Source: a virus | Reading direction: 5' to 3' (one strand) | Virus record (IMG/VR): IMGVR_UViG_3300027906_000009 | Coordinates: 1 to 64,000 of that record | DNA: 64,000 nt | The notes under the pieces: model-generated | Databases searched by the model: none | What the model saw: only the letters and a program-made list of their open reading frames with translations | Told to the model about the DNA's origin: nothing | Translations under genes and position numbers: made by a program | Shown: piece by piece, positions 1 through 64,000 of the stretch | Layout: every line of letters starts with the position of its first letter | Position numbering within the stretch: position 1 is the first letter of the stretch

Positions 1-56
1 TCTCTTAATAACAAATAATTTAAATAAGATTGTTGTGTAAATATTCTCCTTGACAT
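1..56 (-). CDS. Start of a further tail/baseplate gene, cut by the window edge
   Basis: An ATG just past the stop of the gp53-like gene opens a frame that stays open to the left edge (18 codons, beginning MSRRIFTQQSYL). The ATG has no good ribosome site of its own; an AAGGAG lies just after it inside the frame, so initiation may rely on coupling to the preceding gene or occur further downstream. By T4 order a baseplate hub protein could follow gp53, but nothing in 18 residues shows this. Confidence 0.35.
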   Translation of the reverse strand, partial: MSRRIFTQQSYLNYLLLR

Positions 57-57
57 G

Positions 58-417
58 TTACAAAATCACCACATTAAATATTTGCTCTTGTACTTCTTCC
101 AGTGGTACTGGAACCTTAATTGTGTCTCCTATTTTGCAATGAAAATCTGTTGGCTTGGTATTATACCAAGCTAAAATCCACCACAAACGCGGGTCTCCGT
201 AATACTTGTGGGCTATTTTAGATAAGTTATCCCCTACACTATAGAGGTGACGATGATGGCTTATATTCTCTTTAAATTCCAAGGAGTTTGGGTCGCCAAA
301 TGGAATTATACCATGATGTATTATTTCTGTATACCCTGTTCTTTCAAAAAAATCTACATAAATCCCTGCATCTTTGTTATTTCTTAATTTAAAAGCGTGT
401 GAGTCCCAATCAGTCAT
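58..417 (-). CDS. Baseplate wedge protein, gp53-like with LysM fold
   Basis: This 119-residue protein has a LysM-type segment at about residues 57-105 (YSVGDNLSKIAHKYYGDPR, then WWILAWYN and IGDTIKVP). The order short helix, G-D-x-R-x-W-W, then I-G-D-x-I-x-V-P is what LysM-like domains of contractile-tail baseplate proteins show. T4 gp53 (196 residues) is a wedge subunit with such a domain; this protein is shorter but carries the core. In baseplates the LysM-like fold serves protein packing rather than peptidoglycan binding. GGAG sits eight bases before the ATG. It follows the tape measure and a tube-initiator-like gene, which fits a baseplate role. The domain is clear; exact equivalence to gp53 is inferred. 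Confidence 0.75.
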   Translation of the reverse strand: MTDWDSHAFKLRNNKDAGIYVDFFERTGYTEIIHHGIIPFGDPNSLEFKENISHHRHLYSVGDNLSKIAHKYYGDPRLWWILAWYNTKPTDFHCKIGDTIKVPVPLEEVQEQIFNVVIL

Positions 418-435
418 AATATTTTCTCCTTCTTA

Positions 436-1122
436 TTAGTCTTCGTCCGGATCATCGCTGGCTTGGACGGCAACCTCTGATATCTCATTTATGCTAGCCC
501 CCCATGGCCAGGAATCTTGTAACCTCATGCCACTTTCGTTAAAGCCCAGCGGGTGTTCATGGAGGGGTTGGAACTGGAAACTTAACGAAAAAATCATCGG
601 TATTAAATTACCTTCCTGTGTTATATAGTGGCCTGATTCAAATTTAGGTTGAAAGTTGATTCCTTGAACTGTTCCCAGAAGGCCGTTTGAATTTGTTGGG
701 CTATGTATATAATTAGCATACTTGATCCTCATCAATGGAGGGGCTGAGATTGTTCTAGATTTATCGTTATTTCCAATGGGTGCACTATATACAGGATATA
801 ACATGCTGGTTAAATTTTCAATATTTTTAAAATTTTGTATTGCTTGGTTTTTTGATTCTGAAACTACATCCATGGCTATTTGTATTTGACGGGTTGTTGA
901 TTGATAATTTTTTACTGCATCTGTCCTGCCGAATGGTTGATCACCTCCCCAGCCAACATTATAGTTGTCTGAAAATTGAGTGATAAATGCCGGAAACGAT
1001 ACATTCATCGGCACAACAGCGCTTCGAAAATGTATAACCCCTGCGGCACCTGCATGGGATTGGGCAATATTATTTATAGAATAAAGGGTAGAGCGTTGTC
1101 CATTTGAATCTTCTATTGACAT
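436..1122 (-). CDS. Probable baseplate hub / tail-tube initiator-type protein
   Basis: A 228-residue protein without signal peptide or membrane segment. The middle carries GWGGDQPFGRTDAVKNYQ, a region rich in hydroxyl residues, then QIAMDVVSES, a helix and an LTSMLYPVY...PPLMRIKYANYI stretch, followed by GLLGTVQGINFQP. This arrangement of a curved beta barrel with a helix resembles the tube-like domains of proteins that cap the baseplate and start the tail tube (T4 gp48/gp54, tube-initiator proteins), and the gene sits between the tape measure and gp53-like genes, where T4 has genes 48 and 54. The last 20 residues are acidic. The functional call rests mainly on position and this pattern; it may instead be another hub protein. 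Confidence 0.5.
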   Translation of the reverse strand: MSIEDSNGQRSTLYSINNIAQSHAGAAGVIHFRSAVVPMNVSFPAFITQFSDNYNVGWGGDQPFGRTDAVKNYQSTTRQIQIAMDVVSESKNQAIQNFKNIENLTSMLYPVYSAPIGNNDKSRTISAPPLMRIKYANYIHSPTNSNGLLGTVQGINFQPKFESGHYITQEGNLIPMIFSLSFQFQPLHEHPLGFNESGMRLQDSWPWGASINEISEVAVQASDDPDED

Positions 1123-1149
1123 AATATTATATTAACTCCTTAACCATCA

Positions 1150-3279
1150 TTACAGCTTTCTCACTTTCTCGGTTGGCACACCCAGCCCCTTAAGCGCTTC
1201 AATGTTTGTGTTGGTTGCCGCGATGACTTCATTTAACTTTTCTTTGGTTGCCTTCGGAGTGCTCGGGTGATTCAACATTTTAGATAAAATACCAGTCATA
1301 CCTTTCAATGCGCCAACAATCGCGGTGGTCTGTGTGGTGCTGACTCGTCTGTTTTGGGCTGCGGATACTTGTTGGCTTTTGACCACTGCTGCTATCGCGA
1401 CATTGTTCTGGGGGCCCATTAAATAGCTAAAGCCAGGTACCCCTGTGGGGGCTTTAGACGGGGTTATGACTTCATCGGTGTCCGGTGTGGTGATGCCCTT
1501 AGAGGAGTTTTTAAGAGCATCGTTGATTTCTTTAAGGCGCTTCTTGCCCTCGGTGCCGGTGAATATACCGGAGTCTCCGGTTATCTCATTGTACTCTGCC
1601 TCGGAAATGCCTGCGCGTTTCATCGCGGCTTTGAGTTTGTCGTCTCCACTAAGGTCACTTAGGCCTTTATTACCTTTGGTTCTGAAATATCTTAGAAAGT
1701 CTCTTGATATACCTAATCGGCCGGCTGATTTGTCTCTCAAAATTTTAATAAAGGATGCTTCTGCGGGGCTAACGTCATCCATGGGTTCATTAAGATCAAA
1801 TGCCTTCGCCGAGGCGCGAATTGCGGCGACTTTTTTATTCAACGCTCGGGCGTCGATGGTGCCTTGACTAAAATCTTGTAAGGCGGTTTGAACTCGGCCG
1901 GCCAAGACGCCGCGGTTCTTATCGGGTAATGTCTGCAATATTCTTAACACATCAATAAGCATCGGGGCGGCATTGACAGCCGCAGAAAGATCTGCCGGTT
2001 TGCCGATGCCAGTTTTGGTCCCTACACTTTGGCCGAATTCAAGACCGATGCCGGCCTTGGTGAAGGATTTGGTCGCGTCGAGGTTATAACCTTGGTTTGT
2101 GAGCATACCACCGGGCGTGTACATTCTCCTATCATAAACCAAGCCTTGTTGTGTTTTAGGTATGATACCGATCCTCATCAGAGTTTCTACATTCGCTTCT
2201 AACTGTTTGGTAAAGCTTGTCATTCCTGCTGCAAGGTCCGTCAATGCCTTGTTCGCTTGACCTGGGGCGTCGAAAGACTCATTGACTTTTCTTCCCAATT
2301 TGGTTTTAAGAGATCCTCCGGCCGTAGATCCAGGTTGGTCGCCAAAAAGTAAAAACCTTCTTGCGTCCTCACGGCTGTATCCAGTCAAGCCCCTGATAGT
2401 ATCTAATGCAAAGACTCCCAATTTACTGCCCGATTTAATTTCACCATATATTGGGTGCCTCATAATTGCCTCTCGCACCTTCACCATGCGGTCACTCTCA
2501 CTCATCATTAATATTTCGTTTGGACTAAATACCACCTGCCCTAATATAGAATTCAGTTTTCCTGCGAAGGCGCTGGCTCCGGATAGTGTGTCTAATTTTT
2601 GGCCAAAGCCGGACATTAAAGTCCCTACGGAGACCCCGGTTGTTGCTGATAGTTGTTGAATTTTTTTAAATTCATTTTGTATCATGGGAGCATTGTATGC
2701 CATCGCTTTTGCAACTAATTGAAAATTTTGCGAAACCACACTAGGTAACATTTTTATTTCTTTGGCGAAATCAACAATTCCTTGGTTCAAATTTAATACT
2801 TCCTTTGCAGAAAGATTTAATGTATATGTTCCCAATTCTACATTTTTATTAAATTCACCATAACTTAAGCCCATCTCTCTCAACGTTCCAGCCAGAGCCG
2901 TCATTTTATCTGCATATAAGTCCATGCCCGTGCCGAGTTCAGTCTCAGCTAAGGTTCCGAACTGTTGAAAGGAGCCCATCAGTGCGTTAAAAGCTTCTGT
3001 TGCTGGTTTTGTTGATCCTAAGAATTTATTCATAAACATTGCCGCGTTTTGCAGGGAAGTCTCTAGGGGGCCCCCTTTTGCAAAAACGGCGCCGCGGGTT
3101 GCAACTCTCGACAATGTTTTTTCGATGTCTTTAACTAAGTTGTTAATATCATCGGTTTGTTCTAATATACCGCCTTCTCTAACTTTTATAAAAGACTCAG
3201 CCTCAATGCCGTCGATTCTGCTTTTTAACTTAGCGACTTGAGCTTTAAGTTTCGCGATTTGTTCATTTGCGGGATTCAT
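1150..3279 (-). CDS. Tail tape measure protein
   Basis: A 709-residue, mostly helical protein. It begins with a coiled coil (about residues 1-60), continues with long amphipathic, Ala/Gly/Leu-rich helices (residues about 80-280) and ends in a Thr/Asn-rich helical tail. It lies directly after the tail tube and gp26/gp51-like assembly chaperone genes and before baseplate genes, the standard tape-measure position. T4 gp29 has 590 residues, so a tail somewhat longer than T4's is predicted if one residue spans about 0.15 nm. AGAGG precedes the ATG by seven bases. No peptidase or lysozyme motif is visible. The identification is by size, helicity and position, since tape measures conserve little sequence. 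Confidence 0.7.
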   Translation of the reverse strand: MNPANEQIAKLKAQVAKLKSRIDGIEAESFIKVREGGILEQTDDINNLVKDIEKTLSRVATRGAVFAKGGPLETSLQNAAMFMNKFLGSTKPATEAFNALMGSFQQFGTLAETELGTGMDLYADKMTALAGTLREMGLSYGEFNKNVELGTYTLNLSAKEVLNLNQGIVDFAKEIKMLPSVVSQNFQLVAKAMAYNAPMIQNEFKKIQQLSATTGVSVGTLMSGFGQKLDTLSGASAFAGKLNSILGQVVFSPNEILMMSESDRMVKVREAIMRHPIYGEIKSGSKLGVFALDTIRGLTGYSREDARRFLLFGDQPGSTAGGSLKTKLGRKVNESFDAPGQANKALTDLAAGMTSFTKQLEANVETLMRIGIIPKTQQGLVYDRRMYTPGGMLTNQGYNLDATKSFTKAGIGLEFGQSVGTKTGIGKPADLSAAVNAAPMLIDVLRILQTLPDKNRGVLAGRVQTALQDFSQGTIDARALNKKVAAIRASAKAFDLNEPMDDVSPAEASFIKILRDKSAGRLGISRDFLRYFRTKGNKGLSDLSGDDKLKAAMKRAGISEAEYNEITGDSGIFTGTEGKKRLKEINDALKNSSKGITTPDTDEVITPSKAPTGVPGFSYLMGPQNNVAIAAVVKSQQVSAAQNRRVSTTQTTAIVGALKGMTGILSKMLNHPSTPKATKEKLNEVIAATNTNIEALKGLGVPTEKVRKL

Positions 3280-3294
3280 TTTATAGCCTCTAAG

Positions 3295-3302
3295 ATAAAT
3301 AG
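3295..3302 (-). promoter_or_regulatory. CTATTTA intergenic element before the tape measure gene
   Basis: On the coding strand this reads CTATTTAT, in a very AT-rich 40-base gap. It sits only about 15 bases before the tape-measure ATG, which would leave almost no leader if it were a -10 element. Confidence 0.35.
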
Positions 3303-3319
3303 ATATTTTTTAAAAAATA

Positions 3320-3526
3320 TTACTCTTCTTCTTGTGGGGAAATATGCTTAATGGTTCTTTGGACAAACCACCTTCTTAAACCTATGGGAAAATTATAGGC
3401 TTCTGTAAAAGAAAAGTTACCTTCTTTGACTAACAAAAATATCTCTTCGTATATATTTTGTTGTGCACTAGAGAAAGCCTCTGCGAAACAATGCCCAAGA
3501 CAAGGGCACCTCCTTTTCAGAGACAT
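3320..3526 (-). CDS. gp51-like C-terminal reading frame; stand-alone small protein or +1 frameshift extension of the gp26-like gene
   Basis: This frame overlaps the last 59 bases of the gp26-like gene in the +1 frame and runs 49 codons past its stop. The part beyond the overlap looks like real protein: QQNIYEEIFLLVKEGNFSF followed by EAYNFPIGLRRWFVQRTIK. As I recall it, short gp51-type hub-assembly proteins of T4-like phages look like this (aromatic, G-x-F-S, Y-N-x-P-I-x-L-R). Inside the overlap the translation is Cys/Arg-rich and unconvincing. A separate start is possible at the ATG at 3526 with AGGTG nine bases before it, giving 68 residues. The alternative is a ribosomal +1 shift at the end of the upstream gene, which would make one fused chain. 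T4 genes 26 and 51 are adjacent in the same order. Confidence 0.55.
   Translation of the reverse strand: MSLKRRCPCLGHCFAEAFSSAQQNIYEEIFLLVKEGNFSFTEAYNFPIGLRRWFVQRTIKHISPQEEE
3468..3482 (-). other. Candidate +1 programmed frameshift site
   Basis: The coding strand reads AGA GGC TTT CTC TAG in the gp26-like frame. An SD-like AGAGG lies four bases before the CTC codon, which is followed at once by the stop TAG. This is nearly the architecture of the bacterial prfB site (SD-like, about three bases, Leu codon, stop). The TTT codon followed by C also lets tRNA-Phe re-pair perfectly on TTC after a +1 slip. Either slip enters the downstream frame that encodes the gp51-like tail. Shown by sequence: the arrangement and the open +1 frame. 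Inferred: that slipping occurs. Confidence 0.4.
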
Positions 3527-4412
3527 TATTACACACCTGACAGGTTGTCTCTTGAAGCGTCGAGATTCTCGGACGGCAACTATTATAAAATTCTTTGAGG
3601 TAAGCCGCATCGGCTGCTGGTAACACTTCAATTAGTTCTGAAATAATTGAAGGGTCGGAAACTGTGTTTGCTGTTATAATTACTTGCTTCATGAATTCAA
3701 GTGTATAATTAAACTGCAAATTATATTTTTCTTTTTGTTCTCTACTTTTGTTGATAGTTTTAGCAACTTGTTCATCAAAGTTTACAATTTCCAGTTCTAT
3801 ATCAGTTACTGGTAGTTTAATGAAAAAAGTGTTTGATACTTCTGAGTATTTTGGCAACTGGTTTTCATCTTCTTCATCTTCCTTATAAAAGCTTGGCTCT
3901 ATAATTTCATGCTTTGTTAGATCAAACTCGTGCGGAGTTGTTTTTCCACAATTTTCACAGAATGTTTCTGTCTTAAAAAGTGCACCATAACCGCTTATTC
4001 TTGCCTGTAGTAAAACTGCCATCTTGTCTTCTTCTAACAAGCTCTCAGAATCAACACCAGGAGTTAACATAATATTATCTATCAACTTATCGAACAGGGT
4101 CTTACCATTAGGATTACTTGCAGAACTCAACAAATCTTCATCCCTTGCCGTCATATGTCTTACTGTTACTTCTTTTAGACCCCTCAGCGCGTGGCCGTGG
4201 GGATAAAACCTACCACCAGACGGGAGTTTTACTATTTCTTCTGGTTTTATAAAAGGCAACCCAAAAAGGTCTCTTATGTTTTTTCGGGATCCAGGTGGGG
4301 CCCCGGGGGGTGTGGGTGGAGCCTCAACTTGAGGGCTTTGTTCTTGTTTTTCTTCTGACTCTTTATAATCCGGGTTTGTATTACCGGTGAATTTTTTTGA
4401 ATTTCTACTCAT
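3468..4412 (-). CDS. Baseplate hub assembly / tail-assembly chaperone, gp26-like
   Basis: A 314-residue protein of the T4 baseplate family (gp26/gp51 type, Pfam T4_baseplate). After a Pro-rich N-terminus (residues 25-42) it has the family's beta motif LPSGGRFYPHG (about 63-73), then VTVRHMTARDEDLL (82-95), TLFDKLIDNIM (105-115), and EEDKMAVLLQARISGYG (127-143). Two CxxC pairs, Cys152/Cys155 and Cys291/Cys294, probably make a zinc ribbon. In T4 these proteins act during hub and tail assembly and are not abundant in the virion. The gene lies between tail tube and tape measure, which matches the position of tail-assembly chaperones across tailed phages. AGAGGA precedes the ATG. Its end overlaps the next frame, with a possible +1 frameshift at its stop. 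Confidence 0.75.
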   Translation of the reverse strand: MSRNSKKFTGNTNPDYKESEEKQEQSPQVEAPPTPPGAPPGSRKNIRDLFGLPFIKPEEIVKLPSGGRFYPHGHALRGLKEVTVRHMTARDEDLLSSASNPNGKTLFDKLIDNIMLTPGVDSESLLEEDKMAVLLQARISGYGALFKTETFCENCGKTTPHEFDLTKHEIIEPSFYKEDEEDENQLPKYSEVSNTFFIKLPVTDIELEIVNFDEQVAKTINKSREQKEKYNLQFNYTLEFMKQVIITANTVSDPSIISELIEVLPAADAAYLKEFYNSCRPRISTLQETTCQVCNNVSEKEVPLSWALFRRGFL

Positions 4413-4470
4413 TTATCCTCTTTCTTAAACTAAACTATATTATCAAACTTTAACTAAAAATTTAAATTTA

Positions 4471-5037
4471 TTATCCTTCGCGGTTGTTCCAATTCCACTG
4501 CGGCTTTTGTTCTGTGGCTAACTCATTCAAAGTCGCCCAGTCATATTTAACTCCGATTTGTATATTCAATGCTTCATCCGAGCTATAATCTAGACCGTCA
4601 AAAGATACTGAGGTTATTTGAGGGTTTTTTAATATCCACTCTTCTAACACCTCTGCATTACTATTTGCTGAAATTTGTTGAATTTTAAATTCTCCCAAAG
4701 TGGTGACCATATCATTCTTTGAGATAGTTTTCATACCCGTTGCTGACGCAAGTACGTTTGTTGGTAACTCATAACCAAATGCTTGCAACATATTGTATAA
4801 TGTCTGTGCTGCGTCGGGATCTACTGGGTCGACCAATGTTAAGCTAACATCCTGCCAGGTCACTCTTCCAGGGAAGTTAAACGTGTGCTGTAAAAACTGA
4901 TGTGAAGTTGAGCCGATGTTAAAAGACGGCTTTGTCACAGATTTGATTATAAATTGAGGCGCGCCTGCGAAGTACAAAAGCCATCTAAACTTTCTCTTTG
5001 GCTCCATCCCCGCATTATTCCAAAATTGATCTGACAT
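4471..5037 (-). CDS. Tail tube protein, gp19-like
   Basis: A 188-residue protein forming the rigid inner tube of the contractile tail. It opens with PKRKFRWLLYF, followed by KSVTKPSFNIG and the HQFLQHTFNFPGRVTWQDV segment, then LTLVDPVDPDAAQTLYNML. This is the typical tail-tube (T4_gp19) pattern: an N-terminal strand ending in R-W, a conserved K-P-S/x-F, a loop with an F-P-G-R-x-x-W turn, and V-D-P before an oligomerisation helix. T4 gp19 has 163 residues. GGAG lies ten bases before the ATG. It directly follows the sheath gene, as in T4. Confidence 0.9.
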   Translation of the reverse strand: MSDQFWNNAGMEPKRKFRWLLYFAGAPQFIIKSVTKPSFNIGSTSHQFLQHTFNFPGRVTWQDVSLTLVDPVDPDAAQTLYNMLQAFGYELPTNVLASATGMKTISKNDMVTTLGEFKIQQISANSNAEVLEEWILKNPQITSVSFDGLDYSSDEALNIQIGVKYDWATLNELATEQKPQWNWNNREG

Positions 5038-5077
5038 GATTTTAATCTCCTAAAATATATAGTATTTAATTTTATTT

Positions 5078-8000
5078 TTAATCGTCAAATTCAGCACCAG
5101 TGCTTGTGATTATGAAATCAACTGCGATGAACTCTATTGACCTTGCAGGCTTCAAGAATATCTTAGCGTACATAATATTTCTGTCTACTAAATCTGGGGT
5201 TGTTGTGCTCTCGTCTAATATAACTTTAAAGTCAGACAACCCAAATCTAACCTTTACATCTTCTAACAATGGAACTACTTGTCCAGTAAACCGAGACCAA
5301 GTCGATGGAACGTTTTGGTCGAAAAGAAGATTGCTACAAATTCTTGAAACTTCTTTTTTGATGAAAATTAGAAGCCTTCTAACATTAATCCTGTCAAGAG
5401 CGGACTGTGTAGATTGGAGAGTCTTCTGTCCAAAAACTACGATTCCCTCGGAAACAAAAGATGCGATCGGATTTATGTTTGCTTCATATAGGGTGTCCCT
5501 ATCTTTAGACATAAGCTGTTCCGAGGTCTGCAAGACCGGCAACCCTGCGTTTCCTTGATTGAGCCCACCTCGATTGAAGCCGGCTGGGGCGAACCATACA
5601 GCATCTCTCTGTTCTGTATATGCCATAACACCCAAAGCAATAACTGATGGTGGTACCCAAACGTCTCTTGACGATCTGGTATCTCTTATCTTCAACCAAG
5701 GATAATAAGTTGTCCCATAAGAAGAATTAATTTGTCTTTTCACTAAAGCTGCAGCGGATAACTCAGGTGTAGTGCCGTCGACTCTATCCTTAAAGTTCGT
5801 ACACTTTCTTTGAGAAGGTGGAACATATACATCTGGAAGGTCGATAATAGCTAATGAGTCTGCTCTTGCTTCGCATGTATTGACTAACTTTGTAGTCAAG
5901 GATGTGTTTGTTATTCCTGGCATCGCTGCTAAATTGTGTTCTACTACTTCTGCATCCCTTATTAATTCTATTGCCCTGTCGACCGAAGCATATGCATAAG
6001 AGGTTGCTGATGTTTTACCTTGTAGCACATCATTATTGAAAGGATTTGCTTCAGTAATGTTTGTTCCATCGAAGCCGCCCAAGAGAGGCATATGAAAGCC
6101 CTTGATTATGTTTAATAGTGGCCTTAAAGAGCCCCCGTCATTGTCAGCTAACACTGCAGAATATGAAGTGCCTCCGCCATCCACAAAACCTGTTCCTGTA
6201 ACTGTCGCTCCAGTAAAGTTAGTTGCATTGATAGAAGTTTGGCCTGCAATGCCGACAACGTCCTGGGTCAGAGTTAATACTGGACCTACAGCCAAAGCGG
6301 TGAGCGCTTGATCTGTTTGTGCGTTAATAACTGTGGCCAACCTATTAACAAAAGCATTCAAGTCGGCAAGTGCGGCGCGGCCGACTCTAAAGCGGCCGCT
6401 GCTATCTTTACTACCATCGGAATGGTTCTGGCCGGCGACAACTATATATGTTCCGGAGACCAAATTTGCATCCGTCAAGATCAATGTGTCATCTCCATCT
6501 GGAATCGCTGTAAAAGTTATTACTGCCGTAGCGTTTCGGCCAGTCTTGGAGCCGCGTTTCCAAACAATATCACCAACATCTGAATTTCTACTTATATTTA
6601 AAACTGTTGTTCCCGCGTCCTGGGCCTGTTGGCTTAAACTCACAACCACTTCATCCATTGAAAATGCCCAAGAATGTTCTGATAGGGAACCATCCGCGAC
6701 ACCATCGTCTTGGTCTGTAGCTAAGCCATTTAACTCTGACATTCTTCGAGTATGATCAACATACCCTTCATTTATTTGTTCTGTTGTTGTCCACTCACCT
6801 AGGCGAGCGCCACTCTTGCGTGAGAGCAAGTATGGCGTTGCTCCAAGATAAAATTGATCGTTCAAGGATCCACTACAAACGGATGGGAATTCAGGCCACT
6901 GGAAATTAATTGAACCAGAAGAAGATTGTGAAAGATGAATTTTGCCTTGCAAAAAGCCTCCGGCAGCGTTGACACCAGAAGCTGTAGATCCGTTGACAGA
7001 AGCTGATGCTTTCTTAGGTTGTACTGGACCGAAGAAACCAAACGGTATCAAAGATTTATTAGGTAATCCATTCGACTGGATATCTGCATCAAGTTGAACT
7101 CTTATATATTCTGAAATATTTGGATTCGATTCTCTTAATTTGTTTCTTTTTTCACCTGAATGCCATTCAAAATACTGGTCCCCTATTGCTTTTGCGATAA
7201 AGTTGTCGGATTTAGGATTAAGATTACACCTATCAAACCTTTCTACTTCTACTAACCTACCGGTGCCGTATTCTATTCTTTTAACAACAACACTAAACTC
7301 GCCGTATGGGTCGAGTGCACCTTCGCGGGCAACTTTTATATCTTCTATTCCAACTATTACGTTTCTTGAAGCTTCAGAGCCCTCTTGTAACGCCACTAAT
7401 CTAAATAATTTTGTATTGTTTGTTGCATCAAATACACCCGCGTTTCTTGATGTATCTTGGGCTATAACCCAACCAGTACGACCTTCGCCGAGTTGGTGTT
7501 TCGGCCCTCTGTGCCCCTCCATGCCAGAGGCTAGTTTCATTATGACGGCTGTTCTTTTAACACCAGAGGAGCCTGACATTCTAGCAGTTAACTTAGATGC
7601 AGTTTCCTCGAACGTTTCTCCTAGCCAATACTTACTTGCTAGTGAGGCTGCAGTTGGATTTGCAATGTTGTCGTTTGACATGACAGGATTCGTGTTAAAC
7701 TCTTCTCTCATTTCTTCTAGCGATGAAACAACATCTTTCGTTGTTGAACCATCAGTTAACTGAAACGTTACTCGGTTCTGAGAACTGAAATGCACAGGGG
7801 TTCCTGGGTTTGCAGTTATTATATTTGACCCTGATGTATTTTGACCTCTTAGTTTAACGCTGAATGATCCCGTTGTTCCATAAAAAATTGCTGCAAGGTC
7901 TGCGGTTTGGGCCGATGGTGGTGTTGCTGAACCTGAATGTGTAAAAACGAATAAACCGTATGCATTACTAGCGGCCCAGCCGGCTTCTGAATTTGGGACT

Positions 8001-8347
8001 GAGGCTGATGCTTCTTCTCCCGAGATACCTGCTAACCTCACCACTGTTATTGGTGAATCAATATTGGCTGACAAATAAGCCTTTGCTGCGTATGGTAAAT
8101 AGCTTTCTCCAAGTAAATCAGTACCATCTCGCCAAGGATCTCGTCCTTCATTTCCAGGCATCGGCAATCCGAATACTCTATTAAATTCATCCTGTGTTTG
8201 TACTTTATAAGGTTTTAGGGATGGACCCTGCCTTGTGCGCCCAATTAACACTGGACCAACACCCGGGCCCTGGCCTGGAAGTTGTGATAAATCTATTTCT
8301 TTTAAAAATACTCCAGGGGAAACAAATCTGAATTTTCTTGTAGCCAT
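5078..8347 (-). CDS. Tail sheath protein, gp18-like, enlarged by inserted domains
   Basis: Contractile tail sheath subunit. The N-terminus FRFVSPGVFLKEIDLS and the C-terminal domain (RINVRRLLIFIKKEVSR, LFDQNVPSTW, GLSDFKVILDE, then FLKPARSIEFIAVDFII) are classic sheath signatures. At 1089 residues it is over 400 longer than T4 gp18 (659). The extra length lies in the middle, including Ser/Thr/Gly-rich beta segments; one (about 6150-6500) has the LTQ...GQT core also seen in other virion proteins here. An ATG three codons earlier touches the AAGGAG itself, so the second ATG, nine bases after it, is the better start. It stands alone between an intrinsic terminator upstream and the tube gene downstream, with a CTATTTA element in its leader. 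Surface-displayed insertions are a reasonable inference. Confidence 0.92.
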   Translation of the reverse strand: MATRKFRFVSPGVFLKEIDLSQLPGQGPGVGPVLIGRTRQGPSLKPYKVQTQDEFNRVFGLPMPGNEGRDPWRDGTDLLGESYLPYAAKAYLSANIDSPITVVRLAGISGEEASASVPNSEAGWAASNAYGLFVFTHSGSATPPSAQTADLAAIFYGTTGSFSVKLRGQNTSGSNIITANPGTPVHFSSQNRVTFQLTDGSTTKDVVSSLEEMREEFNTNPVMSNDNIANPTAASLASKYWLGETFEETASKLTARMSGSSGVKRTAVIMKLASGMEGHRGPKHQLGEGRTGWVIAQDTSRNAGVFDATNNTKLFRLVALQEGSEASRNVIVGIEDIKVAREGALDPYGEFSVVVKRIEYGTGRLVEVERFDRCNLNPKSDNFIAKAIGDQYFEWHSGEKRNKLRESNPNISEYIRVQLDADIQSNGLPNKSLIPFGFFGPVQPKKASASVNGSTASGVNAAGGFLQGKIHLSQSSSGSINFQWPEFPSVCSGSLNDQFYLGATPYLLSRKSGARLGEWTTTEQINEGYVDHTRRMSELNGLATDQDDGVADGSLSEHSWAFSMDEVVVSLSQQAQDAGTTVLNISRNSDVGDIVWKRGSKTGRNATAVITFTAIPDGDDTLILTDANLVSGTYIVVAGQNHSDGSKDSSGRFRVGRAALADLNAFVNRLATVINAQTDQALTALAVGPVLTLTQDVVGIAGQTSINATNFTGATVTGTGFVDGGGTSYSAVLADNDGGSLRPLLNIIKGFHMPLLGGFDGTNITEANPFNNDVLQGKTSATSYAYASVDRAIELIRDAEVVEHNLAAMPGITNTSLTTKLVNTCEARADSLAIIDLPDVYVPPSQRKCTNFKDRVDGTTPELSAAALVKRQINSSYGTTYYPWLKIRDTRSSRDVWVPPSVIALGVMAYTEQRDAVWFAPAGFNRGGLNQGNAGLPVLQTSEQLMSKDRDTLYEANINPIASFVSEGIVVFGQKTLQSTQSALDRINVRRLLIFIKKEVSRICSNLLFDQNVPSTWSRFTGQVVPLLEDVKVRFGLSDFKVILDESTTTPDLVDRNIMYAKIFLKPARSIEFIAVDFIITSTGAEFDD

Positions 8348-8391
8348 GCTTAACATCTCCTTATGAGGATAAAATAATTGTTATTTTACTT

Positions 8392-8400
8392 ATTAAATAG
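8392..8400 (-). promoter_or_regulatory. CTATTTA intergenic element before the sheath gene
   Basis: Coding strand CTATTTAAT, about 45 bases before the sheath start and downstream of the terminator, a natural place for a late promoter. It is part of a 17-base stretch (8388-8404) repeated identically before the gp25-like gene (61606-61622). Confidence 0.5.
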
Positions 8401-8425
8401 TTTTTCTTTCTTGCAATGGAAAGAA

Positions 8426-8456
8426 GAAAAAGAAAAGCCCGCCAAAAAGGCGGGCT
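8426..8456 (-). terminator. Intrinsic terminator after the fibre-like gene
   Basis: On the coding strand an eight-pair stem AGCCCGCC/GGCGGGCT with a five-T loop is followed by TTTTCTTTTT. It lies 38 bases past the stop of the fibre-like gene and before the sheath leader, so it separates two transcription units. Confidence 0.9.
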
Positions 8457-8493
8457 GAGGTGGGAAATATGATAGGATTTGAAAGTTATTTCA

Positions 8494-11400
8494 TTATTTT
8501 TTGATGTAATGAATTACTACTGCATCGTCGGAATCGACAACGCCAGATTCAAACACAACCTTCTGGCTTGAACCAGAACCCTCGATCGCATAGTCGAAGA
8601 TAGATGCGCCCAAACCTGAACTGCCGCTTTGAGTCTGCAAAACACCGTTCAAGAATACTTGCACAGAATCTGCAAGAGGTTCTTGACTTAACGAAGCAGA
8701 GATATTGTTTGTTAAAGCACCAGTTCCTAGGAAAGTATCCTTTATTGCATCGACGGCTAGGACGCCAGATGAAACTTGGAGACCATCACCACTCATAAAA
8801 GTACCAAAATCGCTTACAAGTGCTTGTTTCATAGTACCACCATCATTTAGAACAACGCCGTCCCCTGCTACAAGGGTAACCGAGGCTGCAGTCGTGTCGC
8901 CATCCATGATGTTGAGTTCTGCTGCAGTTGCACTAACAAGAGTTCCAGCGAGCTTGAGGCCAGCTTCTGATCCGTCGTGGTCAGCTAAGTCCAGTGAAGC
9001 ATAACTACCATCAACCGTCAAAGAGTGTGCCGGAGCAGACTGTTTTATGGTCATGCTGTCAATGCCCGATGCACTGAAGGAAGAACCTCCTGACATTGAG
9101 ATTGATACACCTATCGACGTACCCGAAGAGTACGAGGATAATACAGTGGTAGCTATAACTGATCCGTCTGCAATCTTGACAGTACCGTTAGATCCAACCT
9201 TACTATTAAACGCTGATGCCTTAGCTGCGCTTGAGAAGTTAAGAGTAGTAACAGAAGCCGAGATTGTAGATTCCGTAAAGGCTGACTTGAAAGCTCCCAG
9301 GTCCTTTGAAGTGCTACTAATATCCGACTTGTTCACGGTAAGTGATGAAGCCGAAGAAGCGGCAGAGTTGAAAGAGACACTGATTGAGGTGTCACCAGAG
9401 GAGACCGAGCTACTGACAGTAAACGCGATCTTATCACTTCCGGATCCTTGGAATACAATGACCTCTCCACTGCTTATCGAAGTTCCTACTTCTGGAGATA
9501 ACGTAAGTGCAGATGTTGATTGACTTAAAGACGACTCCTGAATTCTGGTCGCTTGGAATGCAGAGAAAGAAGTAGTCAGTCTATCAGACGATGCATCGTC
9601 GCCATAACGATCGGCTGATGAGTGAGTGATCTTTGCATCATACGAAGAAGCACCCATACTCAAGATAGCACCATCTGCCATATAAAGATCAGACCATCTC
9701 GTTGACGTATCGCCAAGGCCTGCTTGGTCGTTAGAGCCAGGCTTAACTTGTGCACCTGCTGCATCGAGAATAATATCCCCAGCAACGTCAAGTGTCAAGT
9801 CCCCAGAGGCGACATCAATCTCGTTTGCTGCAAAAGTAAACAAGGTTGCAGAGTCGTCCTTCATAACGATCTGACCGCTGTCAGCGTTAAGATCAATATC
9901 TCCTGCTGCGTCGATAATAACCTTCTGAGAAGATCCAGCAGCAGACAATGTAAGAGCACCGGCTGCGGTTTCGACCTTTCCTGCGTCTGTCATCAAGACA
10001 TCGCCTTCAAGGTGAAGATCTTGCCATGCTGCGGATGTGGATCCAAGATCCGATGTATCATCTGCATTTGGTAAAAGGTTACCGTCAACCTTTACGTCTC
10101 CGCCGCCCGGATCCAAAACGATATCAGCCGCGGCGATAAGTTTGAGATCAGTATCGACATCGATATAGTCGTTGGCGCCGTCTATTTCAAGCTTGCCGGC
10201 ACGGAAGGCTCCCAAGGTCATGTCAGCAACGGTAACTGCTTCACCACCAGAAGTATCTTTTGTACCAACACCCCATGTGTCATTGGCGACTCGGCCGATG
10301 ACCATGTCCGTGGAAGAACCACCGTTTTCAATTGCGATACCACCCTGACCGTTTGCTGAAGAGTTTGCCTTGTTGAGAACAACAATTGGATCTTCGACAA
10401 GAAGGTTAGTCGTATCAAGTGTGGTTGTGGTTCCTTGTATTGTCAAGTCGCCGCCAACGACCACTGCGCCGTTGAAGGTTGCCTTACCGGCATCAGACAT
10501 ATCAAGAGTAAGAGCAGTGATTGAAGAACCACCATCATTACCCATAAAGATAATATCCTTGTCAGAAACAGCAGACTTGATTGTCAAGTTGCTCGATGCC
10601 ATGTTGACACTACCAATCTCTGTTCCAGCGTCCTTAAAGACAACATCATCGCCTGCAGCATCAAGAACGATATCTGCAACAGAATCGAGCAAGATGTCAC
10701 CAGAGTTAGATGATTGCAAGGTTACACCAGTGTGACCATCAACAGTTGCTGTGCCAGCAATAGAGTCAATTGTCAACCCACCAGCGGCAGTAGATACTGT
10801 CATTGCGTCCTGTGCAAGAATGTCACCTTCGAGGTGAAGGTCTTGCCATGCAGCCGAAGTTGATCCAAGATCATAAGTGTCATCAGCGCCTGGGAGGAGA
10901 CCTGCAGAAGTTATACTAGCATACGTGGTACTAGCATCTTTGAAAGATACAGTTCCGCCGTCGGCATTGATCTCAATATCACCAGTTGCATCTAAGATGA
11001 TGTTCTGACTCGAAGCAGCAGTAGATAGCGTTAGTGCGCCGGCGGCAGTTTCAACTTTGCCCGCATCTGTGAAAAGCACATCTCCTTCGAGGTGAAGGTC
11101 TTGCCAAGCGGCTGAAGTTGATCCAAGATCGTAGGTATCGTCGGCCCCTGGGAGGAGACCTGCAGAAGTTATACTAGCATACGTGGTACTAGCATCTTTA
11201 AAAGATACAGTTCCACCGTCAGCATTGATTTCAATGTCACCAGTCGCATCTAAGATAATATTTTGACTCGATGCAGCGGTAGATAGTGTTAGTGCGCCGG
11301 CTGCAGTTTCAACTTTGCCCGCATCTGTGAAAAGCACGTCTCCTTCAAGGTGAAGGTCTTGCCATGCAGCCGAAGTTGATCCAAGATCATAAGCGTCATC

Positions 11401-12159
11401 TGCATTTGGCAAAAGGTTACCGTCAACCTTGACATCTGATCCACCTGGGTCGAGAAGAATATCTGCTGCAGCGATAATTTGAAGATCTGTAGATACATCA
11501 ATATAATCGGTGGTGCCGTCTATTTCTAATCTTGCTGTTTGAAGATTGCCTGCCAAGGTCATCTTATTTGTACTTGGGTTGTAATTTAAATGAGAACCAT
11601 CTACTCGCAACTTACCGTCACCTGAGCCCTTTGTAACCGAGGTAACTGAAGAAATACTAGATTTATTCATCGTCGTTGCGTTTGACAAGCCCGCGTTAAA
11701 AGTTACAGCAACACTCGTAGCACTGGAACTTACGGAGCTATCAAAAGTAAAGGCTATCTTGTTGCTGCTGCTATCCGTAAAGATCACAGCTAAGCCTGCT
11801 GCAGCGGAAACACCATACTCCGGGCTGAAGGTTAACGAGGTGGTGGCGCTTGTTACAGTGCTCTCCTGGAGTCTTGATGTTTGGAACGATGAGTAGCTGG
11901 TGGCGTTATCACCGTTATATTCATTATCGTCATCTGCAAATACGAGTTGATATGCTCCAGATGCTCCTGACTCTCTTAGGTCCATCTTCGAAAAGTAATC
12001 CTGCATCGCCGCGGCGGTGATTGTTTGTGTTGCGCCTGCAGGTGAAGATGAAGCTGCATCTTGTGTAAGAAAGACGTAGTCATCGTCTAGGGTGGTGACT
12101 GCCGAGGCTAAAGATCCTGTAATCTTTAACTGTAATGGTTGTATAGTTGTTCTAGCCAT
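8494..12159 (-). CDS. Fibre- or appendage-like virion protein with LGSTSAAW repeats
   Basis: A 1221-residue Gly/Ser/Ala/Asp-rich protein with no signal peptide. The central half consists of beta-type repeats, each with a DLGSTSAAWQDLHLEGD motif; two adjacent 86-residue copies are identical in protein (see repeat entry), with degenerate copies near residues 230 and 705. A second, about 100-residue block containing (S/A)FQxxRxQES...LTLSPE...KIAFT occurs near the N-terminus and again at about residue 850. The C-terminus (VFLNGVLQ...DYAIEG...AVVIHYIKK) matches in layout the C-terminus of the 3452-residue protein. Repeats with 'L-G-S/x-x-x-W-x-x-L-x-L-x-G' are common in phage tail fibres and in bacterial adhesin-like proteins. 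It is one unit, ended by an intrinsic terminator, beside the sheath gene. Attachment fibre or head/whisker fibre are both possible. Confidence 0.6.
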   Translation of the reverse strand: MARTTIQPLQLKITGSLASAVTTLDDDYVFLTQDAASSSPAGATQTITAAAMQDYFSKMDLRESGASGAYQLVFADDDNEYNGDNATSYSSFQTSRLQESTVTSATTSLTFSPEYGVSAAAGLAVIFTDSSSNKIAFTFDSSVSSSATSVAVTFNAGLSNATTMNKSSISSVTSVTKGSGDGKLRVDGSHLNYNPSTNKMTLAGNLQTARLEIDGTTDYIDVSTDLQIIAAADILLDPGGSDVKVDGNLLPNADDAYDLGSTSAAWQDLHLEGDVLFTDAGKVETAAGALTLSTAASSQNIILDATGDIEINADGGTVSFKDASTTYASITSAGLLPGADDTYDLGSTSAAWQDLHLEGDVLFTDAGKVETAAGALTLSTAASSQNIILDATGDIEINADGGTVSFKDASTTYASITSAGLLPGADDTYDLGSTSAAWQDLHLEGDILAQDAMTVSTAAGGLTIDSIAGTATVDGHTGVTLQSSNSGDILLDSVADIVLDAAGDDVVFKDAGTEIGSVNMASSNLTIKSAVSDKDIIFMGNDGGSSITALTLDMSDAGKATFNGAVVVGGDLTIQGTTTTLDTTNLLVEDPIVVLNKANSSANGQGGIAIENGGSSTDMVIGRVANDTWGVGTKDTSGGEAVTVADMTLGAFRAGKLEIDGANDYIDVDTDLKLIAAADIVLDPGGGDVKVDGNLLPNADDTSDLGSTSAAWQDLHLEGDVLMTDAGKVETAAGALTLSAAGSSQKVIIDAAGDIDLNADSGQIVMKDDSATLFTFAANEIDVASGDLTLDVAGDIILDAAGAQVKPGSNDQAGLGDTSTRWSDLYMADGAILSMGASSYDAKITHSSADRYGDDASSDRLTTSFSAFQATRIQESSLSQSTSALTLSPEVGTSISSGEVIVFQGSGSDKIAFTVSSSVSSGDTSISVSFNSAASSASSLTVNKSDISSTSKDLGAFKSAFTESTISASVTTLNFSSAAKASAFNSKVGSNGTVKIADGSVIATTVLSSYSSGTSIGVSISMSGGSSFSASGIDSMTIKQSAPAHSLTVDGSYASLDLADHDGSEAGLKLAGTLVSATAAELNIMDGDTTAASVTLVAGDGVVLNDGGTMKQALVSDFGTFMSGDGLQVSSGVLAVDAIKDTFLGTGALTNNISASLSQEPLADSVQVFLNGVLQTQSGSSGLGASIFDYAIEGSGSSQKVVFESGVVDSDDAVVIHYIKK
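10831..11400 (-). repeat. Tandem 258-bp coding repeat in the fibre-like gene
   Basis: Copies begin at 10831, 11089 and (partial) 11347. The first two encode identical 86-residue units, yet differ at scattered bases that are nearly all silent third positions. A more diverged copy of the start lies near 10009. The repeats are in frame. Confidence 0.9.
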
Positions 12160-12304
12160 AATATTATTTCCTCCTATGTTTTTTAAATATTTTGGAAGAC
12201 TATAATAAAATTATAAAATTATAAAATTGAATGATTATTAAAAATTATTTAATGTAAGGTTATATTATAAAAATGGCGCTTAAAGGATCTAACTGGACTG
12301 GCAT

Positions 12305-12313
12305 TATAAATAG
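12305..12313 (-). promoter_or_regulatory. CTATTTA element before the fibre-like gene
   Basis: Coding strand CTATTTATA, 13 bases after the stop of the small DUF5659-like gene and about 146 bases before the fibre-like start. The 166-base gap is otherwise AT-rich leader with a GGAGG site next to the start. Confidence 0.45.
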
Positions 12314-12325
12314 CAATCTGAAGAT

Positions 12326-12538
12326 TCAAGAGAACAATATTTTTTTGAGGTTTCTGACATTATTATCAAATCTGCAAAAATCAGAATCTAGAAATTCCAA
12401 AGCTAAAGACTGACAAACCTGGTTTGGATCATCAAAACTAAAGAAAAATTTTCCTGTTTCTAATCTTCTACATTCTTTTAGCTTAATTCCCCTAAGTTGG
12501 AGATATGCTGCTATGCCAATGTCACTCGTGTTATACAT
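12326..12538 (-). CDS. Small DUF5659-like protein
   Basis: A 70-residue protein. The pattern TSDIGIAAYLQLRGIKL, then a charged turn, KFFFSFDDP, and a short helix ending in LALEFLDSDFCRF...LKKIL matches the small domain DUF5659: an 'aa-x-L' helix, two strands and a helix, often found in phages and bacteria. Its function is unknown. It is preceded by a CTATTTA element 36 bases away and lies between a coiled-coil protein and the fibre-like gene. Confidence 0.6.
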   Translation of the reverse strand: MYNTSDIGIAAYLQLRGIKLKECRRLETGKFFFSFDDPNQVCQSLALEFLDSDFCRFDNNVRNLKKILFS

Positions 12539-12573
12539 ATTATTCTCAATCCTGTTTTACTTTTATATGTACA

Positions 12574-12582
12574 ACTAAATAG
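12574..12582 (-). promoter_or_regulatory. CTATTTA element before the small DUF5659-like gene
   Basis: Coding strand CTATTTAGT, 12 bases after the previous stop and 36 bases before the next ATG. Confidence 0.4.
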
Positions 12583-12593
12583 TAATCTATTTG

Positions 12594-12968
12594 CTATTCT
12601 TGAAAATCTTTTCTAATAAAATAGGATTTCTCACCTTCAGATTGAGGCAGTTTTAGCTCGTATGTTAACTCTGGTGATACTGATAGTTCATCTCTTAACG
12701 CGGATGCCTTCTCATACATCATAGATTCTAGATTTTGAATTCTTCCTAGCAGTTGCATCTTTTTCTTTTCATAATCCAACGCCATTCTTGATAAATACTG
12801 TTCTGTTTGTTTCAGTGCCTGCTTATTGTGGAATAGGTCTTCTACCTGTTCCCATTCAATTTCAATTATTTCCTCTTCGTTGAACCCTCTAGGCTCTGGT
12901 GTTTCTTCTTGCTGTTGGGGAGTCTCTACTAGATCTTCCACATTAAGGTTGTTGTTTTCATCACTCAT
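12594..12968 (-). CDS. Unrecognised acidic coiled-coil protein
   Basis: A 124-residue protein. The first 45 residues are acidic and Gln/Asn-rich (four Q in a row region EDLVETPQQQEETPEP); residues about 45-95 form a coiled coil (EQVEDLFHNKQALKQTEQYL, then YEKKKMQLLGRIQNLESMM); the end is YELKLPQSEGEKSYFIRKDF. AAAGGAG lies nine bases before the ATG. No family is recognised. It follows the gp15-like gene and may be an accessory assembly factor, but that is only context. Confidence 0.7.
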   Translation of the reverse strand: MSDENNNLNVEDLVETPQQQEETPEPRGFNEEEIIEIEWEQVEDLFHNKQALKQTEQYLSRMALDYEKKKMQLLGRIQNLESMMYEKASALRDELSVSPELTYELKLPQSEGEKSYFIRKDFQE

Positions 12969-13044
12969 ATTTGCTTCTCCTTTGCTTGTTTATGTGATTT
13001 TAATTGTGTTATTAAATATAACATATTATATAAAAAAAGTAAAA

Positions 13045-13866
13045 CTATAAATTGTATTTTTTCATTTCTTCTTCGGAGACCATTACGCGTTCGCGAGGTA
13101 TTTTGACCTCTACTATGTTTTCCCTTATTGAGATAAAAGGTTTTTCGCGGCTGGGTCCGTGTCCCACAAGATAACCTACAACTCTTATATCTATAGACAT
13201 CTCAAACTTTCTGGCGTCGCCTTCGAAAGAAGATAAGTTGTCTTGTGACTGAAATTGCGGCTGAATAAAGCCCTCATATTTGTGGTCTCCAAATTCTAGT
13301 CTTACTGCTCTAACTGTACCAGGGTTTGTTATAAATGGCAACATTAAATCGTTAATTTGCTGCTGATATTCAGTTCTTAGTGTGACCTGATAGGATAATT
13401 CTACATTAACTGGCATTGGGATTGTCAAAATTTTATAGACTTTCTTTTTATTATTTATCGGATACGTTTCTTGTCCTGCTAACCTGTTTGCGGTTGCATT
13501 CGCAAAGTTTCTAGATTTTGCTTCGTTCAACACTCGACTTACTTCAAACGTGCCACCTTCTGAACCATATGACTCTGGGATATTGCCCACAAACACGCCC
13601 GGGGAGGCTGCTGGTTTTTGAAATGAATTTCTTTTTATAGAAATAGCTGGAAATACTAAGGCGCCTTGAATATCCCTTGAATCCGGTGAGTTTTTAGACA
13701 GAAAAGAGCGTTCAGAAGTACCCCACAAGATCGGAACAGTCGAAACACCCTTGTTAGTGTCTACTTGTAGGTTTAGTTTTTTCACAAATTCATATACAGA
13801 CCGGTCGATTGTCTCTATTGTAGAGGGTTCGAAGTGTATTTTCTCTAATTCTTTGTTTTCAGACAT
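13045..13866 (-). CDS. Neck / tail terminator or sheath-stabiliser-like protein (gp15 position)
   Basis: A 273-residue protein starting MSENKELEKIHFEPS. The centre KKVYKILTIPMPVNVELSYQ, VTLRTEYQQQINDLMLPFI and the end DARKFEMSIDIRVVGYLVGHG show the pattern of tail-completion proteins that cap the tube and sheath after polymerisation: a strand, a helix with E-Y-Q-Q-Q-x-N, and a closing 'I-x-V-x-G-Y-L'. T4 gp15 (272 residues) has that role and follows gp14, as here. An upstream in-frame start (13911) would add 15 residues inside the preceding gene; AGAGGGG seven bases before the ATG at 13866 decides the start, giving an eight-base overlap. The family call is pattern and position based. Confidence 0.6.
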   Translation of the reverse strand: MSENKELEKIHFEPSTIETIDRSVYEFVKKLNLQVDTNKGVSTVPILWGTSERSFLSKNSPDSRDIQGALVFPAISIKRNSFQKPAASPGVFVGNIPESYGSEGGTFEVSRVLNEAKSRNFANATANRLAGQETYPINNKKKVYKILTIPMPVNVELSYQVTLRTEYQQQINDLMLPFITNPGTVRAVRLEFGDHKYEGFIQPQFQSQDNLSSFEGDARKFEMSIDIRVVGYLVGHGPSREKPFISIRENIVEVKIPRERVMVSEEEMKKYNL

Positions 13867-14347
13867 TAAAAAGCCCCTCTCTAGCCCTAACACATGTGGC
13901 GGCAATTTCAAAGCTTGATTCTACCTGGCCAAAGAGCCACTTAGGTTCTTCAAGTGTTAAAATTTCATAAAAATATTGACCATATTGTATAAAATCACCT
14001 TCCCTTACAAACAAGTCTTGATCCTCTGTAAGCCTTCTTTTGTGGAACGCTACATTTATCCTTTCTATTCTGTCGACTCCCAAAGCAGTGACAGTTGTCG
14101 TTTGTGAAACATATTTCACCATTGCGTAAATCCTAACTGGATCCATAAAAACCTTATCAATAGCTTCGCCGTAAAGATCATGAAAGTTTGTGTCCTTTAA
14201 ACTGACGGGGTAATAGATTATTGTTTGGCCCACGACCTTTTCTATTACTTCATCGTTAACCTGCTTTACTAAATCCTTTTCTTTTTGCCCCACGAATAAA
14301 GGCGGCGGTGGACTTTCAGGTTGTGACCATTTGTTATCATCAGACAT
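13859..14347 (-). CDS. Neck protein, gp14-like (head-tail connector)
   Basis: A 162-residue protein with a Pro-rich N-terminus and a core FHDLYGEAIDKVFMDPVRIYAMVKYVSQTT, GVDRIERINVAFHKRRLTE and VREGDFIQYGQYFYEILTLEEPKWLFGQ. Phage head-closure and adaptor proteins commonly show the last element, a beta barrel with G-D-x-I-x-x-x-x-x-x-Y-E-I. In T4, gp13 and gp14 seal the filled head and bind the tail. It is six bases after the gp13-like gene and overlaps the gp15-like gene. Assignment is by context and pattern. Confidence 0.6.
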   Translation of the reverse strand: MSDDNKWSQPESPPPPLFVGQKEKDLVKQVNDEVIEKVVGQTIIYYPVSLKDTNFHDLYGEAIDKVFMDPVRIYAMVKYVSQTTTVTALGVDRIERINVAFHKRRLTEDQDLFVREGDFIQYGQYFYEILTLEEPKWLFGQVESSFEIAATCVRAREGLFNV

Positions 14348-14352
14348 CTATA

Positions 14353-15978
14353 TTACCCTACAAAGATATAATTTGGAACCTTCTCGAGTACTTTTTCAGT
14401 ATTTTCGAGCATATTCGCATCTTGCTCAGCCATCTTTGTATATGTAAGCTGAGCTAGAGTTTCTTTCAGTTCATCTCTAAGTTTATTTTGCTCTTCTTTT
14501 GCTTCTGATAGCAATGCAGTGCCATTTAGTGTTACTGCTTCTCCTGGAATCGGAACTGAACTGAACTTAGAACGAACTTGTCCCAGCGTTTCTTTGCATA
14601 ATGCTAGTGCAAACCGGCGGATCCACTGCTTTCCTATAGAATTTATGTTTTCATATGGCAAATTCCCAATAGGTAGCGTATTCATGTTATTAACACCGTC
14701 TACTGATTTGTCATCTTCACTCTCCCAGACGTCTTCGGGTATTGAGAATTCAACCCACATCTTGCGGGGACCACCTGTATAAGGTATCGGACTAAGCCTT
14801 ATCTTGTTATTTCTCAATTCATAAGAAAAGTGCGACATTCTAGTGTATATCGCATCTTCGAAAGCCATTGCTTGTGCTTTGTTCTGCCAAGCCGGTATTA
14901 ACTGAAAGGTTGAATCATCAGAAAACTGTCCATAATTGTGTAGATTCCCAACAACGTTTAATCCACCATAATAACCAAAGAATCTCCACATTGCATGCGG
15001 AGTTTTATAATACACTTTCTTTATTAATATTTTTCTGCCGGCAATATCCTTAGAAGTGTAGGGATAAGTAATACCTCCAGAGAAATTTGACTTACTCATT
15101 CCTGCGTCGCCGGCGTCTGTCAAAGTTATATCCGTGTTTCCAGTAGACCCAGGAGTAACTTGTGTGATAGTTACCACGGAACCACTAGCAGAAGCTTTGA
15201 TTTTAGTGTTTAGATCTAAGACAGTGGCCAAATTTGTTGCTGCTGCCTCTTTTGATCCACCAAGTATAAACGTAACATTGTTTTTATCAGTTGTATCACT
15301 TGAAGCTGCTACCTTTGCAACAATCTCCGTTTTATCTGCGGCAATAATTTTAATTTGATCATCATTTGCAAGTTTTGCTATATCTGTTATTGTAACCGAA
15401 CCTGTTGCAACAATTTGGCTTTGTGACGTTATAATTTGTTGTAGGTCGTACTCTTGTTGCGGAGGGTTTACATCAAATGACGCAGAATATTGCACGGAAC
15501 TGTTTAAGCCAATCTCTGAAGCTAGACCCTCTCCTACTCGTCGGGCCATGCTGTAGTCGAACTTTGGATATTTTAAGGCCACATGGGAGCCTGACAGGCT
15601 TCCACTTAAAGAACCACTCATCAGAACACCCTTTGAGTCAAAGGATCCTGTAGTGTTGCCAAGAGCGTCTGATAGCACATTTGTTGCTTGGTGTAAATTA
15701 ACTATATATGAATACTCAAGCACTGCTTCCTCGTACGCAGCATAAACATTTCCTTGTGTTATTTCTAAATCTAAAATATCTCCCCCAAGTTTCTTATAAA
15801 CATAGGAAACTTGATCCACAGCACCCGAAAGAAACTGACTAGAGTATAAAGAAGAATTTTCATCTGAATAAATTTTATATGGCACAGATTGATTAACCAA
15901 ACTGTTTTGGTCTGAACCTGTCATTGGTAGCACAATTGCTGATAATGTGCTTTTTGGTGTCAATGTAGGTTTGTACAT
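14353..15978 (-). CDS. Neck protein, gp13-like, with an inserted beta domain
   Basis: A 541-residue protein. The first 110 residues (VSYVYKKLGGDILDLEITQG, VYAAYEEAVLEYSYIVNLHQ) and the last 200 (MWRFFGYYGGLNV, then RRFALALCKETLGQVRSKFS, IPGEAVTLNGTALLSEAKEE) are helical and typical of connector proteins of T4-like phages from water. Between them, about residues 180-305, lies a beta-rich insertion with VTITQVTPGSTGNTDITLT, the shared module seen in several other virion proteins. T4 gp13 has 309 residues; the insertion explains part of the difference. GAGGG precedes the ATG. It is likely to bind the portal-filled head together with the next gene's product. Confidence 0.55.
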   Translation of the reverse strand: MYKPTLTPKSTLSAIVLPMTGSDQNSLVNQSVPYKIYSDENSSLYSSQFLSGAVDQVSYVYKKLGGDILDLEITQGNVYAAYEEAVLEYSYIVNLHQATNVLSDALGNTTGSFDSKGVLMSGSLSGSLSGSHVALKYPKFDYSMARRVGEGLASEIGLNSSVQYSASFDVNPPQQEYDLQQIITSQSQIVATGSVTITDIAKLANDDQIKIIAADKTEIVAKVAASSDTTDKNNVTFILGGSKEAAATNLATVLDLNTKIKASASGSVVTITQVTPGSTGNTDITLTDAGDAGMSKSNFSGGITYPYTSKDIAGRKILIKKVYYKTPHAMWRFFGYYGGLNVVGNLHNYGQFSDDSTFQLIPAWQNKAQAMAFEDAIYTRMSHFSYELRNNKIRLSPIPYTGGPRKMWVEFSIPEDVWESEDDKSVDGVNNMNTLPIGNLPYENINSIGKQWIRRFALALCKETLGQVRSKFSSVPIPGEAVTLNGTALLSEAKEEQNKLRDELKETLAQLTYTKMAEQDANMLENTEKVLEKVPNYIFVG

Positions 15979-15994
15979 TATTAGCCCTCACTAA

Positions 15995-16021
15995 GTATAG
16001 TTCAATACTATAACTAGTTAT
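15995..16021. repeat. Overlapping inverted repeats in the gap before the neck gene
   Basis: TATAGT-TCAAT-ACTATA is followed at once by the perfect 12-base palindrome ATAACTAGTTAT. With no T-run it is not an intrinsic terminator; it could be an operator or RNA-processing hairpin. Function unknown. Confidence 0.5.
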
Positions 16022-16038
16022 TGAGCCAAGCATTTAAC

Positions 16039-16332
16039 CTAGGCATCTGCTTTTGTTTTGGTGGTTCGCCTTTTGCGAGTTGTGGAGGTTGTTTTTTTCT
16101 TAGTGGAAGTTGTTGTTTTTTTCGCAGGAGTTCGCTTTTTTCTAGTGGTCTTTGGCTTTTCTTCCACTTCGGTCACTACTTCTTCTATTACTTCATCTTT
16201 AGGGGTCTCGGCCACCTCTTCAACTTTGTTGGTGGTGACCAAGCCCAAAAGATTTGCAAATTTAGCTTCCCATTTTTTCTTTATTTTTCCGAATCTCTTA
16301 AATTCTAAAAATATTTTCTTTTTCTTGCCCAT
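16039..16332 (-). CDS. Small basic protein with histone H1-like tail
   Basis: A 97-residue protein. The N-terminal 35 residues are a basic helix (KKKKIFLEFKRFGKIKKKWE); the middle is acidic (EEVAETPKDEVIEEVVTEVE); the last 40 residues are Lys/Arg/Thr/Pro-rich (KPKTTRKKRTPAKKTTTSTK and on), like the disordered tails of histone H1-like and AlgP-like DNA-binding proteins. AAAGGATAAATA precedes the ATG. It lies between the putative head protein and neck genes, so a role with packaged DNA or head completion is possible. The opposite strand also has an open frame here, but only this one has a ribosome site. No exact family is recognised. Confidence 0.65.
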   Translation of the reverse strand: MGKKKKIFLEFKRFGKIKKKWEAKFANLLGLVTTNKVEEVAETPKDEVIEEVVTEVEEKPKTTRKKRTPAKKTTTSTKKKTTSTTRKRRTTKTKADA

Positions 16333-16348
16333 TATTTATCCTTTCTTA

Positions 16349-17359
16349 TTACGCTCTTTTGACTGTCACGCTATCAGTAAAAGTATCTCCTGTTGAGACG
16401 TAGTTAGGGATGGCGTCGGCGGCGCCTTCGGGTAGTCTCATGGCTGTGACTGTCAATTTAATATGCGAAGTTTTACCTGATGCGATTTGAGCAAGAAGTA
16501 AGTCTGCCACCGCGTCTTTACTGTGGCCATCTTTCAGAACCCAATTAGGGGCTGAAGATTCTCCTCCATCGTCAGTGTTTGCGAGGTCTAATGCCGCGAA
16601 GGGACCAGCTTCTGCGGCCAATGCTGCGGCTGCATCGTCAGCATGATCAGCAGTAGTTACTGTCTTAAAAGTAGCTGTGATTTTCACCGCATGTTTTGAA
16701 CCGGCGTCGCCGCCCGCGGAGGTTGAGGCAGGATTATATTTGAGTGTCTCACCGGGGCGGGTACCAACAACACCGATTTCTGTCAGGTCGATATCGATTT
16801 GTCCATTTGTGTTATCTTTTTTTAAGAAATCAGCGGTGGGTGTCATAGTAATCACTGAGCGGGCGATATCAAATTTCTTTGTGATTGTTGCTGCTGTCGC
16901 GGTTGTTCCCGCTTCATTGTAGAGTGTGCAGACTAATGTATGCTCACCTGCAGTGAGAACTTTGTGTGATGAATTATTTATAATCATACCTTTACCTGCG
17001 CCGGATGATTCTTTTGGCATTGCTCTATATTTCTTTCTTCCAGAGCCACTTCCGTCGACAATAATATTGCCAGCGTCATTGGTGTTATTGCTGAGTGCTG
17101 TCGCATTACCATCTACTGACCATTTAACAATGTCTCCGTCTAATTTATCTCCGCCGGTGGTGTCACCAGGGCCCTGGAGGTAACCAGTAAATTTAAAGGT
17201 TTGGTTTCCGTTGTCCACAATATCTAGACTTTGGAATCTTACGTCAAGCTTTGTCGAATCCAGACTTTCGTCATTGGCTCCGTCGACGTTATCTAAAAAC
17301 TGAAAATATTTTGTCATAAACTTTGATGATCTGTGTATTGCTCTTTTTTTCTTGCCCAT
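16349..17359 (-). CDS. Putative head-associated virion protein with Ig-like or beta-sandwich domains
   Basis: A 336-residue protein starting MGKKKRAIHRSS. It contains VKWSVDGNATAL, then HTLVCTLYNEAGTTATAATI (residues about 135-160), which look like strands of an immunoglobulin-type sandwich, and a Thr/Ala/Asp-rich remainder ending VSTGDTFTDSVTVKRA. It comes straight after the major capsid gene, behind its own terminator, CTATTTA element and GGAGG, so strong independent expression is likely. An in-frame start 11 codons upstream lies before the GGAGG and is rejected. In T4-like phages such a place may hold a decoration protein (Hoc has Ig domains), but no clear family match is visible. Confidence 0.55.
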   Translation of the reverse strand: MGKKKRAIHRSSKFMTKYFQFLDNVDGANDESLDSTKLDVRFQSLDIVDNGNQTFKFTGYLQGPGDTTGGDKLDGDIVKWSVDGNATALSNNTNDAGNIIVDGSGSGRKKYRAMPKESSGAGKGMIINNSSHKVLTAGEHTLVCTLYNEAGTTATAATITKKFDIARSVITMTPTADFLKKDNTNGQIDIDLTEIGVVGTRPGETLKYNPASTSAGGDAGSKHAVKITATFKTVTTADHADDAAAALAAEAGPFAALDLANTDDGGESSAPNWVLKDGHSKDAVADLLLAQIASGKTSHIKLTVTAMRLPEGAADAIPNYVSTGDTFTDSVTVKRA

Positions 17360-17392
17360 TTTAATGGATCCTCCTTCAATAGGGTTATACAA

Positions 17393-17401
17393 TATAAATA
17401 G
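17393..17401 (-). promoter_or_regulatory. CTATTTA element after the capsid terminator
   Basis: Coding strand CTATTTATA, about 34 bases before the ATG at 17359 and 30 bases after the capsid terminator stem, a plausible late promoter position. Confidence 0.5.
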
Positions 17402-17420
17402 TGTTACGTTTTACCAATAG

Positions 17421-17454
17421 AAAAAGAAAAGCCCCGCCAACTTAATGACGGGGC
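17421..17454 (-). terminator. Intrinsic terminator after the major capsid gene
   Basis: Coding-strand stem GCCCCG/CGGGGC, extendable by two pairs (one G-T), with a loop around ATTAAGT, followed by TTTTCTTTTT. It lies 33 bases past the capsid stop. Confidence 0.9.
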
Positions 17455-17486
17455 CCAACTTTAATCTATTTCTAGATTGTCAATCC

Positions 17487-19307
17487 TTAAGAGGATCGAC
17501 CGGACTCACCAAGGAGACCACGTACAACAACAAGGCCATACATATCTGGTCGCACCATCTTCTTGGCGTAACGGGTCATGACACCCTTACGTGGCACGAA
17601 GTCTTCCGTACCAAAGATGGTTGGTGTTACCTGCAACGGTACATATGGGGCGTATACGAAGCCGCTCTCAAGGAACGAACTACCCTTACGGCCCACAAGA
17701 AGTACGTTGCGCAAGAAATAAGGATCAACGTAAACGTCGAACTTCTTGCTCAAGCTACCAGACTTAATAGCACCGATGGTGCCACGGTCCTGGTCAGCAG
17801 TTACGCTTGCGCGGAAGCCACTAGTGAACTCAAGGATGTTAGCAACCTCAGGGGAACAAACAACAAAGTTTGCGCCACCGCGGAGCGTCTTTCTATGGAT
17901 CTGAGCACTCACATCATTGATTGTTTCAATGAGTGTTTCATACCACTCGCTAACTGTACCGGTGAAGTCTGGGGCTGCCGATTGATGTCCAACTTCTGCT
18001 CCAGATGAGTCAACAAACAAGCCAGGTGAGCGGCTCCAGTAACGAGTTCCGGCAGTTGCGCCCTCAACAAGTTCGTGAAGAAGTTCACGATCAATTTCCA
18101 AGGCGATCTGCTCAGAAAGAATACCAGTAAGCTCGACTTCTGCATCGAGATTGTGATATGCATTAAGGTCCTGACCGAGTTCAGGAGACCACTTTGCCTT
18201 CAACTTCTTGGTTGTCGCTGTTACAGCAATCGAATCAACCTTGATATCAATTTCTGACATTTCAGTTGTATTTTCGGATCCGCCTTTTCCACCAGAAGCC
18301 TTCTGGGCTCCTCCGGCGCCTGAAATGCCTGCACCTGGCTCTTCAAGAACCATTGTACCTGCAAGTAAAGCACCTGGTGCGGCTGAACCAACATTATCGA
18401 TTTCATCTCGCTGCACGAAAGTAACGGCATCACCATCAAGCTCGTTTGATCGAAGAACACCACCATTCGCTGCGCCGTTTCCACTGAAGTCTTGACCCTC
18501 TAGTGCATACACCAAGCGAAGTTTACCACTAACAATTGAAGTCAACCTTCTAATTAAAGATGCATTGGCTTGGTTTGGATGTGCAAGTTCCAATGCCCCA
18601 AGTCGACCTCTGTCGATCTTCGCTGGTATATTAATATCTACAATTTGAACTCGGATATCAGCGCGCTGCAAGTCAGCATCGTAACGAATTGCTTTTTGCA
18701 AAACTTCTCTATCCTTGCCATCTACTACTGCAGACGGTATCACGGCGGCGGCTGTAGACATGTTTACAGTGTTAGTTCCAACCAAAGAAACCTGCGCGGT
18801 GCCGGCAACGGTGGCGGAGCCTGGTGCACTACTGTGCGAGTGTCCAACCTCATAGTGCCCGCCAGGACCAGATGCATCAGCACCTTCAAGGTCAACACCT
18901 TCCTGGATCTCCTTACCAAGTTTGTTACCACCATAAACCGACTCGGTTGCTCCGGCCCCAAGGCGCGCTTTGGTGTGGCTAAAATCAAGGAAGAAAATGA
19001 GACCGGACGGCAAGCTCATTGGCTGAACCGATACGAGATCATTTGCTATAAGTCCACCGAATACACGGCGAACGATAGGGAATGCAACTGCAGCGAAGCC
19101 TTCGACATCACCTGCAGCCATAGACGAGGCTTCTCGAAGAAGTTCCTTCGCCTGGTTTTCGAGAAGCACTGCCATTCCCTGCTTTGCTTGTCCGGCGCTA
19201 AGGCCTTCAAGCAAACCAGTGGCTTCCCACTTGTTTAAGAGAGCTTGTCCTTCAGCTTGCATATCGCGAGACTGAACGCCCTCTGTTAGTCTTTGTAAAA
19301 CAGACAT
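17487..19307 (-). CDS. Major capsid protein, gp23-like
   Basis: A 606-residue HK97-fold capsid protein of the T4 gp23 family. The diagnostic block is VAFPIVRRVFGGLIANDLVS followed by VQPMSLPSGLIFFLDF (residues 74-109), with VDINIPAKIDRGRLGALELA and GANFVVCSPEVANIL further on. T4 gp23 has 521 residues. A likely maturation site for the gp21-type protease, LRE|A (E at residue 59), fits the T4 rule of cleavage after (L/I)-x-E near residue 65. The ribosome site AAGGAGGTGA matches the 16S rRNA 3' end over ten bases, the strongest in the window, fitting a highly made protein. It is followed by a strong terminator and preceded by the scaffold gene. Confidence 0.95.
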   Translation of the reverse strand: MSVLQRLTEGVQSRDMQAEGQALLNKWEATGLLEGLSAGQAKQGMAVLLENQAKELLREASSMAAGDVEGFAAVAFPIVRRVFGGLIANDLVSVQPMSLPSGLIFFLDFSHTKARLGAGATESVYGGNKLGKEIQEGVDLEGADASGPGGHYEVGHSHSSAPGSATVAGTAQVSLVGTNTVNMSTAAAVIPSAVVDGKDREVLQKAIRYDADLQRADIRVQIVDINIPAKIDRGRLGALELAHPNQANASLIRRLTSIVSGKLRLVYALEGQDFSGNGAANGGVLRSNELDGDAVTFVQRDEIDNVGSAAPGALLAGTMVLEEPGAGISGAGGAQKASGGKGGSENTTEMSEIDIKVDSIAVTATTKKLKAKWSPELGQDLNAYHNLDAEVELTGILSEQIALEIDRELLHELVEGATAGTRYWSRSPGLFVDSSGAEVGHQSAAPDFTGTVSEWYETLIETINDVSAQIHRKTLRGGANFVVCSPEVANILEFTSGFRASVTADQDRGTIGAIKSGSLSKKFDVYVDPYFLRNVLLVGRKGSSFLESGFVYAPYVPLQVTPTIFGTEDFVPRKGVMTRYAKKMVRPDMYGLVVVRGLLGESGRSS

Positions 19308-19328
19308 AATAAAATCACCTCCTTTTCT

Positions 19329-20540
19329 TTAAGATTTTTGTGTCTTTATACCTGCTAACATCTGCATTCTATTGAATAAGGGGTTAGCATCCTTTTTTGG
19401 TTGCTCATTACGAGCCGCGACAAGTAGTGAAGATTTTCTAGATACCATTTCATTTAATGTTGTGTCCCGTTTCACGTCTGAAATAGTTCCAACAGTATCA
19501 CTCATTGTATCAAAAACAATCTTTGCTTCTTGTACTGTTTCGGCTTTGGAAATGGCTTCGACAATTTTTCTTTTTTGTCGCTCATTCAAGGAGGCATTTT
19601 CTAGAGCCTGGTTAATATACAGCAACTTTGCGTTTGAAACATTCATCGTTTCCAACTTTTCTTGCAATGTATTAAAAGCTGTTTCATATTTATTGTTATT
19701 AGTCTGCAGCTTCTTAGCCGCAGACGTTAAAGTCTTGTTTTCTTTTTGTAAAGCAGCAACATTTTTGCGAAGTTCTTCGTTTTCTTCCTTTACTTTGCTG
19801 TCCTGCTCTCTTGCCAATAACATGGCTTCATATTCTTTCATAATAGATTCTGGGGTTCCTGCCCAGCCTGATTTTTGTGGCTCGCCTTCGACGCGGACTC
19901 TCTCAAGAAGCTCGTCTAAGTCGACTTCTTCTTCACTAATTCCCATTTCGTCCAATATTTCTTGGACCATGTCTTGAGATACATCGATTCCTGCGCTGGG
20001 GCCTGCTGTGTCATCTACTGATAAATCTGATAAGTCGATCTCATCGTCAGTTGGTTCTTCGTTTGCAAATTTGTCCTCAATATCAATCCCTATTTCATCA
20101 TCGCTAAAGTCATCATCACCACCAAAGACGCCAATTTCATCTTCATCTTCGTAGTCTGCATCTAGGGAGTCTAATTTAATTGTTACAAGTTCGTCTTCAT
20201 CTGCAGAGAAACCATCTGGCAGGGTACCCATTAAAGAGTCTGGATCTAAGGGCTCCTGTTCTTCCTCGCCGATTTCTGGTGCTGGGTCTAATGCTGGTTC
20301 CTCTGTTGTGCCGAGGCCTTCAGTGTCACCTTCAAGGCCGGCGAAAGGGTCGTCTCCGAAATCATCTAAGCCGCCCAGATCACCCATTTCGTCATCTAAT
20401 TCTTGTTCATTCAATAGGCGCCCAACAGCGTTTTTTACTTCTTCGGAATACTTTTCGATTACAAGCTGCTCTGCGTTTTTTAGCGCGGCTTCTTTGAGCG
20501 CTTTGGCATCGATTATGGCCTTTTCTAGTAAGTTTGACAT
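19329..20540 (-). CDS. Prohead core scaffold protein, gp22-like
   Basis: A 403-residue protein. The N-terminus NLLEKAIIDAKALKEAALKN then AEQLVIEKYSEEVKNAVGRLL is the classic gp22 helix. Residues about 50-200 are extremely acidic (Asp/Glu/Gly-rich), and about 220-330 form a coiled coil (KVKEENEELRKNVAALQKEN...). The C-terminus is basic and ends NRMQMLAGIKTQKS. T4 gp22 (269 residues) forms the core of the prohead and is degraded by gp21. The start at 20540, eight bases after TAGGAG, is preferred to an upstream TTG six codons earlier. It lies directly before the capsid gene. The long acidic insert is an extra relative to T4. Confidence 0.85.
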   Translation of the reverse strand: MSNLLEKAIIDAKALKEAALKNAEQLVIEKYSEEVKNAVGRLLNEQELDDEMGDLGGLDDFGDDPFAGLEGDTEGLGTTEEPALDPAPEIGEEEQEPLDPDSLMGTLPDGFSADEDELVTIKLDSLDADYEDEDEIGVFGGDDDFSDDEIGIDIEDKFANEEPTDDEIDLSDLSVDDTAGPSAGIDVSQDMVQEILDEMGISEEEVDLDELLERVRVEGEPQKSGWAGTPESIMKEYEAMLLAREQDSKVKEENEELRKNVAALQKENKTLTSAAKKLQTNNNKYETAFNTLQEKLETMNVSNAKLLYINQALENASLNERQKRKIVEAISKAETVQEAKIVFDTMSDTVGTISDVKRDTTLNEMVSRKSSLLVAARNEQPKKDANPLFNRMQMLAGIKTQKS

Positions 20541-20597
20541 TCTTTTGACTCCTAACAATTTAAACAGTTATGCACAAACAAATATATTTGTCTCTAA

Positions 20598-20605
20598 ATA
20601 AATAG
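20598..20605 (-). promoter_or_regulatory. CTATTTA element before the scaffold/capsid unit
   Basis: Coding strand CTATTTAT, 33 bases past the previous stop and 58 bases before the scaffold ATG. Confidence 0.45.
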
Positions 20606-20637
20606 TATTTTATTCTTTTAAAGGGAAGGAAAAAATT

Positions 20638-21108
20638 TTATGATGTAGAGAAGGTAGAACAAGCTGCATAAACCTGTATTGATGCGGCGGCGGCGTCGTC
20701 GTTGTCAGTAAGGGTAAATTTTATCTTATCTATACCGCCAATCTCAACAAGGTGATGGCCGGCCGTGGCGAGTGCCGCCAAAGACGTGCCTGCTGTAGAT
20801 GAAAGTGGTATATCAGAATAAGCGTTTGGGTTTCCATCCGCGTCGTATGTTGCTGCAGCGTACATTTGACCAACAATAGCCAAACGGGCACCATTTGCGG
20901 GAGCCTGAACAACAACGTGAAGGAACCTCTGGTTTTCAGTTATGCAAGTGACTGTTGTAGTCGCGCCAATTTGGAGTGTCAGTGGGGCTCCGGCTGCATT
21001 GATACCTGCTCGATGCGGTGATAATATATTTTTAGGGGTCCTTGTCCTCCCCCAGCTATTATAACTTCTCTTTTCACCCGAGGATGGTACATTATTAAAT
21101 CCTGCCAT
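20638..21108 (-). CDS. Unrecognised protein of the head module
   Basis: A 156-residue protein. After a basic N-terminus (SGEKRSYNSWGRTRTPKNIL) it is Ala/Thr/Gly-rich with alternating hydrophobic strands (ATTTVTCITENQRFLHVVVQ, ARLAIVGQMYAAATYDADGN) and ends in a likely beta sheet. TAGGAG precedes the ATG. It sits between bS21 and the scaffold gene. A small beta-type head decoration or internal head protein is possible from context; no family is recognised. Confidence 0.6.
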   Translation of the reverse strand: MAGFNNVPSSGEKRSYNSWGRTRTPKNILSPHRAGINAAGAPLTLQIGATTTVTCITENQRFLHVVVQAPANGARLAIVGQMYAAATYDADGNPNAYSDIPLSSTAGTSLAALATAGHHLVEIGGIDKIKFTLTDNDDAAAASIQVYAACSTFSTS

Positions 21109-21119
21109 TTTAAAATCTC

Positions 21120-21356
21120 CTATTTAAGTTTATCAAATTTATCTTTATAGTCTTGTGTTGACTTTTGTGAAAGGCGGCGCTTTCTGGCTCTCTTTTCTTT
21201 CCGCTTGACAGATTTTTTCTTAAAAAACCGCCTTTCCTTCAATTCATCGAAGAGTCCAGACTTTTTACACTTTCTGGTAAACTTCTTTATCATTCTTTCT
21301 ACTTGTGATTGATCCCTAATCACTATTTCTACATGCACTGGCGTTCGCTTTCCCAT
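21120..21356 (-). CDS. rpsU: Ribosomal protein bS21 homologue encoded by the phage
   Basis: A 78-residue basic protein. It aligns along its length with bacterial bS21: VHVEIVIRDQSQVERMIKKF corresponds to the bS21 start with its single N-terminal strand, TRKCKKSGLFDELKERRFF to the 'F-x-R-x-x-x-K-x-G-x-x-x-E-x-R-x-R-x-(F/Y)-(Y/F)' core, and KKKSVKRKEKRARKRR to the basic tail. bS21 joins the small subunit next to the anti-Shine-Dalgarno region and acts in initiation. Phage bS21 genes have been described in cultivated and metagenomic phages; exchange onto host ribosomes is proposed. AAGGA precedes the ATG. Its place between the prohead core genes is curious and suggests late expression. Confidence 0.9.
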   Translation of the reverse strand: MGKRTPVHVEIVIRDQSQVERMIKKFTRKCKKSGLFDELKERRFFKKKSVKRKEKRARKRRLSQKSTQDYKDKFDKLK

Positions 21357-21366
21357 CTTTGTTCCT

Positions 21367-21777
21367 TTACTTCAACTTTTGCCATTTTTGGCCCGCAAGG
21401 CCAAACAAATTACTAATATCTACTCCTGCATCCCCAGGGGCTCTGCCTGCCATTGGCGAATGAGTGTTTGACTGGCCGGTATTTGGTAATGGTTCCGTTC
21501 CCTCAAACACTCCTTTCATCTTTTCTCCGCCTATCGCGCTTAACATCTTGTTTTTTGTTTCCAAGAGCTTCTTTTTTCTCTCTTTTTCGGCTGATCTCTT
21601 GTTTTCTCTTAAAAACTTCTCATCAGCTTTACTTGGCTGTGGTGATTCCAGTATTTGACCTTGTGCTTTCGTAATGCCGAAAGCAACTTCGGCTACTAAA
21701 TTTGAAAGAACCCCTTCTTCAAACAAAATTTCTTTTACACATTCTTTTATAATGCTTTTTAATTCAGATTTCTTCAT
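21367..21777 (-). CDS. Small head-module protein, possible prohead core component
   Basis: A 136-residue protein opening with an amphipathic helix MKKSELKSIIKECVKEILFE, followed by GVLSNLVAEVAFGI, a Lys-rich helix (about 45-75) and a Gly/Pro-rich end (PNTGQSNTHSPMAGRAPGDA...NLFGLAGQKW). The start overlaps the protease stop as ATGA, so translation is coupled. Small proteins beside the protease in T4 (gp67, gp68) are prohead core parts; this is a possible counterpart by position only. The same N-terminal helix type occurs in two tiny proteins near the primase gene. Confidence 0.65.
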   Translation of the reverse strand: MKKSELKSIIKECVKEILFEEGVLSNLVAEVAFGITKAQGQILESPQPSKADEKFLRENKRSAEKERKKKLLETKNKMLSAIGGEKMKGVFEGTEPLPNTGQSNTHSPMAGRAPGDAGVDISNLFGLAGQKWQKLK

Positions 21778-22379
21778 TTTTCACCAAACTTATACAAAAA
21801 ATTGTTTAAAGATCTTTGAATTTTATCTTCTTTAGTAAAAATGTTTGATCTTTCTTTGGCTTCGGTCATCATAAATGCACCTGGCGTGGATGGATCCGAA
21901 ACCATGTCAAAACATATTAACTGAAAGTCGTCCTCAACCATGGTTACTCCATTGTTCTCTGAAACCGAACCCATTCCTCTTGAGGATATTCCAAGTTTAA
22001 CTCCGGCCATTACTAATTCTTTTAACACTCTACCTGATGGTGTGTTGAGTACTTCTATTTTTCCCATACACTTTTTTTCTTCCATCCATATCTTGGTTAC
22101 CAGGTGAGAAGCATTAGCTAAATTTATAACACTTGTGTCTGGATGATCCAATTCCCCAAGGGCGCGTCGCTCGTCGACCATCTTCATATAATTTGAGACT
22201 TCTCTTTCTAAAATCTTATGAGGATATACACGGCCGTTGCCGTTTTGTGTTTCGGACATTTGCATGACTCCAGATAGTATAATGGCGCCTTCAGCTACGC
22301 GCCTTTTTTCATCTTCGGTTAAAAGGTCCTGACATATACCACCTTCACACAACTCATAATATTCTCTTAATAATTTCAT
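21774..22379 (-). CDS. Prohead core maturation protease, gp21-like
   Basis: A 201-residue serine protease of the T4 prohead protease type (peptidase family S77). The catalytic His is in GELDHP (His79), the Ser in GISSRGMGSV (Ser132/133), and DFQLICFDMVSDPSTPGAFM (150-169) is a conserved strand and loop. T4 gp21 has 212 residues. It cleaves scaffold and capsid proteins after (L/I)-x-E during head maturation. The ATG overlaps the stop of a 35-residue gene as ATGA. The gene order portal, accessory genes, protease, scaffold, capsid is as in T4. Confidence 0.92.
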   Translation of the reverse strand: MKLLREYYELCEGGICQDLLTEDEKRRVAEGAIILSGVMQMSETQNGNGRVYPHKILEREVSNYMKMVDERRALGELDHPDTSVINLANASHLVTKIWMEEKKCMGKIEVLNTPSGRVLKELVMAGVKLGISSRGMGSVSENNGVTMVEDDFQLICFDMVSDPSTPGAFMMTEAKERSNIFTKEDKIQRSLNNFLYKFGEK

Positions 22380-22483
22380 TTCTTACCTCTATGAAGTGCG
22401 GGGGCCACCCGCACCGGTTGCTTGCCCGTACAACAACGACGTACTGGCTGTAGTTTCCATTTTTTTGTTTCTATAAATCCCAT
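22376..22483 (-). CDS. Tiny 35-residue basic protein before the protease
   Basis: The frame MGFIETKKWKLQPVRRCC... ends in HRGKK. It contains a Cys-Cys pair and ten basic residues. AGGAG lies eight bases before its ATG, the ATG is one base past the stop of the membrane-protein gene, and its TGA overlaps the protease ATG as ATGA. That double coupling argues that it is translated, or at least that it acts as a leader for the protease. No family is recognised. Confidence 0.5.
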   Translation of the reverse strand: MGFIETKKWKLQPVRRCCTGKQPVRVAPALHRGKK

Positions 22484-22484
22484 T

Positions 22485-22802
22485 TTACTCTCTCCTCTCA
22501 TCACAGATAGTATGGTTTACATTAATCCCATCATCACCCATTAGCATACTTCCTAAAAAGGACGCTGCAGAAGCAGCACAACCTAATAATAAAGCAGTGA
22601 TTAAAGAATCATCAAAATTAATTAGTTGAGTATAGTCGTTTATGGTCCATAAAAATAAGCCCACCCAAAAGCCGGCGCACATAGGACAGCTAAATAATTT
22701 ACCAAACCATCCTTTTGTGGGGCGAATGGGTTCAAATATTTTTCCATAAACTAAAATTTGCGTAAGACCATAAGAGATCAGGCAAAACCAAATAAAATTC
22801 AT
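22485..22802 (-). CDS. Small membrane protein, DUF1360-like
   Basis: A 105-residue protein with three probable membrane segments: residues about 2-18, 42-60 and 70-92. Between the first two lies GWFGKLFSCPMCAGFWVGLF, with the F-x-C-x-x-C-x-x-F-W-x-G signature of DUF1360-type proteins. The tail is hydrophilic. Its ATG overlaps the previous stop as ATGA. Such proteins are found in phages and bacilli with no firm function. Its presence inside the head module is odd and may reflect coupled expression only. Confidence 0.65.
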   Translation of the reverse strand: MNFIWFCLISYGLTQILVYGKIFEPIRPTKGWFGKLFSCPMCAGFWVGLFLWTINDYTQLINFDDSLITALLLGCAASAASFLGSMLMGDDGINVNHTICDERRE

Positions 22803-23344
22803 TCGTCCTCGCTTTCATCTTCTCTAATGAGTGAATAATTATATTGAAAACCATAAGGGCGAATTCGCGAGTCCATGGACCCCTTCTTTGCGTCTTGTGG
22901 TACATCGCCCAACTCTGTAGAGTCTTCATCAGAGGGTTGCAGTAGAGCGTCAAGCCGGTCATCATCAAATTCCTTAGAAGATTTAAAGTAAGGCTTCTCC
23001 CCAGTTATATATTCATGCAAAACATACAGAAATACCTGACTTTGATCAATACCTGGTATTTTTGATTGTAGAACTTCTGCTTCTAGGGAACCAAAAACAT
23101 TACCGCCCTTAATCGAAGAATGGCTCACGATTCCTTTTTTTGCCAAAAAAGAAAACATTCTATCTTGGGCTGCGTAAACTTGATCATTCATAGCCTCTTT
23201 TGGGAAAGAAATACATTTGCTCTGTTCCGGCATAAAAACTATATCTATATCTTCGTGATCTAAAATTAGAATATTGCCGTCTAAAGTTCTTCTTGCTTTT
23301 AATTTAATTTTTGGATCAAATTCAATCTTTGCTTTAATTGCCAT
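22799..23344 (-). CDS. Unrecognised head-module protein
   Basis: A 181-residue protein. It begins with strands (KAKIEFDPKIKLKARRTLDG, NILILDHEDIDIVF), continues with helices including AMNDQVYAAQDRMFSFLAKK and IDQSQVFLYVLHEYITGEKP, and ends acidic. It overlaps the previous gene by 11 bases and the next by four. The place between portal and protease corresponds to T4 genes 67/68, but the protein is larger and not visibly similar. I recall similar proteins beside portal genes of aquatic T4-like phages; function unknown. Confidence 0.7.
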   Translation of the reverse strand: MAIKAKIEFDPKIKLKARRTLDGNILILDHEDIDIVFMPEQSKCISFPKEAMNDQVYAAQDRMFSFLAKKGIVSHSSIKGGNVFGSLEAEVLQSKIPGIDQSQVFLYVLHEYITGEKPYFKSSKEFDDDRLDALLQPSDEDSTELGDVPQDAKKGSMDSRIRPYGFQYNYSLIREDESEDE

Positions 23345-24176
23345 TTTCTTCTATCTCATCTATTTCTTCTATCATCTGCTGAGCGCTCAGGATTATTTCA
23401 ACTACTTCAGTATCTATGTGCTTATCTTTTATATCTTCTAAGATATTATACACTTTTTCAAATCTTTCTTTAAGAGAATTATCATTCGCAATGCTAGTAG
23501 ATTTCTTATATTGATTAATTTTTGATTTTAATTCTCCAACTTCTTCATTTAAATAAATTTTTAACTCCAAACCATTATCGGCAAAAGATGATATATATTT
23601 ACTTAACAAAATCTTTTGATTTTCTGATAGTAAATTTGAATATTCTTCATTAAATTTATTGACAAAAGTCTTATAAGTCAAAGTATCAATTGGCTGCTGG
23701 ATCGTTTTACTTTGCATTTCAATTGAAGATGACATTTCGTTTACAATACTTTGTTCTAACAATACCCTGTCCTTTACTGGTAGGGCACTTTGAAAAATTG
23801 AGTACACAGACGCAATAGTTTTGTAATTTGGTACGAAATTACCATATACCTTTGTGGACAAGGTTCTATTGATCTTGCTGATCATGGCGCTCTGTTCTTG
23901 GAACAACCTCTTCTTGTCCAGGGAATCATACCTCTGTTTTACTTGAAAAACTATTTTTTCTGCTGTCGATTTTTCTATATCCTTAGTTTCATATATAGAT
24001 TTATAGAGTTCTAGTTCTTCTTTCAAAAGTGATGAACCTTCGAAACAATCCTTAATAATAGAAACAATCTTATTTTGTTTGTTTCTGTTATTTTTCACGA
24101 CAGATTCAGTAAGTTCTCTAACCAGCGCCTCATAAACAAACGCGGTATTTCTTTTTTTATTGTGTCTCAGTCTCAT
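23334..24176 (-). CDS. Unrecognised helical head-module protein after the portal
   Basis: A 280-residue almost wholly helical protein, Lys/Glu/Ser/Asn-rich. It starts RHNKKRNTAFVYEALVRELT and contains NFVPNYKTIASVYSIFQSAL at about residue 118 and a C-terminal coiled coil (LEDIKDKHIDTEVVEIILSA, then QQMIEEIDEIEENGN). It overlaps the end of the portal gene by 20 bases. A scaffold, portal-chaperone or core role is plausible from position and helicity, but no family is recognised. Confidence 0.7.
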   Translation of the reverse strand: MRLRHNKKRNTAFVYEALVRELTESVVKNNRNKQNKIVSIIKDCFEGSSLLKEELELYKSIYETKDIEKSTAEKIVFQVKQRYDSLDKKRLFQEQSAMISKINRTLSTKVYGNFVPNYKTIASVYSIFQSALPVKDRVLLEQSIVNEMSSSIEMQSKTIQQPIDTLTYKTFVNKFNEEYSNLLSENQKILLSKYISSFADNGLELKIYLNEEVGELKSKINQYKKSTSIANDNSLKERFEKVYNILEDIKDKHIDTEVVEIILSAQQMIEEIDEIEENGN

Positions 24177-26148
24177 TCTTTTGTTTCCTCGCTTTTAAGC
24201 TCTCGAATAAAGCATCTAGTTCTTTTTGGTTTTTTAAGATCTTGTGCTCCTCTGCTTTATAATTAGTTTCTTTCTCTTCATAAATACTGGTACCTTTTGC
24301 AATCCCACTCAACTCACTATATCCAGGAAACATTTTTCTTGTGGTACCGGTCTCTGGAGTTGCTGCTCTATTAAGGTTCTTCTTTCTTGGTCCGGATGTT
24401 TTTCTCCTATCGCCTCCTGGTGTCAAGGTTCTAGGTTCATACCATCCATGAGACTTATCAGTTGTTGTTCTGCCTTTACTGTCCTCTCTTTTACCAGGAG
24501 GTGCAGCCAAGAGATCTCCCTCTTCGGGACCTGGTGAGTCTGCTGCCGTGTCTCCGGCATCAAGATCTGGCCCTGCTCCCAATTCAGGCTCAGGGCCTAC
24601 AACACCCGCGCCGCCGGGTTCGCCTAGGTCAAGGGCCCCGCCTGGGCCTGGGTCGGGGCCTGCGTTGAGGCCCGCGGTGAGAGCAGCCTGTTCCGCCTCG
24701 CCTGCAGTCTCAAGTGCTGCTTCATATTTTTTATCATAAAACATCTCTCTTCTGTTTCTAATAAATTCTTCATCTGACATTCCGAATAACTTCTTAGCCA
24801 ACCACTGTTTTGAAAAGAAGCCCTCTGTGGCGGCGCCAACAATATCAAATTTAGTCTTCCAATATTCAAGCTCTTGCATTTCAGAGATTTTTGAGGGGTT
24901 ATTCAAATGGCACCTGAAAGAAACAAGATCCTCGTCTCTATAGCCCAAAGTATAGAGATGAATCACGCCAATTTTTTCTATCTCAGAAATGAGAGACTTT
25001 TGCAACCTTTGTACTGTTCGTGCAAATCTTATATCCTTCTGTGCTAGGGTTGTCTTATCCTCTTCTGTTTTTTCCCCATCTGATGAAATATAGGCTGACG
25101 GTATCTTTAATGCAGAAAACAATTTGTCTCTTAAATATTTTACGTCTTCGATGTCTCCGGTAAATTTGCCTCCGGGGACGCTTTCAATTCTTGTAGAAGA
25201 TTGTCCTCTAACGGGTACAAAATAATCTTCTTCGATCGAAAGTGGATTATAACGGAGATCAACGCGTCCGGTTTCAGCATCAACTACTTGGTTCCTTTTC
25301 ATTGTGGTCATGACCTTTTGCATATACTGTTCTACATCTTGTGGGGGAATATTCCCCACGTCAATATAGAAGGCGCGGCGCTCGGGTGATCTAACAATTC
25401 TATAAGCCATCATCGCGTCTTCGAGTAAAGTGAGTTGTCTCCATATTCTCCTTGATGGTTCTAAAACGGAAGTTCCATAAGGGTTGTATTTATCCTGTCC
25501 CAATACTCTAAAATGTGCTATTTGCCAATTTTCAAATGTTAAGCCAGCAGAATTCCATTGGAATTGTACATAATTTGGATTTGTTTTGTCTTCCCCTTCT
25601 AATCTTTCAACTTCTCTTGTTGGAAGGCCAATAACTGAAGTTACGCCTAAATCGTTATCGATGTCAAGATACAAGAAGTAGTCTCCATATTTACACATTG
25701 TTCTACACCAGGAGAATAAATTATGCTCAATGTTCAAAACATCGCTATAAAGTGACTGCAATATGGCCCTGATCTCTTCGTTATCACATTCAACTGTCAT
25801 CATATGTGATAAGGCTGAATAGGTTGTCATTTCATCTGCATAGATGTCTAAAGCTGATGCTATCTCCGGCGTGTATTCCATTTGATCAAAATCCACATAT
25901 CTTTCAGTTCTCTGCTGAGAGGTCATATATCCTGCTTGTAGATTGTCATAAGGATTATAGGCGGTTTTCATAAAATCTCTGCCAGAGGCAGAAGTGAACT
26001 TTGAGGCAAACTTATCTAAGTCTATCCTTCTTAATCTGTGACTGTTCTGTGTTCTATATTGTGTTAGGGGACCGGAAAGTAATTTTGTTAATCTCCGGAA
26101 CAGTGTGCTTTGTGGATTTCTAGTGTTGTTGTTTGTTTTCTTTACCAT
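24157..26148 (-). CDS. Portal vertex protein, gp20-like
   Basis: A 663-residue portal of the T4 gp20 type. Conserved blocks: RYVDFDQMEYTPEIASALDI (about 83-103), YADEMTT, WCRTMCKYGDYFLYLDI, GTSVLEPSRRIWRQLTLLED, AMMAYRIVRSPERRAFYIDV, and SAYISSDGEKTEEDKTTLAQ. The dodecameric portal is the packaging channel and starts prohead assembly. T4 gp20 has 524 residues; the surplus is a C-terminal region of Gly/Pro/Asp-rich low complexity (about residues 495-555) and a charged tail. That segment (24540-24720) is GC-rich against its surroundings. AAAGGA precedes the ATG; only three bases separate it from the terminase stop. Confidence 0.93.
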   Translation of the reverse strand: MVKKTNNNTRNPQSTLFRRLTKLLSGPLTQYRTQNSHRLRRIDLDKFASKFTSASGRDFMKTAYNPYDNLQAGYMTSQQRTERYVDFDQMEYTPEIASALDIYADEMTTYSALSHMMTVECDNEEIRAILQSLYSDVLNIEHNLFSWCRTMCKYGDYFLYLDIDNDLGVTSVIGLPTREVERLEGEDKTNPNYVQFQWNSAGLTFENWQIAHFRVLGQDKYNPYGTSVLEPSRRIWRQLTLLEDAMMAYRIVRSPERRAFYIDVGNIPPQDVEQYMQKVMTTMKRNQVVDAETGRVDLRYNPLSIEEDYFVPVRGQSSTRIESVPGGKFTGDIEDVKYLRDKLFSALKIPSAYISSDGEKTEEDKTTLAQKDIRFARTVQRLQKSLISEIEKIGVIHLYTLGYRDEDLVSFRCHLNNPSKISEMQELEYWKTKFDIVGAATEGFFSKQWLAKKLFGMSDEEFIRNRREMFYDKKYEAALETAGEAEQAALTAGLNAGPDPGPGGALDLGEPGGAGVVGPEPELGAGPDLDAGDTAADSPGPEEGDLLAAPPGKREDSKGRTTTDKSHGWYEPRTLTPGGDRRKTSGPRKKNLNRAATPETGTTRKMFPGYSELSGIAKGTSIYEEKETNYKAEEHKILKNQKELDALFESLKARKQKNETETQ

Positions 26149-26151
26149 TTT

Positions 26152-27738
26152 TTATCCTTTAAATAACCACGGGAAATCTTGATATGCTTTGTTTTGCTTA
26201 TTCACAGAATCCTGTATGGTTAATTTTCTATTTCCTATCATGCCTTTTATCCTAGTATCTAATTGGTTTGAATTTTTTGTTATAGATCCAATAAATGCTT
26301 TTGCGTAATCAATATCTCTTTGATTTGAAGTCAATGCTGTGTCGCGGACCCAACACCCTATTGCGGCCGCTATAATTAAATCATCGTTATAAGATCTCAT
26401 AGCTTCTGGTTTTCCATTGTTCCATATAAAAGTTCTCATTTCTGATAGCAAACGAGATGAATATACTTTAATTAGGTTATTTCTGATGAATTCTTCTAGT
26501 TTAGCTACAATTAAAGGACGAGTTTTCGAGGTCATAGAGAAGCCCACAACAGCGTTTGACATTTGATCAGCCTGGTATTCTTCCACAAATTCGTGAGTTG
26601 ACTTTACAGAGTGGTACAAATTAGGGTATTGCCTTTCTTTTAATTTGTCAAGTACGGCGAACCCTACAGAATTGTTTTCAACCACTAAAAGTGCTGATCC
26701 GTATTCCTGTCCCATATCATATAAAACCCTGGAAAATACATCAGGTGTACATTTCCCTTGATATTCGGCTACTATTTCCATAGTCTCCAGCTTAAATACA
26801 TGACAAACAGAATAATCTTTGCCGTCGCCCCTTGCTACATCTGCAGCCAGCAAGTAAGTATTTCCCTCTTGCTTGTTTTCCCATATCCATAGATTTCTAT
26901 CAAAACCAGTTCTATATTTGGGATCTTTTGTCATTTCACTATACTTCGATATGTCTTCAGGGGCAAAAACTGTTTCGCCCGACATATTGAAATTACACTC
27001 TAATTCTTGTGCTATTTCTCTCCTTGACATATTTCTGGTCTCTTTTTCAAACCACTGATCATCCCTGTCTGGGTGTGCCTGCCATGGTAATTTAGTGTAG
27101 TAAAAATCGTTTGTTTTATTCTCTGCCTCAACATATATCTTGTGAAACCAGTTTCCTACGCCATTTGGAGTCGATAGTGCTATGCAGCGGCCGCCAGTAG
27201 AGAGTGTAGGGTAAAGGCCCATCCACAACTCATCTAAACCTTCGACATGAGCAGCCTCATCGATAACCAACAAAGACAAAGCTTCCGATCGGCCAGCGTC
27301 ACCAGAGGTAGAAGATGCTTTGATCTGAGATCCATTAGATAATTGGAATGAAGTCCGGTTGTCGATATCAACGTTTGAAATTCTTAACCAAGGTGGCAGG
27401 TTTTTGATTATTGCTTTTACTTTTTTTACTAAATTTGCTGCAGTGTTAAATTTAGTAGCTATAACCAAAACGTTCTTTTCCCTGTGAAACATCATCATCC
27501 AAGCTACATAGGCTGCTGTGATAGTGGATATCCCTAACTGGCGCGCTTTTAATATAACGTTAAACCTATGATCTTCGAAGTCTTCTAATAATTTTTCTTG
27601 AAAGTCATATAAATGAAAAGGTATTAAGCCTTTTTGAGGGTGTGTTATTTTTGCGTATGTGTGAATGAAATAGTCGGGCTTTTTGCCACAACGGACAATC
27701 TCTTTCATTATTTCTCTTTTTGTGAGTTTTATTGCCAC
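26152..27738 (-). CDS. Terminase large subunit, gp17-like
   Basis: A 528-residue packaging motor and nuclease. ATPase: adenine-binding YDFQEKLL near residue 47, Walker A variant KARQLGIS (64-71), Walker B LLVIDEA (156-162) and coupling motif STPNG (189-193). Nuclease of RNase H-type fold: LAADVARGDGKDYS (Asp300), VVENNSVG (Glu354) and SYNDDLI (Asp452/453). T4 gp17 has 610 residues. It starts with GTG, six bases after AGGA; the frame extends upstream without a better start. A typical small subunit is not visible next to it; the upstream 165-residue protein sits in that place. Confidence 0.95.
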   Translation of the reverse strand: MAIKLTKREIMKEIVRCGKKPDYFIHTYAKITHPQKGLIPFHLYDFQEKLLEDFEDHRFNVILKARQLGISTITAAYVAWMMMFHREKNVLVIATKFNTAANLVKKVKAIIKNLPPWLRISNVDIDNRTSFQLSNGSQIKASSTSGDAGRSEALSLLVIDEAAHVEGLDELWMGLYPTLSTGGRCIALSTPNGVGNWFHKIYVEAENKTNDFYYTKLPWQAHPDRDDQWFEKETRNMSRREIAQELECNFNMSGETVFAPEDISKYSEMTKDPKYRTGFDRNLWIWENKQEGNTYLLAADVARGDGKDYSVCHVFKLETMEIVAEYQGKCTPDVFSRVLYDMGQEYGSALLVVENNSVGFAVLDKLKERQYPNLYHSVKSTHEFVEEYQADQMSNAVVGFSMTSKTRPLIVAKLEEFIRNNLIKVYSSRLLSEMRTFIWNNGKPEAMRSYNDDLIIAAAIGCWVRDTALTSNQRDIDYAKAFIGSITKNSNQLDTRIKGMIGNRKLTIQDSVNKQNKAYQDFPWLFKG

Positions 27739-27746
27739 CGAAGTTC

Positions 27747-28244
27747 CTATTTGAGACCACCAAGTTTAAGCATTTTATCATAAGCTGGGTCTGTGGGTCT
27801 TTCTTCTACCTCACTTGAAACATCTTCCGAGGTGCCGCCAATTTTGTAGCACTTGTGCACCTTGACGCTGCAGCGGATTCGAGATATATATTCAACCAAA
27901 ACATCTACTTCGCTCGGTTCAGATAAGGTAAGCGCGGACTTTTTAACTTTCTTGTATTCTTTTTGAATAAAGGATTTTACCTTTTCCACCATTGACTCCA
28001 TTTCACCCTCAAAATCATTAGAGTGAACCTCTTTAAGAGGTATCTCTGCGTGGTATTTAATGTGAAGCCGGTCGCCAGCTATGGAGGCACCAAACCCGTC
28101 CATAACCCTCTGATCAAGGAGAGGGTTACCTTCCTCTCTTCGAAGTCCTATTTTTATTGGCTCCCCGTTCTCGTCGTGGGCGCCGTCATAGGTGTTGGAT
28201 AGTACCTGTGAAATACAGTCTATAATTTCTAAAGTTGTTGCCAT
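27747..28244 (-). CDS. Unrecognised protein before the terminase
   Basis: A 165-residue alpha/beta protein (EIIDCISQVLSNTYDGAHDE, KIGLRREEGNPLLDQRVMDG, FGASIAGDRLHIKYHAEIPL, and ADVLVEYISRIR-like strands) ending DPAYDKMLKLGGLK. Two CTATTTA elements and AGAGGA precede it, so it opens the head operon. T4 gene 16 (small terminase) occupies the comparable place, but no DNA-binding or coiled-coil motif expected of gp16 is evident. I do not assign a function. Confidence 0.65.
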   Translation of the reverse strand: MATTLEIIDCISQVLSNTYDGAHDENGEPIKIGLRREEGNPLLDQRVMDGFGASIAGDRLHIKYHAEIPLKEVHSNDFEGEMESMVEKVKSFIQKEYKKVKKSALTLSEPSEVDVLVEYISRIRCSVKVHKCYKIGGTSEDVSSEVEERPTDPAYDKMLKLGGLK

Positions 28245-28263
28245 TGTGTATATTCCTCTTGCA

Positions 28264-28289
28264 ATAAATAGTTTGCTATTAATAAATAG
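28264..28289 (-). promoter_or_regulatory. Doubled CTATTTAT element before the terminase unit
   Basis: Two copies, at 28264-28271 and 28282-28289, form a direct repeat with an 18-base period in a 45-base gap. They lie 20 and 38 bases before the ATG at 28244; the upstream copy touches the previous stop. Confidence 0.5.
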
Positions 28290-28661
28290 TTAGTCATTTG
28301 GCCTCCAGCCAGATTTCCACCTTTCTTCCCTGTCTTCGATATACTGAATATAACAATTGAAGCAGCATTGGTATTTTATCATGTATAGATCATCGTACTG
28401 GGAAAATGAATAGGATGAACAAATGGGACAAATTCTGGGGATTTTTTGTTTCTGGCTTTTGTCCTTTATTGTAAATCCTTCTTTTTCTTCTATTTTTTCA
28501 TTTTTGTTGCTTTTAGTGTAAAAATCTTTGAGATCTTGTAGATATTTTTCTTCTTTATCCTTCGTCCAGGATCCTTTTGGGTTTTGTATTGCCTCTGAGC
28601 CATACTTGTCTTTTATGGCTTTTTCAATTTTTGCTATCTTATTTAAATCTTTTTCTTTCAT
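28290..28661 (-). CDS. Small zinc-knuckle protein
   Basis: A 123-residue protein with a Lys/Glu-rich helical first half and a C-terminal zinc site: CPIC (Cys78, Cys81) and CCFNC (Cys99/100, Cys103), followed by EDREERWKSGWRPND. The spacing and aromatic content suit a zinc ribbon. It lies four bases from the membrane protein gene upstream and before the head operon. I recall similar short proteins in aquatic phages, without known function. Confidence 0.65.
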   Translation of the reverse strand: MKEKDLNKIAKIEKAIKDKYGSEAIQNPKGSWTKDKEEKYLQDLKDFYTKSNKNEKIEEKEGFTIKDKSQKQKIPRICPICSSYSFSQYDDLYMIKYQCCFNCYIQYIEDREERWKSGWRPND

Positions 28662-28665
28662 AGTA

Positions 28666-29163
28666 TCACTTTGCCGCGAATATTATAGCTAAAGTGGTTA
28701 ATACACCTGCGGCTACGCCTCCGGCTGCCCACCAAAGCGAGTTATCGTTTGGTGTCTGCATTGTGACACCTGTGAGTTCACTGATTTGATTGTTTTTTAT
28801 TTGCAATATTTGTTCGTGTTCTTTGTTCAAGCTATCAATTTGAATCTGAAGCTGGTCGATCTCAAAAGTATAGCTTGCTCTAATTCTTGCTATATCGTGC
28901 TGGCATCTTAGCTGGCACTTTTCTTTCTCTCTTTCAGCGGAAGAAATCAGTAAAGAGTTAGCTGTACTGTTATAACACCATATGGGATCACCGTCAGGAC
29001 TAAGATTTAGTTTATTAATAATTTCTTCGTCAGTAACATATATCGCTGACGCCGGTGGAGAAAACTCTTTATCTAGTTCCAAATCAGCTAATGCGGAAAA
29101 TGGGTAACACAATATTAATATAATTGCAACTAGTCTAGTTTTTAAATTTAATTCCAAAGTCAT
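28666..29163 (-). CDS. Exported or membrane protein with signal peptide and C-terminal membrane segment
   Basis: About 165 residues. The N-terminus has basic residues and a hydrophobic core (TRLVAIILILCYPFSALA) with an A-L-A before Asp, fitting signal peptidase I cleavage. The mature part has three Cys residues, a coiled coil (about 85-130: RASYTFEIDQLQIQIDSLNK and on), and ends with a membrane segment (WWAAGGVAAGVLTTLAIIFA). Start at the ATG at 29163; a TTG two codons earlier is possible. It overlaps the preceding gene by 29 bases. With its two upstream neighbours it suggests an envelope or lysis function (spanin-like), which is an inference. Confidence 0.6.
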   Translation of the reverse strand: MTLELNLKTRLVAIILILCYPFSALADLELDKEFSPPASAIYVTDEEIINKLNLSPDGDPIWCYNSTANSLLISSAEREKEKCQLRCQHDIARIRASYTFEIDQLQIQIDSLNKEHEQILQIKNNQISELTGVTMQTPNDNSLWWAAGGVAAGVLTTLAIIFAAK

Positions 29164-29542
29164 TTTCAATCTTTCTTATAATCTCTTCAGGGTTACCTTT
29201 AGATTTTATCACAATTTTTCTGACATCTTCAATTTGTTTTTCAGAAAGTTGCTTGTTTTCCTCTTTGAATCTTTCCTCTAACCTTAGAATAGTCTCTTTA
29301 AATTGTTTTTGCAAATTCCTAAGGTTAATTATTTCTTCATTGTGAATTCGATTTATGGTTTCTATTTCTTCCCTGTGTGCTCTCTTATTAATTTCAATAG
29401 TCTTTCTTAAAGCTTCTGTATTTTTTTTTGAAAAAATATAAATGAATAAAGACCAGCATATCAATAGTGGTATTTTCCAATTATGTTTTAGCCACACCCA
29501 GGATTTTTCTAAACCCGTTTTAAAAATTAGCCACGTCATCAT
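29135..29542 (-). CDS. Membrane-anchored coiled-coil protein, spanin-like layout
   Basis: About 135 residues. An N-terminal membrane segment (NWKIPLLICWSLFIYIFS, about residues 18-36) precedes a long charged helix (residues 40-115, many E/K/R, heptad-like) and a short C-terminal domain. A single N-terminal anchor followed by a periplasmic coiled coil is the shape of inner-membrane spanins (Rz type), though many other anchored proteins share it. The start is taken at the ATG pair at 29542; an upstream TTG at 29578 would overlap the previous gene further. The gene overlaps both neighbours. Confidence 0.55.
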   Translation of the reverse strand: MMTWLIFKTGLEKSWVWLKHNWKIPLLICWSLFIYIFSKKNTEALRKTIEINKRAHREEIETINRIHNEEIINLRNLQKQFKETILRLEERFKEENKQLSEKQIEDVRKIVIKSKGNPEEIIRKIENDFGIKFKN

Positions 29543-29738
29543 TACTTGGTCCATGTTTCCATTTAACAGCCATGTCAACTAGTGCTTGAGTACCTATATA
29601 TGCTAGTGTTATAGCGGTCCAATTATCACTAGTGACTGTGCCATATGCGCAAAGGCCTGTTGCTGTTAGCCATGCTAAAAATTTTCTTGATATAAATTTT
29701 TCTGTATGTTTGTCTGCGAATGCTTTCAATTCTGCCAT
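29520..29738 (-). CDS. Small membrane protein, holin-like in size
   Basis: A 72-residue protein: charged helix (AELKAFADKHTEKFISRKF), one or two hydrophobic segments (LAWLTATGLCAYGTV, AITLAYIGTQALVDMA) and a hydrophilic end. Size and layout fit small phage holins or similar membrane proteins, but no motif proves this, and no endolysin is seen in the window. AGGGGG lies seven bases before the ATG at 29738; another ATG one codon earlier is closer to it. It follows the Mre11-Rad50-like gene by 11 bases and overlaps the coiled-coil gene. Confidence 0.55.
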   Translation of the reverse strand: MAELKAFADKHTEKFISRKFLAWLTATGLCAYGTVTSDNWTAITLAYIGTQALVDMAVKWKHGPSNDDVANF

Positions 29739-29749
29739 CATAAATCCCC

Positions 29750-32700
29750 CTATATGTTTACATGTGCATAACCATCTCTTTTCTCAATGTTTATTTGCAT
29801 ATCCACACAATCTTTTAGATTATCTAGATGTGAAATAAGAAGAAAAGTTTTAAAATAGCCTTTGACCATATCTAAGATACGTACAAAGCCTTCCATGTTC
29901 TCTTCATCAAGAGCAGTTCCCGGCTCGTCAAGTATAAATAGGTCAGACTTTGGTAAACTGGACACAGTTAAAAAAGCCAAACGTATGGCCATGCTTGCAA
30001 TAGTCTTCTCAGCGCCGGATCCCATCTCGAGCGGACGTGGGTCGTGGCTAGGATGCTTAATAAAAATATCTAACTTGTCTTCGTTGTTAGAAATGAACAC
30101 TTCAAACTCCACAATATTAGTCAATATCTTAGATATCTCCTGGTTAATGTAAGGCAGTCTTTCTTTAATAATTTCATATGAAACACCATTAGGATGACAA
30201 CAGACCATAAAAAGATGATAAGCTGCAAAGCTTTGTTCTAGTTCTCTAAACTCTTGCTGTTGGTCTTGTGTATGTGATAACTTTTGTTCGGAAGATCCAT
30301 GTTTTTTGTGTAGTTGCATAATCTTTTGTTCACACAAATTGATCTCCTGTTCTTTATTTTCAGATTGCTTTTCTAACTTTTCCTTGTCTGATATTAATTG
30401 CTTTAAATTCTCAATGGCTTCCTTGTTTTCTTCATATTCTGTGGCTTTATTTTTAAGATCATCGAGTGCAACCTGCTCTTTAAATAAAAGACTGTCAGCC
30501 CGTTCAATAATTAGATTACTAGTCGTTATTGAATTTGCGAGACAATCTCTTTTCTCAACCAAAGCACTATGTTTCTCTATATATTTATCTACTTTTGTCA
30601 TCTCATCGTGAGAGATTTCGGCGCCTATAATATTAATCTTCCGGGTTGTTATAGACATTTCTGATGCTTTTTGTTTAACCGCTTCTCCAATAAGCGGATG
30701 ACAACTGGCACATACTTTGTCCTGTTCTGTTACTAATAGTCTTTTTTGCTCAGACAAGTTCTTCAAAAGTAAAATCAAATTATTTAATTCGTCGCTAACT
30801 TTTGTAAAAGACTCTTTCTTTTTCTTATAATTTTCAATTTCAAAGTCCTTCAAAAAGTCTTCAATCTTTTCATACTTAAGCTTATTATCATCAATATTTT
30901 TTTGCGCATTCGTTTTCTTAGCGTTTATTTGCAAAATGGCTTTCTCCTTTTCCGTTATCTTCTTGGCAGTAATAACAGGATCAATAATTTCTGCTGGAAC
31001 TGAGGATATTTTATTTTGTAGGAGGCCGGCCTCTTGCATTAATTCTAGCATTTCTTCTTTTAGAGATATACAGATTGCTTTATTTTTCTCGATAGCAAGT
31101 TCACTTTTAATAATTTCTGTCTTAATATTTTTAATATTTGCATCAAAGTCAATACCCTCTAAACGCCTTAGAGCTACTTTTATTTCAGCAGATGCCTCTT
31201 TGGCCATCTTAAATTTCTTATCAAAAATTTCTAAATCCAAAAACTTTGCAAGAAACTCTTTCCTTTTAGTTGAGCCTTCGTTGATAAACGAAAGGGAATC
31301 TAATTGAGAAGCCATTGAGGTTGCTAGGAAGTCTGGTAGTGTGCCAAAATACTTTCTTACATTCTTATCAGTGTCTTGTCTGGAAGTACCGTTGAGGCCT
31401 GTATGGTTTCCAATAGCGTCTTGTGAATAAAACTCCAAGTCAGTTGTTGCCTCTTGAGTTTCAACTCCTTTTGAGCGTTTTGTATATTTGTTGGACTTGC
31501 GCTCAATAATATAATCTGTTCCATCTACTTTGATTGTTGCTGTTGCGACGCATTCATCTTTATTTTGATTGATAATATTTAGATTCTTACGAATAGATTT
31601 GGAAGTAGAGTTGTACATAGAATAAAGTAACGTATCAACAATAGAAGACTTGCCAGAGTAATTTTTACCAAATATACCAACAATACCTTCTAGTTTTGTA
31701 AAGTCGATGATATTACCTTCGCTATAGTTAAATAGATTGTCCCACTCCAAACTCTGAAGTGACCAATTAACATTTCGCATGACATCTTCATTTTCTTCTA
31801 TCTGCTTATTAAACTGTTTATTTAGTTCATATACTTTTTCCAAAACTTCTTGCGTTGCTTCATATTCTTTTAGATACTCAGCCATTAGAGACTCTTGAGT
31901 ATTCAAATCTCGCAGGTCTTGTTTTTCCAACCCTTCGGGGGCGGCAACCTTGATTTGTTTACCGGCTGCCCTATTGAGGTAAGTTACTGATTCTGGATTG
32001 TATTTATATTTCGCAATGTCTACAGCCTTGCGAACCTTATCTAAAGATACGTTATTCTCAGAAACTATTCTAAGTCTCGCTCCTTCCGGTGGTTTCTGTC
32101 TTGGCAGGTTGCCCTTTTCTGTCAGAGAAAGAGTAACGAAAGGTCTTGGGTTATTGAAGGTAATGAGTCTATTGGTAAAATCATCTTTACTTTCAATGTC
32201 CCAAAGTAAATAACCTTTGTCCAGTGACTCACCAAAATTTTGTTGTACTGTGGATCCAGCATACCAGATGCGACCTTCCTTATCTAGCTTCTGTGTTTTG
32301 TGGATATCTCCAAGAAAGGCAAAGTCAAACTCTTCAAAGATTTCGATACTGTGGTCGCCGCCTAGTGTCCAGTTACTGTCTGTTTTGGATTTATCAATAG
32401 CACCGTGATATAATGCTATGTTAACTAGGTTGTAGTCTGTTGGTTCAGTCCAGTTTTCCTCATCAAATACAGATAAAACATTTAGACAAAACTTATCATT
32501 GATTTTAGTCTCTCCGGCGTTTTTTAACAGGATGAGATTTGGGTCATTGATAGCCTTTGCGATTGGTGAAAGAGCGTCTTGTCTGGAGCCATTTCGAAGG
32601 TTACCGTCGTGATTGCCTAAAATCACATAGGTTGGCGCGATTGCCGCAAGGTTCTGGAAGAAATCTCTACACATATCTACAAACTCTGGTGAGATTTGTG

Positions 32701-32848
32701 TCTTAGTATGGGCAATATCTCCGCAATGGATAATGCAGTCCACTTTCTCTTCTTTTAGCGATTTGTAAAGTTGTTGAAATATTTCTTTGTATTCAAAATG
32801 ATATTTTAGGTTTCGGATATGGGTATCCGCGATATGAGCAAATCTCAT
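29750..32848 (-). CDS. Single-chain Mre11-Rad50-like recombination nuclease (gp47+gp46 fusion)
   Basis: A 1032-residue fusion. Residues 1-225 are a Mre11/SbcD/gp47 metallophosphoesterase: ADTH (7-10), HCGDIAH (41-47), GNHD (78-81), YHGA (His148), LGDIH (179-183). Residues about 380-1032 are a Rad50/SbcC/gp46 SMC-like ATPase: Walker A GKNYSGKSS (394-402), two long coiled-coil arms, a zinc hook CASC (713-716), signature MGSGAEKTIA near 950, Walker B LFILDEPGTALD (Asp974, Glu975) and LLISHL. In T4 the two are separate genes, acting together in recombination-dependent replication, break processing and host DNA degradation. All key residues are present. GGAG lies five bases before the ATG; a near-consensus sigma70 promoter precedes it. 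Confidence 0.93.
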   Translation of the reverse strand: MRFAHIADTHIRNLKYHFEYKEIFQQLYKSLKEEKVDCIIHCGDIAHTKTQISPEFVDMCRDFFQNLAAIAPTYVILGNHDGNLRNGSRQDALSPIAKAINDPNLILLKNAGETKINDKFCLNVLSVFDEENWTEPTDYNLVNIALYHGAIDKSKTDSNWTLGGDHSIEIFEEFDFAFLGDIHKTQKLDKEGRIWYAGSTVQQNFGESLDKGYLLWDIESKDDFTNRLITFNNPRPFVTLSLTEKGNLPRQKPPEGARLRIVSENNVSLDKVRKAVDIAKYKYNPESVTYLNRAAGKQIKVAAPEGLEKQDLRDLNTQESLMAEYLKEYEATQEVLEKVYELNKQFNKQIEENEDVMRNVNWSLQSLEWDNLFNYSEGNIIDFTKLEGIVGIFGKNYSGKSSIVDTLLYSMYNSTSKSIRKNLNIINQNKDECVATATIKVDGTDYIIERKSNKYTKRSKGVETQEATTDLEFYSQDAIGNHTGLNGTSRQDTDKNVRKYFGTLPDFLATSMASQLDSLSFINEGSTKRKEFLAKFLDLEIFDKKFKMAKEASAEIKVALRRLEGIDFDANIKNIKTEIIKSELAIEKNKAICISLKEEMLELMQEAGLLQNKISSVPAEIIDPVITAKKITEKEKAILQINAKKTNAQKNIDDNKLKYEKIEDFLKDFEIENYKKKKESFTKVSDELNNLILLLKNLSEQKRLLVTEQDKVCASCHPLIGEAVKQKASEMSITTRKINIIGAEISHDEMTKVDKYIEKHSALVEKRDCLANSITTSNLIIERADSLLFKEQVALDDLKNKATEYEENKEAIENLKQLISDKEKLEKQSENKEQEINLCEQKIMQLHKKHGSSEQKLSHTQDQQQEFRELEQSFAAYHLFMVCCHPNGVSYEIIKERLPYINQEISKILTNIVEFEVFISNNEDKLDIFIKHPSHDPRPLEMGSGAEKTIASMAIRLAFLTVSSLPKSDLFILDEPGTALDEENMEGFVRILDMVKGYFKTFLLISHLDNLKDCVDMQINIEKRDGYAHVNI

Positions 32849-32878
32849 TTATTCTCCATGAATAATTGTTATGTTCTA

Positions 32879-32907
32879 AGTATAACAGGGATTGGTGTGG
32901 GTGTCAA
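32879..32907 (-). promoter_or_regulatory. Sigma70-type promoter of the Mre11-Rad50-like gene
   Basis: Coding strand TTGACA, 17-base spacer, TATACT: a perfect -35 and five of six in the -10. The -35 begins right after the stop of the small upstream gene. A start about seven bases on would leave a leader of roughly 24 bases containing the GGAG. Early transcription by host polymerase is inferred. Confidence 0.8.
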
Positions 32908-33078
32908 CTAAATTCTTTTGAGACCAAGCTCTTCTAGCTGATTTGGTGTAAGTTTCTCAAGAATGATAGCGAATGCTTTCTTTTCTGATTCGGTGATCAT
33001 ATTGAGGTCACCTGTTTCTGCTAAGTGATTCATCTCTTCTGCGATGATTTCTTTTAGTCTTCTTTTTGTAAGTTCCAT
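32908..33078 (-). CDS. Tiny helical protein (56 residues)
   Basis: It starts MELTKRRLKEIIAEEMNHLA and ends EKLTPNQLEELGLKRI. GGAG lies seven bases before the ATG, and the ATG overlaps the preceding stop as TAATG. The first helix resembles those of the 69-residue gene before it and the 136-residue head-module protein. No function is known. The sigma70 promoter begins straight after its stop. Confidence 0.7.
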   Translation of the reverse strand: MELTKRRLKEIIAEEMNHLAETGDLNMITESEKKAFAIILEKLTPNQLEELGLKRI

Positions 33079-33287
33079 TATTGTGCTCCTTGTTGGTCTT
33101 CTGCGTGTTGAACTAGTGCTTTTACTGCCGTGTACAGATCAATTATCCTGTGCTGATCTGTATAATTTTGCCCAGCTTTGCTCGATTCCATTTTTTGGAT
33201 CATTTTCCGTGCTACAGGCAAACCTCGACCTTGAATAACTTCATTTATCTCTTCTTTTATTATCTTAATGAGTTCTGATTTTTTCAT
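33078..33287 (-). CDS. Tiny helical protein (69 residues)
   Basis: It starts MKKSELIKIIKEEINEVIQG and continues as a helical, Gln-rich protein ending AEDQQGAQ. AGAGGA lies six bases before the ATG at 33287, which is preferred to a start seven codons upstream. It overlaps the end of the primase gene by about ten fewer than 21 bases upstream choice would, i.e. it starts just after the primase stop. The N-terminal helix recurs in two other small proteins here. Function unknown. Confidence 0.7.
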   Translation of the reverse strand: MKKSELIKIIKEEINEVIQGRGLPVARKMIQKMESSKAGQNYTDQHRIIDLYTAVKALVQHAEDQQGAQ

Positions 33288-33297
33288 TGTTGTTCCT

Positions 33298-34215
33298 CTA
33301 GAAGTCAAGTTTATAATGTAAATAGTCTAAATCGGACACAATATCCGCATTTTGTTTTCGCTGTTCTACCACTTTTTGTGGCATCTCTCCGATGTCTGAA
33401 TAACCGCTGACATCAATAGACATAACTTTAATACCATATTCTCTTAGTTTCTTTGCTATCCCAAACTCTTTTTCTTTAACATCTTCGTCCAAAGCCAGAT
33501 ATACATCTGGTTTTCTTTCGCATATCTTTTGGAACAGTCTTGAACCCTCTCTCAAGGTTGAGCCAAGTAAGGGTACAGCGTTCTTGCATTTCATTGCGTC
33601 AAATACACCCTCAGTTAAAACAACATTGTTGTCCCAATCAATATTTAAATCGTTAAAAATAATATCTTTGCTAATTTTTGGATTCTTATATTTCATCCAG
33701 TTTCCCGTATATGATCTTGCTACAAAAAAATTAACATTACCGTCTTTGTCGAAGCCCGGAACAATAACTCTGTCTTGATATTCGCCGTAGTTACAAAAGC
33801 CGATCTTCCATATCAATATATCTTTGTCTGAAAAGCCTCGAGAGTAAAGATAATTTAGGGCCCGTTTCTTAATCTTGGTCTTTCTACCAGTCAGAGTTTG
33901 AAAATTATCTGGTAGATCTACAATTTGAGATTGTTCTACTAAGCGCTCTTGGAAGATCTCTTCATATTTTGCAAGATTTACTTCACCCGCAAGGTTGCGC
34001 CAGTCGGCGTAATAGACTGGTGAATGCCTTCGAATGAGTGAAGATATCTTTGTACCGGAGTAGTCGCAAATCCAACACTTGAACACATTTTTTTCTATGT
34101 TGACCGATAATTTTAGTTTATGGTGATTACACTTTGGGCAACGAAATTGATGTTCATTGTCGTTAGTCCAGCAACGACCAAGGGCTCTCTTAAGTAATTT
34201 CAGCTTCTCTGACAA
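33298..34215 (-). CDS. DnaG-type DNA primase, gp61-like
   Basis: A 305-residue primase. An N-terminal zinc site CPKC (Cys26, Cys29) and CWIC (Cys47, Cys50) precedes a TOPRIM domain: RVIVPGFDKDGNVNFFVAR (149-167), VVLTEGVFDAMK (Glu202, Asp206) and YLALDEDVKE (Asp243, Asp245). It makes RNA primers for lagging-strand synthesis, in T4 with helicase gp41. It lacks a fused helicase. The start is TTG, six bases after AGGAG and 26 bases inside the RuvC-like gene. T4 gp61 has 342 residues. Nearby recombination genes support a replication island. Confidence 0.85.
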   Translation of the reverse strand: MSEKLKLLKRALGRCWTNDNEHQFRCPKCNHHKLKLSVNIEKNVFKCWICDYSGTKISSLIRRHSPVYYADWRNLAGEVNLAKYEEIFQERLVEQSQIVDLPDNFQTLTGRKTKIKKRALNYLYSRGFSDKDILIWKIGFCNYGEYQDRVIVPGFDKDGNVNFFVARSYTGNWMKYKNPKISKDIIFNDLNIDWDNNVVLTEGVFDAMKCKNAVPLLGSTLREGSRLFQKICERKPDVYLALDEDVKEKEFGIAKKLREYGIKVMSIDVSGYSDIGEMPQKVVEQRKQNADIVSDLDYLHYKLDF

Positions 34216-34723
34216 GCTTATCTCCTGCTAATGCGATTATAATACTATCACACATGTCTAGTGTACCAGGTTTTGGGTTTCCGTGTTTTGTATATTGTAC
34301 CGCAATATGTGAGTACTTGTCAAGAATAAATTCAAGAACCTTCTCTTTTGAATTTTCACCCCTTTTAATTTTAAGTCCAGCTAACTTACGGGCGGAGGAT
34401 GCGGCGAGCATTTGAGGGTGATTTCCGAAAATATCATAACAGAACCACGATATAATCCCATTAAACCTAGATAAAGTTGACAATGTTTGTGCTGATGAGA
34501 AGCCTGATCGGAACGTATGTAGAGATTGTTCTATGAACACTTTACTAATATTATGCTTCCTTTTTAAGAGCATTAATTTAATTCTTATATGGTGAGCTTT
34601 CTCATATAAAGATGGAAACTTATTTTTATTTCTAGTATCCCAATAAGTACTTTCCACAATCTTATTATTTTTAATTATTGTGGCTCCTGTAATGGAAGTT
34701 GATATATCTAATCCTAATATCAC
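34190..34723 (-). CDS. RuvC-like Holliday junction resolvase / nuclease
   Basis: A 177-residue protein with an RNase H-type nuclease fold of the RuvC group. The four acidic residues are visible: Asp6 in MILGLDISTS, Glu65 in KVFIEQS, and Asp156 and Asp159 in DMCDSIIIA. It would cut branched DNA before packaging or during recombination; T4 uses the unrelated gp49 for this. GTG start, with AAAGG eight bases before; the GTG shares its first base with the previous TAG. It is part of the J-domain, RuvC, primase chain of overlapping genes. Confidence 0.85.
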   Translation of the reverse strand: MILGLDISTSITGATIIKNNKIVESTYWDTRNKNKFPSLYEKAHHIRIKLMLLKRKHNISKVFIEQSLHTFRSGFSSAQTLSTLSRFNGIISWFCYDIFGNHPQMLAASSARKLAGLKIKRGENSKEKVLEFILDKYSHIAVQYTKHGNPKPGTLDMCDSIIIALAGDKLVREAEIT

Positions 34724-35334
34724 TATTTTTGCCTTTCATCCAAAAAAGAAAAAATTTTACTTAATATCTTTTCTTTCTCCTGTTCGTCTTCTGTGGCGAA
34801 CCACTTCCAGACTAGTTTAGATTCTATATCATTAAGCTGTTTTTTTATATCACTTATTTCTTTTTCAGTTTTTTTAATTTCAATTTTAGAAATATTTGGC
34901 AGTTCGATTTCTAAATTTATAGCTATATCAGAAAGAATAATTATGTCGTTTTCTAATAGTGCTTTCTGGGCCATTAAGAACATATCTATCTTAATCTGTT
35001 TCTCGTTTTTTGATAACTCTGATCCTAACTTATCAGGGTGGATTTTTAATGCTATTTTTCGAAATAATTTCTTAACTAAAGTATCTGGTTTGTTATTTTT
35101 TAATTTTTGTTCTAAGGGGCTTTGGGGCGATGCAGTCTTCTGTTGTATATCTTTATTTGTAGGTTCTTCTATTTTTTGTTCTTCTGAAAGAATATTTCTC
35201 TCTTTCCTGTAAATTTCTTCTATTTTTGATGATGCAAGATGTATTATTTCTTTAGAGATTTGCAACTCTTCTCGAAGTGACTTTAACTTGTTAGCTAAAA
35301 AGATAATTTTTTTTTGCAAAAAGTTGTTTTTCAT
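34723..35334 (-). CDS. J-domain co-chaperone-like protein
   Basis: A 203-residue protein. The N-terminal 55 residues form a coiled coil and are followed by a Gln/Pro/Ser-rich linker. A J-domain-like segment begins near residue 86: LVKKLFRKIALKIHPDKLGS with the HPD motif at 99-101, then DMFLMAQKALLENDIIIL in place of helix III. The C-terminus is a charged coiled coil (about 155-200). J-domains stimulate Hsp70 (DnaK) ATPase; a phage version could recruit host DnaK to phage replication or assembly. No G/F or zinc region of DnaJ is present. It is coupled to the RuvC-like gene. Confidence 0.8.
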   Translation of the reverse strand: MKNNFLQKKIIFLANKLKSLREELQISKEIIHLASSKIEEIYRKERNILSEEQKIEEPTNKDIQQKTASPQSPLEQKLKNNKPDTLVKKLFRKIALKIHPDKLGSELSKNEKQIKIDMFLMAQKALLENDIIILSDIAINLEIELPNISKIEIKKTEKEISDIKKQLNDIESKLVWKWFATEDEQEKEKILSKIFSFLDERQK

Positions 35335-35337
35335 TAT

Positions 35338-36522
35338 TCAAAGATCTATGCTCATTTTAATCATAAAATCTTTTTTTTCAACTTTTTTTATAGGATTTGC
35401 CAAAGAAACAACTGCTATCAAATTTTTGTTTTTATCATATATTCCTACTTTGGAAATATAGGTTTCTCCATCATATTCTTCTTCATACTCTTTATACAGT
35501 GATTTGTTTATTTTTTTTATATTCCTCCTTCTTTCTACATAATGAGAACCAGAAAAGGAATAATTTGATGATGATAGATATTCTAAATAAGTTGGGTTCA
35601 AAGAATAGTTCTCTTCGCTTTTTTCTGCGTATGCATACATTGTAAGAGAAGGTATTTTATTTACACCATTTGCGGTGATTGTATATGATGAAGAAGCAAT
35701 ATTTTTGTGAGCAATGGCTGTACCCACCTGCCTCACTCCTGTCCCAAAATTATTCCAACTTGGAGAAGATAAGGAAGAATTAGAATAAAAATAATCAGTA
35801 TAACTAGAATGCAAAGAAGAGCTAGAATGCAACATTATTATTCCCTGATTGTACAAAATAGTTCCCACTGTCTGGCCAGAAGTAGAACCAGAAGTCTGTA
35901 TTAATCTACCATCCTTTTTTATATCAGCAGCCTCTGCTAGCAGCGCGCCTGTCAAGTGATATTTTAAATTAATAGTACCTCTCTCTAATTTAGAACCATA
36001 TACAATACCGGGAATACAAATTAAGTTCAGTTCAGATTGTTTAATTTGATCGTAATTATTGTGATAGTTAAAAGGTACCTGGGTTTTCAAGGGATTATTA
36101 AGAGCCACTATATATTTTTTATTGGAATGGGGTAAGCCCAATGAGGAACTAAAAATGGGCCCGCTTGGTATATATATTCTAGACAAAGAAGAAGTTACAG
36201 GATAGGACTGGGTCATCGTTGAGCCATATGCAAACATTGATAGGTCGTCGAACTGACTTGTACTAACGGTTCGATAAGCGTGACGCGTACTGGTCTTTTC
36301 TATAAAACCATGAACCATTGAGCCTGATGGTCGATTTATATTTAATTCATGAAGGCTAACTTCTCCCTGAGATATATGCTTAATAGTATTAGAAAAATCA
36401 CCTTGTAAATTTTTTTCTTCTTGATAATATACTGAACCGCTGTGAACTATATAATTAATCTCTGGTTTCGTCAAGACAGTATTATAAACTAGGTCTTTCT
36501 TTTCGAAACTTTTAAAAGACAT
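35338..36522 (-). CDS. Virion protein, paralogue of the next upstream protein
   Basis: A 394-residue Ser/Tyr/Asn-rich beta protein with no signal peptide. Its C-terminus (YISKVGIYDKNKNLIAVVSL ANPIKK...MIKMSIDL) matches in layout the C-terminus of the neighbouring 481-residue protein (YVTTVGLYSADNELLAVAKL SEPLRK...LRVRLDF). Both also share an FSHG/ISQGE-type segment and a long Ser-rich middle. Two bases separate the genes. The C-terminal pattern is common in baseplate or appendage proteins of aquatic T4-like phages as I recall. No function can be assigned. Confidence 0.65.
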   Translation of the reverse strand: MSFKSFEKKDLVYNTVLTKPEINYIVHSGSVYYQEEKNLQGDFSNTIKHISQGEVSLHELNINRPSGSMVHGFIEKTSTRHAYRTVSTSQFDDLSMFAYGSTMTQSYPVTSSLSRIYIPSGPIFSSSLGLPHSNKKYIVALNNPLKTQVPFNYHNNYDQIKQSELNLICIPGIVYGSKLERGTINLKYHLTGALLAEAADIKKDGRLIQTSGSTSGQTVGTILYNQGIIMLHSSSSLHSSYTDYFYSNSSLSSPSWNNFGTGVRQVGTAIAHKNIASSSYTITANGVNKIPSLTMYAYAEKSEENYSLNPTYLEYLSSSNYSFSGSHYVERRRNIKKINKSLYKEYEEEYDGETYISKVGIYDKNKNLIAVVSLANPIKKVEKKDFMIKMSIDL

Positions 36523-36523
36523 T

Positions 36524-37969
36524 TTAAAAGTCCAAGCGAACGCGGAGGGTCAATTCATTAGTTGGATCTTTTCTGAGGGGTTCTGACAACTTAGCAACGG
36601 CTAATAACTCATTATCTGCTGAATATAGCCCAACTGTTGTGACATAGGATCTTGGGAGATTAAGAATCTCATTTGTGCCCGGATTAGTTTTAACCCTAAT
36701 TTTACTTCCTGTTAAGTATGTTGGGTTGGAACTATAATTAAATTCTGCGTTGTTTGCTCTACAAAAATAAATTGTAGAATTCAATTCAGTTGTGTTGTTA
36801 AAAGATATATTTTGGACCCTTCTCCTTATTCCATCTGCAAAGTTATCAATAGTTGCTTTCTTTAAAACATCGGAAGCAGAAGATGTAGCATTATTCATTA
36901 TTTGTGCTGCACTTGGAAAAACTGATGGGTTCAATACTGCGACTCCGGCTTGATAGTAGATCAAACCAACACTTCCAGCGTCAACGCCGCCTATAAATGC
37001 TCCATCTGCATCATTGGCTCCGCCATTGATACTCATACCTGAGAGTCCATTAGCGATCGCGGTGTTACCGGCGGCACCGGAGTGTTTCTGGGTGATTGTC
37101 ATCTCGTATGGGCCCGAGGATCCTCCGGGTCGAGTCACAGCGCTGACTGTTACCAAGTCTTTAATAGTGGCATTTGCTTCTATTCTAGCCTTCAAGTTCG
37201 ACAGGCCTGCGTCAGTGCCTCCGCGGGCGAAAGTATTACCAGTATTGGAGGAGTTGTGAGTAGTGAAGACCTCGGCTGCTTGCAGCGTCCCATCTGCTTT
37301 GAGTACAATGAAAGAAATTGTCTGGCCGGCGCCTGAGTCATTTTGAGAAGATAATGTTGCCGACGCGGCCTGAGCGGTGGCTTTTAAAATGCCATATTCG
37401 CCGGCAGGGGAGTTAATTTTATATGAATTAACTGCGTCTGAGTCTGAAATAGTAGAGATTGAATTGAAAGGAGATGCATAAGTTGTGTTCGTTCCAACTT
37501 TCATAGAAAAGCTACCCTTTTTAATCTCATCTTTTACAAGCAGTCTTGAAAAATTTAAAAATATAACATCATCATGTTTAGTGCCGCCTGTACCAGAAAA
37601 GTCTCCATCAGCGTCAAATCTTCTAATTTTAGAATCAGTATCAAAACCGACTAAAACTTGCGCCATTTGATTATATATATTTACTTTTTTTGATACTTGA
37701 GAATTTGCTGAGCTAGAAACAGATGCTGCATTTGTACTGAATCCTGCTGAAATATCAAAAATATGGTTTGCGGAAGAGCTTTGGTATGGGTAATCATATA
37801 CTGACTGGAACATTCCATGAGAAAAACTTTTTATATTGATCTCTCTGCCGGATGATGCTGCTGCATATGTTCCTGCTAGTAACGTTCCTGTAATTGGTAT
37901 GCTTTCATGCAAAAGCGTTCTTGATGTTGTTTTGTCTCTTTGTGTTAGTGGTTTAAACGAAACTGCCAT
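36524..37969 (-). CDS. Virion protein with inserted (I)TQ...GNT module
   Basis: A 481-residue protein: N-terminal KPLTQRDKTTSRTLLHESIP, Ser/Ala-rich strands, and a module at about residues 195-330 that includes MTITQKHSGAAGNTAIANGL. The C-terminal domain carries YVTTVGLYSADNELLAVAKL and ends LRVRLDF. It is paralogous at its end to the 394-residue neighbour, which lacks the module. AGGAG precedes the ATG. Location among structural genes and beta composition indicate a virion component. Confidence 0.65.
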   Translation of the reverse strand: MAVSFKPLTQRDKTTSRTLLHESIPITGTLLAGTYAAASSGREINIKSFSHGMFQSVYDYPYQSSSANHIFDISAGFSTNAASVSSSANSQVSKKVNIYNQMAQVLVGFDTDSKIRRFDADGDFSGTGGTKHDDVIFLNFSRLLVKDEIKKGSFSMKVGTNTTYASPFNSISTISDSDAVNSYKINSPAGEYGILKATAQAASATLSSQNDSGAGQTISFIVLKADGTLQAAEVFTTHNSSNTGNTFARGGTDAGLSNLKARIEANATIKDLVTVSAVTRPGGSSGPYEMTITQKHSGAAGNTAIANGLSGMSINGGANDADGAFIGGVDAGSVGLIYYQAGVAVLNPSVFPSAAQIMNNATSSASDVLKKATIDNFADGIRRRVQNISFNNTTELNSTIYFCRANNAEFNYSSNPTYLTGSKIRVKTNPGTNEILNLPRSYVTTVGLYSADNELLAVAKLSEPLRKDPTNELTLRVRLDF

Positions 37970-37994
37970 TTTTTTCTCCTAAAATTAACTATTA

Positions 37995-39017
37995 TTACGT
38001 TGAAAAGGTTTTGCCCTTTATTATTCTTATTGGTATATCTACAGAATTTCCGGTTGTAGCACCAGTGACTGTGATATTCGTGTCTATGTATTTATAAGTT
38101 GCCAGTTTGGCGCCGCGGAAGCTTAAATTGACCCCAGATGATCCGAATTCATCAAAAAGACTATCTCCCTGGTGTATCAAATCTGAAACCCTTGGCGTAA
38201 CTCTTAGTATACTGCCGAGAGGACCGTCAAACATCTCCCGTGATTTGAATTTCTTTATTGCATCAGGCTCAGCGCCTGATGTTATTTTATGACGCATTCT
38301 ACCTTTTATGTTTTCTCTTGTTCCGACAATGGCGGATGACTGTTGTGAATCTACAATATAATATGTAGCTATTGAATCGTCATCGATAAATTGCTCTGTC
38401 ATGGTAATTACGGAATCCGTAGCGTTTTTGCCTCCAATAAATCCCTGTAGTCTCAACAATCTATGATCCATTTTCACTATGTAGGATGTTTCCAGAAGGG
38501 ATCCATCTATGTCTTGAGTTATAGACATTCCATTTTCGCTCGAATCGATTCCCTGGTCGACGCATATATGTGTGGTTTCCGAAGAGAACTCTCCCGGTAG
38601 GCCGTGGAGAAAGCCTGTTGCCGCGGTTGTTGTTGCATTATTGTCCACTTCAAAGGTCTTTGAGTCTGCAAGCAGATAATATCCACCAGTAGCCGCAATT
38701 GGCTTACAATCATCATAAGTATTATTGATCTTCAATATTGGCATAAACAAAACATTGTCCGCGGACAATGTTAGCAATCTAGATTTCATAATCGACTGGT
38801 CGCTGGTAAAAGCCTCTAATACTGGGGATTGTAAAATTTCCAGGTCATAAAAGGCACTGCCTCTTGCATCAGATGAATTCCACAGTTCGTAGTTTATCTC
38901 TTCATCACCTAACGCGAATTTTGCAATATTAAATTTACCCGATGCAAGTCTCTTTCTGCCTAAATCTGTTAAGACAGCGTCCAGAATAATATCGCCCGAG
39001 TTGTCTAAAAATGCCAT
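37995..39017 (-). CDS. Virion protein of the 'LDAVLTDLGRKRLA' type
   Basis: A 340-residue protein starting MAFLDNSGDIILDAVLTDLG, RKRLASGKFNIAKFALGDEEINY. That N-terminal pattern is widespread in large T4-like phages, near baseplate or fibre genes, as I remember it. The 279-residue protein at 45436 has a degenerate version of the same start. The rest is beta-rich, ending VDIPIRIIKGKTFST. AAAAGGAG precedes the ATG, in a 90-base AT-rich gap with no clear promoter. Function unknown, probably structural. Confidence 0.65.
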   Translation of the reverse strand: MAFLDNSGDIILDAVLTDLGRKRLASGKFNIAKFALGDEEINYELWNSSDARGSAFYDLEILQSPVLEAFTSDQSIMKSRLLTLSADNVLFMPILKINNTYDDCKPIAATGGYYLLADSKTFEVDNNATTTAATGFLHGLPGEFSSETTHICVDQGIDSSENGMSITQDIDGSLLETSYIVKMDHRLLRLQGFIGGKNATDSVITMTEQFIDDDSIATYYIVDSQQSSAIVGTRENIKGRMRHKITSGAEPDAIKKFKSREMFDGPLGSILRVTPRVSDLIHQGDSLFDEFGSSGVNLSFRGAKLATYKYIDTNITVTGATTGNSVDIPIRIIKGKTFST

Positions 39018-39107
39018 TATAATACTCCTTTTAAATACAAAATCATTAGTAATTAGTATTTTATATGTAATAATTCTTTTTTATTTGCGTCTCATTTCCT
39101 ATATTTT

Positions 39108-42100
39108 TTAATATTCCCCAGGATGTCCAGGACCGAATGGTGGCTTCTTACGTTTGCCCGCGCGTCCAGAGGGAGTTTGTTGTTTTTCGCCTTGTCCAGT
39201 TCCACCAACGCCGGAATATATTTTACTTGGAATTCTACCCTGGCCAGAGCCACCAGGGCCGGCGCCGAAGGGCATTTGTCGGTTTCCTTGACCAGAGCCA
39301 CCAGGGCCTGCGCCGAAGGGCATTTGTCGGCTTCCTTGACCAGAGCCACCAGGGCCTGCGCCGAAGGGCATTTGTCGGCTTCCTTGACCAGAGCCACCAG
39401 GGCCTGCGCCTGGTGGTGAACCACCCTGATCTTGGGGAATTTCCCCCATTGCTACGCCGAGCCAATATAAGTTACCTAACAGAATATTCGTGTTGTCGCC
39501 AAATACGCCCTGCCTGAATAATGATAGCTGTCTCATAATATTTTCTTTCTCTATTTTTTTATTAACACACGAGTTTACAAACTCCGTTACTATTAAATCA
39601 TCCCACAGACTACGTGTAAGATCGCGATAGCCCGCAAATAAGCCAGGATTATTTCTAAGATTAATATGAGAATAGGAGGTTCTGATATCCATTGATTCAC
39701 CTGTTTCTGTTGACGTTACCCTAAATACAAAATCCCTATTCCAAACTGAATCTTCTTGATTAGCCGAGCCCAAAGAAACCCCATCGGTACCCCTAGAGGT
39801 TTCAGTCAGACCCTCTGGGTCGTCTTCGTTTGGATACTCTGAAGATGCACTTAAGTCTATGTAAGTTTGAATATCTGCCAAGTCCACTTCTAAATATCTA
39901 TCAAATTCTAGACTATCTTCTTCAATATTAGGAAAGTTATATATGTCTAACTCCCAATAACCATCTGTGTCTATCATAACCTTCACAACTTTTGATGGAT
40001 TTGATATACCTGCATAATCTCGAGTACGGAATGTCAAATAATATGTTTTATTTTTTCTAAAATACACTGAGAAGTAGGGATACCGCGCAGTTGTCTCCTC
40101 GAATCTGCCTTGTGAAAAGTCTTCATAATCCTGTGGAGGTTCAGATAAAACCAACATCTGATAGTGAGTTGGGTTTGAATCTGAACCATATTGTATATCA
40201 GTTTCACCTTCTTCGATATTTTGCACTCTCGTCATTCTTTCAATTATCTGCCTATCGCCCTCTATAATGGAAATTGGTGTCTCGGTGTATCTGCCGTGAT
40301 TTTGATCAAAAACTATTAAAGACTGCACAAGGTCAATTCCGACATCTCCTCTATAAAATTTTACCTCTGGTGATAATGGAGGGAGATCTGCGACCAAAAC
40401 ATCTTGCGAGAAATAAGGTGCTTCGATAATTGAAAAATATGTATTTGTTACGACGGGAATTTTAAGTGAAAAACTCGGGCCATGGACCACATTGTTACCT
40501 TCGTCATCGATTGAGCCCACTGGGTTGCGGACTGTTCCAAGCTTATAGCCCAAATCTCTAGTATACTTATATTTTGACCCTACAACAAAATTTATAGTAT
40601 ATATATTATAAGTGTATTCTTGACCATATAATATTTGAGTATCTAAAAACTCAAACTGTGACATACCCGGATCATTAAAGAAATAAAATTGTTGTATTAC
40701 CTCATTAGTTGCTTTGTTAATTTTCTCTATACGATAAGCCATTACTTCTGAATATGAAAGATTTCCTTTCAAAATCCTATCAAATGTCCTAGTTTTATCT
40801 GCTATGAAAGTTAACAATTGTTCTCCAAAATCAGCGAGGTTGGAAACCATATTAGCTTTCCAAACACCGCGGGAATCTGGGTTTAAAAAAGTGGCTGTAC
40901 CGGGGTCCGTTGAAAAACCTAATGGATAATCATCCGGGTCCATAGCTTCTGCCAAGGATCTAGAATTAAGTGTACCCTCAGTCGAAGTTAAATAAGCTTC
41001 AATAAGATTTAATATATCTTCCTGTGCGCGGGGTTTGTAATATTTTGATACTTTCTCTCCAGTATTTATATTGGGATAAATAGGAAAATCCACTTTTGTT
41101 TCTAGGATTTGTGCGTAAACCTTTTCCGTTGATATGCTCTCTGGATCCAAAATTCCTATCATCAGAGAGTCTAAATCATGATCTCTCAATAATTTAGTTA
41201 TCTCCCCCTTATCTTGATCCGGTGTTGGGAAGGCAATTCTGGTATGGATCTGCGCTAGTGGTTGTGCTATATTAAAAAAGCTTGCAAAATCTGTGTTGGC
41301 TGCCGGGTCCATCGCGGACTCATTTATATTTAACATTTTCACTGTTTCTTCTGCCGGAAACTTTTGCACCATTTCGTCTTCAGCACAAGGAAATGGGACA
41401 CTGTCAGTCCCTTCACCATGTCCATATTCATAAGAAAATCTCCTATAAATACTTTGCTTTGTTAGTTCTGGCGGAATGGCCATTTCTGGTCTTCTTGATG
41501 CATAATCATATTCTCCTCCTAGCCAGGTAGGAACTTCATCTTCATATATGAGTTGATTTGGTATCCTAACTTGTATATCTACCAAGTGTGGGAAAACTTC
41601 AGATCTTTGATCTGCTTCTTGTGCAAAATAAGCAGCAGGTGCTTTGAAGGAATTATCACTAAATTGTCTCTGTTTATCTGGCACCATACTCTCCATGAGT
41701 GCTCTTGCGTCGTCAGAATCGAAGTTTGCTATTTGAGAAATAACTGTATGGTCCAAATTCAATGAAACGAGTTCTCTATTTCTTATATTTATCTGACTCG
41801 CTATTGGATTAGGATCGTCCGGATCTTGTATTAAAGCTTCGGGACCGTTATTTTCAGTATTATTAATATGAAAGGGTACCCCCATTATCATTTCTGCAGA
41901 TTCAAAGCCTAAATATTGATTAAAGTTACCTGAAGCCTCATAGAATTCACTGTAAACTCTCCCTGTGCAAAACCGAAATTCGTCTACTAAATCATCCGAT
42001 AACAATCGTAGATCCGATGCTTGGCTTCCCTGTAGTGCCTGGGATGCGTCGTTAACGGCAAAAATTGGACTTCGAGGTAACCAGGTGAATATGTATGGCG

Positions 42101-42332
42101 CATAATAAAACTGCCTAGGGACTATAATGGAATATCTATAGTTTGGAGGCTCTGGAATATCATTTTGCGCAGATGGAAATTGTGGTAAGGTACTTGAAAG
42201 ATCGTAATCTCTAGCTGGACCTGGCGGGTCCGAGGAGGGGGAGGGGGATGATCCGTCACCCGAGGAGGCCCCGGGGGTACTAGAACCTTCTTCAATTTCT
42301 AACTCTCGACACGGGTCTTCAAATTCTGACAT
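39108..42332 (-). CDS. Large virion protein with collagen-like Gly-rich C-terminus
   Basis: A 1074-residue protein. After a Ser/Pro/Gly-rich start (residues 10-40) it has a long alpha/beta body (ENPPNYRYSI-like strands, RQFYYAPYIFTWLPRSPIFA, AYRIEKINKATNEVIQQFYF, TYYLTFRTRDYAGISNPSKV, the last resembling a fibronectin type III strand pair). The final 110 residues hold four GAGPGGSGQG-type repeats of 16 residues and a basic Gly/Pro/Lys tail. No enzyme motif is seen. It is part of the block of giant genes upstream of the three smaller virion proteins. Possibly an appendage or baseplate-periphery protein. Confidence 0.6.
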   Translation of the reverse strand: MSEFEDPCRELEIEEGSSTPGASSGDGSSPSPSSDPPGPARDYDLSSTLPQFPSAQNDIPEPPNYRYSIIVPRQFYYAPYIFTWLPRSPIFAVNDASQALQGSQASDLRLLSDDLVDEFRFCTGRVYSEFYEASGNFNQYLGFESAEMIMGVPFHINNTENNGPEALIQDPDDPNPIASQINIRNRELVSLNLDHTVISQIANFDSDDARALMESMVPDKQRQFSDNSFKAPAAYFAQEADQRSEVFPHLVDIQVRIPNQLIYEDEVPTWLGGEYDYASRRPEMAIPPELTKQSIYRRFSYEYGHGEGTDSVPFPCAEDEMVQKFPAEETVKMLNINESAMDPAANTDFASFFNIAQPLAQIHTRIAFPTPDQDKGEITKLLRDHDLDSLMIGILDPESISTEKVYAQILETKVDFPIYPNINTGEKVSKYYKPRAQEDILNLIEAYLTSTEGTLNSRSLAEAMDPDDYPLGFSTDPGTATFLNPDSRGVWKANMVSNLADFGEQLLTFIADKTRTFDRILKGNLSYSEVMAYRIEKINKATNEVIQQFYFFNDPGMSQFEFLDTQILYGQEYTYNIYTINFVVGSKYKYTRDLGYKLGTVRNPVGSIDDEGNNVVHGPSFSLKIPVVTNTYFSIIEAPYFSQDVLVADLPPLSPEVKFYRGDVGIDLVQSLIVFDQNHGRYTETPISIIEGDRQIIERMTRVQNIEEGETDIQYGSDSNPTHYQMLVLSEPPQDYEDFSQGRFEETTARYPYFSVYFRKNKTYYLTFRTRDYAGISNPSKVVKVMIDTDGYWELDIYNFPNIEEDSLEFDRYLEVDLADIQTYIDLSASSEYPNEDDPEGLTETSRGTDGVSLGSANQEDSVWNRDFVFRVTSTETGESMDIRTSYSHINLRNNPGLFAGYRDLTRSLWDDLIVTEFVNSCVNKKIEKENIMRQLSLFRQGVFGDNTNILLGNLYWLGVAMGEIPQDQGGSPPGAGPGGSGQGSRQMPFGAGPGGSGQGSRQMPFGAGPGGSGQGNRQMPFGAGPGGSGQGRIPSKIYSGVGGTGQGEKQQTPSGRAGKRKKPPFGPGHPGEY
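39240..39420 (-). repeat. 48-bp tandem repeat coding GAGPGGSGQG units
   Basis: Copies with the same register at 39264, 39312 and 39360 (48 bases apart), plus a partial fourth. They code 16-residue Gly/Pro/Ser/Gln units and differ by few bases. Copy number could vary between relatives. Confidence 0.9.
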
Positions 42333-42337
42333 TTTCT

Positions 42338-45300
42338 TTATATCTCCAAAAATATTGAGTTGTTTACTGCTATGGCCTGACCCTCGTCAACCATGGGATC
42401 AAGTTTTACAAAAATAATACCAGGGGATAACATAGGTTGGTTTTCTATCTCTATATCACTAATATCAATTGGCTGCGGGTCTAAACCCGGAGTATAAATT
42501 TTAAGCTGTCTGCCATGGTCCTCAAATGGATTATTTTCCAGCGACACGCCTGGGCGAGGTTGGTCAAATATTTTTTTTGTTTTTCCTTCATTCAAAAAAT
42601 TAGTCTTATAGCTTTTATTATTGATAATATCATCAGATAATACCCTGTAATTGCTAAACATCTTTAATAACATATCATAAATGCTTGATACCTTTTCTTT
42701 TGTTAGGGATAAATCTTTATAACTTTTTTCAACTTCGTCTAAGAAAAAGTTCTTTTTGTCCCCCCTATACGCGGCTCTACAGATTGCTTCTCTGAAGCCG
42801 GCTGATGTGTCAGGTAATATAAAGTTAAAAAGCTCATTGTCTCGAAAGTTTGGCAAATTAGAAAACAATTCTGTCCCCCCTTTGGATAATCCGAATGATA
42901 TGCCTTTATAAAATTTCTTAAGAGCAGAAGAATAAAAACTAAACTCTGGCTTTTCCGAGAAACCCAGATCTCTAAGAGAAGGATCCTGAAGTAAAATTAT
43001 TTTCTTGTCAATTTGAGATTTCTTTTCTTTTTTTGCAGATCGATATTCTTCTGAACTAATAACAGTCTTTACCGACCCATGTGTTTTGTTATCTGGGTGG
43101 ATATGTTTTGTACTCTTTCCTCGCGAGGAGGCAGATTTCTGATTGTTGGTGCTTTCTTTTGAAAGTTTCTTTTCCTTTGTATCATTTCTCGTTTTTTTAA
43201 CTAAACAAAATCTATATGGAGAGACCATAGTGGATCCTGATTTCGTTTTTTTTAAAAATTTCGTAGTGTCCCTTTTTGTCAACTCTTTTTTATAATTTTC
43301 AAATTTTTTAGATGGCTGATAGTTTGTCTCCTCTTTTGAGAAGTCTGCTAATAAAGAGGTTGGTTTAAAGGATTCTATAACTATGCCCGTTTTAGTACTT
43401 ACAGATATTATTTTAGCAGGGTATCGGGAGGACATACTAGGAATTGTATATTCAGTATTTGCAATACCATAATCTATAATTTTTTCCTCTCCTGAGAGGA
43501 TGACATTTTTTAAAGATTTATAAGAGTTATCCAGTATAATCAACAACTCCCTTAGTCTATTTATTTTTATAAATGACAAATTAAACGCAGATTGTAAATT
43601 TACAGTGCTTTCCGCTACTAAGTCTTGCCTTGTCTTTCCAGATAATAATGATTGTGTATTATATAAATAATTAATTGCTTGGGTTACTATACTTTGGTTA
43701 CTTGCGTCTTCTAGAAAAGAAGAAGTGAATTGTTGCTTGTTATAATTGTAACTTCCAGAATGGCCATCAAGGGACAAGACATTATGTGGTACAGATGCTT
43801 TATTTATAAATGATTCAAACTGTTTTAAAAATTCCTTTAATTGTTTGGTTTCTTGTTCTAAAACCATACTTATTCCATCACAAACTTCTAGTTCAATTTT
43901 GTAGGTATATTTTCCTGTATCAATATTATTAAATATGTCGTAATCTCTTATAATAAATTGTCTGGAATGTGGACTTCCAGGTACAAAAATATAGGTATTT
44001 TTTTTTGTTCTATTTAGAGTATGAATTCGCGATTCGAAAATAGAGCCGCGGTTGTTTCTTGTTTTATATAGATTATCTTTTAACATATCATCTGTTATTA
44101 AAAAAGCCGGTTTCTTAGTATTTTTTTTATCGCTGGATGATATAATTTCAAAACTTGGCTCATTCTTGTCGTATTCTACGTATTTTAAAGAAGATTGTTT
44201 ATTAGGTTGAGATGCTTTATTTTCTAATCTTTTTCTAAAAACTCTTAGATTTAAAATGTTGCTATAATATAACATTTTTCTTATCATCTGTTGATTATCA
44301 TACTTTTCATATAGAGAAATTAAAAATCCAAATCTCGAAAAATATTTTGCTAATCTTTTAAAGTTTACACTTGCGATGAACCCATAGTGGCTATCACTCA
44401 GGGCGCCCGATTCAGAAGAGGGATCATAGACCATATTTATATGAGAAGTTAGGTTTGTGCCATAGTCCAGTATATTAATATTATTAACTGACTCTATATT
44501 TTTATATTTTTCGAATGATTTTTCTGCATCTCTCAATGTGTTTGACATATCGAAGAAAGAGTGTATCTGTTGTGTTATTTCTTGATCATAACTGGGGTCG
44601 AAACCGTCTAAAGAAAACGCCATGTTTGGGTTTTGTCTTTGTTTCGTAGAAGTAGCGGCGAGAGGAAGATCTGATGTTATCTTATAATTTAATACTTCTC
44701 TAACTTCTAGCTTTTCACCCATCAGTCCTTTTTCGTGGCCGGCCATCCAACCAATATAGCCATTGGGGCCAGGGTTTGTTTCTCCGTGATAGTGTGCTGC
44801 TCCGTAATATGGCTGCAAGTGATTTGACTTTCCAGGGTTCGTTATATAAAAAACATCTCTAAATTCAGGGACCCTCAATATGCCGGTTTGGGTTTTAGAT
44901 AATAAGAGATCATACGACGCGCTGGTTCCGAAACTAATTTTTGTTGATTTTAGTGAATCATCAATCTCATTATTGATGAAGCACAATAGATGCAATTTTT
45001 CTAAATTTCTATTTTCTTGGATCTTGGAGATCCTATTGTGACTTATGCTGGTTTCATACATTATCTCAAAGTTATTCCTACCTTGTATATCTGATTGGTT
45101 AAATTCTATAGAATTATGATTTTGTAAAACTTCAGTCATTGGTATCTTTGTATATATTATATTTCCTTTATCTTTTCTATTAATGGAGTCCCACTTATTT
45201 AACAGACCCAATCTTGTATGTGCATTTAGAAATTGTGGTAAATATTTTTCTGCTTCAGAATCCACAAGTACCATATATAAAAAAGATTTATCCACAAAAG

Positions 45301-45439
45301 AACTTTGAGAAAAAGAATTAAATGATATTTGATCCCCCTGGTTATATAATAAAATTGTAATGTCAACTTTATTAGTGTCTGACGAGACATGTACTCTTTT
45401 AGTTTGTACAGCCGGGAAAAGATTAGAGTTGTATTTCAT
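42338..45439 (-). CDS. Large virion protein, unrecognised
   Basis: A 1033-residue protein rich in Asn, Ser, Lys and Tyr. Notable is a segment near residues 215-255, AAHYHGETNPGPNGYIGWMA followed by GHEKGLMGEKLEVREV, rich in His and Gly, which looks like a conserved small domain or metal site. A very Lys/Ser-rich charged stretch lies near residues 745-810. The C-terminus is alpha/beta (GIIFVKLDPMVDEGQAIAVN). Its ATG overlaps the preceding stop as ATGA. No family recognised; structural by context. Confidence 0.6.
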   Translation of the reverse strand: MKYNSNLFPAVQTKRVHVSSDTNKVDITILLYNQGDQISFNSFSQSSFVDKSFLYMVLVDSEAEKYLPQFLNAHTRLGLLNKWDSINRKDKGNIIYTKIPMTEVLQNHNSIEFNQSDIQGRNNFEIMYETSISHNRISKIQENRNLEKLHLLCFINNEIDDSLKSTKISFGTSASYDLLLSKTQTGILRVPEFRDVFYITNPGKSNHLQPYYGAAHYHGETNPGPNGYIGWMAGHEKGLMGEKLEVREVLNYKITSDLPLAATSTKQRQNPNMAFSLDGFDPSYDQEITQQIHSFFDMSNTLRDAEKSFEKYKNIESVNNINILDYGTNLTSHINMVYDPSSESGALSDSHYGFIASVNFKRLAKYFSRFGFLISLYEKYDNQQMIRKMLYYSNILNLRVFRKRLENKASQPNKQSSLKYVEYDKNEPSFEIISSSDKKNTKKPAFLITDDMLKDNLYKTRNNRGSIFESRIHTLNRTKKNTYIFVPGSPHSRQFIIRDYDIFNNIDTGKYTYKIELEVCDGISMVLEQETKQLKEFLKQFESFINKASVPHNVLSLDGHSGSYNYNKQQFTSSFLEDASNQSIVTQAINYLYNTQSLLSGKTRQDLVAESTVNLQSAFNLSFIKINRLRELLIILDNSYKSLKNVILSGEEKIIDYGIANTEYTIPSMSSRYPAKIISVSTKTGIVIESFKPTSLLADFSKEETNYQPSKKFENYKKELTKRDTTKFLKKTKSGSTMVSPYRFCLVKKTRNDTKEKKLSKESTNNQKSASSRGKSTKHIHPDNKTHGSVKTVISSEEYRSAKKEKKSQIDKKIILLQDPSLRDLGFSEKPEFSFYSSALKKFYKGISFGLSKGGTELFSNLPNFRDNELFNFILPDTSAGFREAICRAAYRGDKKNFFLDEVEKSYKDLSLTKEKVSSIYDMLLKMFSNYRVLSDDIINNKSYKTNFLNEGKTKKIFDQPRPGVSLENNPFEDHGRQLKIYTPGLDPQPIDISDIEIENQPMLSPGIIFVKLDPMVDEGQAIAVNNSIFLEI

Positions 45440-46275
45440 ACATCTTCTCCCCTCTTGTAGTATCCGTTCTGCTTTTCTGTTTCTTCTTTCATTATCACAT
45501 CTTTGTCAGTTTTTATTTTAAATAATTTATTAATCTCTTTTAGTTTTTTAATTTTTCGCAGCACATCGTCGCCAGAATCGGTCTTTTCTACTTCAAAGAC
45601 CTCTATCTTAAAATTCTTAAAAGCTGAGTCTGCATTAAGTTGTTGTAAATCTAGCACTATTTTTTCTCTTAAAAGTTTAATTTTTGAGTTGTCCCTGAAG
45701 ATTATTTCGTCTGAGGCTAAGTCCACAAACTTTTCTGCGGAATACATGCTGGGATTCTCTATGTCTCCTCTCTCTTCCTTTAGGTTAAATTCTGGTATTA
45801 TATGGATTGTTGGCCTTTTTCTTGGCACACCTGAGCCTGTGATCTCTGAAAAGGTTATTTTTTCAAATTCTTTACCAAAATTGCGAAGATCAAATCGTGG
45901 TGCTTGTTGCACTCCTATATTCTTATTATTTAAAGGGTATAATAATATTTTTTCTTGTATTTTTTCTGCCACCTCTTTTATGATTGGTTCAAAAATATCT
46001 CTTTCTTTGCTTTCTATTTTCCTAGACTCCAAATCAAAACGTTCTTCTACGGGGCTTGTTAAATATTGTGTCTTTAATTTTGGAGTATTTTTCAAGATCC
46101 TGTCTTTGACATCGTTCTGGTGCTCGACAAAACCTGCACACTGAGAATTATATAATATATCATCATCAAAAAATTGATAAAACTGCGGCTTAAAAGACCC
46201 TATTGAATATAAATATTTGCCATATTGAGTAAGCTGTATATCCATAACTTCTTGTTGTTTGTCAAAAAATACCAT
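45436..46275 (-). CDS. Virion protein with 'LTQYGKYLYSIGSFKP' start
   Basis: A 279-residue protein. The N-terminal MVFFDKQQEVMDIQLTQYGK and YLYSIGSFKPQFYQFFDDDI parallels the 340-residue protein's start: short lead, L-T-x-x-G, L/Y, G-x-F, then F-x-D-D-x-I-x-Y. The rest is helical and charged, ending KQNGYYKRGEDV. AAAGGA precedes the ATG. Repeated use of this N-terminal module suggests a common docking or assembly role, which is inference. Confidence 0.6.
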   Translation of the reverse strand: MVFFDKQQEVMDIQLTQYGKYLYSIGSFKPQFYQFFDDDILYNSQCAGFVEHQNDVKDRILKNTPKLKTQYLTSPVEERFDLESRKIESKERDIFEPIIKEVAEKIQEKILLYPLNNKNIGVQQAPRFDLRNFGKEFEKITFSEITGSGVPRKRPTIHIIPEFNLKEERGDIENPSMYSAEKFVDLASDEIIFRDNSKIKLLREKIVLDLQQLNADSAFKNFKIEVFEVEKTDSGDDVLRKIKKLKEINKLFKIKTDKDVIMKEETEKQNGYYKRGEDV

Positions 46276-46287
46276 TTACTTGTCCTT

Positions 46288-49200
46288 TTAACTTTCTTTC
46301 TCTTTAATATATGTAACGCTTATTGCGTCGCTGGTGCCGATCGAATCCACAAAAGTCACAGTGTTTCCGGAAATGGTATAATCGTTTCCGGTACCTGAGG
46401 TTTGTAAAACTCCGTTAAGATAAATAGATTCTGTTCCACTTTTTATTCTAAAACCGGTTCCAGGGTTGACTGTGATTGCATTGCCAGATGGTGCTGCGGC
46501 GCCGGATGCCTTCATTTGATGTCTAAATATCATATTGTCGAGTGCTAAAAATTTAGTCGCATCAACTTCAGATTGACCAGTTTGGATATTATCAAGAGCT
46601 TTGGGCGATAATTTGATTTTATTCTGTATGTCGTCTAATAAACTTAACTCAAATTGTGGCGCTATAGGCTCAGGCGCCTCCTGAATATCTCTTGAGAAAT
46701 AATCAACTTTAGAGTCTATCTTTATCATCTCAATTATAGAGAAGAAATCATAAGGCCAATTGTATGAATATTTCGAAAATATCTCTCTATCTCTTCTGAT
46801 TGTTGACTGTACAGTTTTACCTCCAAGTTCTTGGGCCCCCGAAAGGTCAAGTATATCTTCCCTATTTTTTGAAATAGAATCTTTTATAACATTGACGTAA
46901 TCCGACTCTGCCCTATATTTAACTTTAAAGACTAACCATCTTACTTCTTTTTCTAGAAAAAGTTCGGGATTTTTATATATTGAACCTTTTCCTTTGAACA
47001 GATTATCAACATCTGGCAATACTATGCTAGAAATATATTCTACATCTGTATCTATTTCACTCTGGAGAACTCTAGAATGTTGTGCAACTGAAATACTCTT
47101 TCCACTTTCTGGGTAGAGATTCTGCCACAAGTGGGAAAGATCTTCTTGTCCTATTTCAGCTTTAAATTGAAAAATATATGATACAAAAGGATCTACATCA
47201 TCGTTTTTTATAAAGTCAAATTGTGGCGGAAACACATATTTGTCCATCATTCTTAACTGATAGGCTATATTTTCTTGTGCTAAAATTCCAGGATTTTCAT
47301 AAAATGATTCATACGATTCTTCTACTAATTCTGTTTCTTGGTCATTTGATGACAATCTTAAAGCATCAAGAAATTGCTGCTTTTTAAATGAGTTGTAATT
47401 TCTAGATTCTGCTAAAGATGACGGATCCATATCGAAAAACCTCAGTTCACATTCGTCTTCAAGGTAATACGGTATTGCCACTACGGCCTCACAAACTCTT
47501 TTCTTAGATGCTAGTCTTCCTAATTTATATTTTCTAGAAGGGTTTGCCTCCTGTGGGACTGAATATGCATAATTGTAAGTGTCTCTAACAAAACCAACTG
47601 CTGAAGCTAAGTCTCCCACACTAGTCTTTCCGTCGTCTCTGGCGCCTAAAATAGTTAGATAGTAACCTTTTCCTTCGTTTGTGGGCAGCTTTTCGCCATA
47701 TTGGTGCCACATTCCCCTTGATGCTGTTAAATAAGGAGTACTTGAACTGTTGAATTCTTGATAATAGTTTGTTTGGTTTCGGGTTTTCCATGGGGACCCT
47801 GAAACTTGATCTACCTGGTTGGTGGTTAAATTTAACGCGGAGACCTTATTATTTGAAAAATCCATAACTGGCGTTTCCCATCTTGGGTGTATTACCCATC
47901 TGTAATTAGCCGGGCCGTCTTGTTGGGAGGAGGTAGTTTTGCCCGGGGATCCTTGAAAATTATAATTATCTGCCGCTAGGCTTACATATCTTGTTAGATT
48001 TAGACTGGCTGAAACCACCATCGATTCTTTAAAATTAGTATTAGTTGAGGCATTATTTGGTGATTGCATATTTGTATATGTAACACTCATTCCGTTAATA
48101 ATTTCTGGTATTGTATACCTTCTTGTTTCCGAAGGAGTAAAAGAAATCTCCGCATATGGATCTGTGTTTGGGTCTAAATATGGTGGCACATATGGCAAAA
48201 ATCCATGTGAGCCCGACGTTGCGGCCTTTGTCTCCGTTAAAAAATCGACCTTTGATGGCAATACTGAGGCGCCGCCTGCAAAACCTGTTTTTCGGTTGGT
48301 CGAGTCCGTGGTGCCAAACTGACCACCAGTGCCTGATATTGTAGTATTTCCCGCATCTCCTGATTCAACTTGTGTTAAAGTTATTATATCTGTAGAGGTT
48401 GAGTAATTAGCTGTAATTAAGTTTTGGTGGCCATTTGCATGCCCTATGGCTGTTGCAAGTGAAGTACCTATTTGGTCAGGCGTATTACCAGAGGAATAGG
48501 ATCCTAATGCCACTAAAATGTTACCTGAACTATCTGTGTTTCCTGTTCCGAAAGTTGTACCTGATGTGCCATTTGAAAATCCTGCGATACTTAAACCTGC
48601 TGAAAAATTTGTTGCTATAGCATTGTTGCCTGCTGTGCCGGCTGTTGCCTGGGTTAGTGTCAACTTTCTGGATCCATCATTTGAAACATTAATTGTGTTG
48701 TTATGGCCATTTGTACTCTCTATTACAGTTTCAGCTTGGGCAATGACTGAATGCATTCCAGTTGACATACCAAAAACTTGTATTTTAACCCTGCCGCTGC
48801 TGTCTGTTTGTCCACTGGTACTAAAGGTGTCATGTACAAAAATATATGTTTTTTCAGTTGGAGAAGACTGTGCGTCCTTCAAAGTAAAGGTTGCGCCGTT
48901 TAGATCACTAGCTTTACTTACTGCGGTTGCTATTTCTATAGTAGCAGTGGCAGCGACTGCTGCGGTGTCTAAGACAAACTTATAAGTTTTTGTTTGACTG
49001 TTTGTTGACTGTAGAGTTACTGTATTATTGTTAAGCGCGTTTCGCCAGTCTGGGTCATTTCCAGAAAGAGATGATGGTACAGACATGTCGAGCGAGCCTG
49101 ATGCTGGAGTCCCAGGAACAGTTGTTGTTTCTGGTGTATATGTAGCTATTTCCGGGGTGCTTTCATCCACCGGTGGCCCGAAAGCAGAGTGCCTGTCATA

Positions 49201-52200
49201 CATCACTACATCATTATTAGTAATATAAACCCTCATTTTGTAGACAACTCCATTGTTTAATAGTGGACTAACTGGTTGTGATATAGCAGTCTGTAATTTT
49301 TCATCTTCTAAGAAAAATTTAACTGTTTCCGAAGCAAAATTACCAATTGCGCTCTTATACGGTAACATTGAGTTTACAAAACCTTGATATGTACTAGAAA
49401 AATTTATTGCGTTATTTGTGATAGTTTTTTGCCTATTCAAGGTGCCAAATGTAGGAGGATACTCATTAACCTTTAAATATTCCCTTGTGCCATAAAAAAT
49501 ACTGGCGCTTGGGTGTGGTTCATTATCAGGAACTATCTGGTTGTATAGCCTCTCGGGATATAAAAGATCATCAAAATTTACTCTCCTGGATGTTTCCCCT
49601 TTTAATCTTGGTATACCTGAATCAACAGTATTATTTATCAGAGAGCCCGTATAGCAAACACTTGATCCCAAACTCGCTCCATCAAAATTTCCAATAGGTA
49701 TATAAACTTTACTGTTGACCAAATAATTTTCAAAAGCTCCGTCAGTCGAGGAAAATAGAGGATAATCAACTGCAAGGCCAGATTTAATAGAATTAAATAA
49801 AACACCTGGTGCTAGGAGCGGCTTTGAAACTTTAGATTTTGTATTCTCTATCTTCAAATCTAACAGAGCCAGTGCAGTACCCTCTGTTATTTGTGTGTTA
49901 GATATATAACTGGCGTTATAAGAGCCTGATTTTAAATAATTTCTGTGGAAAATTTCTGATACTTGGACTGCACGTTCTGCAGGATACATTCCCCTATATG
50001 GCAAAAATCTTTTTGCTGCAGAGCATTTTAGTGTTAATTTGCCAGCGAATAAATCTACATTTTGATTATCTAAATTTTCCTGAAATGGTTGAAAATATTT
50101 CATAAAATCAGAAGTAGAATATGTTTTAAAAAATTGAGTCCCTATCGATATATCACCCGATGATGAGTGATAAATCGCTCCTGTCAAATGTAAAAAGTCG
50201 TCTGTAATGGTAGGATTATCCAAATCCGAAGAAGCATATATATCTTCTATATATTTACTTATTGTAAATTCTGGTATTATAGAATAGTTTTGACCTACAA
50301 GTCTAATTTCTTCTGCATATTTGTCGTAAGAATCGTAAAACGGTCCGATTTTGTTGCTTGAGGTTGCTTCCCACAATGATTCTCCTGCCAAGAATTCGTC
50401 GGATCCGAAAATTTGCGGGATTCTTCTGTTATAGATAGGTGCAAATGGGGGGGCGCCTCGCAAGAAATTATTTCCAAGTGGAAAAATACTATAATCATTT
50501 TGTAAAATTCCTTCGTTTCTTGTAGCCTGATCTCGATTGTTCGAGAATTGGGTCCCATCATTAAAGAAAGATGATGTAATGCTGATTGGTTTAGTAGAGA
50601 AATCACTTCTAGAATCCAAAACCCATTTACTTGTTTTAATCATGGACCTACTATTTTCAGAAGCAAACGGATTATAAGTCATCTTATGGCTCATGAGGTC
50701 GACCATTTCATAGGTTCCAAAATAATCTTTTTGAAACTCTTTGTGGTTAATTATTTGGGTTGGCTGTAAAAATAACTTTTGATCATAAGCTGATTGGCTT
50801 ACTAAATAATCTGAATAATTTAAATTTCCTGTTAAAGCTAGAGATCTGTTTGCAAGTTTAGAGTCCCATCCAAAAAACTTAAATTTTTCTCTAGTTCTTG
50901 CATTTTTTGTATATGTATTTATTTCTCTTGGATATATCGTTTCTAAATAATTTAGTTCTGTTTTGTTATATTGTCCCCTGATTAGGTCTAATCTACCTAT
51001 CGTGTTATTTAGTATTTTTAAATTTTCGTGATCTAAAAATGGCTCTTCTTCAAACCTTATCAGGTCTGACATCTCTTGATTTGCGAATCCTGTAATGTTA
51101 TTTTGTAATGGCAAACTAAGTGTGAAACTTGGCATTAATTGTATATTTTCTCGAGATGAAGCCCTGTACGCTTCTAGTACAATCTCATGAAAAAACTGGT
51201 CGAAATTCCACATCGACTCAAGTTGACGCTGGTTTAAGTTCCTAGCTTGATTGTCTCCTAGAAACCCAAACAACTGGCCGGATTCATAAGTATGTATACT
51301 TAAACTAAGCGGCTTGTATTTTGAAGTGGCCATAACTTCTTTAAAGTTAGTAATGCTCCTAGGCTTTGCAAAAGTTCGATTGTCTTCTTCTGTCCTGGAG
51401 TAATCAAATTGATACCCCTGCCTGTGTGATGTAAATGGCACCTTTGATGTGAACACCGCTGAAAATATATTGTTTTTCTTGTGAGCCCTGGATATGGCGT
51501 GCTGGGATCCTCTTATTTGTTTCCACGATGGCCAGCCGTATGGGCCTTGGCGGTTTAATATTATAGAATTTAATGTTGATGCATCCCCAAAGAAACCAGA
51601 TGCTGTTCGAATTGAATTTTCCGGGTTACCGCGGTGCATAGTATCAGGATTAATAAGGTTATTTACAAAATCTTGTTTGGTACCAGTAAAAATCTGATCC
51701 GTGCCGAGTGTGTTTGTATTTATAGACAAGGGTTCCAAAACAATTGTATTTAAATTCACAAAGTCAACAGGCGTGAACGTGCCGGCTGTGAATGAAGCAT
51801 CCTCTGCGCCGTAAATTTGTGTTGCACCTCCGAAGGTGCCGGCGCCGAGTTCACTAGATGCCAAAAAAGTTATACTTGACTCTGATTTTATACCGGCAGC
51901 ATGCTCATAGGTGTGTTGATGTCCTGAATTGCCATTAAGTCTTGTAAAGTTCAACGGCAGGAGCGCAGAAGCGGTGATCCACAGGTATCCAATATCAGTT
52001 TGAGGTATCTCATGTTGTACGAATAAATTATCTGGCTTGTAATAAATATCTCCCGTCATGCTCGGACTCAATGGGCCGGACATAAACCTTCTATAATTTC
52101 TATTAGTTTTATGTATTGACGCTTGAGTTGTAGAACCCGAACGGTACCCAAACCGTTCAGAATATTCTGAAGATAAATTATTAAGAACCCCTCTAACCAG

Positions 52201-55200
52201 AGTGTTTCTGTAATTTATTGTACTGTATACTGAAAATTCCTCTGCTTCTCTATCCAAACCATACTTTCCGGATGTTTCGGGGCCGCCCGGTGGGGAAAAT
52301 CTATTTACGAAAACATGTTCTCTTCTTGTTCTATCTGGTACGAAATGGTTTACTGTGCCTATTATATATTCTGATTTATTAAGAGATCCTGTTAAATTTT
52401 TACCTTCTTGTTCTACTAAATAATTATTATTATTTGTTCTGCCGGCTGTTTGCACTATTTCATAATCTTTGTGATAATTTCCTTGCTTAATTGGGTCTGT
52501 GGAAGCTTTTATGTTGGCCATGCTATAAAGTCTACTAGATTCTATAGGACTATGAAACATGGTACTATACCTATCTGAAGTTTCGATAGTAAGTGAACTG
52601 GTAGTTTCTGATATTTTATATGCTTCGATTCTTTCTAAAGTTTGCCCTATTTTGTTTTTTCTGTGAGGGGGCCTAACATCAAGAAAATCAGGCTTATTTA
52701 TTTTTAGCGAATCTCCCATAAAGTGGTTATTCGTTATTTTTAATTGTGTTTTAAACTTGCTAAAGTCTGTGCCGACTGAAGAACTGTATAAAGAAAAAGG
52801 TAATACAAAGTCTGCATCTGCATTATTATAATCCTGAATGCCAGAAACATTAGTTTTTGATGTATATCTTTCTTTTTGAATTGGTCTCGTGATGTCATCG
52901 CATTGTTTAAACTCATATATATCATCTGATGATATTGTTATATTTGTGTTATTTTGATATATTATCTTGTAGAGATCTTCAACTTTATTGGTGTCTTTAT
53001 TATGCCCTATATTTAAAATCTTCTGCTTTGTAATTGTGTGTTTGTAGGGCCTAACTAGGTTTCTTAAAGCGTACTTTCTAAAATTGTTTCCTGGGTATGA
53101 ATTTGAGATTTTAGTGGTCAATGTATCTTTAATCTCTTTTCTCCCTGTGCTGGTGGGTACCTCTTTTCTATCCTTTTGCCATAAACAATTTTTATTTTCC
53201 TGTTGGTCGTGATGGCCATGCTCCCAATCATATAGCAGTTCATTTATTGACAACATATTAGTTTCAAGTTTTGGTGGCTTAGTATCTATTATCGCGTATT
53301 TATGGTGATATTTATTTCTTTCAAGTGCATGACTTTCAACTACATTGTGCATGCCTGTGTTGTAAATTGTCGATGCGGCCAGTGTATGCTCCACAAGATT
53401 TCCAAACGAGGCGCCTATCCATTTATAATAATTAACAAATTTTTCAAAACTAATCTCATTCTGTACATTTTCAAAATATTTTTCTTTCAAATATTGCAAT
53501 AATTTATAATTTGCTCGATATCTGTTAACTGGTTCACCTATAGCGTTATTAAGCAATTCAACTCCAGAAAAGAAACTTATCATATCTTTAGAAATCACCT
53601 CATACATGCTTTTTTCAAAAGATAGAATATTTGTTTCTGGAGTTAAAGAAAAATCAAATTTATCTACTGGGTTTTCTTTTAACTGTACTTGGTCTAAACC
53701 CTTAATGCTTGCTAATGGAGTATTTTTAATTTGGTTTATGTAATCCACATACACTATATCTGTCAACTTATTGTCAAAACCATGAGATTTAAAATCATAA
53801 TTGGTCGACAGGTCAGAATCATATATTGGAGATGTAATATCTTGTCCGGATGTTTCATCCTCAATAGTGAAATTTGCCGTGTTATTATTAGAAACTTTAC
53901 TAAAATTTATTCTAAAAAGTTTTGTGTTTTCTGATTTTATAGTTTGATCTGTGTTAATTTGTTTTGGTCTTAATTTTTGTCTTCCCCTGTGAGTGAAAGT
54001 CTTACTTCTTAATTGCAATTCTTCGTCTGTTAATTGATCCTTCCAAGCACTAAAATTGAGTATTCTTATATCGGTCTTATCTATAACTGAACCTGTAATG
54101 TTAGTCTTATTTGCTCCAATAAAAATAGTTTTATTCGCAGAGTTAAACAGATTGTAATTTGCCCTAGACAATTCTGATGTCAATGAAAAACTATCCATCA
54201 ATTTATCATCAATATAGTTGTATCCTGAAAATATAATTTCATATTTTTCAGTTCCGTGATCAATGAGTGGGCTGCTTGTCTTCTTTCTTATTCTTAGTGA
54301 TACGTTCCACCTTGAATCATCGTAGACCTTTTTCAGAAATGGTGTCTTCAAATCTTGTGATAAAAATTTACTAGATTTTAAGACAAAACGCGCTTTGGGA
54401 TCTACAAGATTTTGCTTCTCAACAATCACAGTAAAATTGGCATTGTCCGGCGAAGGTGTTACAAAATTATTTTGTACCCCAGATACCTGTTTTATACCGA
54501 AAACACTAGATGTAGATATTTCGTGCTGAGCTTCGACTCTTTTTGCAAAAATAAATGAGCCTTCAAAAGTATACTCGTTTGGCACAGTTGAAGTCGGTAT
54601 AAAACTTGAGTCGCCGGCTGATGTGTAGAATTGGTGTAAATTTGCGGAGCTATTATCTCGAAAATTTATTATTTGAACTCTTTCTGCCTTTTTTTCAGTC
54701 TTATTGTCTTTAAACGGGATTTCACCGCCCACTAGAGAATAAACATCACTAATAACGTCAGTTGAGACGCCGGCTAATTTATATATTGCAGCATACCCAG
54801 CTTCAGTGCCTTTTTTATTGAATATCGCCCTTCGATAATTTTTAATATTTTGATGTATAGTCCTTGCACTGACTTGCGTTGGTTTAGTATATCTAAGGTG
54901 GCCGGAAATTTGCTCCATCTGGTCTAGTAAGGGCTCCTCTTCCTGCAAAATCATTGATGTCATATCTGTGTCAATACCTTCATCCTCTGCTTGTTCTAGC
55001 GGTAGCCTTCCAGTATTCTGGTTTGATAATCCTGTTTGTATATACTCATCAACACAACCTACAAAGTATTTGTCCCCGTAATCTAAATAATTTTCGTCAT
55101 AGGATCCTGTAGTGTTTGTTCCCGCTTGAATCACACCGTCCCAATTGGGGCCTCTAGAGCGAAGAGTAGCATCGAGTTTATTTCTTACTTCATCAAATTG

Positions 55201-56646
55201 CACTGCCATCATTTGCAGGAGTATTTGAAATTCTCGCTTACTTTCACTGTCTTGTTCAACAAAATCCTGGCGCGCCCATTCCGGTATAAATCTTTCTAAA
55301 TTATTATTGTTCAACCTATCGTAAGCTTCTCCAATCTTTCTGGTTTTTGATATTAGTTTTTGAACTGTCTGATCTGAATTTTCTAATATCGGAGTCTGGA
55401 CTTCTGTATTTTTTGTTGCTTGTGATTGATTGATCGCTGATTCTGGTATTAGAGTATTTTCATCATATTCTCTTATTCTTCCTGTTATTTCGTTTCCAGA
55501 ATAATCAAAAACCAAACTATCTTTTTTTGTCTTGCCAATTGGTGGCTTATTGAAATTGTAATATAGGCCCATTCTAGACGTATATTCCTTATTAGAAAAA
55601 TCATTTGCAAACACTTTTTTATCAAAGTAGCGGCCGATTTCTCTATTGTTCCTAAGTCCCTTCCAATATTTGAAGTCGTCCAAAGAACCCGAAAACGAAC
55701 CGGGTGATGAGGTTGCAGTATTATCTTTTCCTATTTTTCCACAAATATAGGATTTTACTTCTGGCATTTCTCCTATTCCAGACTGCGTTACAGTCTGGTT
55801 TATCTGGCCATCTACATAAAGTTTAAATTTTAAATTATTATTTATTTTAATAGCAGAGACAGCATAATGGTGCCACTTGCCATCACCGACACTAGCAGTA
55901 GTAATTGGCTGTACTGGGTCTGCAGGGTCTCCTATTTGAATGTCTGTAGAGCCGGTTGTTGCCGTTGTATATGTGACGCGGAATGGTGAGCCGGCGGAGG
56001 CCGACAAATGAAGCTTAAACTTAGCTTGATTTTCTGGTTGAGTACTTCCTGGTAATGTACCAATATCAAAGACAACTTCTTGTTGTTTTGAAGCATTAAA
56101 CCCATCCTTTTTCATCCAAAACTCTACAGTATTTCCCTTTGAAGGACTTAATAAAACCCCTGGTTCGTCATTGCTAAGTTGTCCCAAGAATTCAATTTGG
56201 GGTATTTTTCCCGCTCCTCCATTAAATTCTATGTACTGTTTGTAATTAAATCTAACGCTGCCGACTGCGCCTGGCCATTTTTGATTGAAAAGAGCAGTAT
56301 CTAGACTTGGTGAGGTCATATACCAATCATAGTGTTCCTCTTGGGTGCCATCAAAGGGATAGTAATTAATTATGTTGTATATTGCATCTACATAATATTG
56401 TTGCGCGCTGCCATAAAACGCAAAAGTAGAAGGATCAAAAGAATTGATTGGTGGTCGAAAAGCATCCATAAAAGATTGTTGCTTTGATATCAGCGAATCT
56501 GATTCTGCCTCATTTGATAATTTATTATTTTTCTGATTTAGGTGGGCCCTATTTGATCTTTTAAAATACTCTTCTTTTCTTTTATCCGCGGCAGTAGCTA
56601 TAGTAATTTCCTGGCTATTTCCGTCTTTGCTGCTAAAATCTGTCAT
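46288..56646 (-). CDS. Giant virion protein (3452 residues) with LamG-like domain
   Basis: The largest gene here, a single uninterrupted frame. Residues about 170-345 form a LamG/concanavalin-type domain: NTVEFWMKKDG, GDGKWHHYAVSAIK, FKLYVDGQ, SGSLDDFKYWKGLRNNREI, typical of carbohydrate-binding or adhesion modules. About residues 2535-2775 hold two tandem copies of the (L)TLTQ...GN module. The last 50 residues (SIYLNGVLQTSG...AISVTYIKE) match the C-terminal module of the 1221-residue fibre-like protein. Between lie long Asn/Ser/Tyr-rich regions without recognisable family. Its ATG overlaps the stop of the 864-residue gene. A host-contact or baseplate-periphery role is inferred from the LamG domain and size. 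Confidence 0.7.
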   Translation of the reverse strand: MTDFSSKDGNSQEITIATAADKRKEEYFKRSNRAHLNQKNNKLSNEAESDSLISKQQSFMDAFRPPINSFDPSTFAFYGSAQQYYVDAIYNIINYYPFDGTQEEHYDWYMTSPSLDTALFNQKWPGAVGSVRFNYKQYIEFNGGAGKIPQIEFLGQLSNDEPGVLLSPSKGNTVEFWMKKDGFNASKQQEVVFDIGTLPGSTQPENQAKFKLHLSASAGSPFRVTYTTATTGSTDIQIGDPADPVQPITTASVGDGKWHHYAVSAIKINNNLKFKLYVDGQINQTVTQSGIGEMPEVKSYICGKIGKDNTATSSPGSFSGSLDDFKYWKGLRNNREIGRYFDKKVFANDFSNKEYTSRMGLYYNFNKPPIGKTKKDSLVFDYSGNEITGRIREYDENTLIPESAINQSQATKNTEVQTPILENSDQTVQKLISKTRKIGEAYDRLNNNNLERFIPEWARQDFVEQDSESKREFQILLQMMAVQFDEVRNKLDATLRSRGPNWDGVIQAGTNTTGSYDENYLDYGDKYFVGCVDEYIQTGLSNQNTGRLPLEQAEDEGIDTDMTSMILQEEEPLLDQMEQISGHLRYTKPTQVSARTIHQNIKNYRRAIFNKKGTEAGYAAIYKLAGVSTDVISDVYSLVGGEIPFKDNKTEKKAERVQIINFRDNSSANLHQFYTSAGDSSFIPTSTVPNEYTFEGSFIFAKRVEAQHEISTSSVFGIKQVSGVQNNFVTPSPDNANFTVIVEKQNLVDPKARFVLKSSKFLSQDLKTPFLKKVYDDSRWNVSLRIRKKTSSPLIDHGTEKYEIIFSGYNYIDDKLMDSFSLTSELSRANYNLFNSANKTIFIGANKTNITGSVIDKTDIRILNFSAWKDQLTDEELQLRSKTFTHRGRQKLRPKQINTDQTIKSENTKLFRINFSKVSNNNTANFTIEDETSGQDITSPIYDSDLSTNYDFKSHGFDNKLTDIVYVDYINQIKNTPLASIKGLDQVQLKENPVDKFDFSLTPETNILSFEKSMYEVISKDMISFFSGVELLNNAIGEPVNRYRANYKLLQYLKEKYFENVQNEISFEKFVNYYKWIGASFGNLVEHTLAASTIYNTGMHNVVESHALERNKYHHKYAIIDTKPPKLETNMLSINELLYDWEHGHHDQQENKNCLWQKDRKEVPTSTGRKEIKDTLTTKISNSYPGNNFRKYALRNLVRPYKHTITKQKILNIGHNKDTNKVEDLYKIIYQNNTNITISSDDIYEFKQCDDITRPIQKERYTSKTNVSGIQDYNNADADFVLPFSLYSSSVGTDFSKFKTQLKITNNHFMGDSLKINKPDFLDVRPPHRKNKIGQTLERIEAYKISETTSSLTIETSDRYSTMFHSPIESSRLYSMANIKASTDPIKQGNYHKDYEIVQTAGRTNNNNYLVEQEGKNLTGSLNKSEYIIGTVNHFVPDRTRREHVFVNRFSPPGGPETSGKYGLDREAEEFSVYSTINYRNTLVRGVLNNLSSEYSERFGYRSGSTTQASIHKTNRNYRRFMSGPLSPSMTGDIYYKPDNLFVQHEIPQTDIGYLWITASALLPLNFTRLNGNSGHQHTYEHAAGIKSESSITFLASSELGAGTFGGATQIYGAEDASFTAGTFTPVDFVNLNTIVLEPLSINTNTLGTDQIFTGTKQDFVNNLINPDTMHRGNPENSIRTASGFFGDASTLNSIILNRQGPYGWPSWKQIRGSQHAISRAHKKNNIFSAVFTSKVPFTSHRQGYQFDYSRTEEDNRTFAKPRSITNFKEVMATSKYKPLSLSIHTYESGQLFGFLGDNQARNLNQRQLESMWNFDQFFHEIVLEAYRASSRENIQLMPSFTLSLPLQNNITGFANQEMSDLIRFEEEPFLDHENLKILNNTIGRLDLIRGQYNKTELNYLETIYPREINTYTKNARTREKFKFFGWDSKLANRSLALTGNLNYSDYLVSQSAYDQKLFLQPTQIINHKEFQKDYFGTYEMVDLMSHKMTYNPFASENSRSMIKTSKWVLDSRSDFSTKPISITSSFFNDGTQFSNNRDQATRNEGILQNDYSIFPLGNNFLRGAPPFAPIYNRRIPQIFGSDEFLAGESLWEATSSNKIGPFYDSYDKYAEEIRLVGQNYSIIPEFTISKYIEDIYASSDLDNPTITDDFLHLTGAIYHSSSGDISIGTQFFKTYSTSDFMKYFQPFQENLDNQNVDLFAGKLTLKCSAAKRFLPYRGMYPAERAVQVSEIFHRNYLKSGSYNASYISNTQITEGTALALLDLKIENTKSKVSKPLLAPGVLFNSIKSGLAVDYPLFSSTDGAFENYLVNSKVYIPIGNFDGASLGSSVCYTGSLINNTVDSGIPRLKGETSRRVNFDDLLYPERLYNQIVPDNEPHPSASIFYGTREYLKVNEYPPTFGTLNRQKTITNNAINFSSTYQGFVNSMLPYKSAIGNFASETVKFFLEDEKLQTAISQPVSPLLNNGVVYKMRVYITNNDVVMYDRHSAFGPPVDESTPEIATYTPETTTVPGTPASGSLDMSVPSSLSGNDPDWRNALNNNTVTLQSTNSQTKTYKFVLDTAAVAATATIEIATAVSKASDLNGATFTLKDAQSSPTEKTYIFVHDTFSTSGQTDSSGRVKIQVFGMSTGMHSVIAQAETVIESTNGHNNTINVSNDGSRKLTLTQATAGTAGNNAIATNFSAGLSIAGFSNGTSGTTFGTGNTDSSGNILVALGSYSSGNTPDQIGTSLATAIGHANGHQNLITANYSTSTDIITLTQVESGDAGNTTISGTGGQFGTTDSTNRKTGFAGGASVLPSKVDFLTETKAATSGSHGFLPYVPPYLDPNTDPYAEISFTPSETRRYTIPEIINGMSVTYTNMQSPNNASTNTNFKESMVVSASLNLTRYVSLAADNYNFQGSPGKTTSSQQDGPANYRWVIHPRWETPVMDFSNNKVSALNLTTNQVDQVSGSPWKTRNQTNYYQEFNSSSTPYLTASRGMWHQYGEKLPTNEGKGYYLTILGARDDGKTSVGDLASAVGFVRDTYNYAYSVPQEANPSRKYKLGRLASKKRVCEAVVAIPYYLEDECELRFFDMDPSSLAESRNYNSFKKQQFLDALRLSSNDQETELVEESYESFYENPGILAQENIAYQLRMMDKYVFPPQFDFIKNDDVDPFVSYIFQFKAEIGQEDLSHLWQNLYPESGKSISVAQHSRVLQSEIDTDVEYISSIVLPDVDNLFKGKGSIYKNPELFLEKEVRWLVFKVKYRAESDYVNVIKDSISKNREDILDLSGAQELGGKTVQSTIRRDREIFSKYSYNWPYDFFSIIEMIKIDSKVDYFSRDIQEAPEPIAPQFELSLLDDIQNKIKLSPKALDNIQTGQSEVDATKFLALDNMIFRHQMKASGAAAPSGNAITVNPGTGFRIKSGTESIYLNGVLQTSGTGNDYTISGNTVTFVDSIGTSDAISVTYIKEKES

Positions 56647-59240
56647 TATTCCACTCTAAACCTAAATTTTTCATTTAAAATTGATTTTTGATCGCCATGA
56701 ATACAACAAAAAGAGATTTCATAAAGGTACCTTTGTTGTAAATAACTAGTGTCTAAAAGAAAGTTACAACCCCGTTCGTTATACCCAAGTCCAGAAAAAT
56801 TTACTGCACTCCCGGTTGAAAATGGCACAATCACTAAATCATCTGCAACTCTTTTTATTTGGTAATATACGTTATCGAAATAATCAGGTGATGCATATCC
56901 TGTTACTTTTGAATATACATTAGGATTACTTAGTTTATTTTTTATAGTTACATTTAATTGAGACTTTTCTCCTGATTTGTAGCTTGGTTTCAAATTTTGT
57001 ATAGATGCAATCTTGTCTATATTCACGCTTTCGCCAGAATATATATCTCTATATGATTTAACCTTAACAGGAGAATTACCACCAAAACCTCTTATATTGC
57101 CGGTATTCGAATCTAATGCTTTGGAATTACTTCCTGTTGGTATAGTCCATTTCTCATACAATGTGTCTTGAGCTATATTGTTTGATATGATGAAAGATGC
57201 TTTATAGACTCCCGTCGATTGTTTAACGCAAGTGACGTCAACTCCTGAAACTGCTTCTGAAGAGTTTCCTCTAAAATTTCTTTTTATTATTTGCAAGTCT
57301 AAGGCCGCTTTAGGAAGAGGCCATTTTACGTCAGGATCCGAATCAAATACTGATCCACTTAGTGGTAAAGATTTTAAATAAGTTATAATGTCACCACCAT
57401 TAGTGGGATCTGTTTTAGTGGTTAATGTGTCGTGTGTGTTCGATGCATTGAAAGATCCAAAATCGCCAAAGAATTTTGGAGGCTGCAGTGATGTAGTTAT
57501 GGGATTTCCCGATGCATCTGCAGTTCGGTGTAACGTAACAGAAGAATTCCAGCCATGATTGTTACCCCCTACAACTCGAGTATAAATTCTGATTTTATTG
57601 AAGCCATAATTGATTGCCCGGAAAAGATTCGAGAACCCTGGATGTCTGTTCATTGTCTCAACTAAACTTTCCGCCGTCTTAACAATATTTTCCATACCAT
57701 CAGGAGAATATGCCGGATATGCCTGGGGGTGTCGTTGGATATGCCTCATTGCTCTTGCTCTACTTGCAAAGTTACGCTGTTTCAAGCCGATGGGATAAAA
57801 ATAAAAAGAAGTAGTTTCCAGCGTTAAGGGATTATAGTAAGATACTATGACTATACCAGAACCAGTATTTTGACTATTACCTCCAGTTGCCTGATCGTAT
57901 GCTGATGTCTCTAAAAGAGTTAGCATCTCGAATTCAGCATAAGCATTTTTTAAATCATCAGCCTCACTGTTGGATGTTGTATATACCGTATTATCTAGTA
58001 CTATTGAGACGTGTTCTGACAAGCCTTTATCTGTCGTCAATGCAAATTTTGGAATTGATGGTAGGTCCACTAGTTTCCCATTTATATAATTGTGATAGTA
58101 AAGGTTGTTTGTGTTTTGTGCATTTGTAAGCTTAGGGTCAGCAGTAACAAGTTTTCCTCTATCATCAGTAATCCTAGAATCCCACTGTGCCTCTATTACG
58201 GGCCTCTGGAAATAATATTCCGATTCTCTTGCCGAAAACTTCTTTGTGAAATATGATTTTTTTAAACTTCCGTCTTCGAAAGATCCAGAAAGCTTAATTA
58301 AAAAGCCATTGTTTTGAATCCCTGCGCCGCCTGAAAAGTTAACAACAACAGATGCCATATTTTTTGTTATTGTCGTGTTTCCGTAATACCCTTTATGCTT
58401 CTGGGTTATATTTACCTTTAATGGGTCGCTTCCATCAATTGCTCCGGAAAATATAGTGTTGAATGCTGAACTATCGAATAAACCTTTAAATTTTCCCACC
58501 ACTGTTGATATATTGTTACTACTAACATCTAACAAATGTGTTTTGTCAGTTGATCCAGAAGTGTTAGCAGTTTGTACTATTCTGTAGTCGCCATTAGTGG
58601 CGCGGAATTTCAGTGTTTCACCAACGGGTGGCACGGTACCAAATTTTACAGATCCGGATGCTGCAGAAAAATAAGAGCTTTCTTGTGATTTGATATACTC
58701 TTCAATTATTGGCGTCACATTGATGCTCAAATCTTCTAAACCGGTATCGAAAGTTTGATTAAATTCTACTGGAATTGTAGCGCTATTCATCTCTTGTTTT
58801 ATAGGTATCGATGCGCCTTCGGTCGCCCAAGAGAGGCCGGTATCTCTATATTGCCAGTTACAAGTGTCCAAGTCCGAAAACTCTTCCATATCTAAGCCTA
58901 ATCCCTCCCTCCAAGATTCAAGAATCGGAATGGCTGAAATGGTAAAATTTTTAGGTATTGTATTCCCATGTTTTACATTAAACAAATTTAAATTAAATTG
59001 AACTGAAGATGATGCTGGTATCAAGTTTGAGGTTCTATTTGCGGTTATTTCAGTTATAGGAAATTGTACTAAAATTCTGGTTTTTTCTATTGATGAAGTA
59101 GTGGCTTGACCATAGACAGAATAAATTTCTAGAACGTCAGATGCGCCCATGTTCGATAATTTACCAGTCTGGGACATACCGCTTTTGAATGCTGTTGTGA
59201 TAGTGTTATCTTTATTTGCTGTGTATCTTTTTATGGCCAT
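56646..59240 (-). CDS. Virion protein with DNRLRE-like start and (I)TQ...GNT module
   Basis: An 864-residue protein. The N-terminus AIKRYTANKDNTITTAFKSG, SNMGASDVLEIYSVYG and KTRILVQFPI resembles DNRLRE-type beta-sandwich domains (a-D-N-t-I, N-x-G, L-x-V, R-x-L-v-x-F). Near residues 225-315 sits the shared module with VNITQKHKGYYGNTTITKNM. The region near residue 500 (MRHIQRHPQAYPAYSPDGME) is helical; the C-terminal part is beta-rich with Ig-like features (KSYRDIYSGESVNI, SQLNVTIKNKLS). It is coupled by TAATG junctions to the gp6-like gene before and the giant gene after. Structural, probably on the baseplate. Confidence 0.65.
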   Translation of the reverse strand: MAIKRYTANKDNTITTAFKSGMSQTGKLSNMGASDVLEIYSVYGQATTSSIEKTRILVQFPITEITANRTSNLIPASSSVQFNLNLFNVKHGNTIPKNFTISAIPILESWREGLGLDMEEFSDLDTCNWQYRDTGLSWATEGASIPIKQEMNSATIPVEFNQTFDTGLEDLSINVTPIIEEYIKSQESSYFSAASGSVKFGTVPPVGETLKFRATNGDYRIVQTANTSGSTDKTHLLDVSSNNISTVVGKFKGLFDSSAFNTIFSGAIDGSDPLKVNITQKHKGYYGNTTITKNMASVVVNFSGGAGIQNNGFLIKLSGSFEDGSLKKSYFTKKFSARESEYYFQRPVIEAQWDSRITDDRGKLVTADPKLTNAQNTNNLYYHNYINGKLVDLPSIPKFALTTDKGLSEHVSIVLDNTVYTTSNSEADDLKNAYAEFEMLTLLETSAYDQATGGNSQNTGSGIVIVSYYNPLTLETTSFYFYPIGLKQRNFASRARAMRHIQRHPQAYPAYSPDGMENIVKTAESLVETMNRHPGFSNLFRAINYGFNKIRIYTRVVGGNNHGWNSSVTLHRTADASGNPITTSLQPPKFFGDFGSFNASNTHDTLTTKTDPTNGGDIITYLKSLPLSGSVFDSDPDVKWPLPKAALDLQIIKRNFRGNSSEAVSGVDVTCVKQSTGVYKASFIISNNIAQDTLYEKWTIPTGSNSKALDSNTGNIRGFGGNSPVKVKSYRDIYSGESVNIDKIASIQNLKPSYKSGEKSQLNVTIKNKLSNPNVYSKVTGYASPDYFDNVYYQIKRVADDLVIVPFSTGSAVNFSGLGYNERGCNFLLDTSYLQQRYLYEISFCCIHGDQKSILNEKFRFRVE

Positions 59241-61066
59241 TAGAATATTTTCCCTGTAATGTCTTGTATATTTTTAACTTCCCAAATATAATTTTCAGGC
59301 ATGAAAATTTCTGATCCATCTGGCAAGGTATTTCCAGGGATGTCCCAAGATGTGTCTGAATAACCTTCTCCTGTTTTTACAATAATTTTTATTCTATTGA
59401 TATTTTCAATTTTAGGAGATGTTATTTCATTTAGTTTTTGTGTTATCCTACCTATTGAAAATGGAGTTCCTATTGTGGGAGGATCTAATTGTAATTTTTC
59501 GTAAAGCTTTTCTTTTATTATGGACAAAGCTGTGTTTTTATTCTCTAAGCGAGACAACTTTAAATCAAGCTCAATCCCTAAATTTAAGATGCTGGCATCA
59601 TATATATCATATTCATCATGAATCATTTTAACCCTGTTTAAATATGTTCGGACATTCGATCTGAGTGCGGAGCCTGCAGGAGCTAGTGTACCATCTGAAG
59701 TTTCCGAAACTAAATAAATATTTATTCTCTTTCTCAGCCCAGCGAGATTTTGTGTAACATTTACTTTCTTTATCTTACCATATTTTTCAGGCATTCTATA
59801 TATTTGCGCTTTTAAGTCACGGTGAGTGACCGCTCTACCTTGAGAGCCTCTCGAAGCTCTTAGGATTTGCGAGATCTCTTGAGTTGAACCAAAAGATACA
59901 TGGCCGCTAAAAGGCTCCGGATTATTACAAGATATATTGTTTTTAATTTCACTCATCAAAGAATCTGATAATGTATTTTTATCAAATTCTACTATTGCTG
60001 CAGTTACAGTATTTATAGTCCCTGCTGAAGCTCCAGTATTCACCCCATCGTTTGACCTATAAGTTATTGTAAGAGTTGTATCTTGAGGCGCTATACCAAA
60101 AGATTCGGAATCTGAAAACATTTCCGGTATAGTATCAACTTCCTCTGCAGCTATATTCCCCCTTGATTGTACAACGTTTGCTGAGGGTTCTGCTGGGATA
60201 TCTGAGTTGTCCTGCCCTACCATCAATTGTTTATCTGAACCCTTGCCAAATAACATGTAGAATCTGCCACTCTCTTTTATTATCTGAAATCTTCTTGGGA
60301 CCTGTTTTGTTGTATATGTTGACATGCCTTGAGAATATTCTTGTGCATTTCGTGGTTTGGTCTCTACCTCTATTGTGTCTAGCAGTAAATTTGCTACTTG
60401 AAAATATTCGCGGCCGCGGCTGTCGATACAACTAATGATTTCAGAAAAAGATTGGTCCGATATTAATATTTTTGAAAAGTGTGGCGTCTCTTGTTTTCCC
60501 ACATCTACTGAAAAACTTCTTCTTTGGCCAAGTTTTGCAAGTTTTGTAATCTTTGCCAACTTCATCGCGGATGTGGATCCATCTACACTATACTGTGAAT
60601 TTATAATTTCCATTGTATTTGGGTGAAAATATGCTGATTCCGCCAACTCCACTACTTGACCTTCTGCGCCGGAAAAAAGACTTTCAGCCTCAATTTCAAA
60701 AGCGGCATCTATATCGGGGGCACCTAATGCATCTTGTGGGTATGGTGCAATTATATCTAAAAACCCATATAAAACTGGTTGGGCTCCGAGGATCCAGCCG
60801 TCGTTAAGAGCTAGTTGGTCTAGAGAATCTTGGCCTCTTGCTGTATTGACATGGCACTCATTGGCCACAAAATGAGCATAAAAGTTTAATTGCTCGCCCA
60901 TCATGGCCATTAAGTCAAACATCAATGCGCCAAAACTAGAGTCACTAAAATCCCTATAAGTATCAGGATATCTTGTTTTTGCTCTGTTTATTAAATCCGA
61001 CCTTATCTCATCAAAAGTAACATTTGTGTAATCAGTCGTGTTACCACTTCTTCTATTTTCTGACAT
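59240..61066 (-). CDS. Baseplate wedge protein, gp6-like (baseplate J family)
   Basis: A 608-residue protein. The N-terminal RSDLINRAKTRYPDTYRDFS, DSSFGALMFDLMAMMGEQLN, FYAHFVANECHVNTARGQDS, LDQLALNDGW is the hallmark of T4 gp6 and baseplate J proteins. The middle is beta-rich; the C-terminal third has VSFGSTQEISQILRASRG, AQIYRMPEKYGKIKKVNVTQ and an ILNLGIELDLK strand followed by helices, as in J proteins. gp6 dimers form the inner ring of the baseplate with gp7, gp53 and gp25. T4 gp6 has 660 residues. It follows the gp25-like gene directly, overlapping by one base. Confidence 0.9.
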   Translation of the reverse strand: MSENRRSGNTTDYTNVTFDEIRSDLINRAKTRYPDTYRDFSDSSFGALMFDLMAMMGEQLNFYAHFVANECHVNTARGQDSLDQLALNDGWILGAQPVLYGFLDIIAPYPQDALGAPDIDAAFEIEAESLFSGAEGQVVELAESAYFHPNTMEIINSQYSVDGSTSAMKLAKITKLAKLGQRRSFSVDVGKQETPHFSKILISDQSFSEIISCIDSRGREYFQVANLLLDTIEVETKPRNAQEYSQGMSTYTTKQVPRRFQIIKESGRFYMLFGKGSDKQLMVGQDNSDIPAEPSANVVQSRGNIAAEEVDTIPEMFSDSESFGIAPQDTTLTITYRSNDGVNTGASAGTINTVTAAIVEFDKNTLSDSLMSEIKNNISCNNPEPFSGHVSFGSTQEISQILRASRGSQGRAVTHRDLKAQIYRMPEKYGKIKKVNVTQNLAGLRKRINIYLVSETSDGTLAPAGSALRSNVRTYLNRVKMIHDEYDIYDASILNLGIELDLKLSRLENKNTALSIIKEKLYEKLQLDPPTIGTPFSIGRITQKLNEITSPKIENINRIKIIVKTGEGYSDTSWDIPGNTLPDGSEIFMPENYIWEVKNIQDITGKIF

Positions 61067-61593
61067 TATAATTCCCTCTCGTCGCTTGTATAAGAGATCC
61101 CCTTTCTGAAAAATTCTGGCTTTTCTGATTCAAATTTATCTAACTCTTCTATAAATATTTGGTTTTGCGAGTTTAATGAAAAAGAAGATGCAAAAACAAC
61201 AGTATTGCGGATGGCGTAGATTAAAACAATTTTCATCCTATTGTTATCTATATCGTTGCTTTCTGAATTGAATTTAAGATCCATTAATTTTATCTGTGGC
61301 AAATATCTTTGAAGTTGCCCTACTATTTTTGATCTTAATCCCATAAATTGCTCAGATGTTGAAAAATCGAAAAGACATCTTCGCAGACCAATTCCAAGAT
61401 TTGGTTTCATTGGCCACTCTCCGGGGTTTGTCAATAATAAATTTATAAAATTTCTTTGATACGATTTTTCTTTTGATGTTATCGGCCTATATGGACCATA
61501 AATATGATCATAGACCAACGGAAAATCAGGTTGCTGTTGCTTTTCTATAAAAGAGTTTCTTACTCTTGATTTTGTATCACTTATAAACGACAT
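61066..61593 (-). CDS. Baseplate wedge protein, gp25-like
   Basis: A 175-residue protein of the gpW/gp25 family. The core LLLTNPGEWPMKPNLGIGLR, RCLFDFSTSEQF matches the family's conserved 'L-x-T-x-x-G-E-x-x-x-x-P-x-x-G-x-x-L-x-x-x-L-F'. A following helix (LRSKIVGQLQRYLPQIKLMD) and strands complete the fold. T4 gp25 has 132 residues. It binds gp6 and gp53 in the wedge and nucleates the sheath. The usual lysozyme claim for gp25 is outdated; the domain is structural. A CTATTTA element lies only 17 bases before the ATG. Confidence 0.88.
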   Translation of the reverse strand: MSFISDTKSRVRNSFIEKQQQPDFPLVYDHIYGPYRPITSKEKSYQRNFINLLLTNPGEWPMKPNLGIGLRRCLFDFSTSEQFMGLRSKIVGQLQRYLPQIKLMDLKFNSESNDIDNNRMKIVLIYAIRNTVVFASSFSLNSQNQIFIEELDKFESEKPEFFRKGISYTSDEREL

Positions 61594-61609
61594 AATTTTT
61601 GTTCCACTT

Positions 61610-61618
61610 ATTAAATAG
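61610..61618 (-). promoter_or_regulatory. CTATTTA element before the gp25/gp6 unit
   Basis: Coding strand CTATTTAAT, in the 32-base gap, eight bases after the previous stop and 17 before the ATG. It is part of a 17-base match to the element before the sheath gene. Confidence 0.45.
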
Positions 61619-61625
61619 TTTTAAT

Positions 61626-64000
61626 CTAATAATCTTCGCATTCTTCAGAAGGTATTTCTTCGTTATTAATTACTCTGCAGTTTGCCTTTTTTAGTATCAT
61701 ATCTGATTTAAGTGCAGGAGTCGAAAGCGCTAAGGCAGTCCAAAGCGACAGGGCATGCCCGTATCTGCCGTATTTTCCAACATCATATTTGTTGCCTTTC
61801 TTCCAATCATCAGCATCTTCAGGATTTAAACAAGGTATATTAAAACCCCTGGACATATCTAAAAATGGAAGATTACCACCGTAAATATACGCGAGGGTCT
61901 TTAGTGTAGTTTTCCCAAGGCGCGCCGGTAATTTTCGCCATGAAGAAGTAACGGCGTATACAACATCCAGCGCGGCTATCGGTGTTATCGGTGCATAGGC
62001 CCCTTTTTCTTTGTTTCGTTGATCAGGCGTATCTCCCCTTGGCAAGAGAAGGCCGGCAGTCGTTGTGTCATCCATGGTACCCTCCCACGCAATCGATTTC
62101 CAACCAAAATCTCCGTATGGGTTGTCCTCGTGTGCGGATTCTATCCTTCTTAAATCACAATTCAAATAATGTTCTCTCATTTCTTGATAAGCAGGATCTA
62201 ACACTCGAGCAATCCCTCTAAATATTATAGATGGAAATTGCAGCGCTAATTTTGCAAGGTCTTCAAGCATTTGCAAAAAGAATTCCCCGCCGGGGAAACC
62301 AAAACAAGAAGCTTTTGTTGGGTCTGCTGGAAACTGATCCGTTAAAGTCTTTTGATATTGGTCTGGCTTTAAGGGTATCAAACCCCATTGTTCTCGGGCT
62401 GAGGTTGAACAAAGTTTCATCAAAAAACTTATTGATTGTTTGCAAGATTCAAAAGTTGTAGGTAACTTATTATATCCTCCTAAAATTGATGAAGACATAA
62501 TAGAGTACATGCCCATATATCTTTTTATGGGAAAAATTGTTTCGAACAGATCTCTATATTCTTGCTTTTCTTTTAGTTTCTGAACAATAAAATTTCTAGA
62601 AATTTCTCTGTCCATGCCATCCTTTAGGATTGATTCGCACGATTCTAGGTCTATTACTCTTTCATGCTTTACCAAAGGTATAGACAGTGCTAGATTATCC
62701 TCTAGATAGCCGGTAGACCGCACCCAGACCCTATATGCTCTTTGGGTTCTAGATATATCACCGCTGCGTATATCTTCAATATTGCATATTTCCCTCATAG
62801 CATTATCACTAAAAACATCATTTGGCCAGGGCCCAGAAATATTAAAAGTCCCAGATTGATCTTCCCCAGTTGGAATTAGACTTGAATCAAAATTAGATAC
62901 CGCTAACAGATTTAGTCTACTGCCATGTTTTATAGTTGAATTTTCAAAAATATCGCGAAGTACTTCTGTGTCAAAAACGTTATTTATTCTTTCTATTAGC
63001 ATGTTGAAACTTGCAGTACTTACAATCATTTCACCAGTTTCTTCAGAATTTTGATTAAACTTATCACTAAGTCGTAATCCTAAACCATTAGTATTAGTAT
63101 TGGCTCGAATATTTGGGTCTTCTATAATCTCCTTCGTTATAATTTTACCTGATAGTGAAACGTATGTTTCTATGATAAAGTTAGAAGTATTTTTTTCATA
63201 TACCTTTGATTGGGTCCTTCCAGGGCCGATAACTTCTTGTGCGGCAGAATATAACAATCCTGGGGCCCCCTGAATCGTCGTAGGGCCGAGAAAGGAAGAG
63301 GGTTCGCAAACTGGTATGTAATTTTTAGTATACCAATCAATACCATCTTCATCTGAAGTGTTGGGGTTAAATACTTGTTTTGAATAATCCGGGAGCTTTA
63401 TAAGTTCCTCTTCTATTAGAGATTTTAAAGCCAAGTCTGTATTTGTTATACCTGTGGTTCTCTCTAAAATATCTCTCCACAAATGTTTACAATTTCGGTT
63501 TCGATCCAACTCTAATTTTACATGATATATTATATAATCTTTATATAAAGGTTCAGTTATAACCGGTTCTATATCCCAATCTGAAAATGCCAAACCTCCT
63601 TTTAGCAGCGTATCGATAAGACACACTCTAACGAAAGCAACTAACGCTAAATTTTGCAGTGATTTTTCTAGGGGACCTACTGAATCTATTGTCTGATTAA
63701 ATGCTGAGTTTTCCGGCTTGCTAGCTTCTTTATAATATTCTTTTTTTGCATCTGATAATATAATTTTATTAAAATCTAAAACGGAATCACTAGTAAGTCC
63801 ATATCTATTTCTGATACATTTATTCTCTTCGTCGATGTTTACTTCCGCTGCGAGTCTATTATGAAGTTGCCCTGCATACTCCTCATCAAAAAGAGGCGAC
63901 TCTCTAAAACTATTTCCCATATTTTGAAAAACAGTTTCTGTCACATCTTTGTAAACATCAGTATATAAACCAGAATGTGCGGCTGAAGTAAGAGTATCCG
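61626..64000 (-). CDS. Large virion protein upstream of gp25, 5' end outside the window
   Basis: At least 791 residues. A GTG at 63944 could serve as start, but the frame stays open to the right edge (18 further codons: DTLTSAAHSGLYTDVYKDV), so I take the gene as partial. The protein is helical with a few beta regions; recognisable pieces are SLQNLALVAFVRVCLIDTLL, QNLA-type helices, EQWGLIPLKPDQY and a C-terminal Asp/Glu-rich tail ENPSEECEDY-like end (IPSEECEDY). No family is recognised. It precedes the gp25-like gene; baseplate-region structural function is inferred from place and size. Confidence 0.6.
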   Translation of the reverse strand, partial: DTLTSAAHSGLYTDVYKDVTETVFQNMGNSFRESPLFDEEYAGQLHNRLAAEVNIDEENKCIRNRYGLTSDSVLDFNKIILSDAKKEYYKEASKPENSAFNQTIDSVGPLEKSLQNLALVAFVRVCLIDTLLKGGLAFSDWDIEPVITEPLYKDYIIYHVKLELDRNRNCKHLWRDILERTTGITNTDLALKSLIEEELIKLPDYSKQVFNPNTSDEDGIDWYTKNYIPVCEPSSFLGPTTIQGAPGLLYSAAQEVIGPGRTQSKVYEKNTSNFIIETYVSLSGKIITKEIIEDPNIRANTNTNGLGLRLSDKFNQNSEETGEMIVSTASFNMLIERINNVFDTEVLRDIFENSTIKHGSRLNLLAVSNFDSSLIPTGEDQSGTFNISGPWPNDVFSDNAMREICNIEDIRSGDISRTQRAYRVWVRSTGYLEDNLALSIPLVKHERVIDLESCESILKDGMDREISRNFIVQKLKEKQEYRDLFETIFPIKRYMGMYSIMSSSILGGYNKLPTTFESCKQSISFLMKLCSTSAREQWGLIPLKPDQYQKTLTDQFPADPTKASCFGFPGGEFFLQMLEDLAKLALQFPSIIFRGIARVLDPAYQEMREHYLNCDLRRIESAHEDNPYGDFGWKSIAWEGTMDDTTTAGLLLPRGDTPDQRNKEKGAYAPITPIAALDVVYAVTSSWRKLPARLGKTTLKTLAYIYGGNLPFLDMSRGFNIPCLNPEDADDWKKGNKYDVGKYGRYGHALSLWTALALSTPALKSDMILKKANCRVINNEEIPSEECEDY

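Follow-up and report, generated by a model that had tools for sequence, protein, structure and literature searches.

The locus described here lies on the minus strand of a 64,000-nucleotide stretch of viral DNA (positions 1 to 64,000 of IMG/VR record IMGVR_UViG_3300027906_000009), which is referred to below as the window. A zero-frame open reading frame (ORF) of 314 amino acids, at 3468..4412, encodes a gp26-like protein, the putative short tail assembly chaperone (TAC-N), which matches the PF12322 T4_baseplate HMM with 48.9 bits (cut-off 24.5, E 8e-13) and phrog_150 with E 4e-14. The ORF ends in TTG TTT CGC AGA GGC TTT CTC TAG. Overlapping this end in the +1 frame is a segment at 3320..3484 predicted to encode a gp51-like C-terminal domain (TAC-C) of 54 amino acids (AEAFSSAQQNIYEEIF...PQEEE, followed by TAA), and this frame contains no stop until the TAA at 3322-3320. 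Directly upstream of the gp26-like ORF is the tail tube gene (4471..5037, phrog_4542, E 4e-21), and directly downstream is a gene for a 709-residue protein (1150..3279), which, given a phrog_4211 match (E 3e-4) and its position, is probably the tape measure; all of these are on the minus strand. Elsewhere in the window, the tail sheath ORF (5078-8356, 1092 amino acids) has its PHROG sheath match mainly over the C-terminal part, which implies a large N-terminal addition, and a 3452-residue ORF in the structural gene region (46288-56646) has no PHROG match at E<=0.001.

As expected for a pair of tail chaperones, the locus lies between the tail tube and the tape measure, and a short frame is accompanied by an overlapping downstream frame at a conserved slip site. 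The original prediction for this DNA had pointed to the same location as that of the lambda-type G/GT chaperones, and this is borne out: lambda gpG and gpGT are likewise a short and an extended chaperone, encoded in overlapping frames between tail tube and tape measure. Lambda differs in shifting by -1, at GGGAAAG, in the direction opposite to the +1 proposed for the window, and no sequence homology was found between gpG/gpGT and the window's pair. Apart from T4, long-tailed phages are described as conserving frameshifting of the G/T type (Atkins 2016, PMC5009743). Both the direction of the shift and the role of the gene are shared with the tail chaperones of the archaeal myovirus HSTV-2, for which a +1 frameshift is considered likely (Atkins 2016, PMC5009743), and of the Bacillus phage Moonbeam, for which one has been reported or proposed (PMC4299906).

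Relatives of the locus were found by tblastn and degenerate-pattern searches and comprise six named phages (in which the annotation differs), 83 IMG/VR loci, 17 MAG contigs and, added later, Streptomyces phages. One locus (L001), identical or almost identical in sequence to the window, was left out of the counts. Grouping gave 94 clusters with less than 70% amino acid identity between them. Among about 100 relatives from named phages, IMG/VR and MAG contigs, nearly all carry the second domain in the +1 frame, in the form GLxxEYxExVYEqFFxLKYhGGWSFxEAYNLPxxLRxWFxxRL, and the gp26-like frame stops soon after a Phe-rich spot wherever it is readable to the end of the gene. The overlap, which had been described as noise, is indeed not conserved as an independent protein among these relatives. 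The arrangement is not seen in a small number of loci that are truncated or cannot be read, L059 and L108 among them, nor in L112 (LR756511.1, from a divergent phage of 595 kb), in which an ATG overlaps the zero-frame stop (TAATG) and the domain possibly restarts instead of being reached by frameshifting.

The suggested linking of the gp26-like part to the gp51-like part by a +1 frameshift thus gains support from an arrangement that recurs in 94 clusters, always at UUU followed by a pyrimidine. In all 94 clusters, the homologous slip codon is TTT with T or C as the next base, whereas TTT plus a pyrimidine makes up 18% of the Phe codons of these genes. The count of 94 is favored for about ten clusters by irregular sites having been placed by seeking TTT-Y near the homologous spot. 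About 80 clusters have TTT TGG at the slip, the commonest full form being TTT TTT TGG CCT (68 clusters). The rule that unifies these sites is that tRNA-Phe is predicted to re-pair perfectly on UUU/UUC after moving forward by one base. Three Firmicute members (L006, L008 and L010) carry an additional N-CCC-GA site that would also be usable in principle.

At the junction, the nearest relatives of the window, L012 and L013, read EVPFSVGWF^GLTKEYVEKG, and the alignment of L012 (EVPFSVGWF^GLTKEYVEKGTYESIY) with the window (EVPLSWALF^AEAFSSAQQNIYEEIF) is gapless on both sides of the slip. By this alignment the slip position in the window is likely TTG TTT^C GC (3483..3491, minus strand), with reading resumed at GCA (3484-3482); the same TTT CGC is found in the Streptomyces phage BRock. 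The window is among the most divergent members of the +1 class (37% to L012), so that the alignment locating its slip is short. Continuation of the +1 frame as genuine protein, which had been expected, is supported by an HMM of the second domains of +1-class relatives, built without the window, which matches the +1 domain of the window (E 9e-22, five-sequence search), and because the slip codon by homology is the earlier TTT (3488-3486), the +1 part has 54 codons instead of the 49 first given.

This earlier TTT also bears on the mechanism. The shift had originally been placed at TTT CTC (3471..3476, minus strand), adjoining the TAG at 3470-3468, as an RF2-like event stimulated by AGAGG. The bases are exactly as had been described: the gp26-like frame ends AGA GGC TTT CTC TAG on the minus strand, four bases separate AGAGG from CTC, and the C after TTT permits re-pairing from UUU to UUC. 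Escherichia coli prfB, which encodes RF2, would also resemble the window in a +1 slip of the P-site tRNA. However, TTT CTC is four codons downstream of the homologous slip site and not at a position homologous to the slip in relatives, so the window is probably not RF2-like, and the prfB model is not supported. The clade differs from prfB in having neither an A-site stop nor an SD at 3-4 nt: when the relatives are aligned, as the original prediction had proposed, UUU-Y is conserved, but AGAGG is not, no short-spaced SD is conserved, and the zero-frame stop usually falls 4-5 codons past the slip codon, and is therefore not in the A site. With AGAGG itself lying downstream of the likely true site, we regard an RF2-like shift at TTT CTC TAG as unlikely.

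The second frame could also be a gene of its own, started by translational coupling at ATG 3526 (3524..3526, minus strand, in the +1 frame and ahead of the overlap) or nearby. The window does have this ATG, and in L112 the domain may begin at TAATG, but start positions are not conserved among relatives: in 27 of 86 the +1 stretch upstream of the slip contains no ATG, GTG or TTG, in 15 of 86 none occurs even when a further 10 codons past the slip are included, and the nearest relative, L012, has none in its +1 stretch. Separate genes would, in addition, leave the UUU-Y site and the 5' structure described below unexplained, and T4 gp51 carries both parts in one protein; we therefore consider independent initiation very unlikely. 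Slippage of the transcript on a run of seven T, or -2 slippage of the ribosome, would suit the 76 of 94 clusters that have such a run, but the run is only three to four long in 15 of 94 (including the window, BRock and L012/L013), which excludes transcriptional slippage as a general cause, and -2 re-pairing is impossible there, making either form of slippage highly improbable. A sequencing error or a decayed gene, as might be supposed from L059, which cannot be read through, has next to no chance of accounting for the same shift in 94 clusters with conserved protein on either side.

Homology, the two frames, the conserved slip codon, the conserved 5' structure and the gene order, all of them comparative evidence, support a +1 programmed frameshift that would produce a T4-type tail chaperone pair, a reading to which we assign a probability of about 0.9. 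We infer the slippage itself, its efficiency and the chaperone activity of the products as follows. Most ribosomes would stay in the zero frame and yield the gp26-like short form of 314 residues. A minority would pause with peptidyl-tRNA-Phe on UUU (3488-3486), the tRNA would move one base forward from UUU to UUC, and the +1 frame would then be read for 54 codons, appending a small helical domain to give a product of 363 residues. If the pair works as lambda G/GT does, coating of the tape measure would fall to the short form, and delivery of tail tube subunits to it would fall to the long form.

The short form and the +1 domain of the window were also modeled separately with AF2, the former with a mean pLDDT of 87 and the latter as a three-helix model with a pLDDT of 89. 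Foldseek matched T4-type 'baseplate hub assembly' proteins in BFVD and found nothing significant in the PDB. The HK97 chaperone 2ob9 had the highest probability among the PDB matches listed, at 0.33 (E 1.3), which makes for a weak link to the HK97 chaperone fold.

Directly 5' of the slip codon, the window contains a candidate stimulatory stem-loop, GGTGCCC-TTGTCTT-GGGCATT (3490..3510, minus strand), which is register-shifted and has a predicted energy of -10.1 kcal/mol. Across the 94 clusters of the +1 class, the 33 nt through the slip codon are more structured than synonymous shuffles (mean z -1.90, half of the clusters below -2), and control stretches further upstream give z of -0.24 and -0.05. 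A fixed 8-pair helix shows 24 double changes versus 11.3 in column shuffles, with 0 of 500 shuffles as high, although these shuffles ignore relatedness. Some slid versions of the helix reach similar double-change counts with far fewer paired cells, so that support for the exact base pairs of the conserved helix is moderate. The 3' arm reaches the E site, and the stem-loop cannot be fully formed with the ribosome on the slip codon; its probable role would be to favor forward movement.

An SD-like element, AAGGAGGT (3508..3515, minus strand), lies 19-20 nt upstream of the slip codon in the window and shares its 3' part with the stem-loop. In most clusters of the +1 class a GGAGG under strong synonymous constraint ends 20 nt upstream of the slip, which is too distant for stimulation of the prfB type, and it may be no more than the stem-loop's 5' arm. 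Codon choice between positions -8 and +2 shows more bias than the protein requires: codon -8 (Glu) is GAG rather than GAA by 60:1, against a background of 36:64, codon -6 is CCG in 49 of 86, codon -2 is GAC rather than GAT by 45:3, and codon +2 is CCT in 73 of 75. A 3' structure was rejected as a stimulator of the +1 class, the 75 nt downstream giving no signal (z -0.57 versus -0.42 for the control stretch).

A sister clade encodes an equivalent of the second domain in the -1 frame. It includes the cyanophages S-RSM4, P-SSM7, Syn10 and DSL-LC02, as well as pf16, Stenotrophomonas Bhz51, Agrobacterium OLIVR5 and Atu_ph04, Aeromonas Ah1 and Vibrio R11Z, and Schizotequatrovirus belongs to it, with -1 slippage at U-UUU-UUC. 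All 80 of the -1-type IMG/VR loci have the heptamer T TTT TTC in register and exactly three bases before the stop, and this canonical signal lends independent support to frameshifting in the family. In 48 of the 80, the heptamer is preceded at a distance of 10 nt by GAGG or GGAGG. Structure is evident in the downstream stretch (z -1.55, codon-order shuffles) and absent from the upstream one (z +0.37, synonymous-codon shuffles), the two values coming from different types of shuffle. With structure 5' of the slip in the +1 class and 3' of it in the -1 class, stimulators and direction appear to change together.

The domain profiles of the two classes align along their length (90% probability, E 1.7e-6), and the domain of the window alone matches the -1 profile with E 0.011. 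The -1-class HMM in turn matches residues 200-244 of T4 gp51 (E 4e-7) and phiAS4 gp51 (E 8e-13), both in five-sequence searches, and the +1 profile searched directly against gp51 gave no significant match. From these comparisons, the second domain of the window is, through its family, probably homologous to the C-terminal part of T4 gp51. T4 gp26 and gp51 are both members of PF12322, and gp51 carries the C-terminal domain fused to it; T4 gp26/gp51 therefore looks like a two-gene form of the same pair. In a tree whose root is a drawing choice and in which AS4 gp26 has a long branch, the +1 and -1 halves are separated with 100/100 support, and T4 gp26 and gp51 group together inside the -1 half (95/93). 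The DUF6760 HMM (PF20546) does not match the window and matches relatives below the cut-off; in a 4.9 Mb genome the +1 domain is its only match at E<=0.01 (E 2.6e-4).

The abstract of the 2022 study of T4-like tail chaperones reportedly names 26 and 51, and in that work some groups are said to frameshift and T4 to use two genes. As represented in two papers that cite it (PMC12846349, PMC10274946), the study (Vladimirov, Gautam and Davidson 2022, Virology 566:9-15) identified these chaperones and described poly-T -1 signals in the TAC-N genes and, in some T4-like phages, a two-gene form consisting of a short and a fused protein. To the extent that it is reflected there, the -1 class and the two genes of T4 were thus already known, and the original, tentative statement that no frameshift had been reported for T4-type 26/51 does not hold. 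The T4-like chaperones so described resemble the window in having a short PF12322 form and a long form with a gp51-like C-terminal domain; they differ in that their branch shifts by -1 at U UUU UUC with a 3' structure, whereas the clade of the window would shift by +1 at UUU-Y with a 5' structure. Cyanophage gp51 was found to have only about 20% of the length of T4 gp51, with C-terminal similarity (Sullivan 2010, PMC3037559). No report of the +1 class was found in the literature searched, which misses most subscription journals, and novelty appears to lie in the +1 clade, in its signal and in the mirroring of the stimulators.

We tentatively propose, at somewhat less than even odds, that a single chaperone gene switched its direction of frameshifting during evolution and that the stimulator moved along with it. 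In one deep clade, +1 slippage at UUU-Y would be driven by a 5' stem-loop; in the other, a 3' structure together with an SD 10 nt upstream would drive -1 slippage at U UUU UUC; and in T4, gene duplication would have replaced recoding. If true, +1 stimulators of phages would gain a new type in the conserved 5' stem-loop. The +1 frameshift itself would mean that recoding of the T4-type chaperone occurs in another deep clade of phages with contractile tails, where the direction of slippage is reversed. Homologous loci making the same two proteins by +1 slippage, by -1 slippage or from two genes would amount to a natural experiment on frameshift direction. The finding would also correct annotations in public records that show the second domain in split or truncated form or lack it, for example those of Flavobacterium immuto, SP-15, Listeria LIS04 and cyanophage 'gp51'.

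Some further loci show other arrangements. Two encode the gp51-like domain in the -1 frame with no canonical heptamer: L120 (Vibrio D508), with CTT TTC AAG TAA, and L121 (Salmonella barely, Ackermannviridae), with ATT TTC ATT TAA. In four loci from bacterial genomes (L207, L211, L212 and L213, at about 1130-1650), a 123-codon ORF (LPLGYRDGDGNLHKNGVMRLATAGDEI...) precedes a DUF6760 domain encoded in the -1 frame, and the lambda heptamer GGGAAAG stands in register, 19 nt ahead of the stop. These four are close relatives and thus count as one observation, possibly of frameshifting in a chaperone gene of a tail-like or injection cluster.

Follow-up and report, generated by a model that had tools for sequence, protein, structure and literature searches.

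The DNA analysed here (the window) comprises bases 1-64000 of the 91,314-base IMG/VR virus record IMGVR_UViG_3300027906_000009. It carries the gene set of a T4-like myovirus, with genes for the tube, the sheath, a gp13-like adaptor, a gp23-like major head protein, the portal, the large terminase and a gp6-like baseplate wedge. The closest isolates by sheath and capsid, namely the Flavobacterium immuto phages, Microcystis Mel-JY01 and Rhodothermus RM378, are distant. In a 1032-aa ORF at 29750-32848 (minus strand), residues 1-343 match the SbcD family and residues 285-1027 the SbcC family; the ORF is apparently a one-gene fusion of both nuclease subunits, the counterparts of T4 gp47/gp46.

Six copies of one domain, referred to here as the module, are found in five minus-strand ORFs of 1092, 541, 481, 864 and 3452 residues, with two copies in the largest (Table 1). 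The 481-aa, 864-aa and 3452-aa proteins (p481, p864 and the giant protein) are putative virion components, as judged from their gene neighbourhood.

Table 1. Copies of the module and the genes that carry them, in window coordinates.
Feature	Position	Strand	Evidence
Tail sheath gene	5078..8356	-	phrog_23 tail sheath, E 1e-62; PF17482
Module in tail sheath, sheath residues ~608-730	6167..6535	-	profile E 7.6e-25; sheath model residues 610-722
Gene for gp13-like head-tail adaptor	14353..15978	-	phrog_211, E 1.4e-10
Module in gp13-like neck/adaptor protein	15067..15408	-	profile E 1.7e-33; AlphaFold2 model of 15061-15417, pLDDT 95.9
Gene for 481-aa putative structural protein (p481)	36524..37969	-	ORF; no Pfam or PHROG family match
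Module in p481	36977..37372	-	profile E 4.0e-16
Gene for 3452-aa giant protein, two genes downstream of gp6-like wedge	46288..56646	-	ORF; homologues of 3124-5031 aa
Partial second module in giant protein, in tandem	48265..48555	-	profile positions 34-125, E 2.5e-10
Complete module in giant protein	48556..48954	-	profile E 5.7e-19
Gene for 864-aa protein (p864), directly downstream of gp6-like wedge (59240-61066)	56646..59240	-	ORF; wedge matches baseplate wedge PHROGs
Module in p864	58317..58664	-	profile E 4.9e-15

The repeated unit spans about 113 residues; in the second copy of the giant protein the first hairpins are missing. The original prediction had listed six motif strings in these genes, all of which lie no more than a few bases from the positions given for them, and had proposed that one domain recurs in several otherwise dissimilar tail and virion proteins. 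This proposal is borne out by a non-circular HMM trained on 51 modules from other phages, with the window sequences left out. Applied to the window ORFs, the HMM recovers all six copies with E values from 1.7e-29 to 1.4e-6. More specifically, the neck adaptor scores 1.7e-29 (whole protein), the sheath 2.5e-16, the two copies of the giant protein 6.3e-12 and 2.9e-10 (domain scores), p481 1.2e-8 and p864 1.4e-6. None of the other ORFs scores among the 339 scanned, and 30 shuffles of all 339 gave zero matches. In pairwise BLASTP among segments of ~105-135 aa, the best E value was 1e-6 and the longest alignments covered ~125 columns, as compared with 16 residues for the motif. The similarity therefore spans the whole domain and not the short motif alone. 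No further copies were found in the rest of the 91,314-base record, and a profile scan of the ORFs showed the module to be absent from the major head protein, portal, tube, terminase and replication genes of the window phage.

Chance similarity of short Thr/Gly-rich motifs could be suspected from the composition of the modules, which are rich in T, S, G and A, and from single-sequence tblastn searches with four modules or consensus sequences, which gave no match at E 0.1 among 50,697 phage records, where the low-complexity filter may mask relatives. This explanation has a negligible probability: it is ruled out by the full-length profile matches with their shuffled controls, and is further contradicted by a confident common fold and by DNA-level identity between genes.

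The fold was predicted with AlphaFold2 for the neck copy on an alignment of 56 modules, which gave a compact domain with a pLDDT of 95.9 and a pTM of 0.89. It has nine or ten short strands plus a single helix, which precedes the core motif. The module had been described beforehand as beta-rich, and this description stands for the compact domain as a whole, to which one alpha-helix has to be added. In a model of the full sheath (pLDDT 85), the strands and the helix of residues 610-722 follow one another essentially as in the neck module, in agreement with the expectation of a common fold; the two models are not fully independent because most sheath modules are in both alignments. The residues Q, G, G, F and G are near-invariant across the modules. 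They include no catalytic-type residues, and an enzymatic nature of the domain was rejected on this ground.

Structure comparison placed the module close to the outer insertion domains of contractile sheaths, with Z values of 9.6 for A-1(L), 9.1 for PhiTE, 8.8 for Milano and 6.6 for XM1. The outer domain of the Mu sheath aligned with a Z of 8.2 and an rmsd of 2.6 over 98 residues, and the sheath-type matches overall ranged from Z 6.6 to 9.6 over 82-102 residues. Tail proteins of the T7 type contain a matching domain at Z 8.1-10.2 (P-SCSP1u 8i4m_A, Z 10.2; T7 6r21_a, Z 8.3), the outer domains of flagellin and FliD match at Z 5-7.6, and predicted structures of phages RcTitan and PhiJL001 also match by fold. 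Fold Z values of 8-10 are moderate and gain weight because the sequence profiles agree. In hhalign, the modules matched a set of eight Mu-type sheaths with a probability of 93.5% and an E value of 2.3e-7 over 44 columns, which cover the core motif only, while controls with other regions of the same sheaths, reversed or column-shuffled profiles reached E 0.025 or worse. The core motif common to the modules and the Mu-type sheath domain reads A..L...IN....TA...VTLT...G..GN. A profile comparison of phrog_165 with the modules gave a best E of 1.5e-4.

These profile matches support a remote homology of the module with the outer domain of Mu-type sheaths, and the module shares its fold, and probably its descent too, with the outward insertion domain of Mu/XM1-type sheaths. 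From the residue range 100-217, we read the module as the counterpart of domain III of the Mu sheath, which extends outward (PMC11915804). The insert of the XM1 sheath has been described as similar to a FliD domain (PMC10457771), and a survey of 112 sheaths found added domains to sit away from the tube (Evseev et al. 2022, PMC9230969).

Searches against known families returned little beyond this relationship. The family PF17481 (Phage_sheath_domII) matched one of the 56 modules at E 0.0065, below its curated cut-off, and none of the window modules. Flagellin_IN (PF07196) gave zero matches in the window phage and in two module-rich records, while control genomes do match. A profile search of PDB sequences yielded weak sheath matches alone (E 0.24 and 1.6). 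No Ig family was among the significant matches to any module, as expected from the original prediction that the module differs from known Ig-like domains in sequence, and antibody chains were matched weakly by Foldseek (E 0.4 or worse, TM about 0.35).

The closest known system is thus the outward insertion domain of Mu/XM1/Milano-type sheaths (Mu domain III, XM1 InD; phrog_165; cf. PF17481), which resembles the module in fold, core motif, profile and insertion into a sheath. However, that domain is a fixed part of one sheath lineage, whereas the module is a separate sequence family that has moved between unrelated genes and sites. The insertion-type domain of T7 gp12-like tail (nozzle) proteins shares the fold and is fixed in one podovirus protein family, its likeness to the module being known from the fold alone; the likeness to outer flagellin/FliD domains (Flagellin_IN) is likewise one of fold only. 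In its behaviour, the module is comparable to phage Ig-like domains, which are promiscuous in many virion proteins, horizontally exchanged and proposed to bind surfaces weakly (Fraser et al. 2006, as cited in PMC9230969). It is promiscuous and exchanged among virion proteins as they are, but these domains appear to have another fold and sequence; the likeness is one of behaviour, and a kinship, if any, would be very distant. In the multi-domain tail sheaths surveyed by Evseev et al. (PMC9230969), a conserved sheath core likewise bears additional domains remote from the tube. The comparison made there is one of folds among sheaths, whereas here a single family is followed at the DNA level through several virion genes.

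The strongest evidence for exchange and transfer comes from the DNA, in which copies of the module in otherwise unrelated genes are closely similar. Module DNA of a giant protein matches that of a sheath with 86.4% identity over 338 bp, and in a further match with 86.7% over 345 bp; a giant protein and a ~418-aa protein share 90.7% identity over 343 bp. The edges of the DNA matches coincide with the domain borders, at the better-matched ends mostly to within 2 bases. Flanks and codons were compared in five pairs with the correct frame (an out-of-frame sixth pair was left out): identity in the 60-bp flanks beyond the cassette is 22-40%, roughly what unrelated sequences show, and 72-86% of the codons for shared residues are identical. 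This high codon identity indicates that these transfers are fairly recent. The contigs are environmental assemblies in which single junctions may be chimeric, but the junction pattern recurs in many contigs and chimeras are therefore unlikely for the pattern as a whole. Judged by sequence comparison, the domain moves as a DNA cassette of ~340 bp that coincides with the domain edges. The cassette encodes the domain alone, with no recombinase or endonuclease gene, and neither a target-site duplication nor a common flank motif was seen in the six pairs read. A mobile element with its own recombinase, such as a homing element, an intein or a DGR target, was rejected for its lack of an enzyme of its own and of a target-site duplication.

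The neck adaptor and the sheath document gain, loss and exchange among close relatives. Relatives of the neck adaptor fall into two length classes of about 540 and 419 residues, and the module is absent in close relatives: the necks most like that of the window outside the insert (~82% identity) have no module, and module-bearing necks are 67-81% identical. Relatives with and without the module interleave on both the neck and the sheath tree. The neck flank tree requires at least 7 presence changes, of which strongly supported branches force 4, and the sheath tree at least 14, with 9 forced.

In 79 sheaths, modules occur at ~607-725, ~458-466, ~175-182, ~260-266 and ~306-313 in window numbering, with a sixth site near residue 145 in one sheath (L183, placed by eye). 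Relatives lacking the module have 11-30 residues at the window insertion site. As had been anticipated for surface loops, the insertion sites fall at loops or element edges of the predicted sheath model, in which 46% of the region is loop; taken alone, this placement is a weak indication. Sister sheaths provide a closer view. L097, with a module, and L113, without one, are 97.7% identical in the C-terminal part, and their DNA turns identical shortly past the 3' edge of the insert. In the pair L089/L101, flanks that are 86-96% identical enclose modules of 28% identity, and in L142/L143 a C-terminal part of 97% identity accompanies modules of 56%. With alternative sites, swaps between sisters and cross-gene DNA matches, the suggestion of an exchangeable insertion cassette holds. 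At most one module per sheath was observed; few double-module sheaths are expected by chance, and mutual exclusion is therefore not claimed.

Other inserts and repeats were seen in and beside the sheath. One sheath (L067) carries, at about residues 100-200 of the window sheath, an extra ~180 residues not recognised by the module profile, perhaps another kind of insertable domain. The 1221-aa protein that adjoins the window sheath (8494-12159, minus strand) contains long near-identical internal repeats and, over short stretches, strongly matches tail-fibre proteins from Pelagibacter and Roseobacter phages. In sheath-adjoining ORFs of relatives, a module that is divergent or incomplete occurs around residues 230-400, and the window 1221-aa protein has none.

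Positions also vary in the other carriers. Homologues of the giant protein have modules elsewhere, near window residues 722, 1146, 1340, 1415, 1435, 1530 and 1650, and a p481 homologue (in G002) has its module at ~92, compared with ~200 in the window. The site in p864 homologues is mostly common, with a tandem pair in G002, and vertical inheritance may suffice there. Peptide patterns from p864 found no relatives among viral_contigs, and relatives were found in whole records. In some proteins of other contigs (L192, a 3408-aa frame, L225 and similar loci), modules, complete or partial, follow one another in tandem, with five or more in the longest arrays. By eye, the N-terminal part of the window giant protein appears LamG-like (EFWMKKDGF...WHHYAVS), without a Pfam or PHROG match. 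The C-terminal parts of p481 and its 394-aa neighbour (together 35338-37969, minus strand) are paralogous, with ~27% identity through homologues.

If an ancestral domain had been common to all host proteins and lost many times, ancient vertical inheritance would account for an old fold that is resident in Mu-type sheaths and for the mostly single position in p864. We nevertheless consider this history very improbable, as it does not accommodate 86-91% DNA identity with abrupt ends between unrelated genes, the use of alternative sites, or unrelated modules in near-identical hosts. The cross-gene DNA matches, if genuine, exclude it as a general explanation. One narrow subtype of the module occurs in 76 ORFs, which BLAST divides into about 16 host groups, the sheath, giant and p864 families among them; these groups are set apart by BLAST only, and a few may be remote relatives or pieces of one giant gene. 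A search of 84,980 prokaryote species genomes did not find the subtype, so that no prophage or cellular source is seen for it. At least one copy of the module is carried by 18 of 24 records searched, with up to 8 per record, in a sample drawn by similarity to the window phage in which counts are not population frequencies.

Overall, we have good confidence that the module is one independently folding domain, probably kin to the Mu/XM1-type sheath domain, which is mobile as an in-frame cassette among tail genes and phages. The sequences show that the ~113-residue domain is carried between genes and phages as an in-frame cassette of ~340 bp. This cassette enters, leaves or is exchanged at probable loops of tail proteins, among them the neck adaptor, the sheath and proteins of the baseplate cluster, and the protein that receives it remains whole. 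As the pairs read showed no recombinase, repeat, target duplication or flank common to several sites, we infer that the route is ordinary illegitimate or short-homology recombination of phages. Many copies displayed along the tail could then form an exchangeable surface decoration that adds weak contacts to the host surface.

Surface decoration with weak multivalent binding to the host surface is the function we favour, although tentatively and with somewhat less than even confidence. The original prediction had likewise considered a decoration that might bind the cell surface or polysaccharides. Within the window phage the modules lie in tail proteins, and the head shell, portal, tube and terminase are free of them, a distribution that points to such a surface decoration. 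Surface exposure and dispensability are suggested by the loop positions, by natural absence in close relatives and by published sheath structures.

The next choice is a structural cement, in which the module would stabilise the tail or baseplate via neighbouring subunits and its variability would reflect tolerance rather than host binding. A stabilising effect on the virion has been suggested for additional sheath domains (PMC9230969), and the module sits in proteins of repeated rings such as the sheath and neck. We think this role rather unlikely, since six sites in one sheath fold, loss between 97.7%-identical sisters and swaps of 28%-identical modules fit a conserved interface badly. A low probability is also given to near-neutral cargo, a domain spread by recombination into surface loops that tolerate folded inserts, with no selected function. 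Patchy presence, many sites and fast turnover would agree with such cargo, as would conserved residues that look structural, with no functional ones beyond. Yet the copies are in frame and keep their fold at 20-30% identity, a single genome may have as many as 8 of them, and in the window phage their carriers are proteins of the tail exterior rather than products of head, portal, tube or replication genes.

Returning to the favoured decoration, large T4-like environmental phages may maintain a still-moving pool of one ~340-bp cassette that continually redecorates the whole tail exterior, from the neck over the sheath to the baseplate, with borders set by the protein fold and not by a recombinase; we rate this extension as somewhat less likely than not. 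Neither the fold nor the concept of promiscuous virion domains is novel. The spread of the sheath-type fold as a swappable cassette appears to be new, and in the open-access literature we found no description of such a cassette invading unrelated tail genes at many sites with DNA-level borders. A known sheath fold moving between non-homologous virion genes provides direct sequence evidence for the origin of multi-domain phage tails, and ties a mobile family to the outer domains that are fixed in tail proteins of the Mu, XM1 and T7 types. The natural pairs with and without the module offer material for testing the function of such decorations.

Follow-up and report, generated by a model that had tools for sequence, protein, structure and literature searches.

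Is the long open reading frame at 29750-32848 on the minus strand of this 64,000-nucleotide stretch of viral DNA (hereafter the window) a genuine gene in which an Mre11-like nuclease and a Rad50-like ATPase form one polypeptide, and if so, how unusual is it and what might its product do? The original prediction, made from the sequence alone, implied that the gene is an oddity, the two proteins being separate chains elsewhere. The frame is a genuine fusion; however, this implication and the reading of the gene as an oddity both fail. Mre11-Rad50 fusions are widespread in phages and were first described in 2011 by Yoshida, Claverie and Ogata, who reported Mimivirus R555 and twelve more from bacteria, plasmids, eukaryotes and the Bacillus phage 0305phi8-36 (PMC3175470).

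Domain anatomy and predicted structure

The nuclease and ATPase lie in one stop-free frame of 1032 codons in the window, as originally predicted, and this was borne out by the reading of open frames, by Pfam and by PHROGs (Table 1). Pfam placed Metallophos at residues 1-183 (2.9e-13), followed by SMC_N (2.2e-11) and AAA_23 at 367-581 (5.2e-8), with the SMC_N/AAA_23 matches beginning at about residue 364, whilst the PHROGs matches were to an SbcD-like family over residues 1-343 (2.8e-31) and an SbcC-like family over residues 285-1027 (4.7e-51). The SbcD-like profile spans 989 positions, which suggests that the members of this family already include fusions. In a sequence search of the PDB the C-terminal part matched Rad50, and the N-terminal part matched Mre11 more weakly. 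A PF13476 profile search of the record from which the window was taken gave no match, whereas hmmscan of the protein, phrog_77 and PF00149 did match.

All of the motifs named at the outset, those of the nuclease together with Walker A, zinc hook, signature and Walker B, are present. The nuclease half carries ADTH (7-10), GDIAH (43-47), GNHD (78-81), H148 and GDIH (180-183), and the ATPase half carries Walker A GKNYSGKSS (394-402), signature SGAEK (944-948), Walker B FILDEP (971-976) and H1007; with its Q-loop, His switch and coiled coil, the Rad50/SbcC feature set is complete. The nuclease comes before the ATPase, just as gene 47 precedes 46 in T4 and sbcD precedes sbcC in E. coli, again as predicted, and the 1:1 stoichiometry proposed for the fusion follows from the single chain; access of DNA ends to the nuclease may also be altered, as was proposed.

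Table 1. Features of the fusion gene and of the neighbouring genes discussed in the text (window positions).
Feature	Position	Strand	Evidence
Mre11-Rad50 (SbcD-SbcC) fusion gene, 1032 aa	29750..32848	-	ORF, Pfam, PHROGs
Mre11/SbcD nuclease and capping domain, residues 1-293	31970..32848	-	Pfam Metallophos; structural similarity to SbcD of S. aureus (7dog_B)
Mre11 helix-loop-helix (HLH), residues 315-352	31793..31906	-	helices 315-329 and 333-352 in predicted model
Short linker, residues 353-360, with start of R358-N359-x-x-W362 junction motif	31769..31792	-	model and alignment
Rad50 N-terminal ATPase lobe, residues 361-560 (Walker A at 31643-31678)	31169..31768	-	Pfam, model, structure match
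Antiparallel coiled coil (arm), residues 561-884	30197..31168	-	helices in predicted model
CxxC hook CASC at arm tip, residues 713-716	30701..30712	-	motif reading
Rad50 C-terminal ATPase lobe, residues 885-1032	29753..30196	-	PDB sequence search, structure match, motifs
Signature, C-terminal lobe	30005..30019	-	
Walker B, C-terminal lobe	29921..29938	-	
His switch, C-terminal lobe	29822..29836	-	
DnaG-type primase, just upstream of the fusion	33298..34215	-	phrog_47, 2.1e-38
RuvC-like resolvase	34190..34723	-	phrog_159, 1.2e-7
Terminase large subunit, marking the contig as a tailed phage	26152..27738	-	phrog_2, 2.1e-52

Structure prediction from the single sequence gave a pLDDT of only 35.5, and the model used here was built from an alignment of 88 members of the family (described below); its mean pLDDT is 82.6 with a pTM of 0.48, thus the placement of the domains relative to each other is unsure. 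In structure comparisons of this model, residues 1-293 matched S. aureus SbcD (7dog_B; Z 24.9, rmsd 3.2, 274 aligned), and residues 360-1032 matched SbcC/Rad50 heads (3av0_B, Z 30.3, rmsd 4.2, 355 aligned; 7yzo_D, Z 29.6, rmsd 3.7, 354 aligned). The closest predicted viral structures over the whole length are giant-virus DNA-repair proteins from Tupanvirus, Harvfovirus, Yasminevirus, Terrestrivirus and Catovirus.

In the model the HLH, whose role is taken from the Thermotoga maritima complex as recounted by PMC3175470, is followed by eight residues, after which Rad50 opens with a strand at 361. For T. maritima the same account puts the end of Mre11 about 28 A away from the point where Rad50 begins, and a linker of 9-12 residues is expected there. 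The modelled linker is slightly shorter than this, and the capping/HLH region and a short linker appear to have been retained in the fused chain.

A genuine fusion among related viruses

Viral contigs were scanned twice, the first scan giving the best 80 of 348 relatives and the second, which used an alignment as query, the best 80 of at least 585. Removal of 17 repeats, recognised by matching contig names by eye, reduced the 160 loci to 143 distinct contigs, and in 135 of these the fusion frame is unbroken over essentially the whole query, a proportion biased towards intact fusions as the ranking favours full-length matches. The query patterns of the first scan came from both halves, and it could thus have detected split copies as well. 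Seven of the other eight copies run off the end of the contig or stored stretch, and the eighth (L031) has an in-frame stop. This last copy, on a 159-kb contig, has a single TGA at codon 199, which may be real or an error, and is otherwise complete.

A frame of this kind could in principle be created by an assembly or indel artefact that joins two adjacent genes, and look-alikes do exist, such as the 1010-residue ‘fusion’ of Listeria phage LMTA-57. For the window gene this explanation is so improbable that it can be set aside: the unbroken frame is shared by independent relatives, namely the 135 distinct contigs, from many metagenomes, and the Microcystis phage Mel-JY01, whilst the junction bears an invariant RN motif and no clear remnant of a ribosome site was seen there by eye. 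The single-chain Mre11-Rad50 frame is thus a genuine fusion. In LMTA-57 itself (L003) one base, within a run of A, differs from the split gene pair of phage LP-064 (L086), and downstream of the run the second gene still has an intact ribosome site and an intact start codon; the product annotated as ‘recombination exonuclease’ in LMTA-57 is probably a spurious fusion arising from this one base.

The 88 members of the alignment were chosen from the fetched sequences for variety and completeness. Invariant among them are D8, D44, N79, H80, H148 and H183 of the nuclease and K400, Q515, S944, G945, E947, D974, E975 and H1007 of the ATPase, with H10 found in 87 members and G394 and S401 in 86. Also present in all 88 are H47, of the motif GDxxH, and D181, where GDxH stands for the usual metal-ligand motif GHxH. 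At the junction, R358 and N359 of the RNxxW motif are likewise invariant and W362 is found in 87; the motif recurs in Mel-JY01 and in a 735-kb phage and is absent from the other phages compared.

The junction is also where a second product might originate, since Met357 is located where a separate Rad50 would start, and an internal start there would yield additional free Rad50 from the same gene. We regard this as very unlikely: Met357 is found in just 16 of the 88 members, the position being mostly Ser, Ala, Tyr or Thr elsewhere, and by eye no strong ribosome site precedes it. The reading preferred is therefore of one gene with one fused product.

Such a product is routine in the related viral contigs kept and is found in other groups of cultured phages too, contrary to the oddity first implied. 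When the cultured phages were searched with a Rhizobium phage protein, 19 of the 28 matching records covered at least 80% of the query in one place, a count that includes Rhizobium phage RHph_TM39, in which the region is repeated, and YerA41, in which the tail of the ATPase is a separate gene; with the protein of the 735-kb phage the figure was 11 of 13. In Yersinia phage YerA41 (L196, 1105-4142) the annotation divides the fused gene in two at a point within the ATPase, and in its relative GN1 (L197) it is one frame. In RHph_TM39 (L087, 2539-6508) the first part of the fused gene occurs twice in succession around unresolved bases, probably as an assembly duplication.

Outside viral collections, one scan of genome contigs (17 loci) gave no convincing cellular copy of the family. 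Several of these loci are on short, viral-looking MAG contigs, L092 among them, which equals viral contig 2802429371_000007 in length, and one (L094), from a WOR-3 ‘chromosome’ that is probably chimeric, is incomplete and runs into Ns. Eight records of a plasmid collection matched, none of them covering 80% of the query, thus this collection did not yield the plasmid fusions described in 2011.

Apparent insertions were seen in or beside the fused genes of two relatives. In one (L180, 6959-7905) the intact gene is followed by a free-standing GIY-YIG endonuclease with a NUMOD3 motif and then by a second copy of about 170 bases of the 3' end of the fused gene, from Walker B onwards and about 80% identical; judged from its sequence, the insert looks like a homing element that brought its own 3' end. 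In the other, a 484-kb phage (L088, 4944-9166), a 305-residue frame with a TnsA-like endonuclease domain breaks into the fused gene after the GDIH motif, and a TnpB-like frame was seen by eye upstream, at 1286. Rfam gave no match on these two loci or on the window, hence no known intron at the L088 insertion.

Variation of the hook

The arm of the protein has diverged much faster than the heads, with protein identity decreasing along its length up to the hook. Hook spacing is C-x6-C in 60 of the 88 members, typically in the form PCGxxxxxCKFI, C-x2-C (CxxC) in 25, including the CASC of the window protein, and something other in the remaining 3. The replacement of CxxC by C-x6-C, with repeated switching between near-identical proteins, appears to be new; a limited literature search on hook variants found no published description of C-x6-C hooks.

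In an arm-free tree of the heads alone, made by a quick method whose branch support is less trustworthy, the four hook classes need 18 changes as opposed to a mean of 27.2 when shuffled, and none of 200 shuffles gave so low a number, from which it follows that hook type is clustered yet switches often. The hooks differ within the pair L061 and L067 despite 96.5% head identity, and likewise within the pair L012 and L014 (96.3%). Synonymous sites are near saturation in every region (48 pairs, from which L045 is absent after failing the translation check), such that the switches may reflect either recombination or fast change in place.

It may be that the hook is an exchangeable specificity cassette, flipping between CxxC and C-x6-C so that fused nucleases would pair only with their own kind and avoid tethering DNA together with the nucleases of co-infecting relatives, in which case C-x6-C would be a second functional metal hook. 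We offer this speculatively and think it rather doubtful. The natural hook variants provide a ready test of hook function.

Gene neighbourhood, proposed function and known systems

The window is part of a virus contig of 91,314 bases, on which genes for terminase, portal and major head protein were found. In the 89 contigs that extend 2500 bp or more upstream of the fusion, a homologue of the primase is found upstream in 88 and of the RuvC-like resolvase in 83; downstream, among 128 contigs with about 4000 bp available, a terminase homologue is found in 94 and the small gene at 29520-29741 in 125. The latter is the first in a set of three small genes that directly follow the fusion (28666-29741), none with a Pfam match, and encodes 73 residues, hydrophobic and by eye possibly holin-like.

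Twelve marine records (that of the window and 11 others) and Mel-JY01 all have strong SbcC-like and SbcD-like Metallophos matches in one long frame, and no second SbcC/SbcD pair was found in these 13 smaller records. In the 91-kb record of the window the fusion is the sole SbcC-like and SbcD-like gene, and is apparently the phage's only Mre11-Rad50. Extras elsewhere are one further Metallophos protein of 233 residues in G009, two weak additional SbcC-like matches in Mel-JY01, and, in the 735-kb phage record LR756501 (670999-672753, 278528-282133), an SbcC-like place in addition to the fused protein. A RecA-family gene was found in 11 of the 13 records; no RecA match was found in the 91-kb record, which may be a fragment, nor in G009.

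Taken together, the single frame, its domains and predicted fold, the conservation of motifs, the short linker and the gene content indicate that the product is very probably an Mre11-Rad50 nuclease that a tailed marine phage makes as a single chain of the R555 type, from which we infer its dimeric form, activity and pathway. By analogy it is most likely a self-contained M2R2-type nuclease for processing DNA ends that feeds a RecA-type recombinase, this role being drawn from family knowledge of Mre11-Rad50 and of T4 gp46/gp47. Two fused chains would associate via both the nuclease and the ATPase domains, forming the usual M2R2 machine as a homodimer, in which the HLH and short linker would hold each nuclease on its own ATPase, the hooks would join the arms and the Rad50 heads would close on DNA with ATP. 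ATP-gated opening and trimming of double-strand ends could then expose 3' single strands for the phage RecA-type recombinase, analogous to gp46/gp47 in the recombination-dependent replication of T4, and the enzyme may also help to destroy host DNA. Given GDxH in place of GHxH in all 88 members, the metal chemistry may differ.

The main task could conversely lie outside recombination, the enzyme serving as a palindrome or end nuclease that breaks down host or rival DNA or counteracts defence. T4 46/47 are annotated as needed for host-DNA degradation as well as for recombination, and in the window the gene adjoins packaging and structural genes; however, the neighbouring primase and RuvC genes, together with the presence of RecA in the majority of records, point to replication and recombination, and we consider a mainly degradative role unlikely. 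For the end-processing nuclease that we prefer, a self-contained, single-chain and short-armed version would be convenient for structural study of Mre11-Rad50.

The nearest published counterpart is Mimivirus R555, to which the window protein is likened by published description (PMC3175470). R555 has the same nuclease-first order, a retained HLH and a short linker, and is described with the same deviations, GDxxH and an Asp for His206 of P. furiosus, which correspond to H47 and D181 here; however, R555 is a protein of 1351 residues with a long coiled coil from an amoeba virus, whereas that of the window has 1032 residues and a shorter arm and comes from a tailed phage. The 2011 paper also describes R555-like reads as enriched in the viral fractions of aquatic metagenomes and, as phage primase genes lie on the same scaffolds, many R555-like genes as inferred to be phage-borne (PMC3175470). 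The full-length phage contigs confirm this short-read inference, as there described: the abundant marine R555-like genes are true fusions in tailed phages.

A second group of fused phage proteins is formed by those of Rhizobium Cuauhnahuacvirus, Escherichia IME392, Acinetobacter Ab1-TPeters, Vibrio Va2, Cobetia Carin-5, Yersinia GN1 and Thermus phiLo, which are single-chain nuclease-ATPases of 866-1082 residues like that of the window, but without RNxxW and separate in the tree. In that tree, of heads and nuclease, Mel-JY01 and the phages of Tenacibaculum and Sphingomonas fall with the window group, as does the 735-kb phage, and the fused rows split into two groups, one fused clade appearing in 1% of 200 bootstrap trees; an AU test did not reject one fused clade (p 0.313), and E. 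coli, D254 and phiLo have long branches.

Among the classical systems, T4 gp47/gp46 have the same two domains and order, a short arm and a CxxC hook, and they too are phage recombination proteins; unlike the fusion, they come from two genes with two small genes between them. The SbcD/SbcC of E. coli has the same domains, order and fold but is likewise two genes, and SbcC alone has 1048 residues, such that its arm is much longer than that of the window fusion. The T4 and E. coli nucleases have GDxxD and GHxH as opposed to GDxxH and GDxH in the window protein. The His at the H47 position is not specific to fusions, being found in LP-064 and ENFP1 too, and the Asp of D181 is also found in the split protein of D254.
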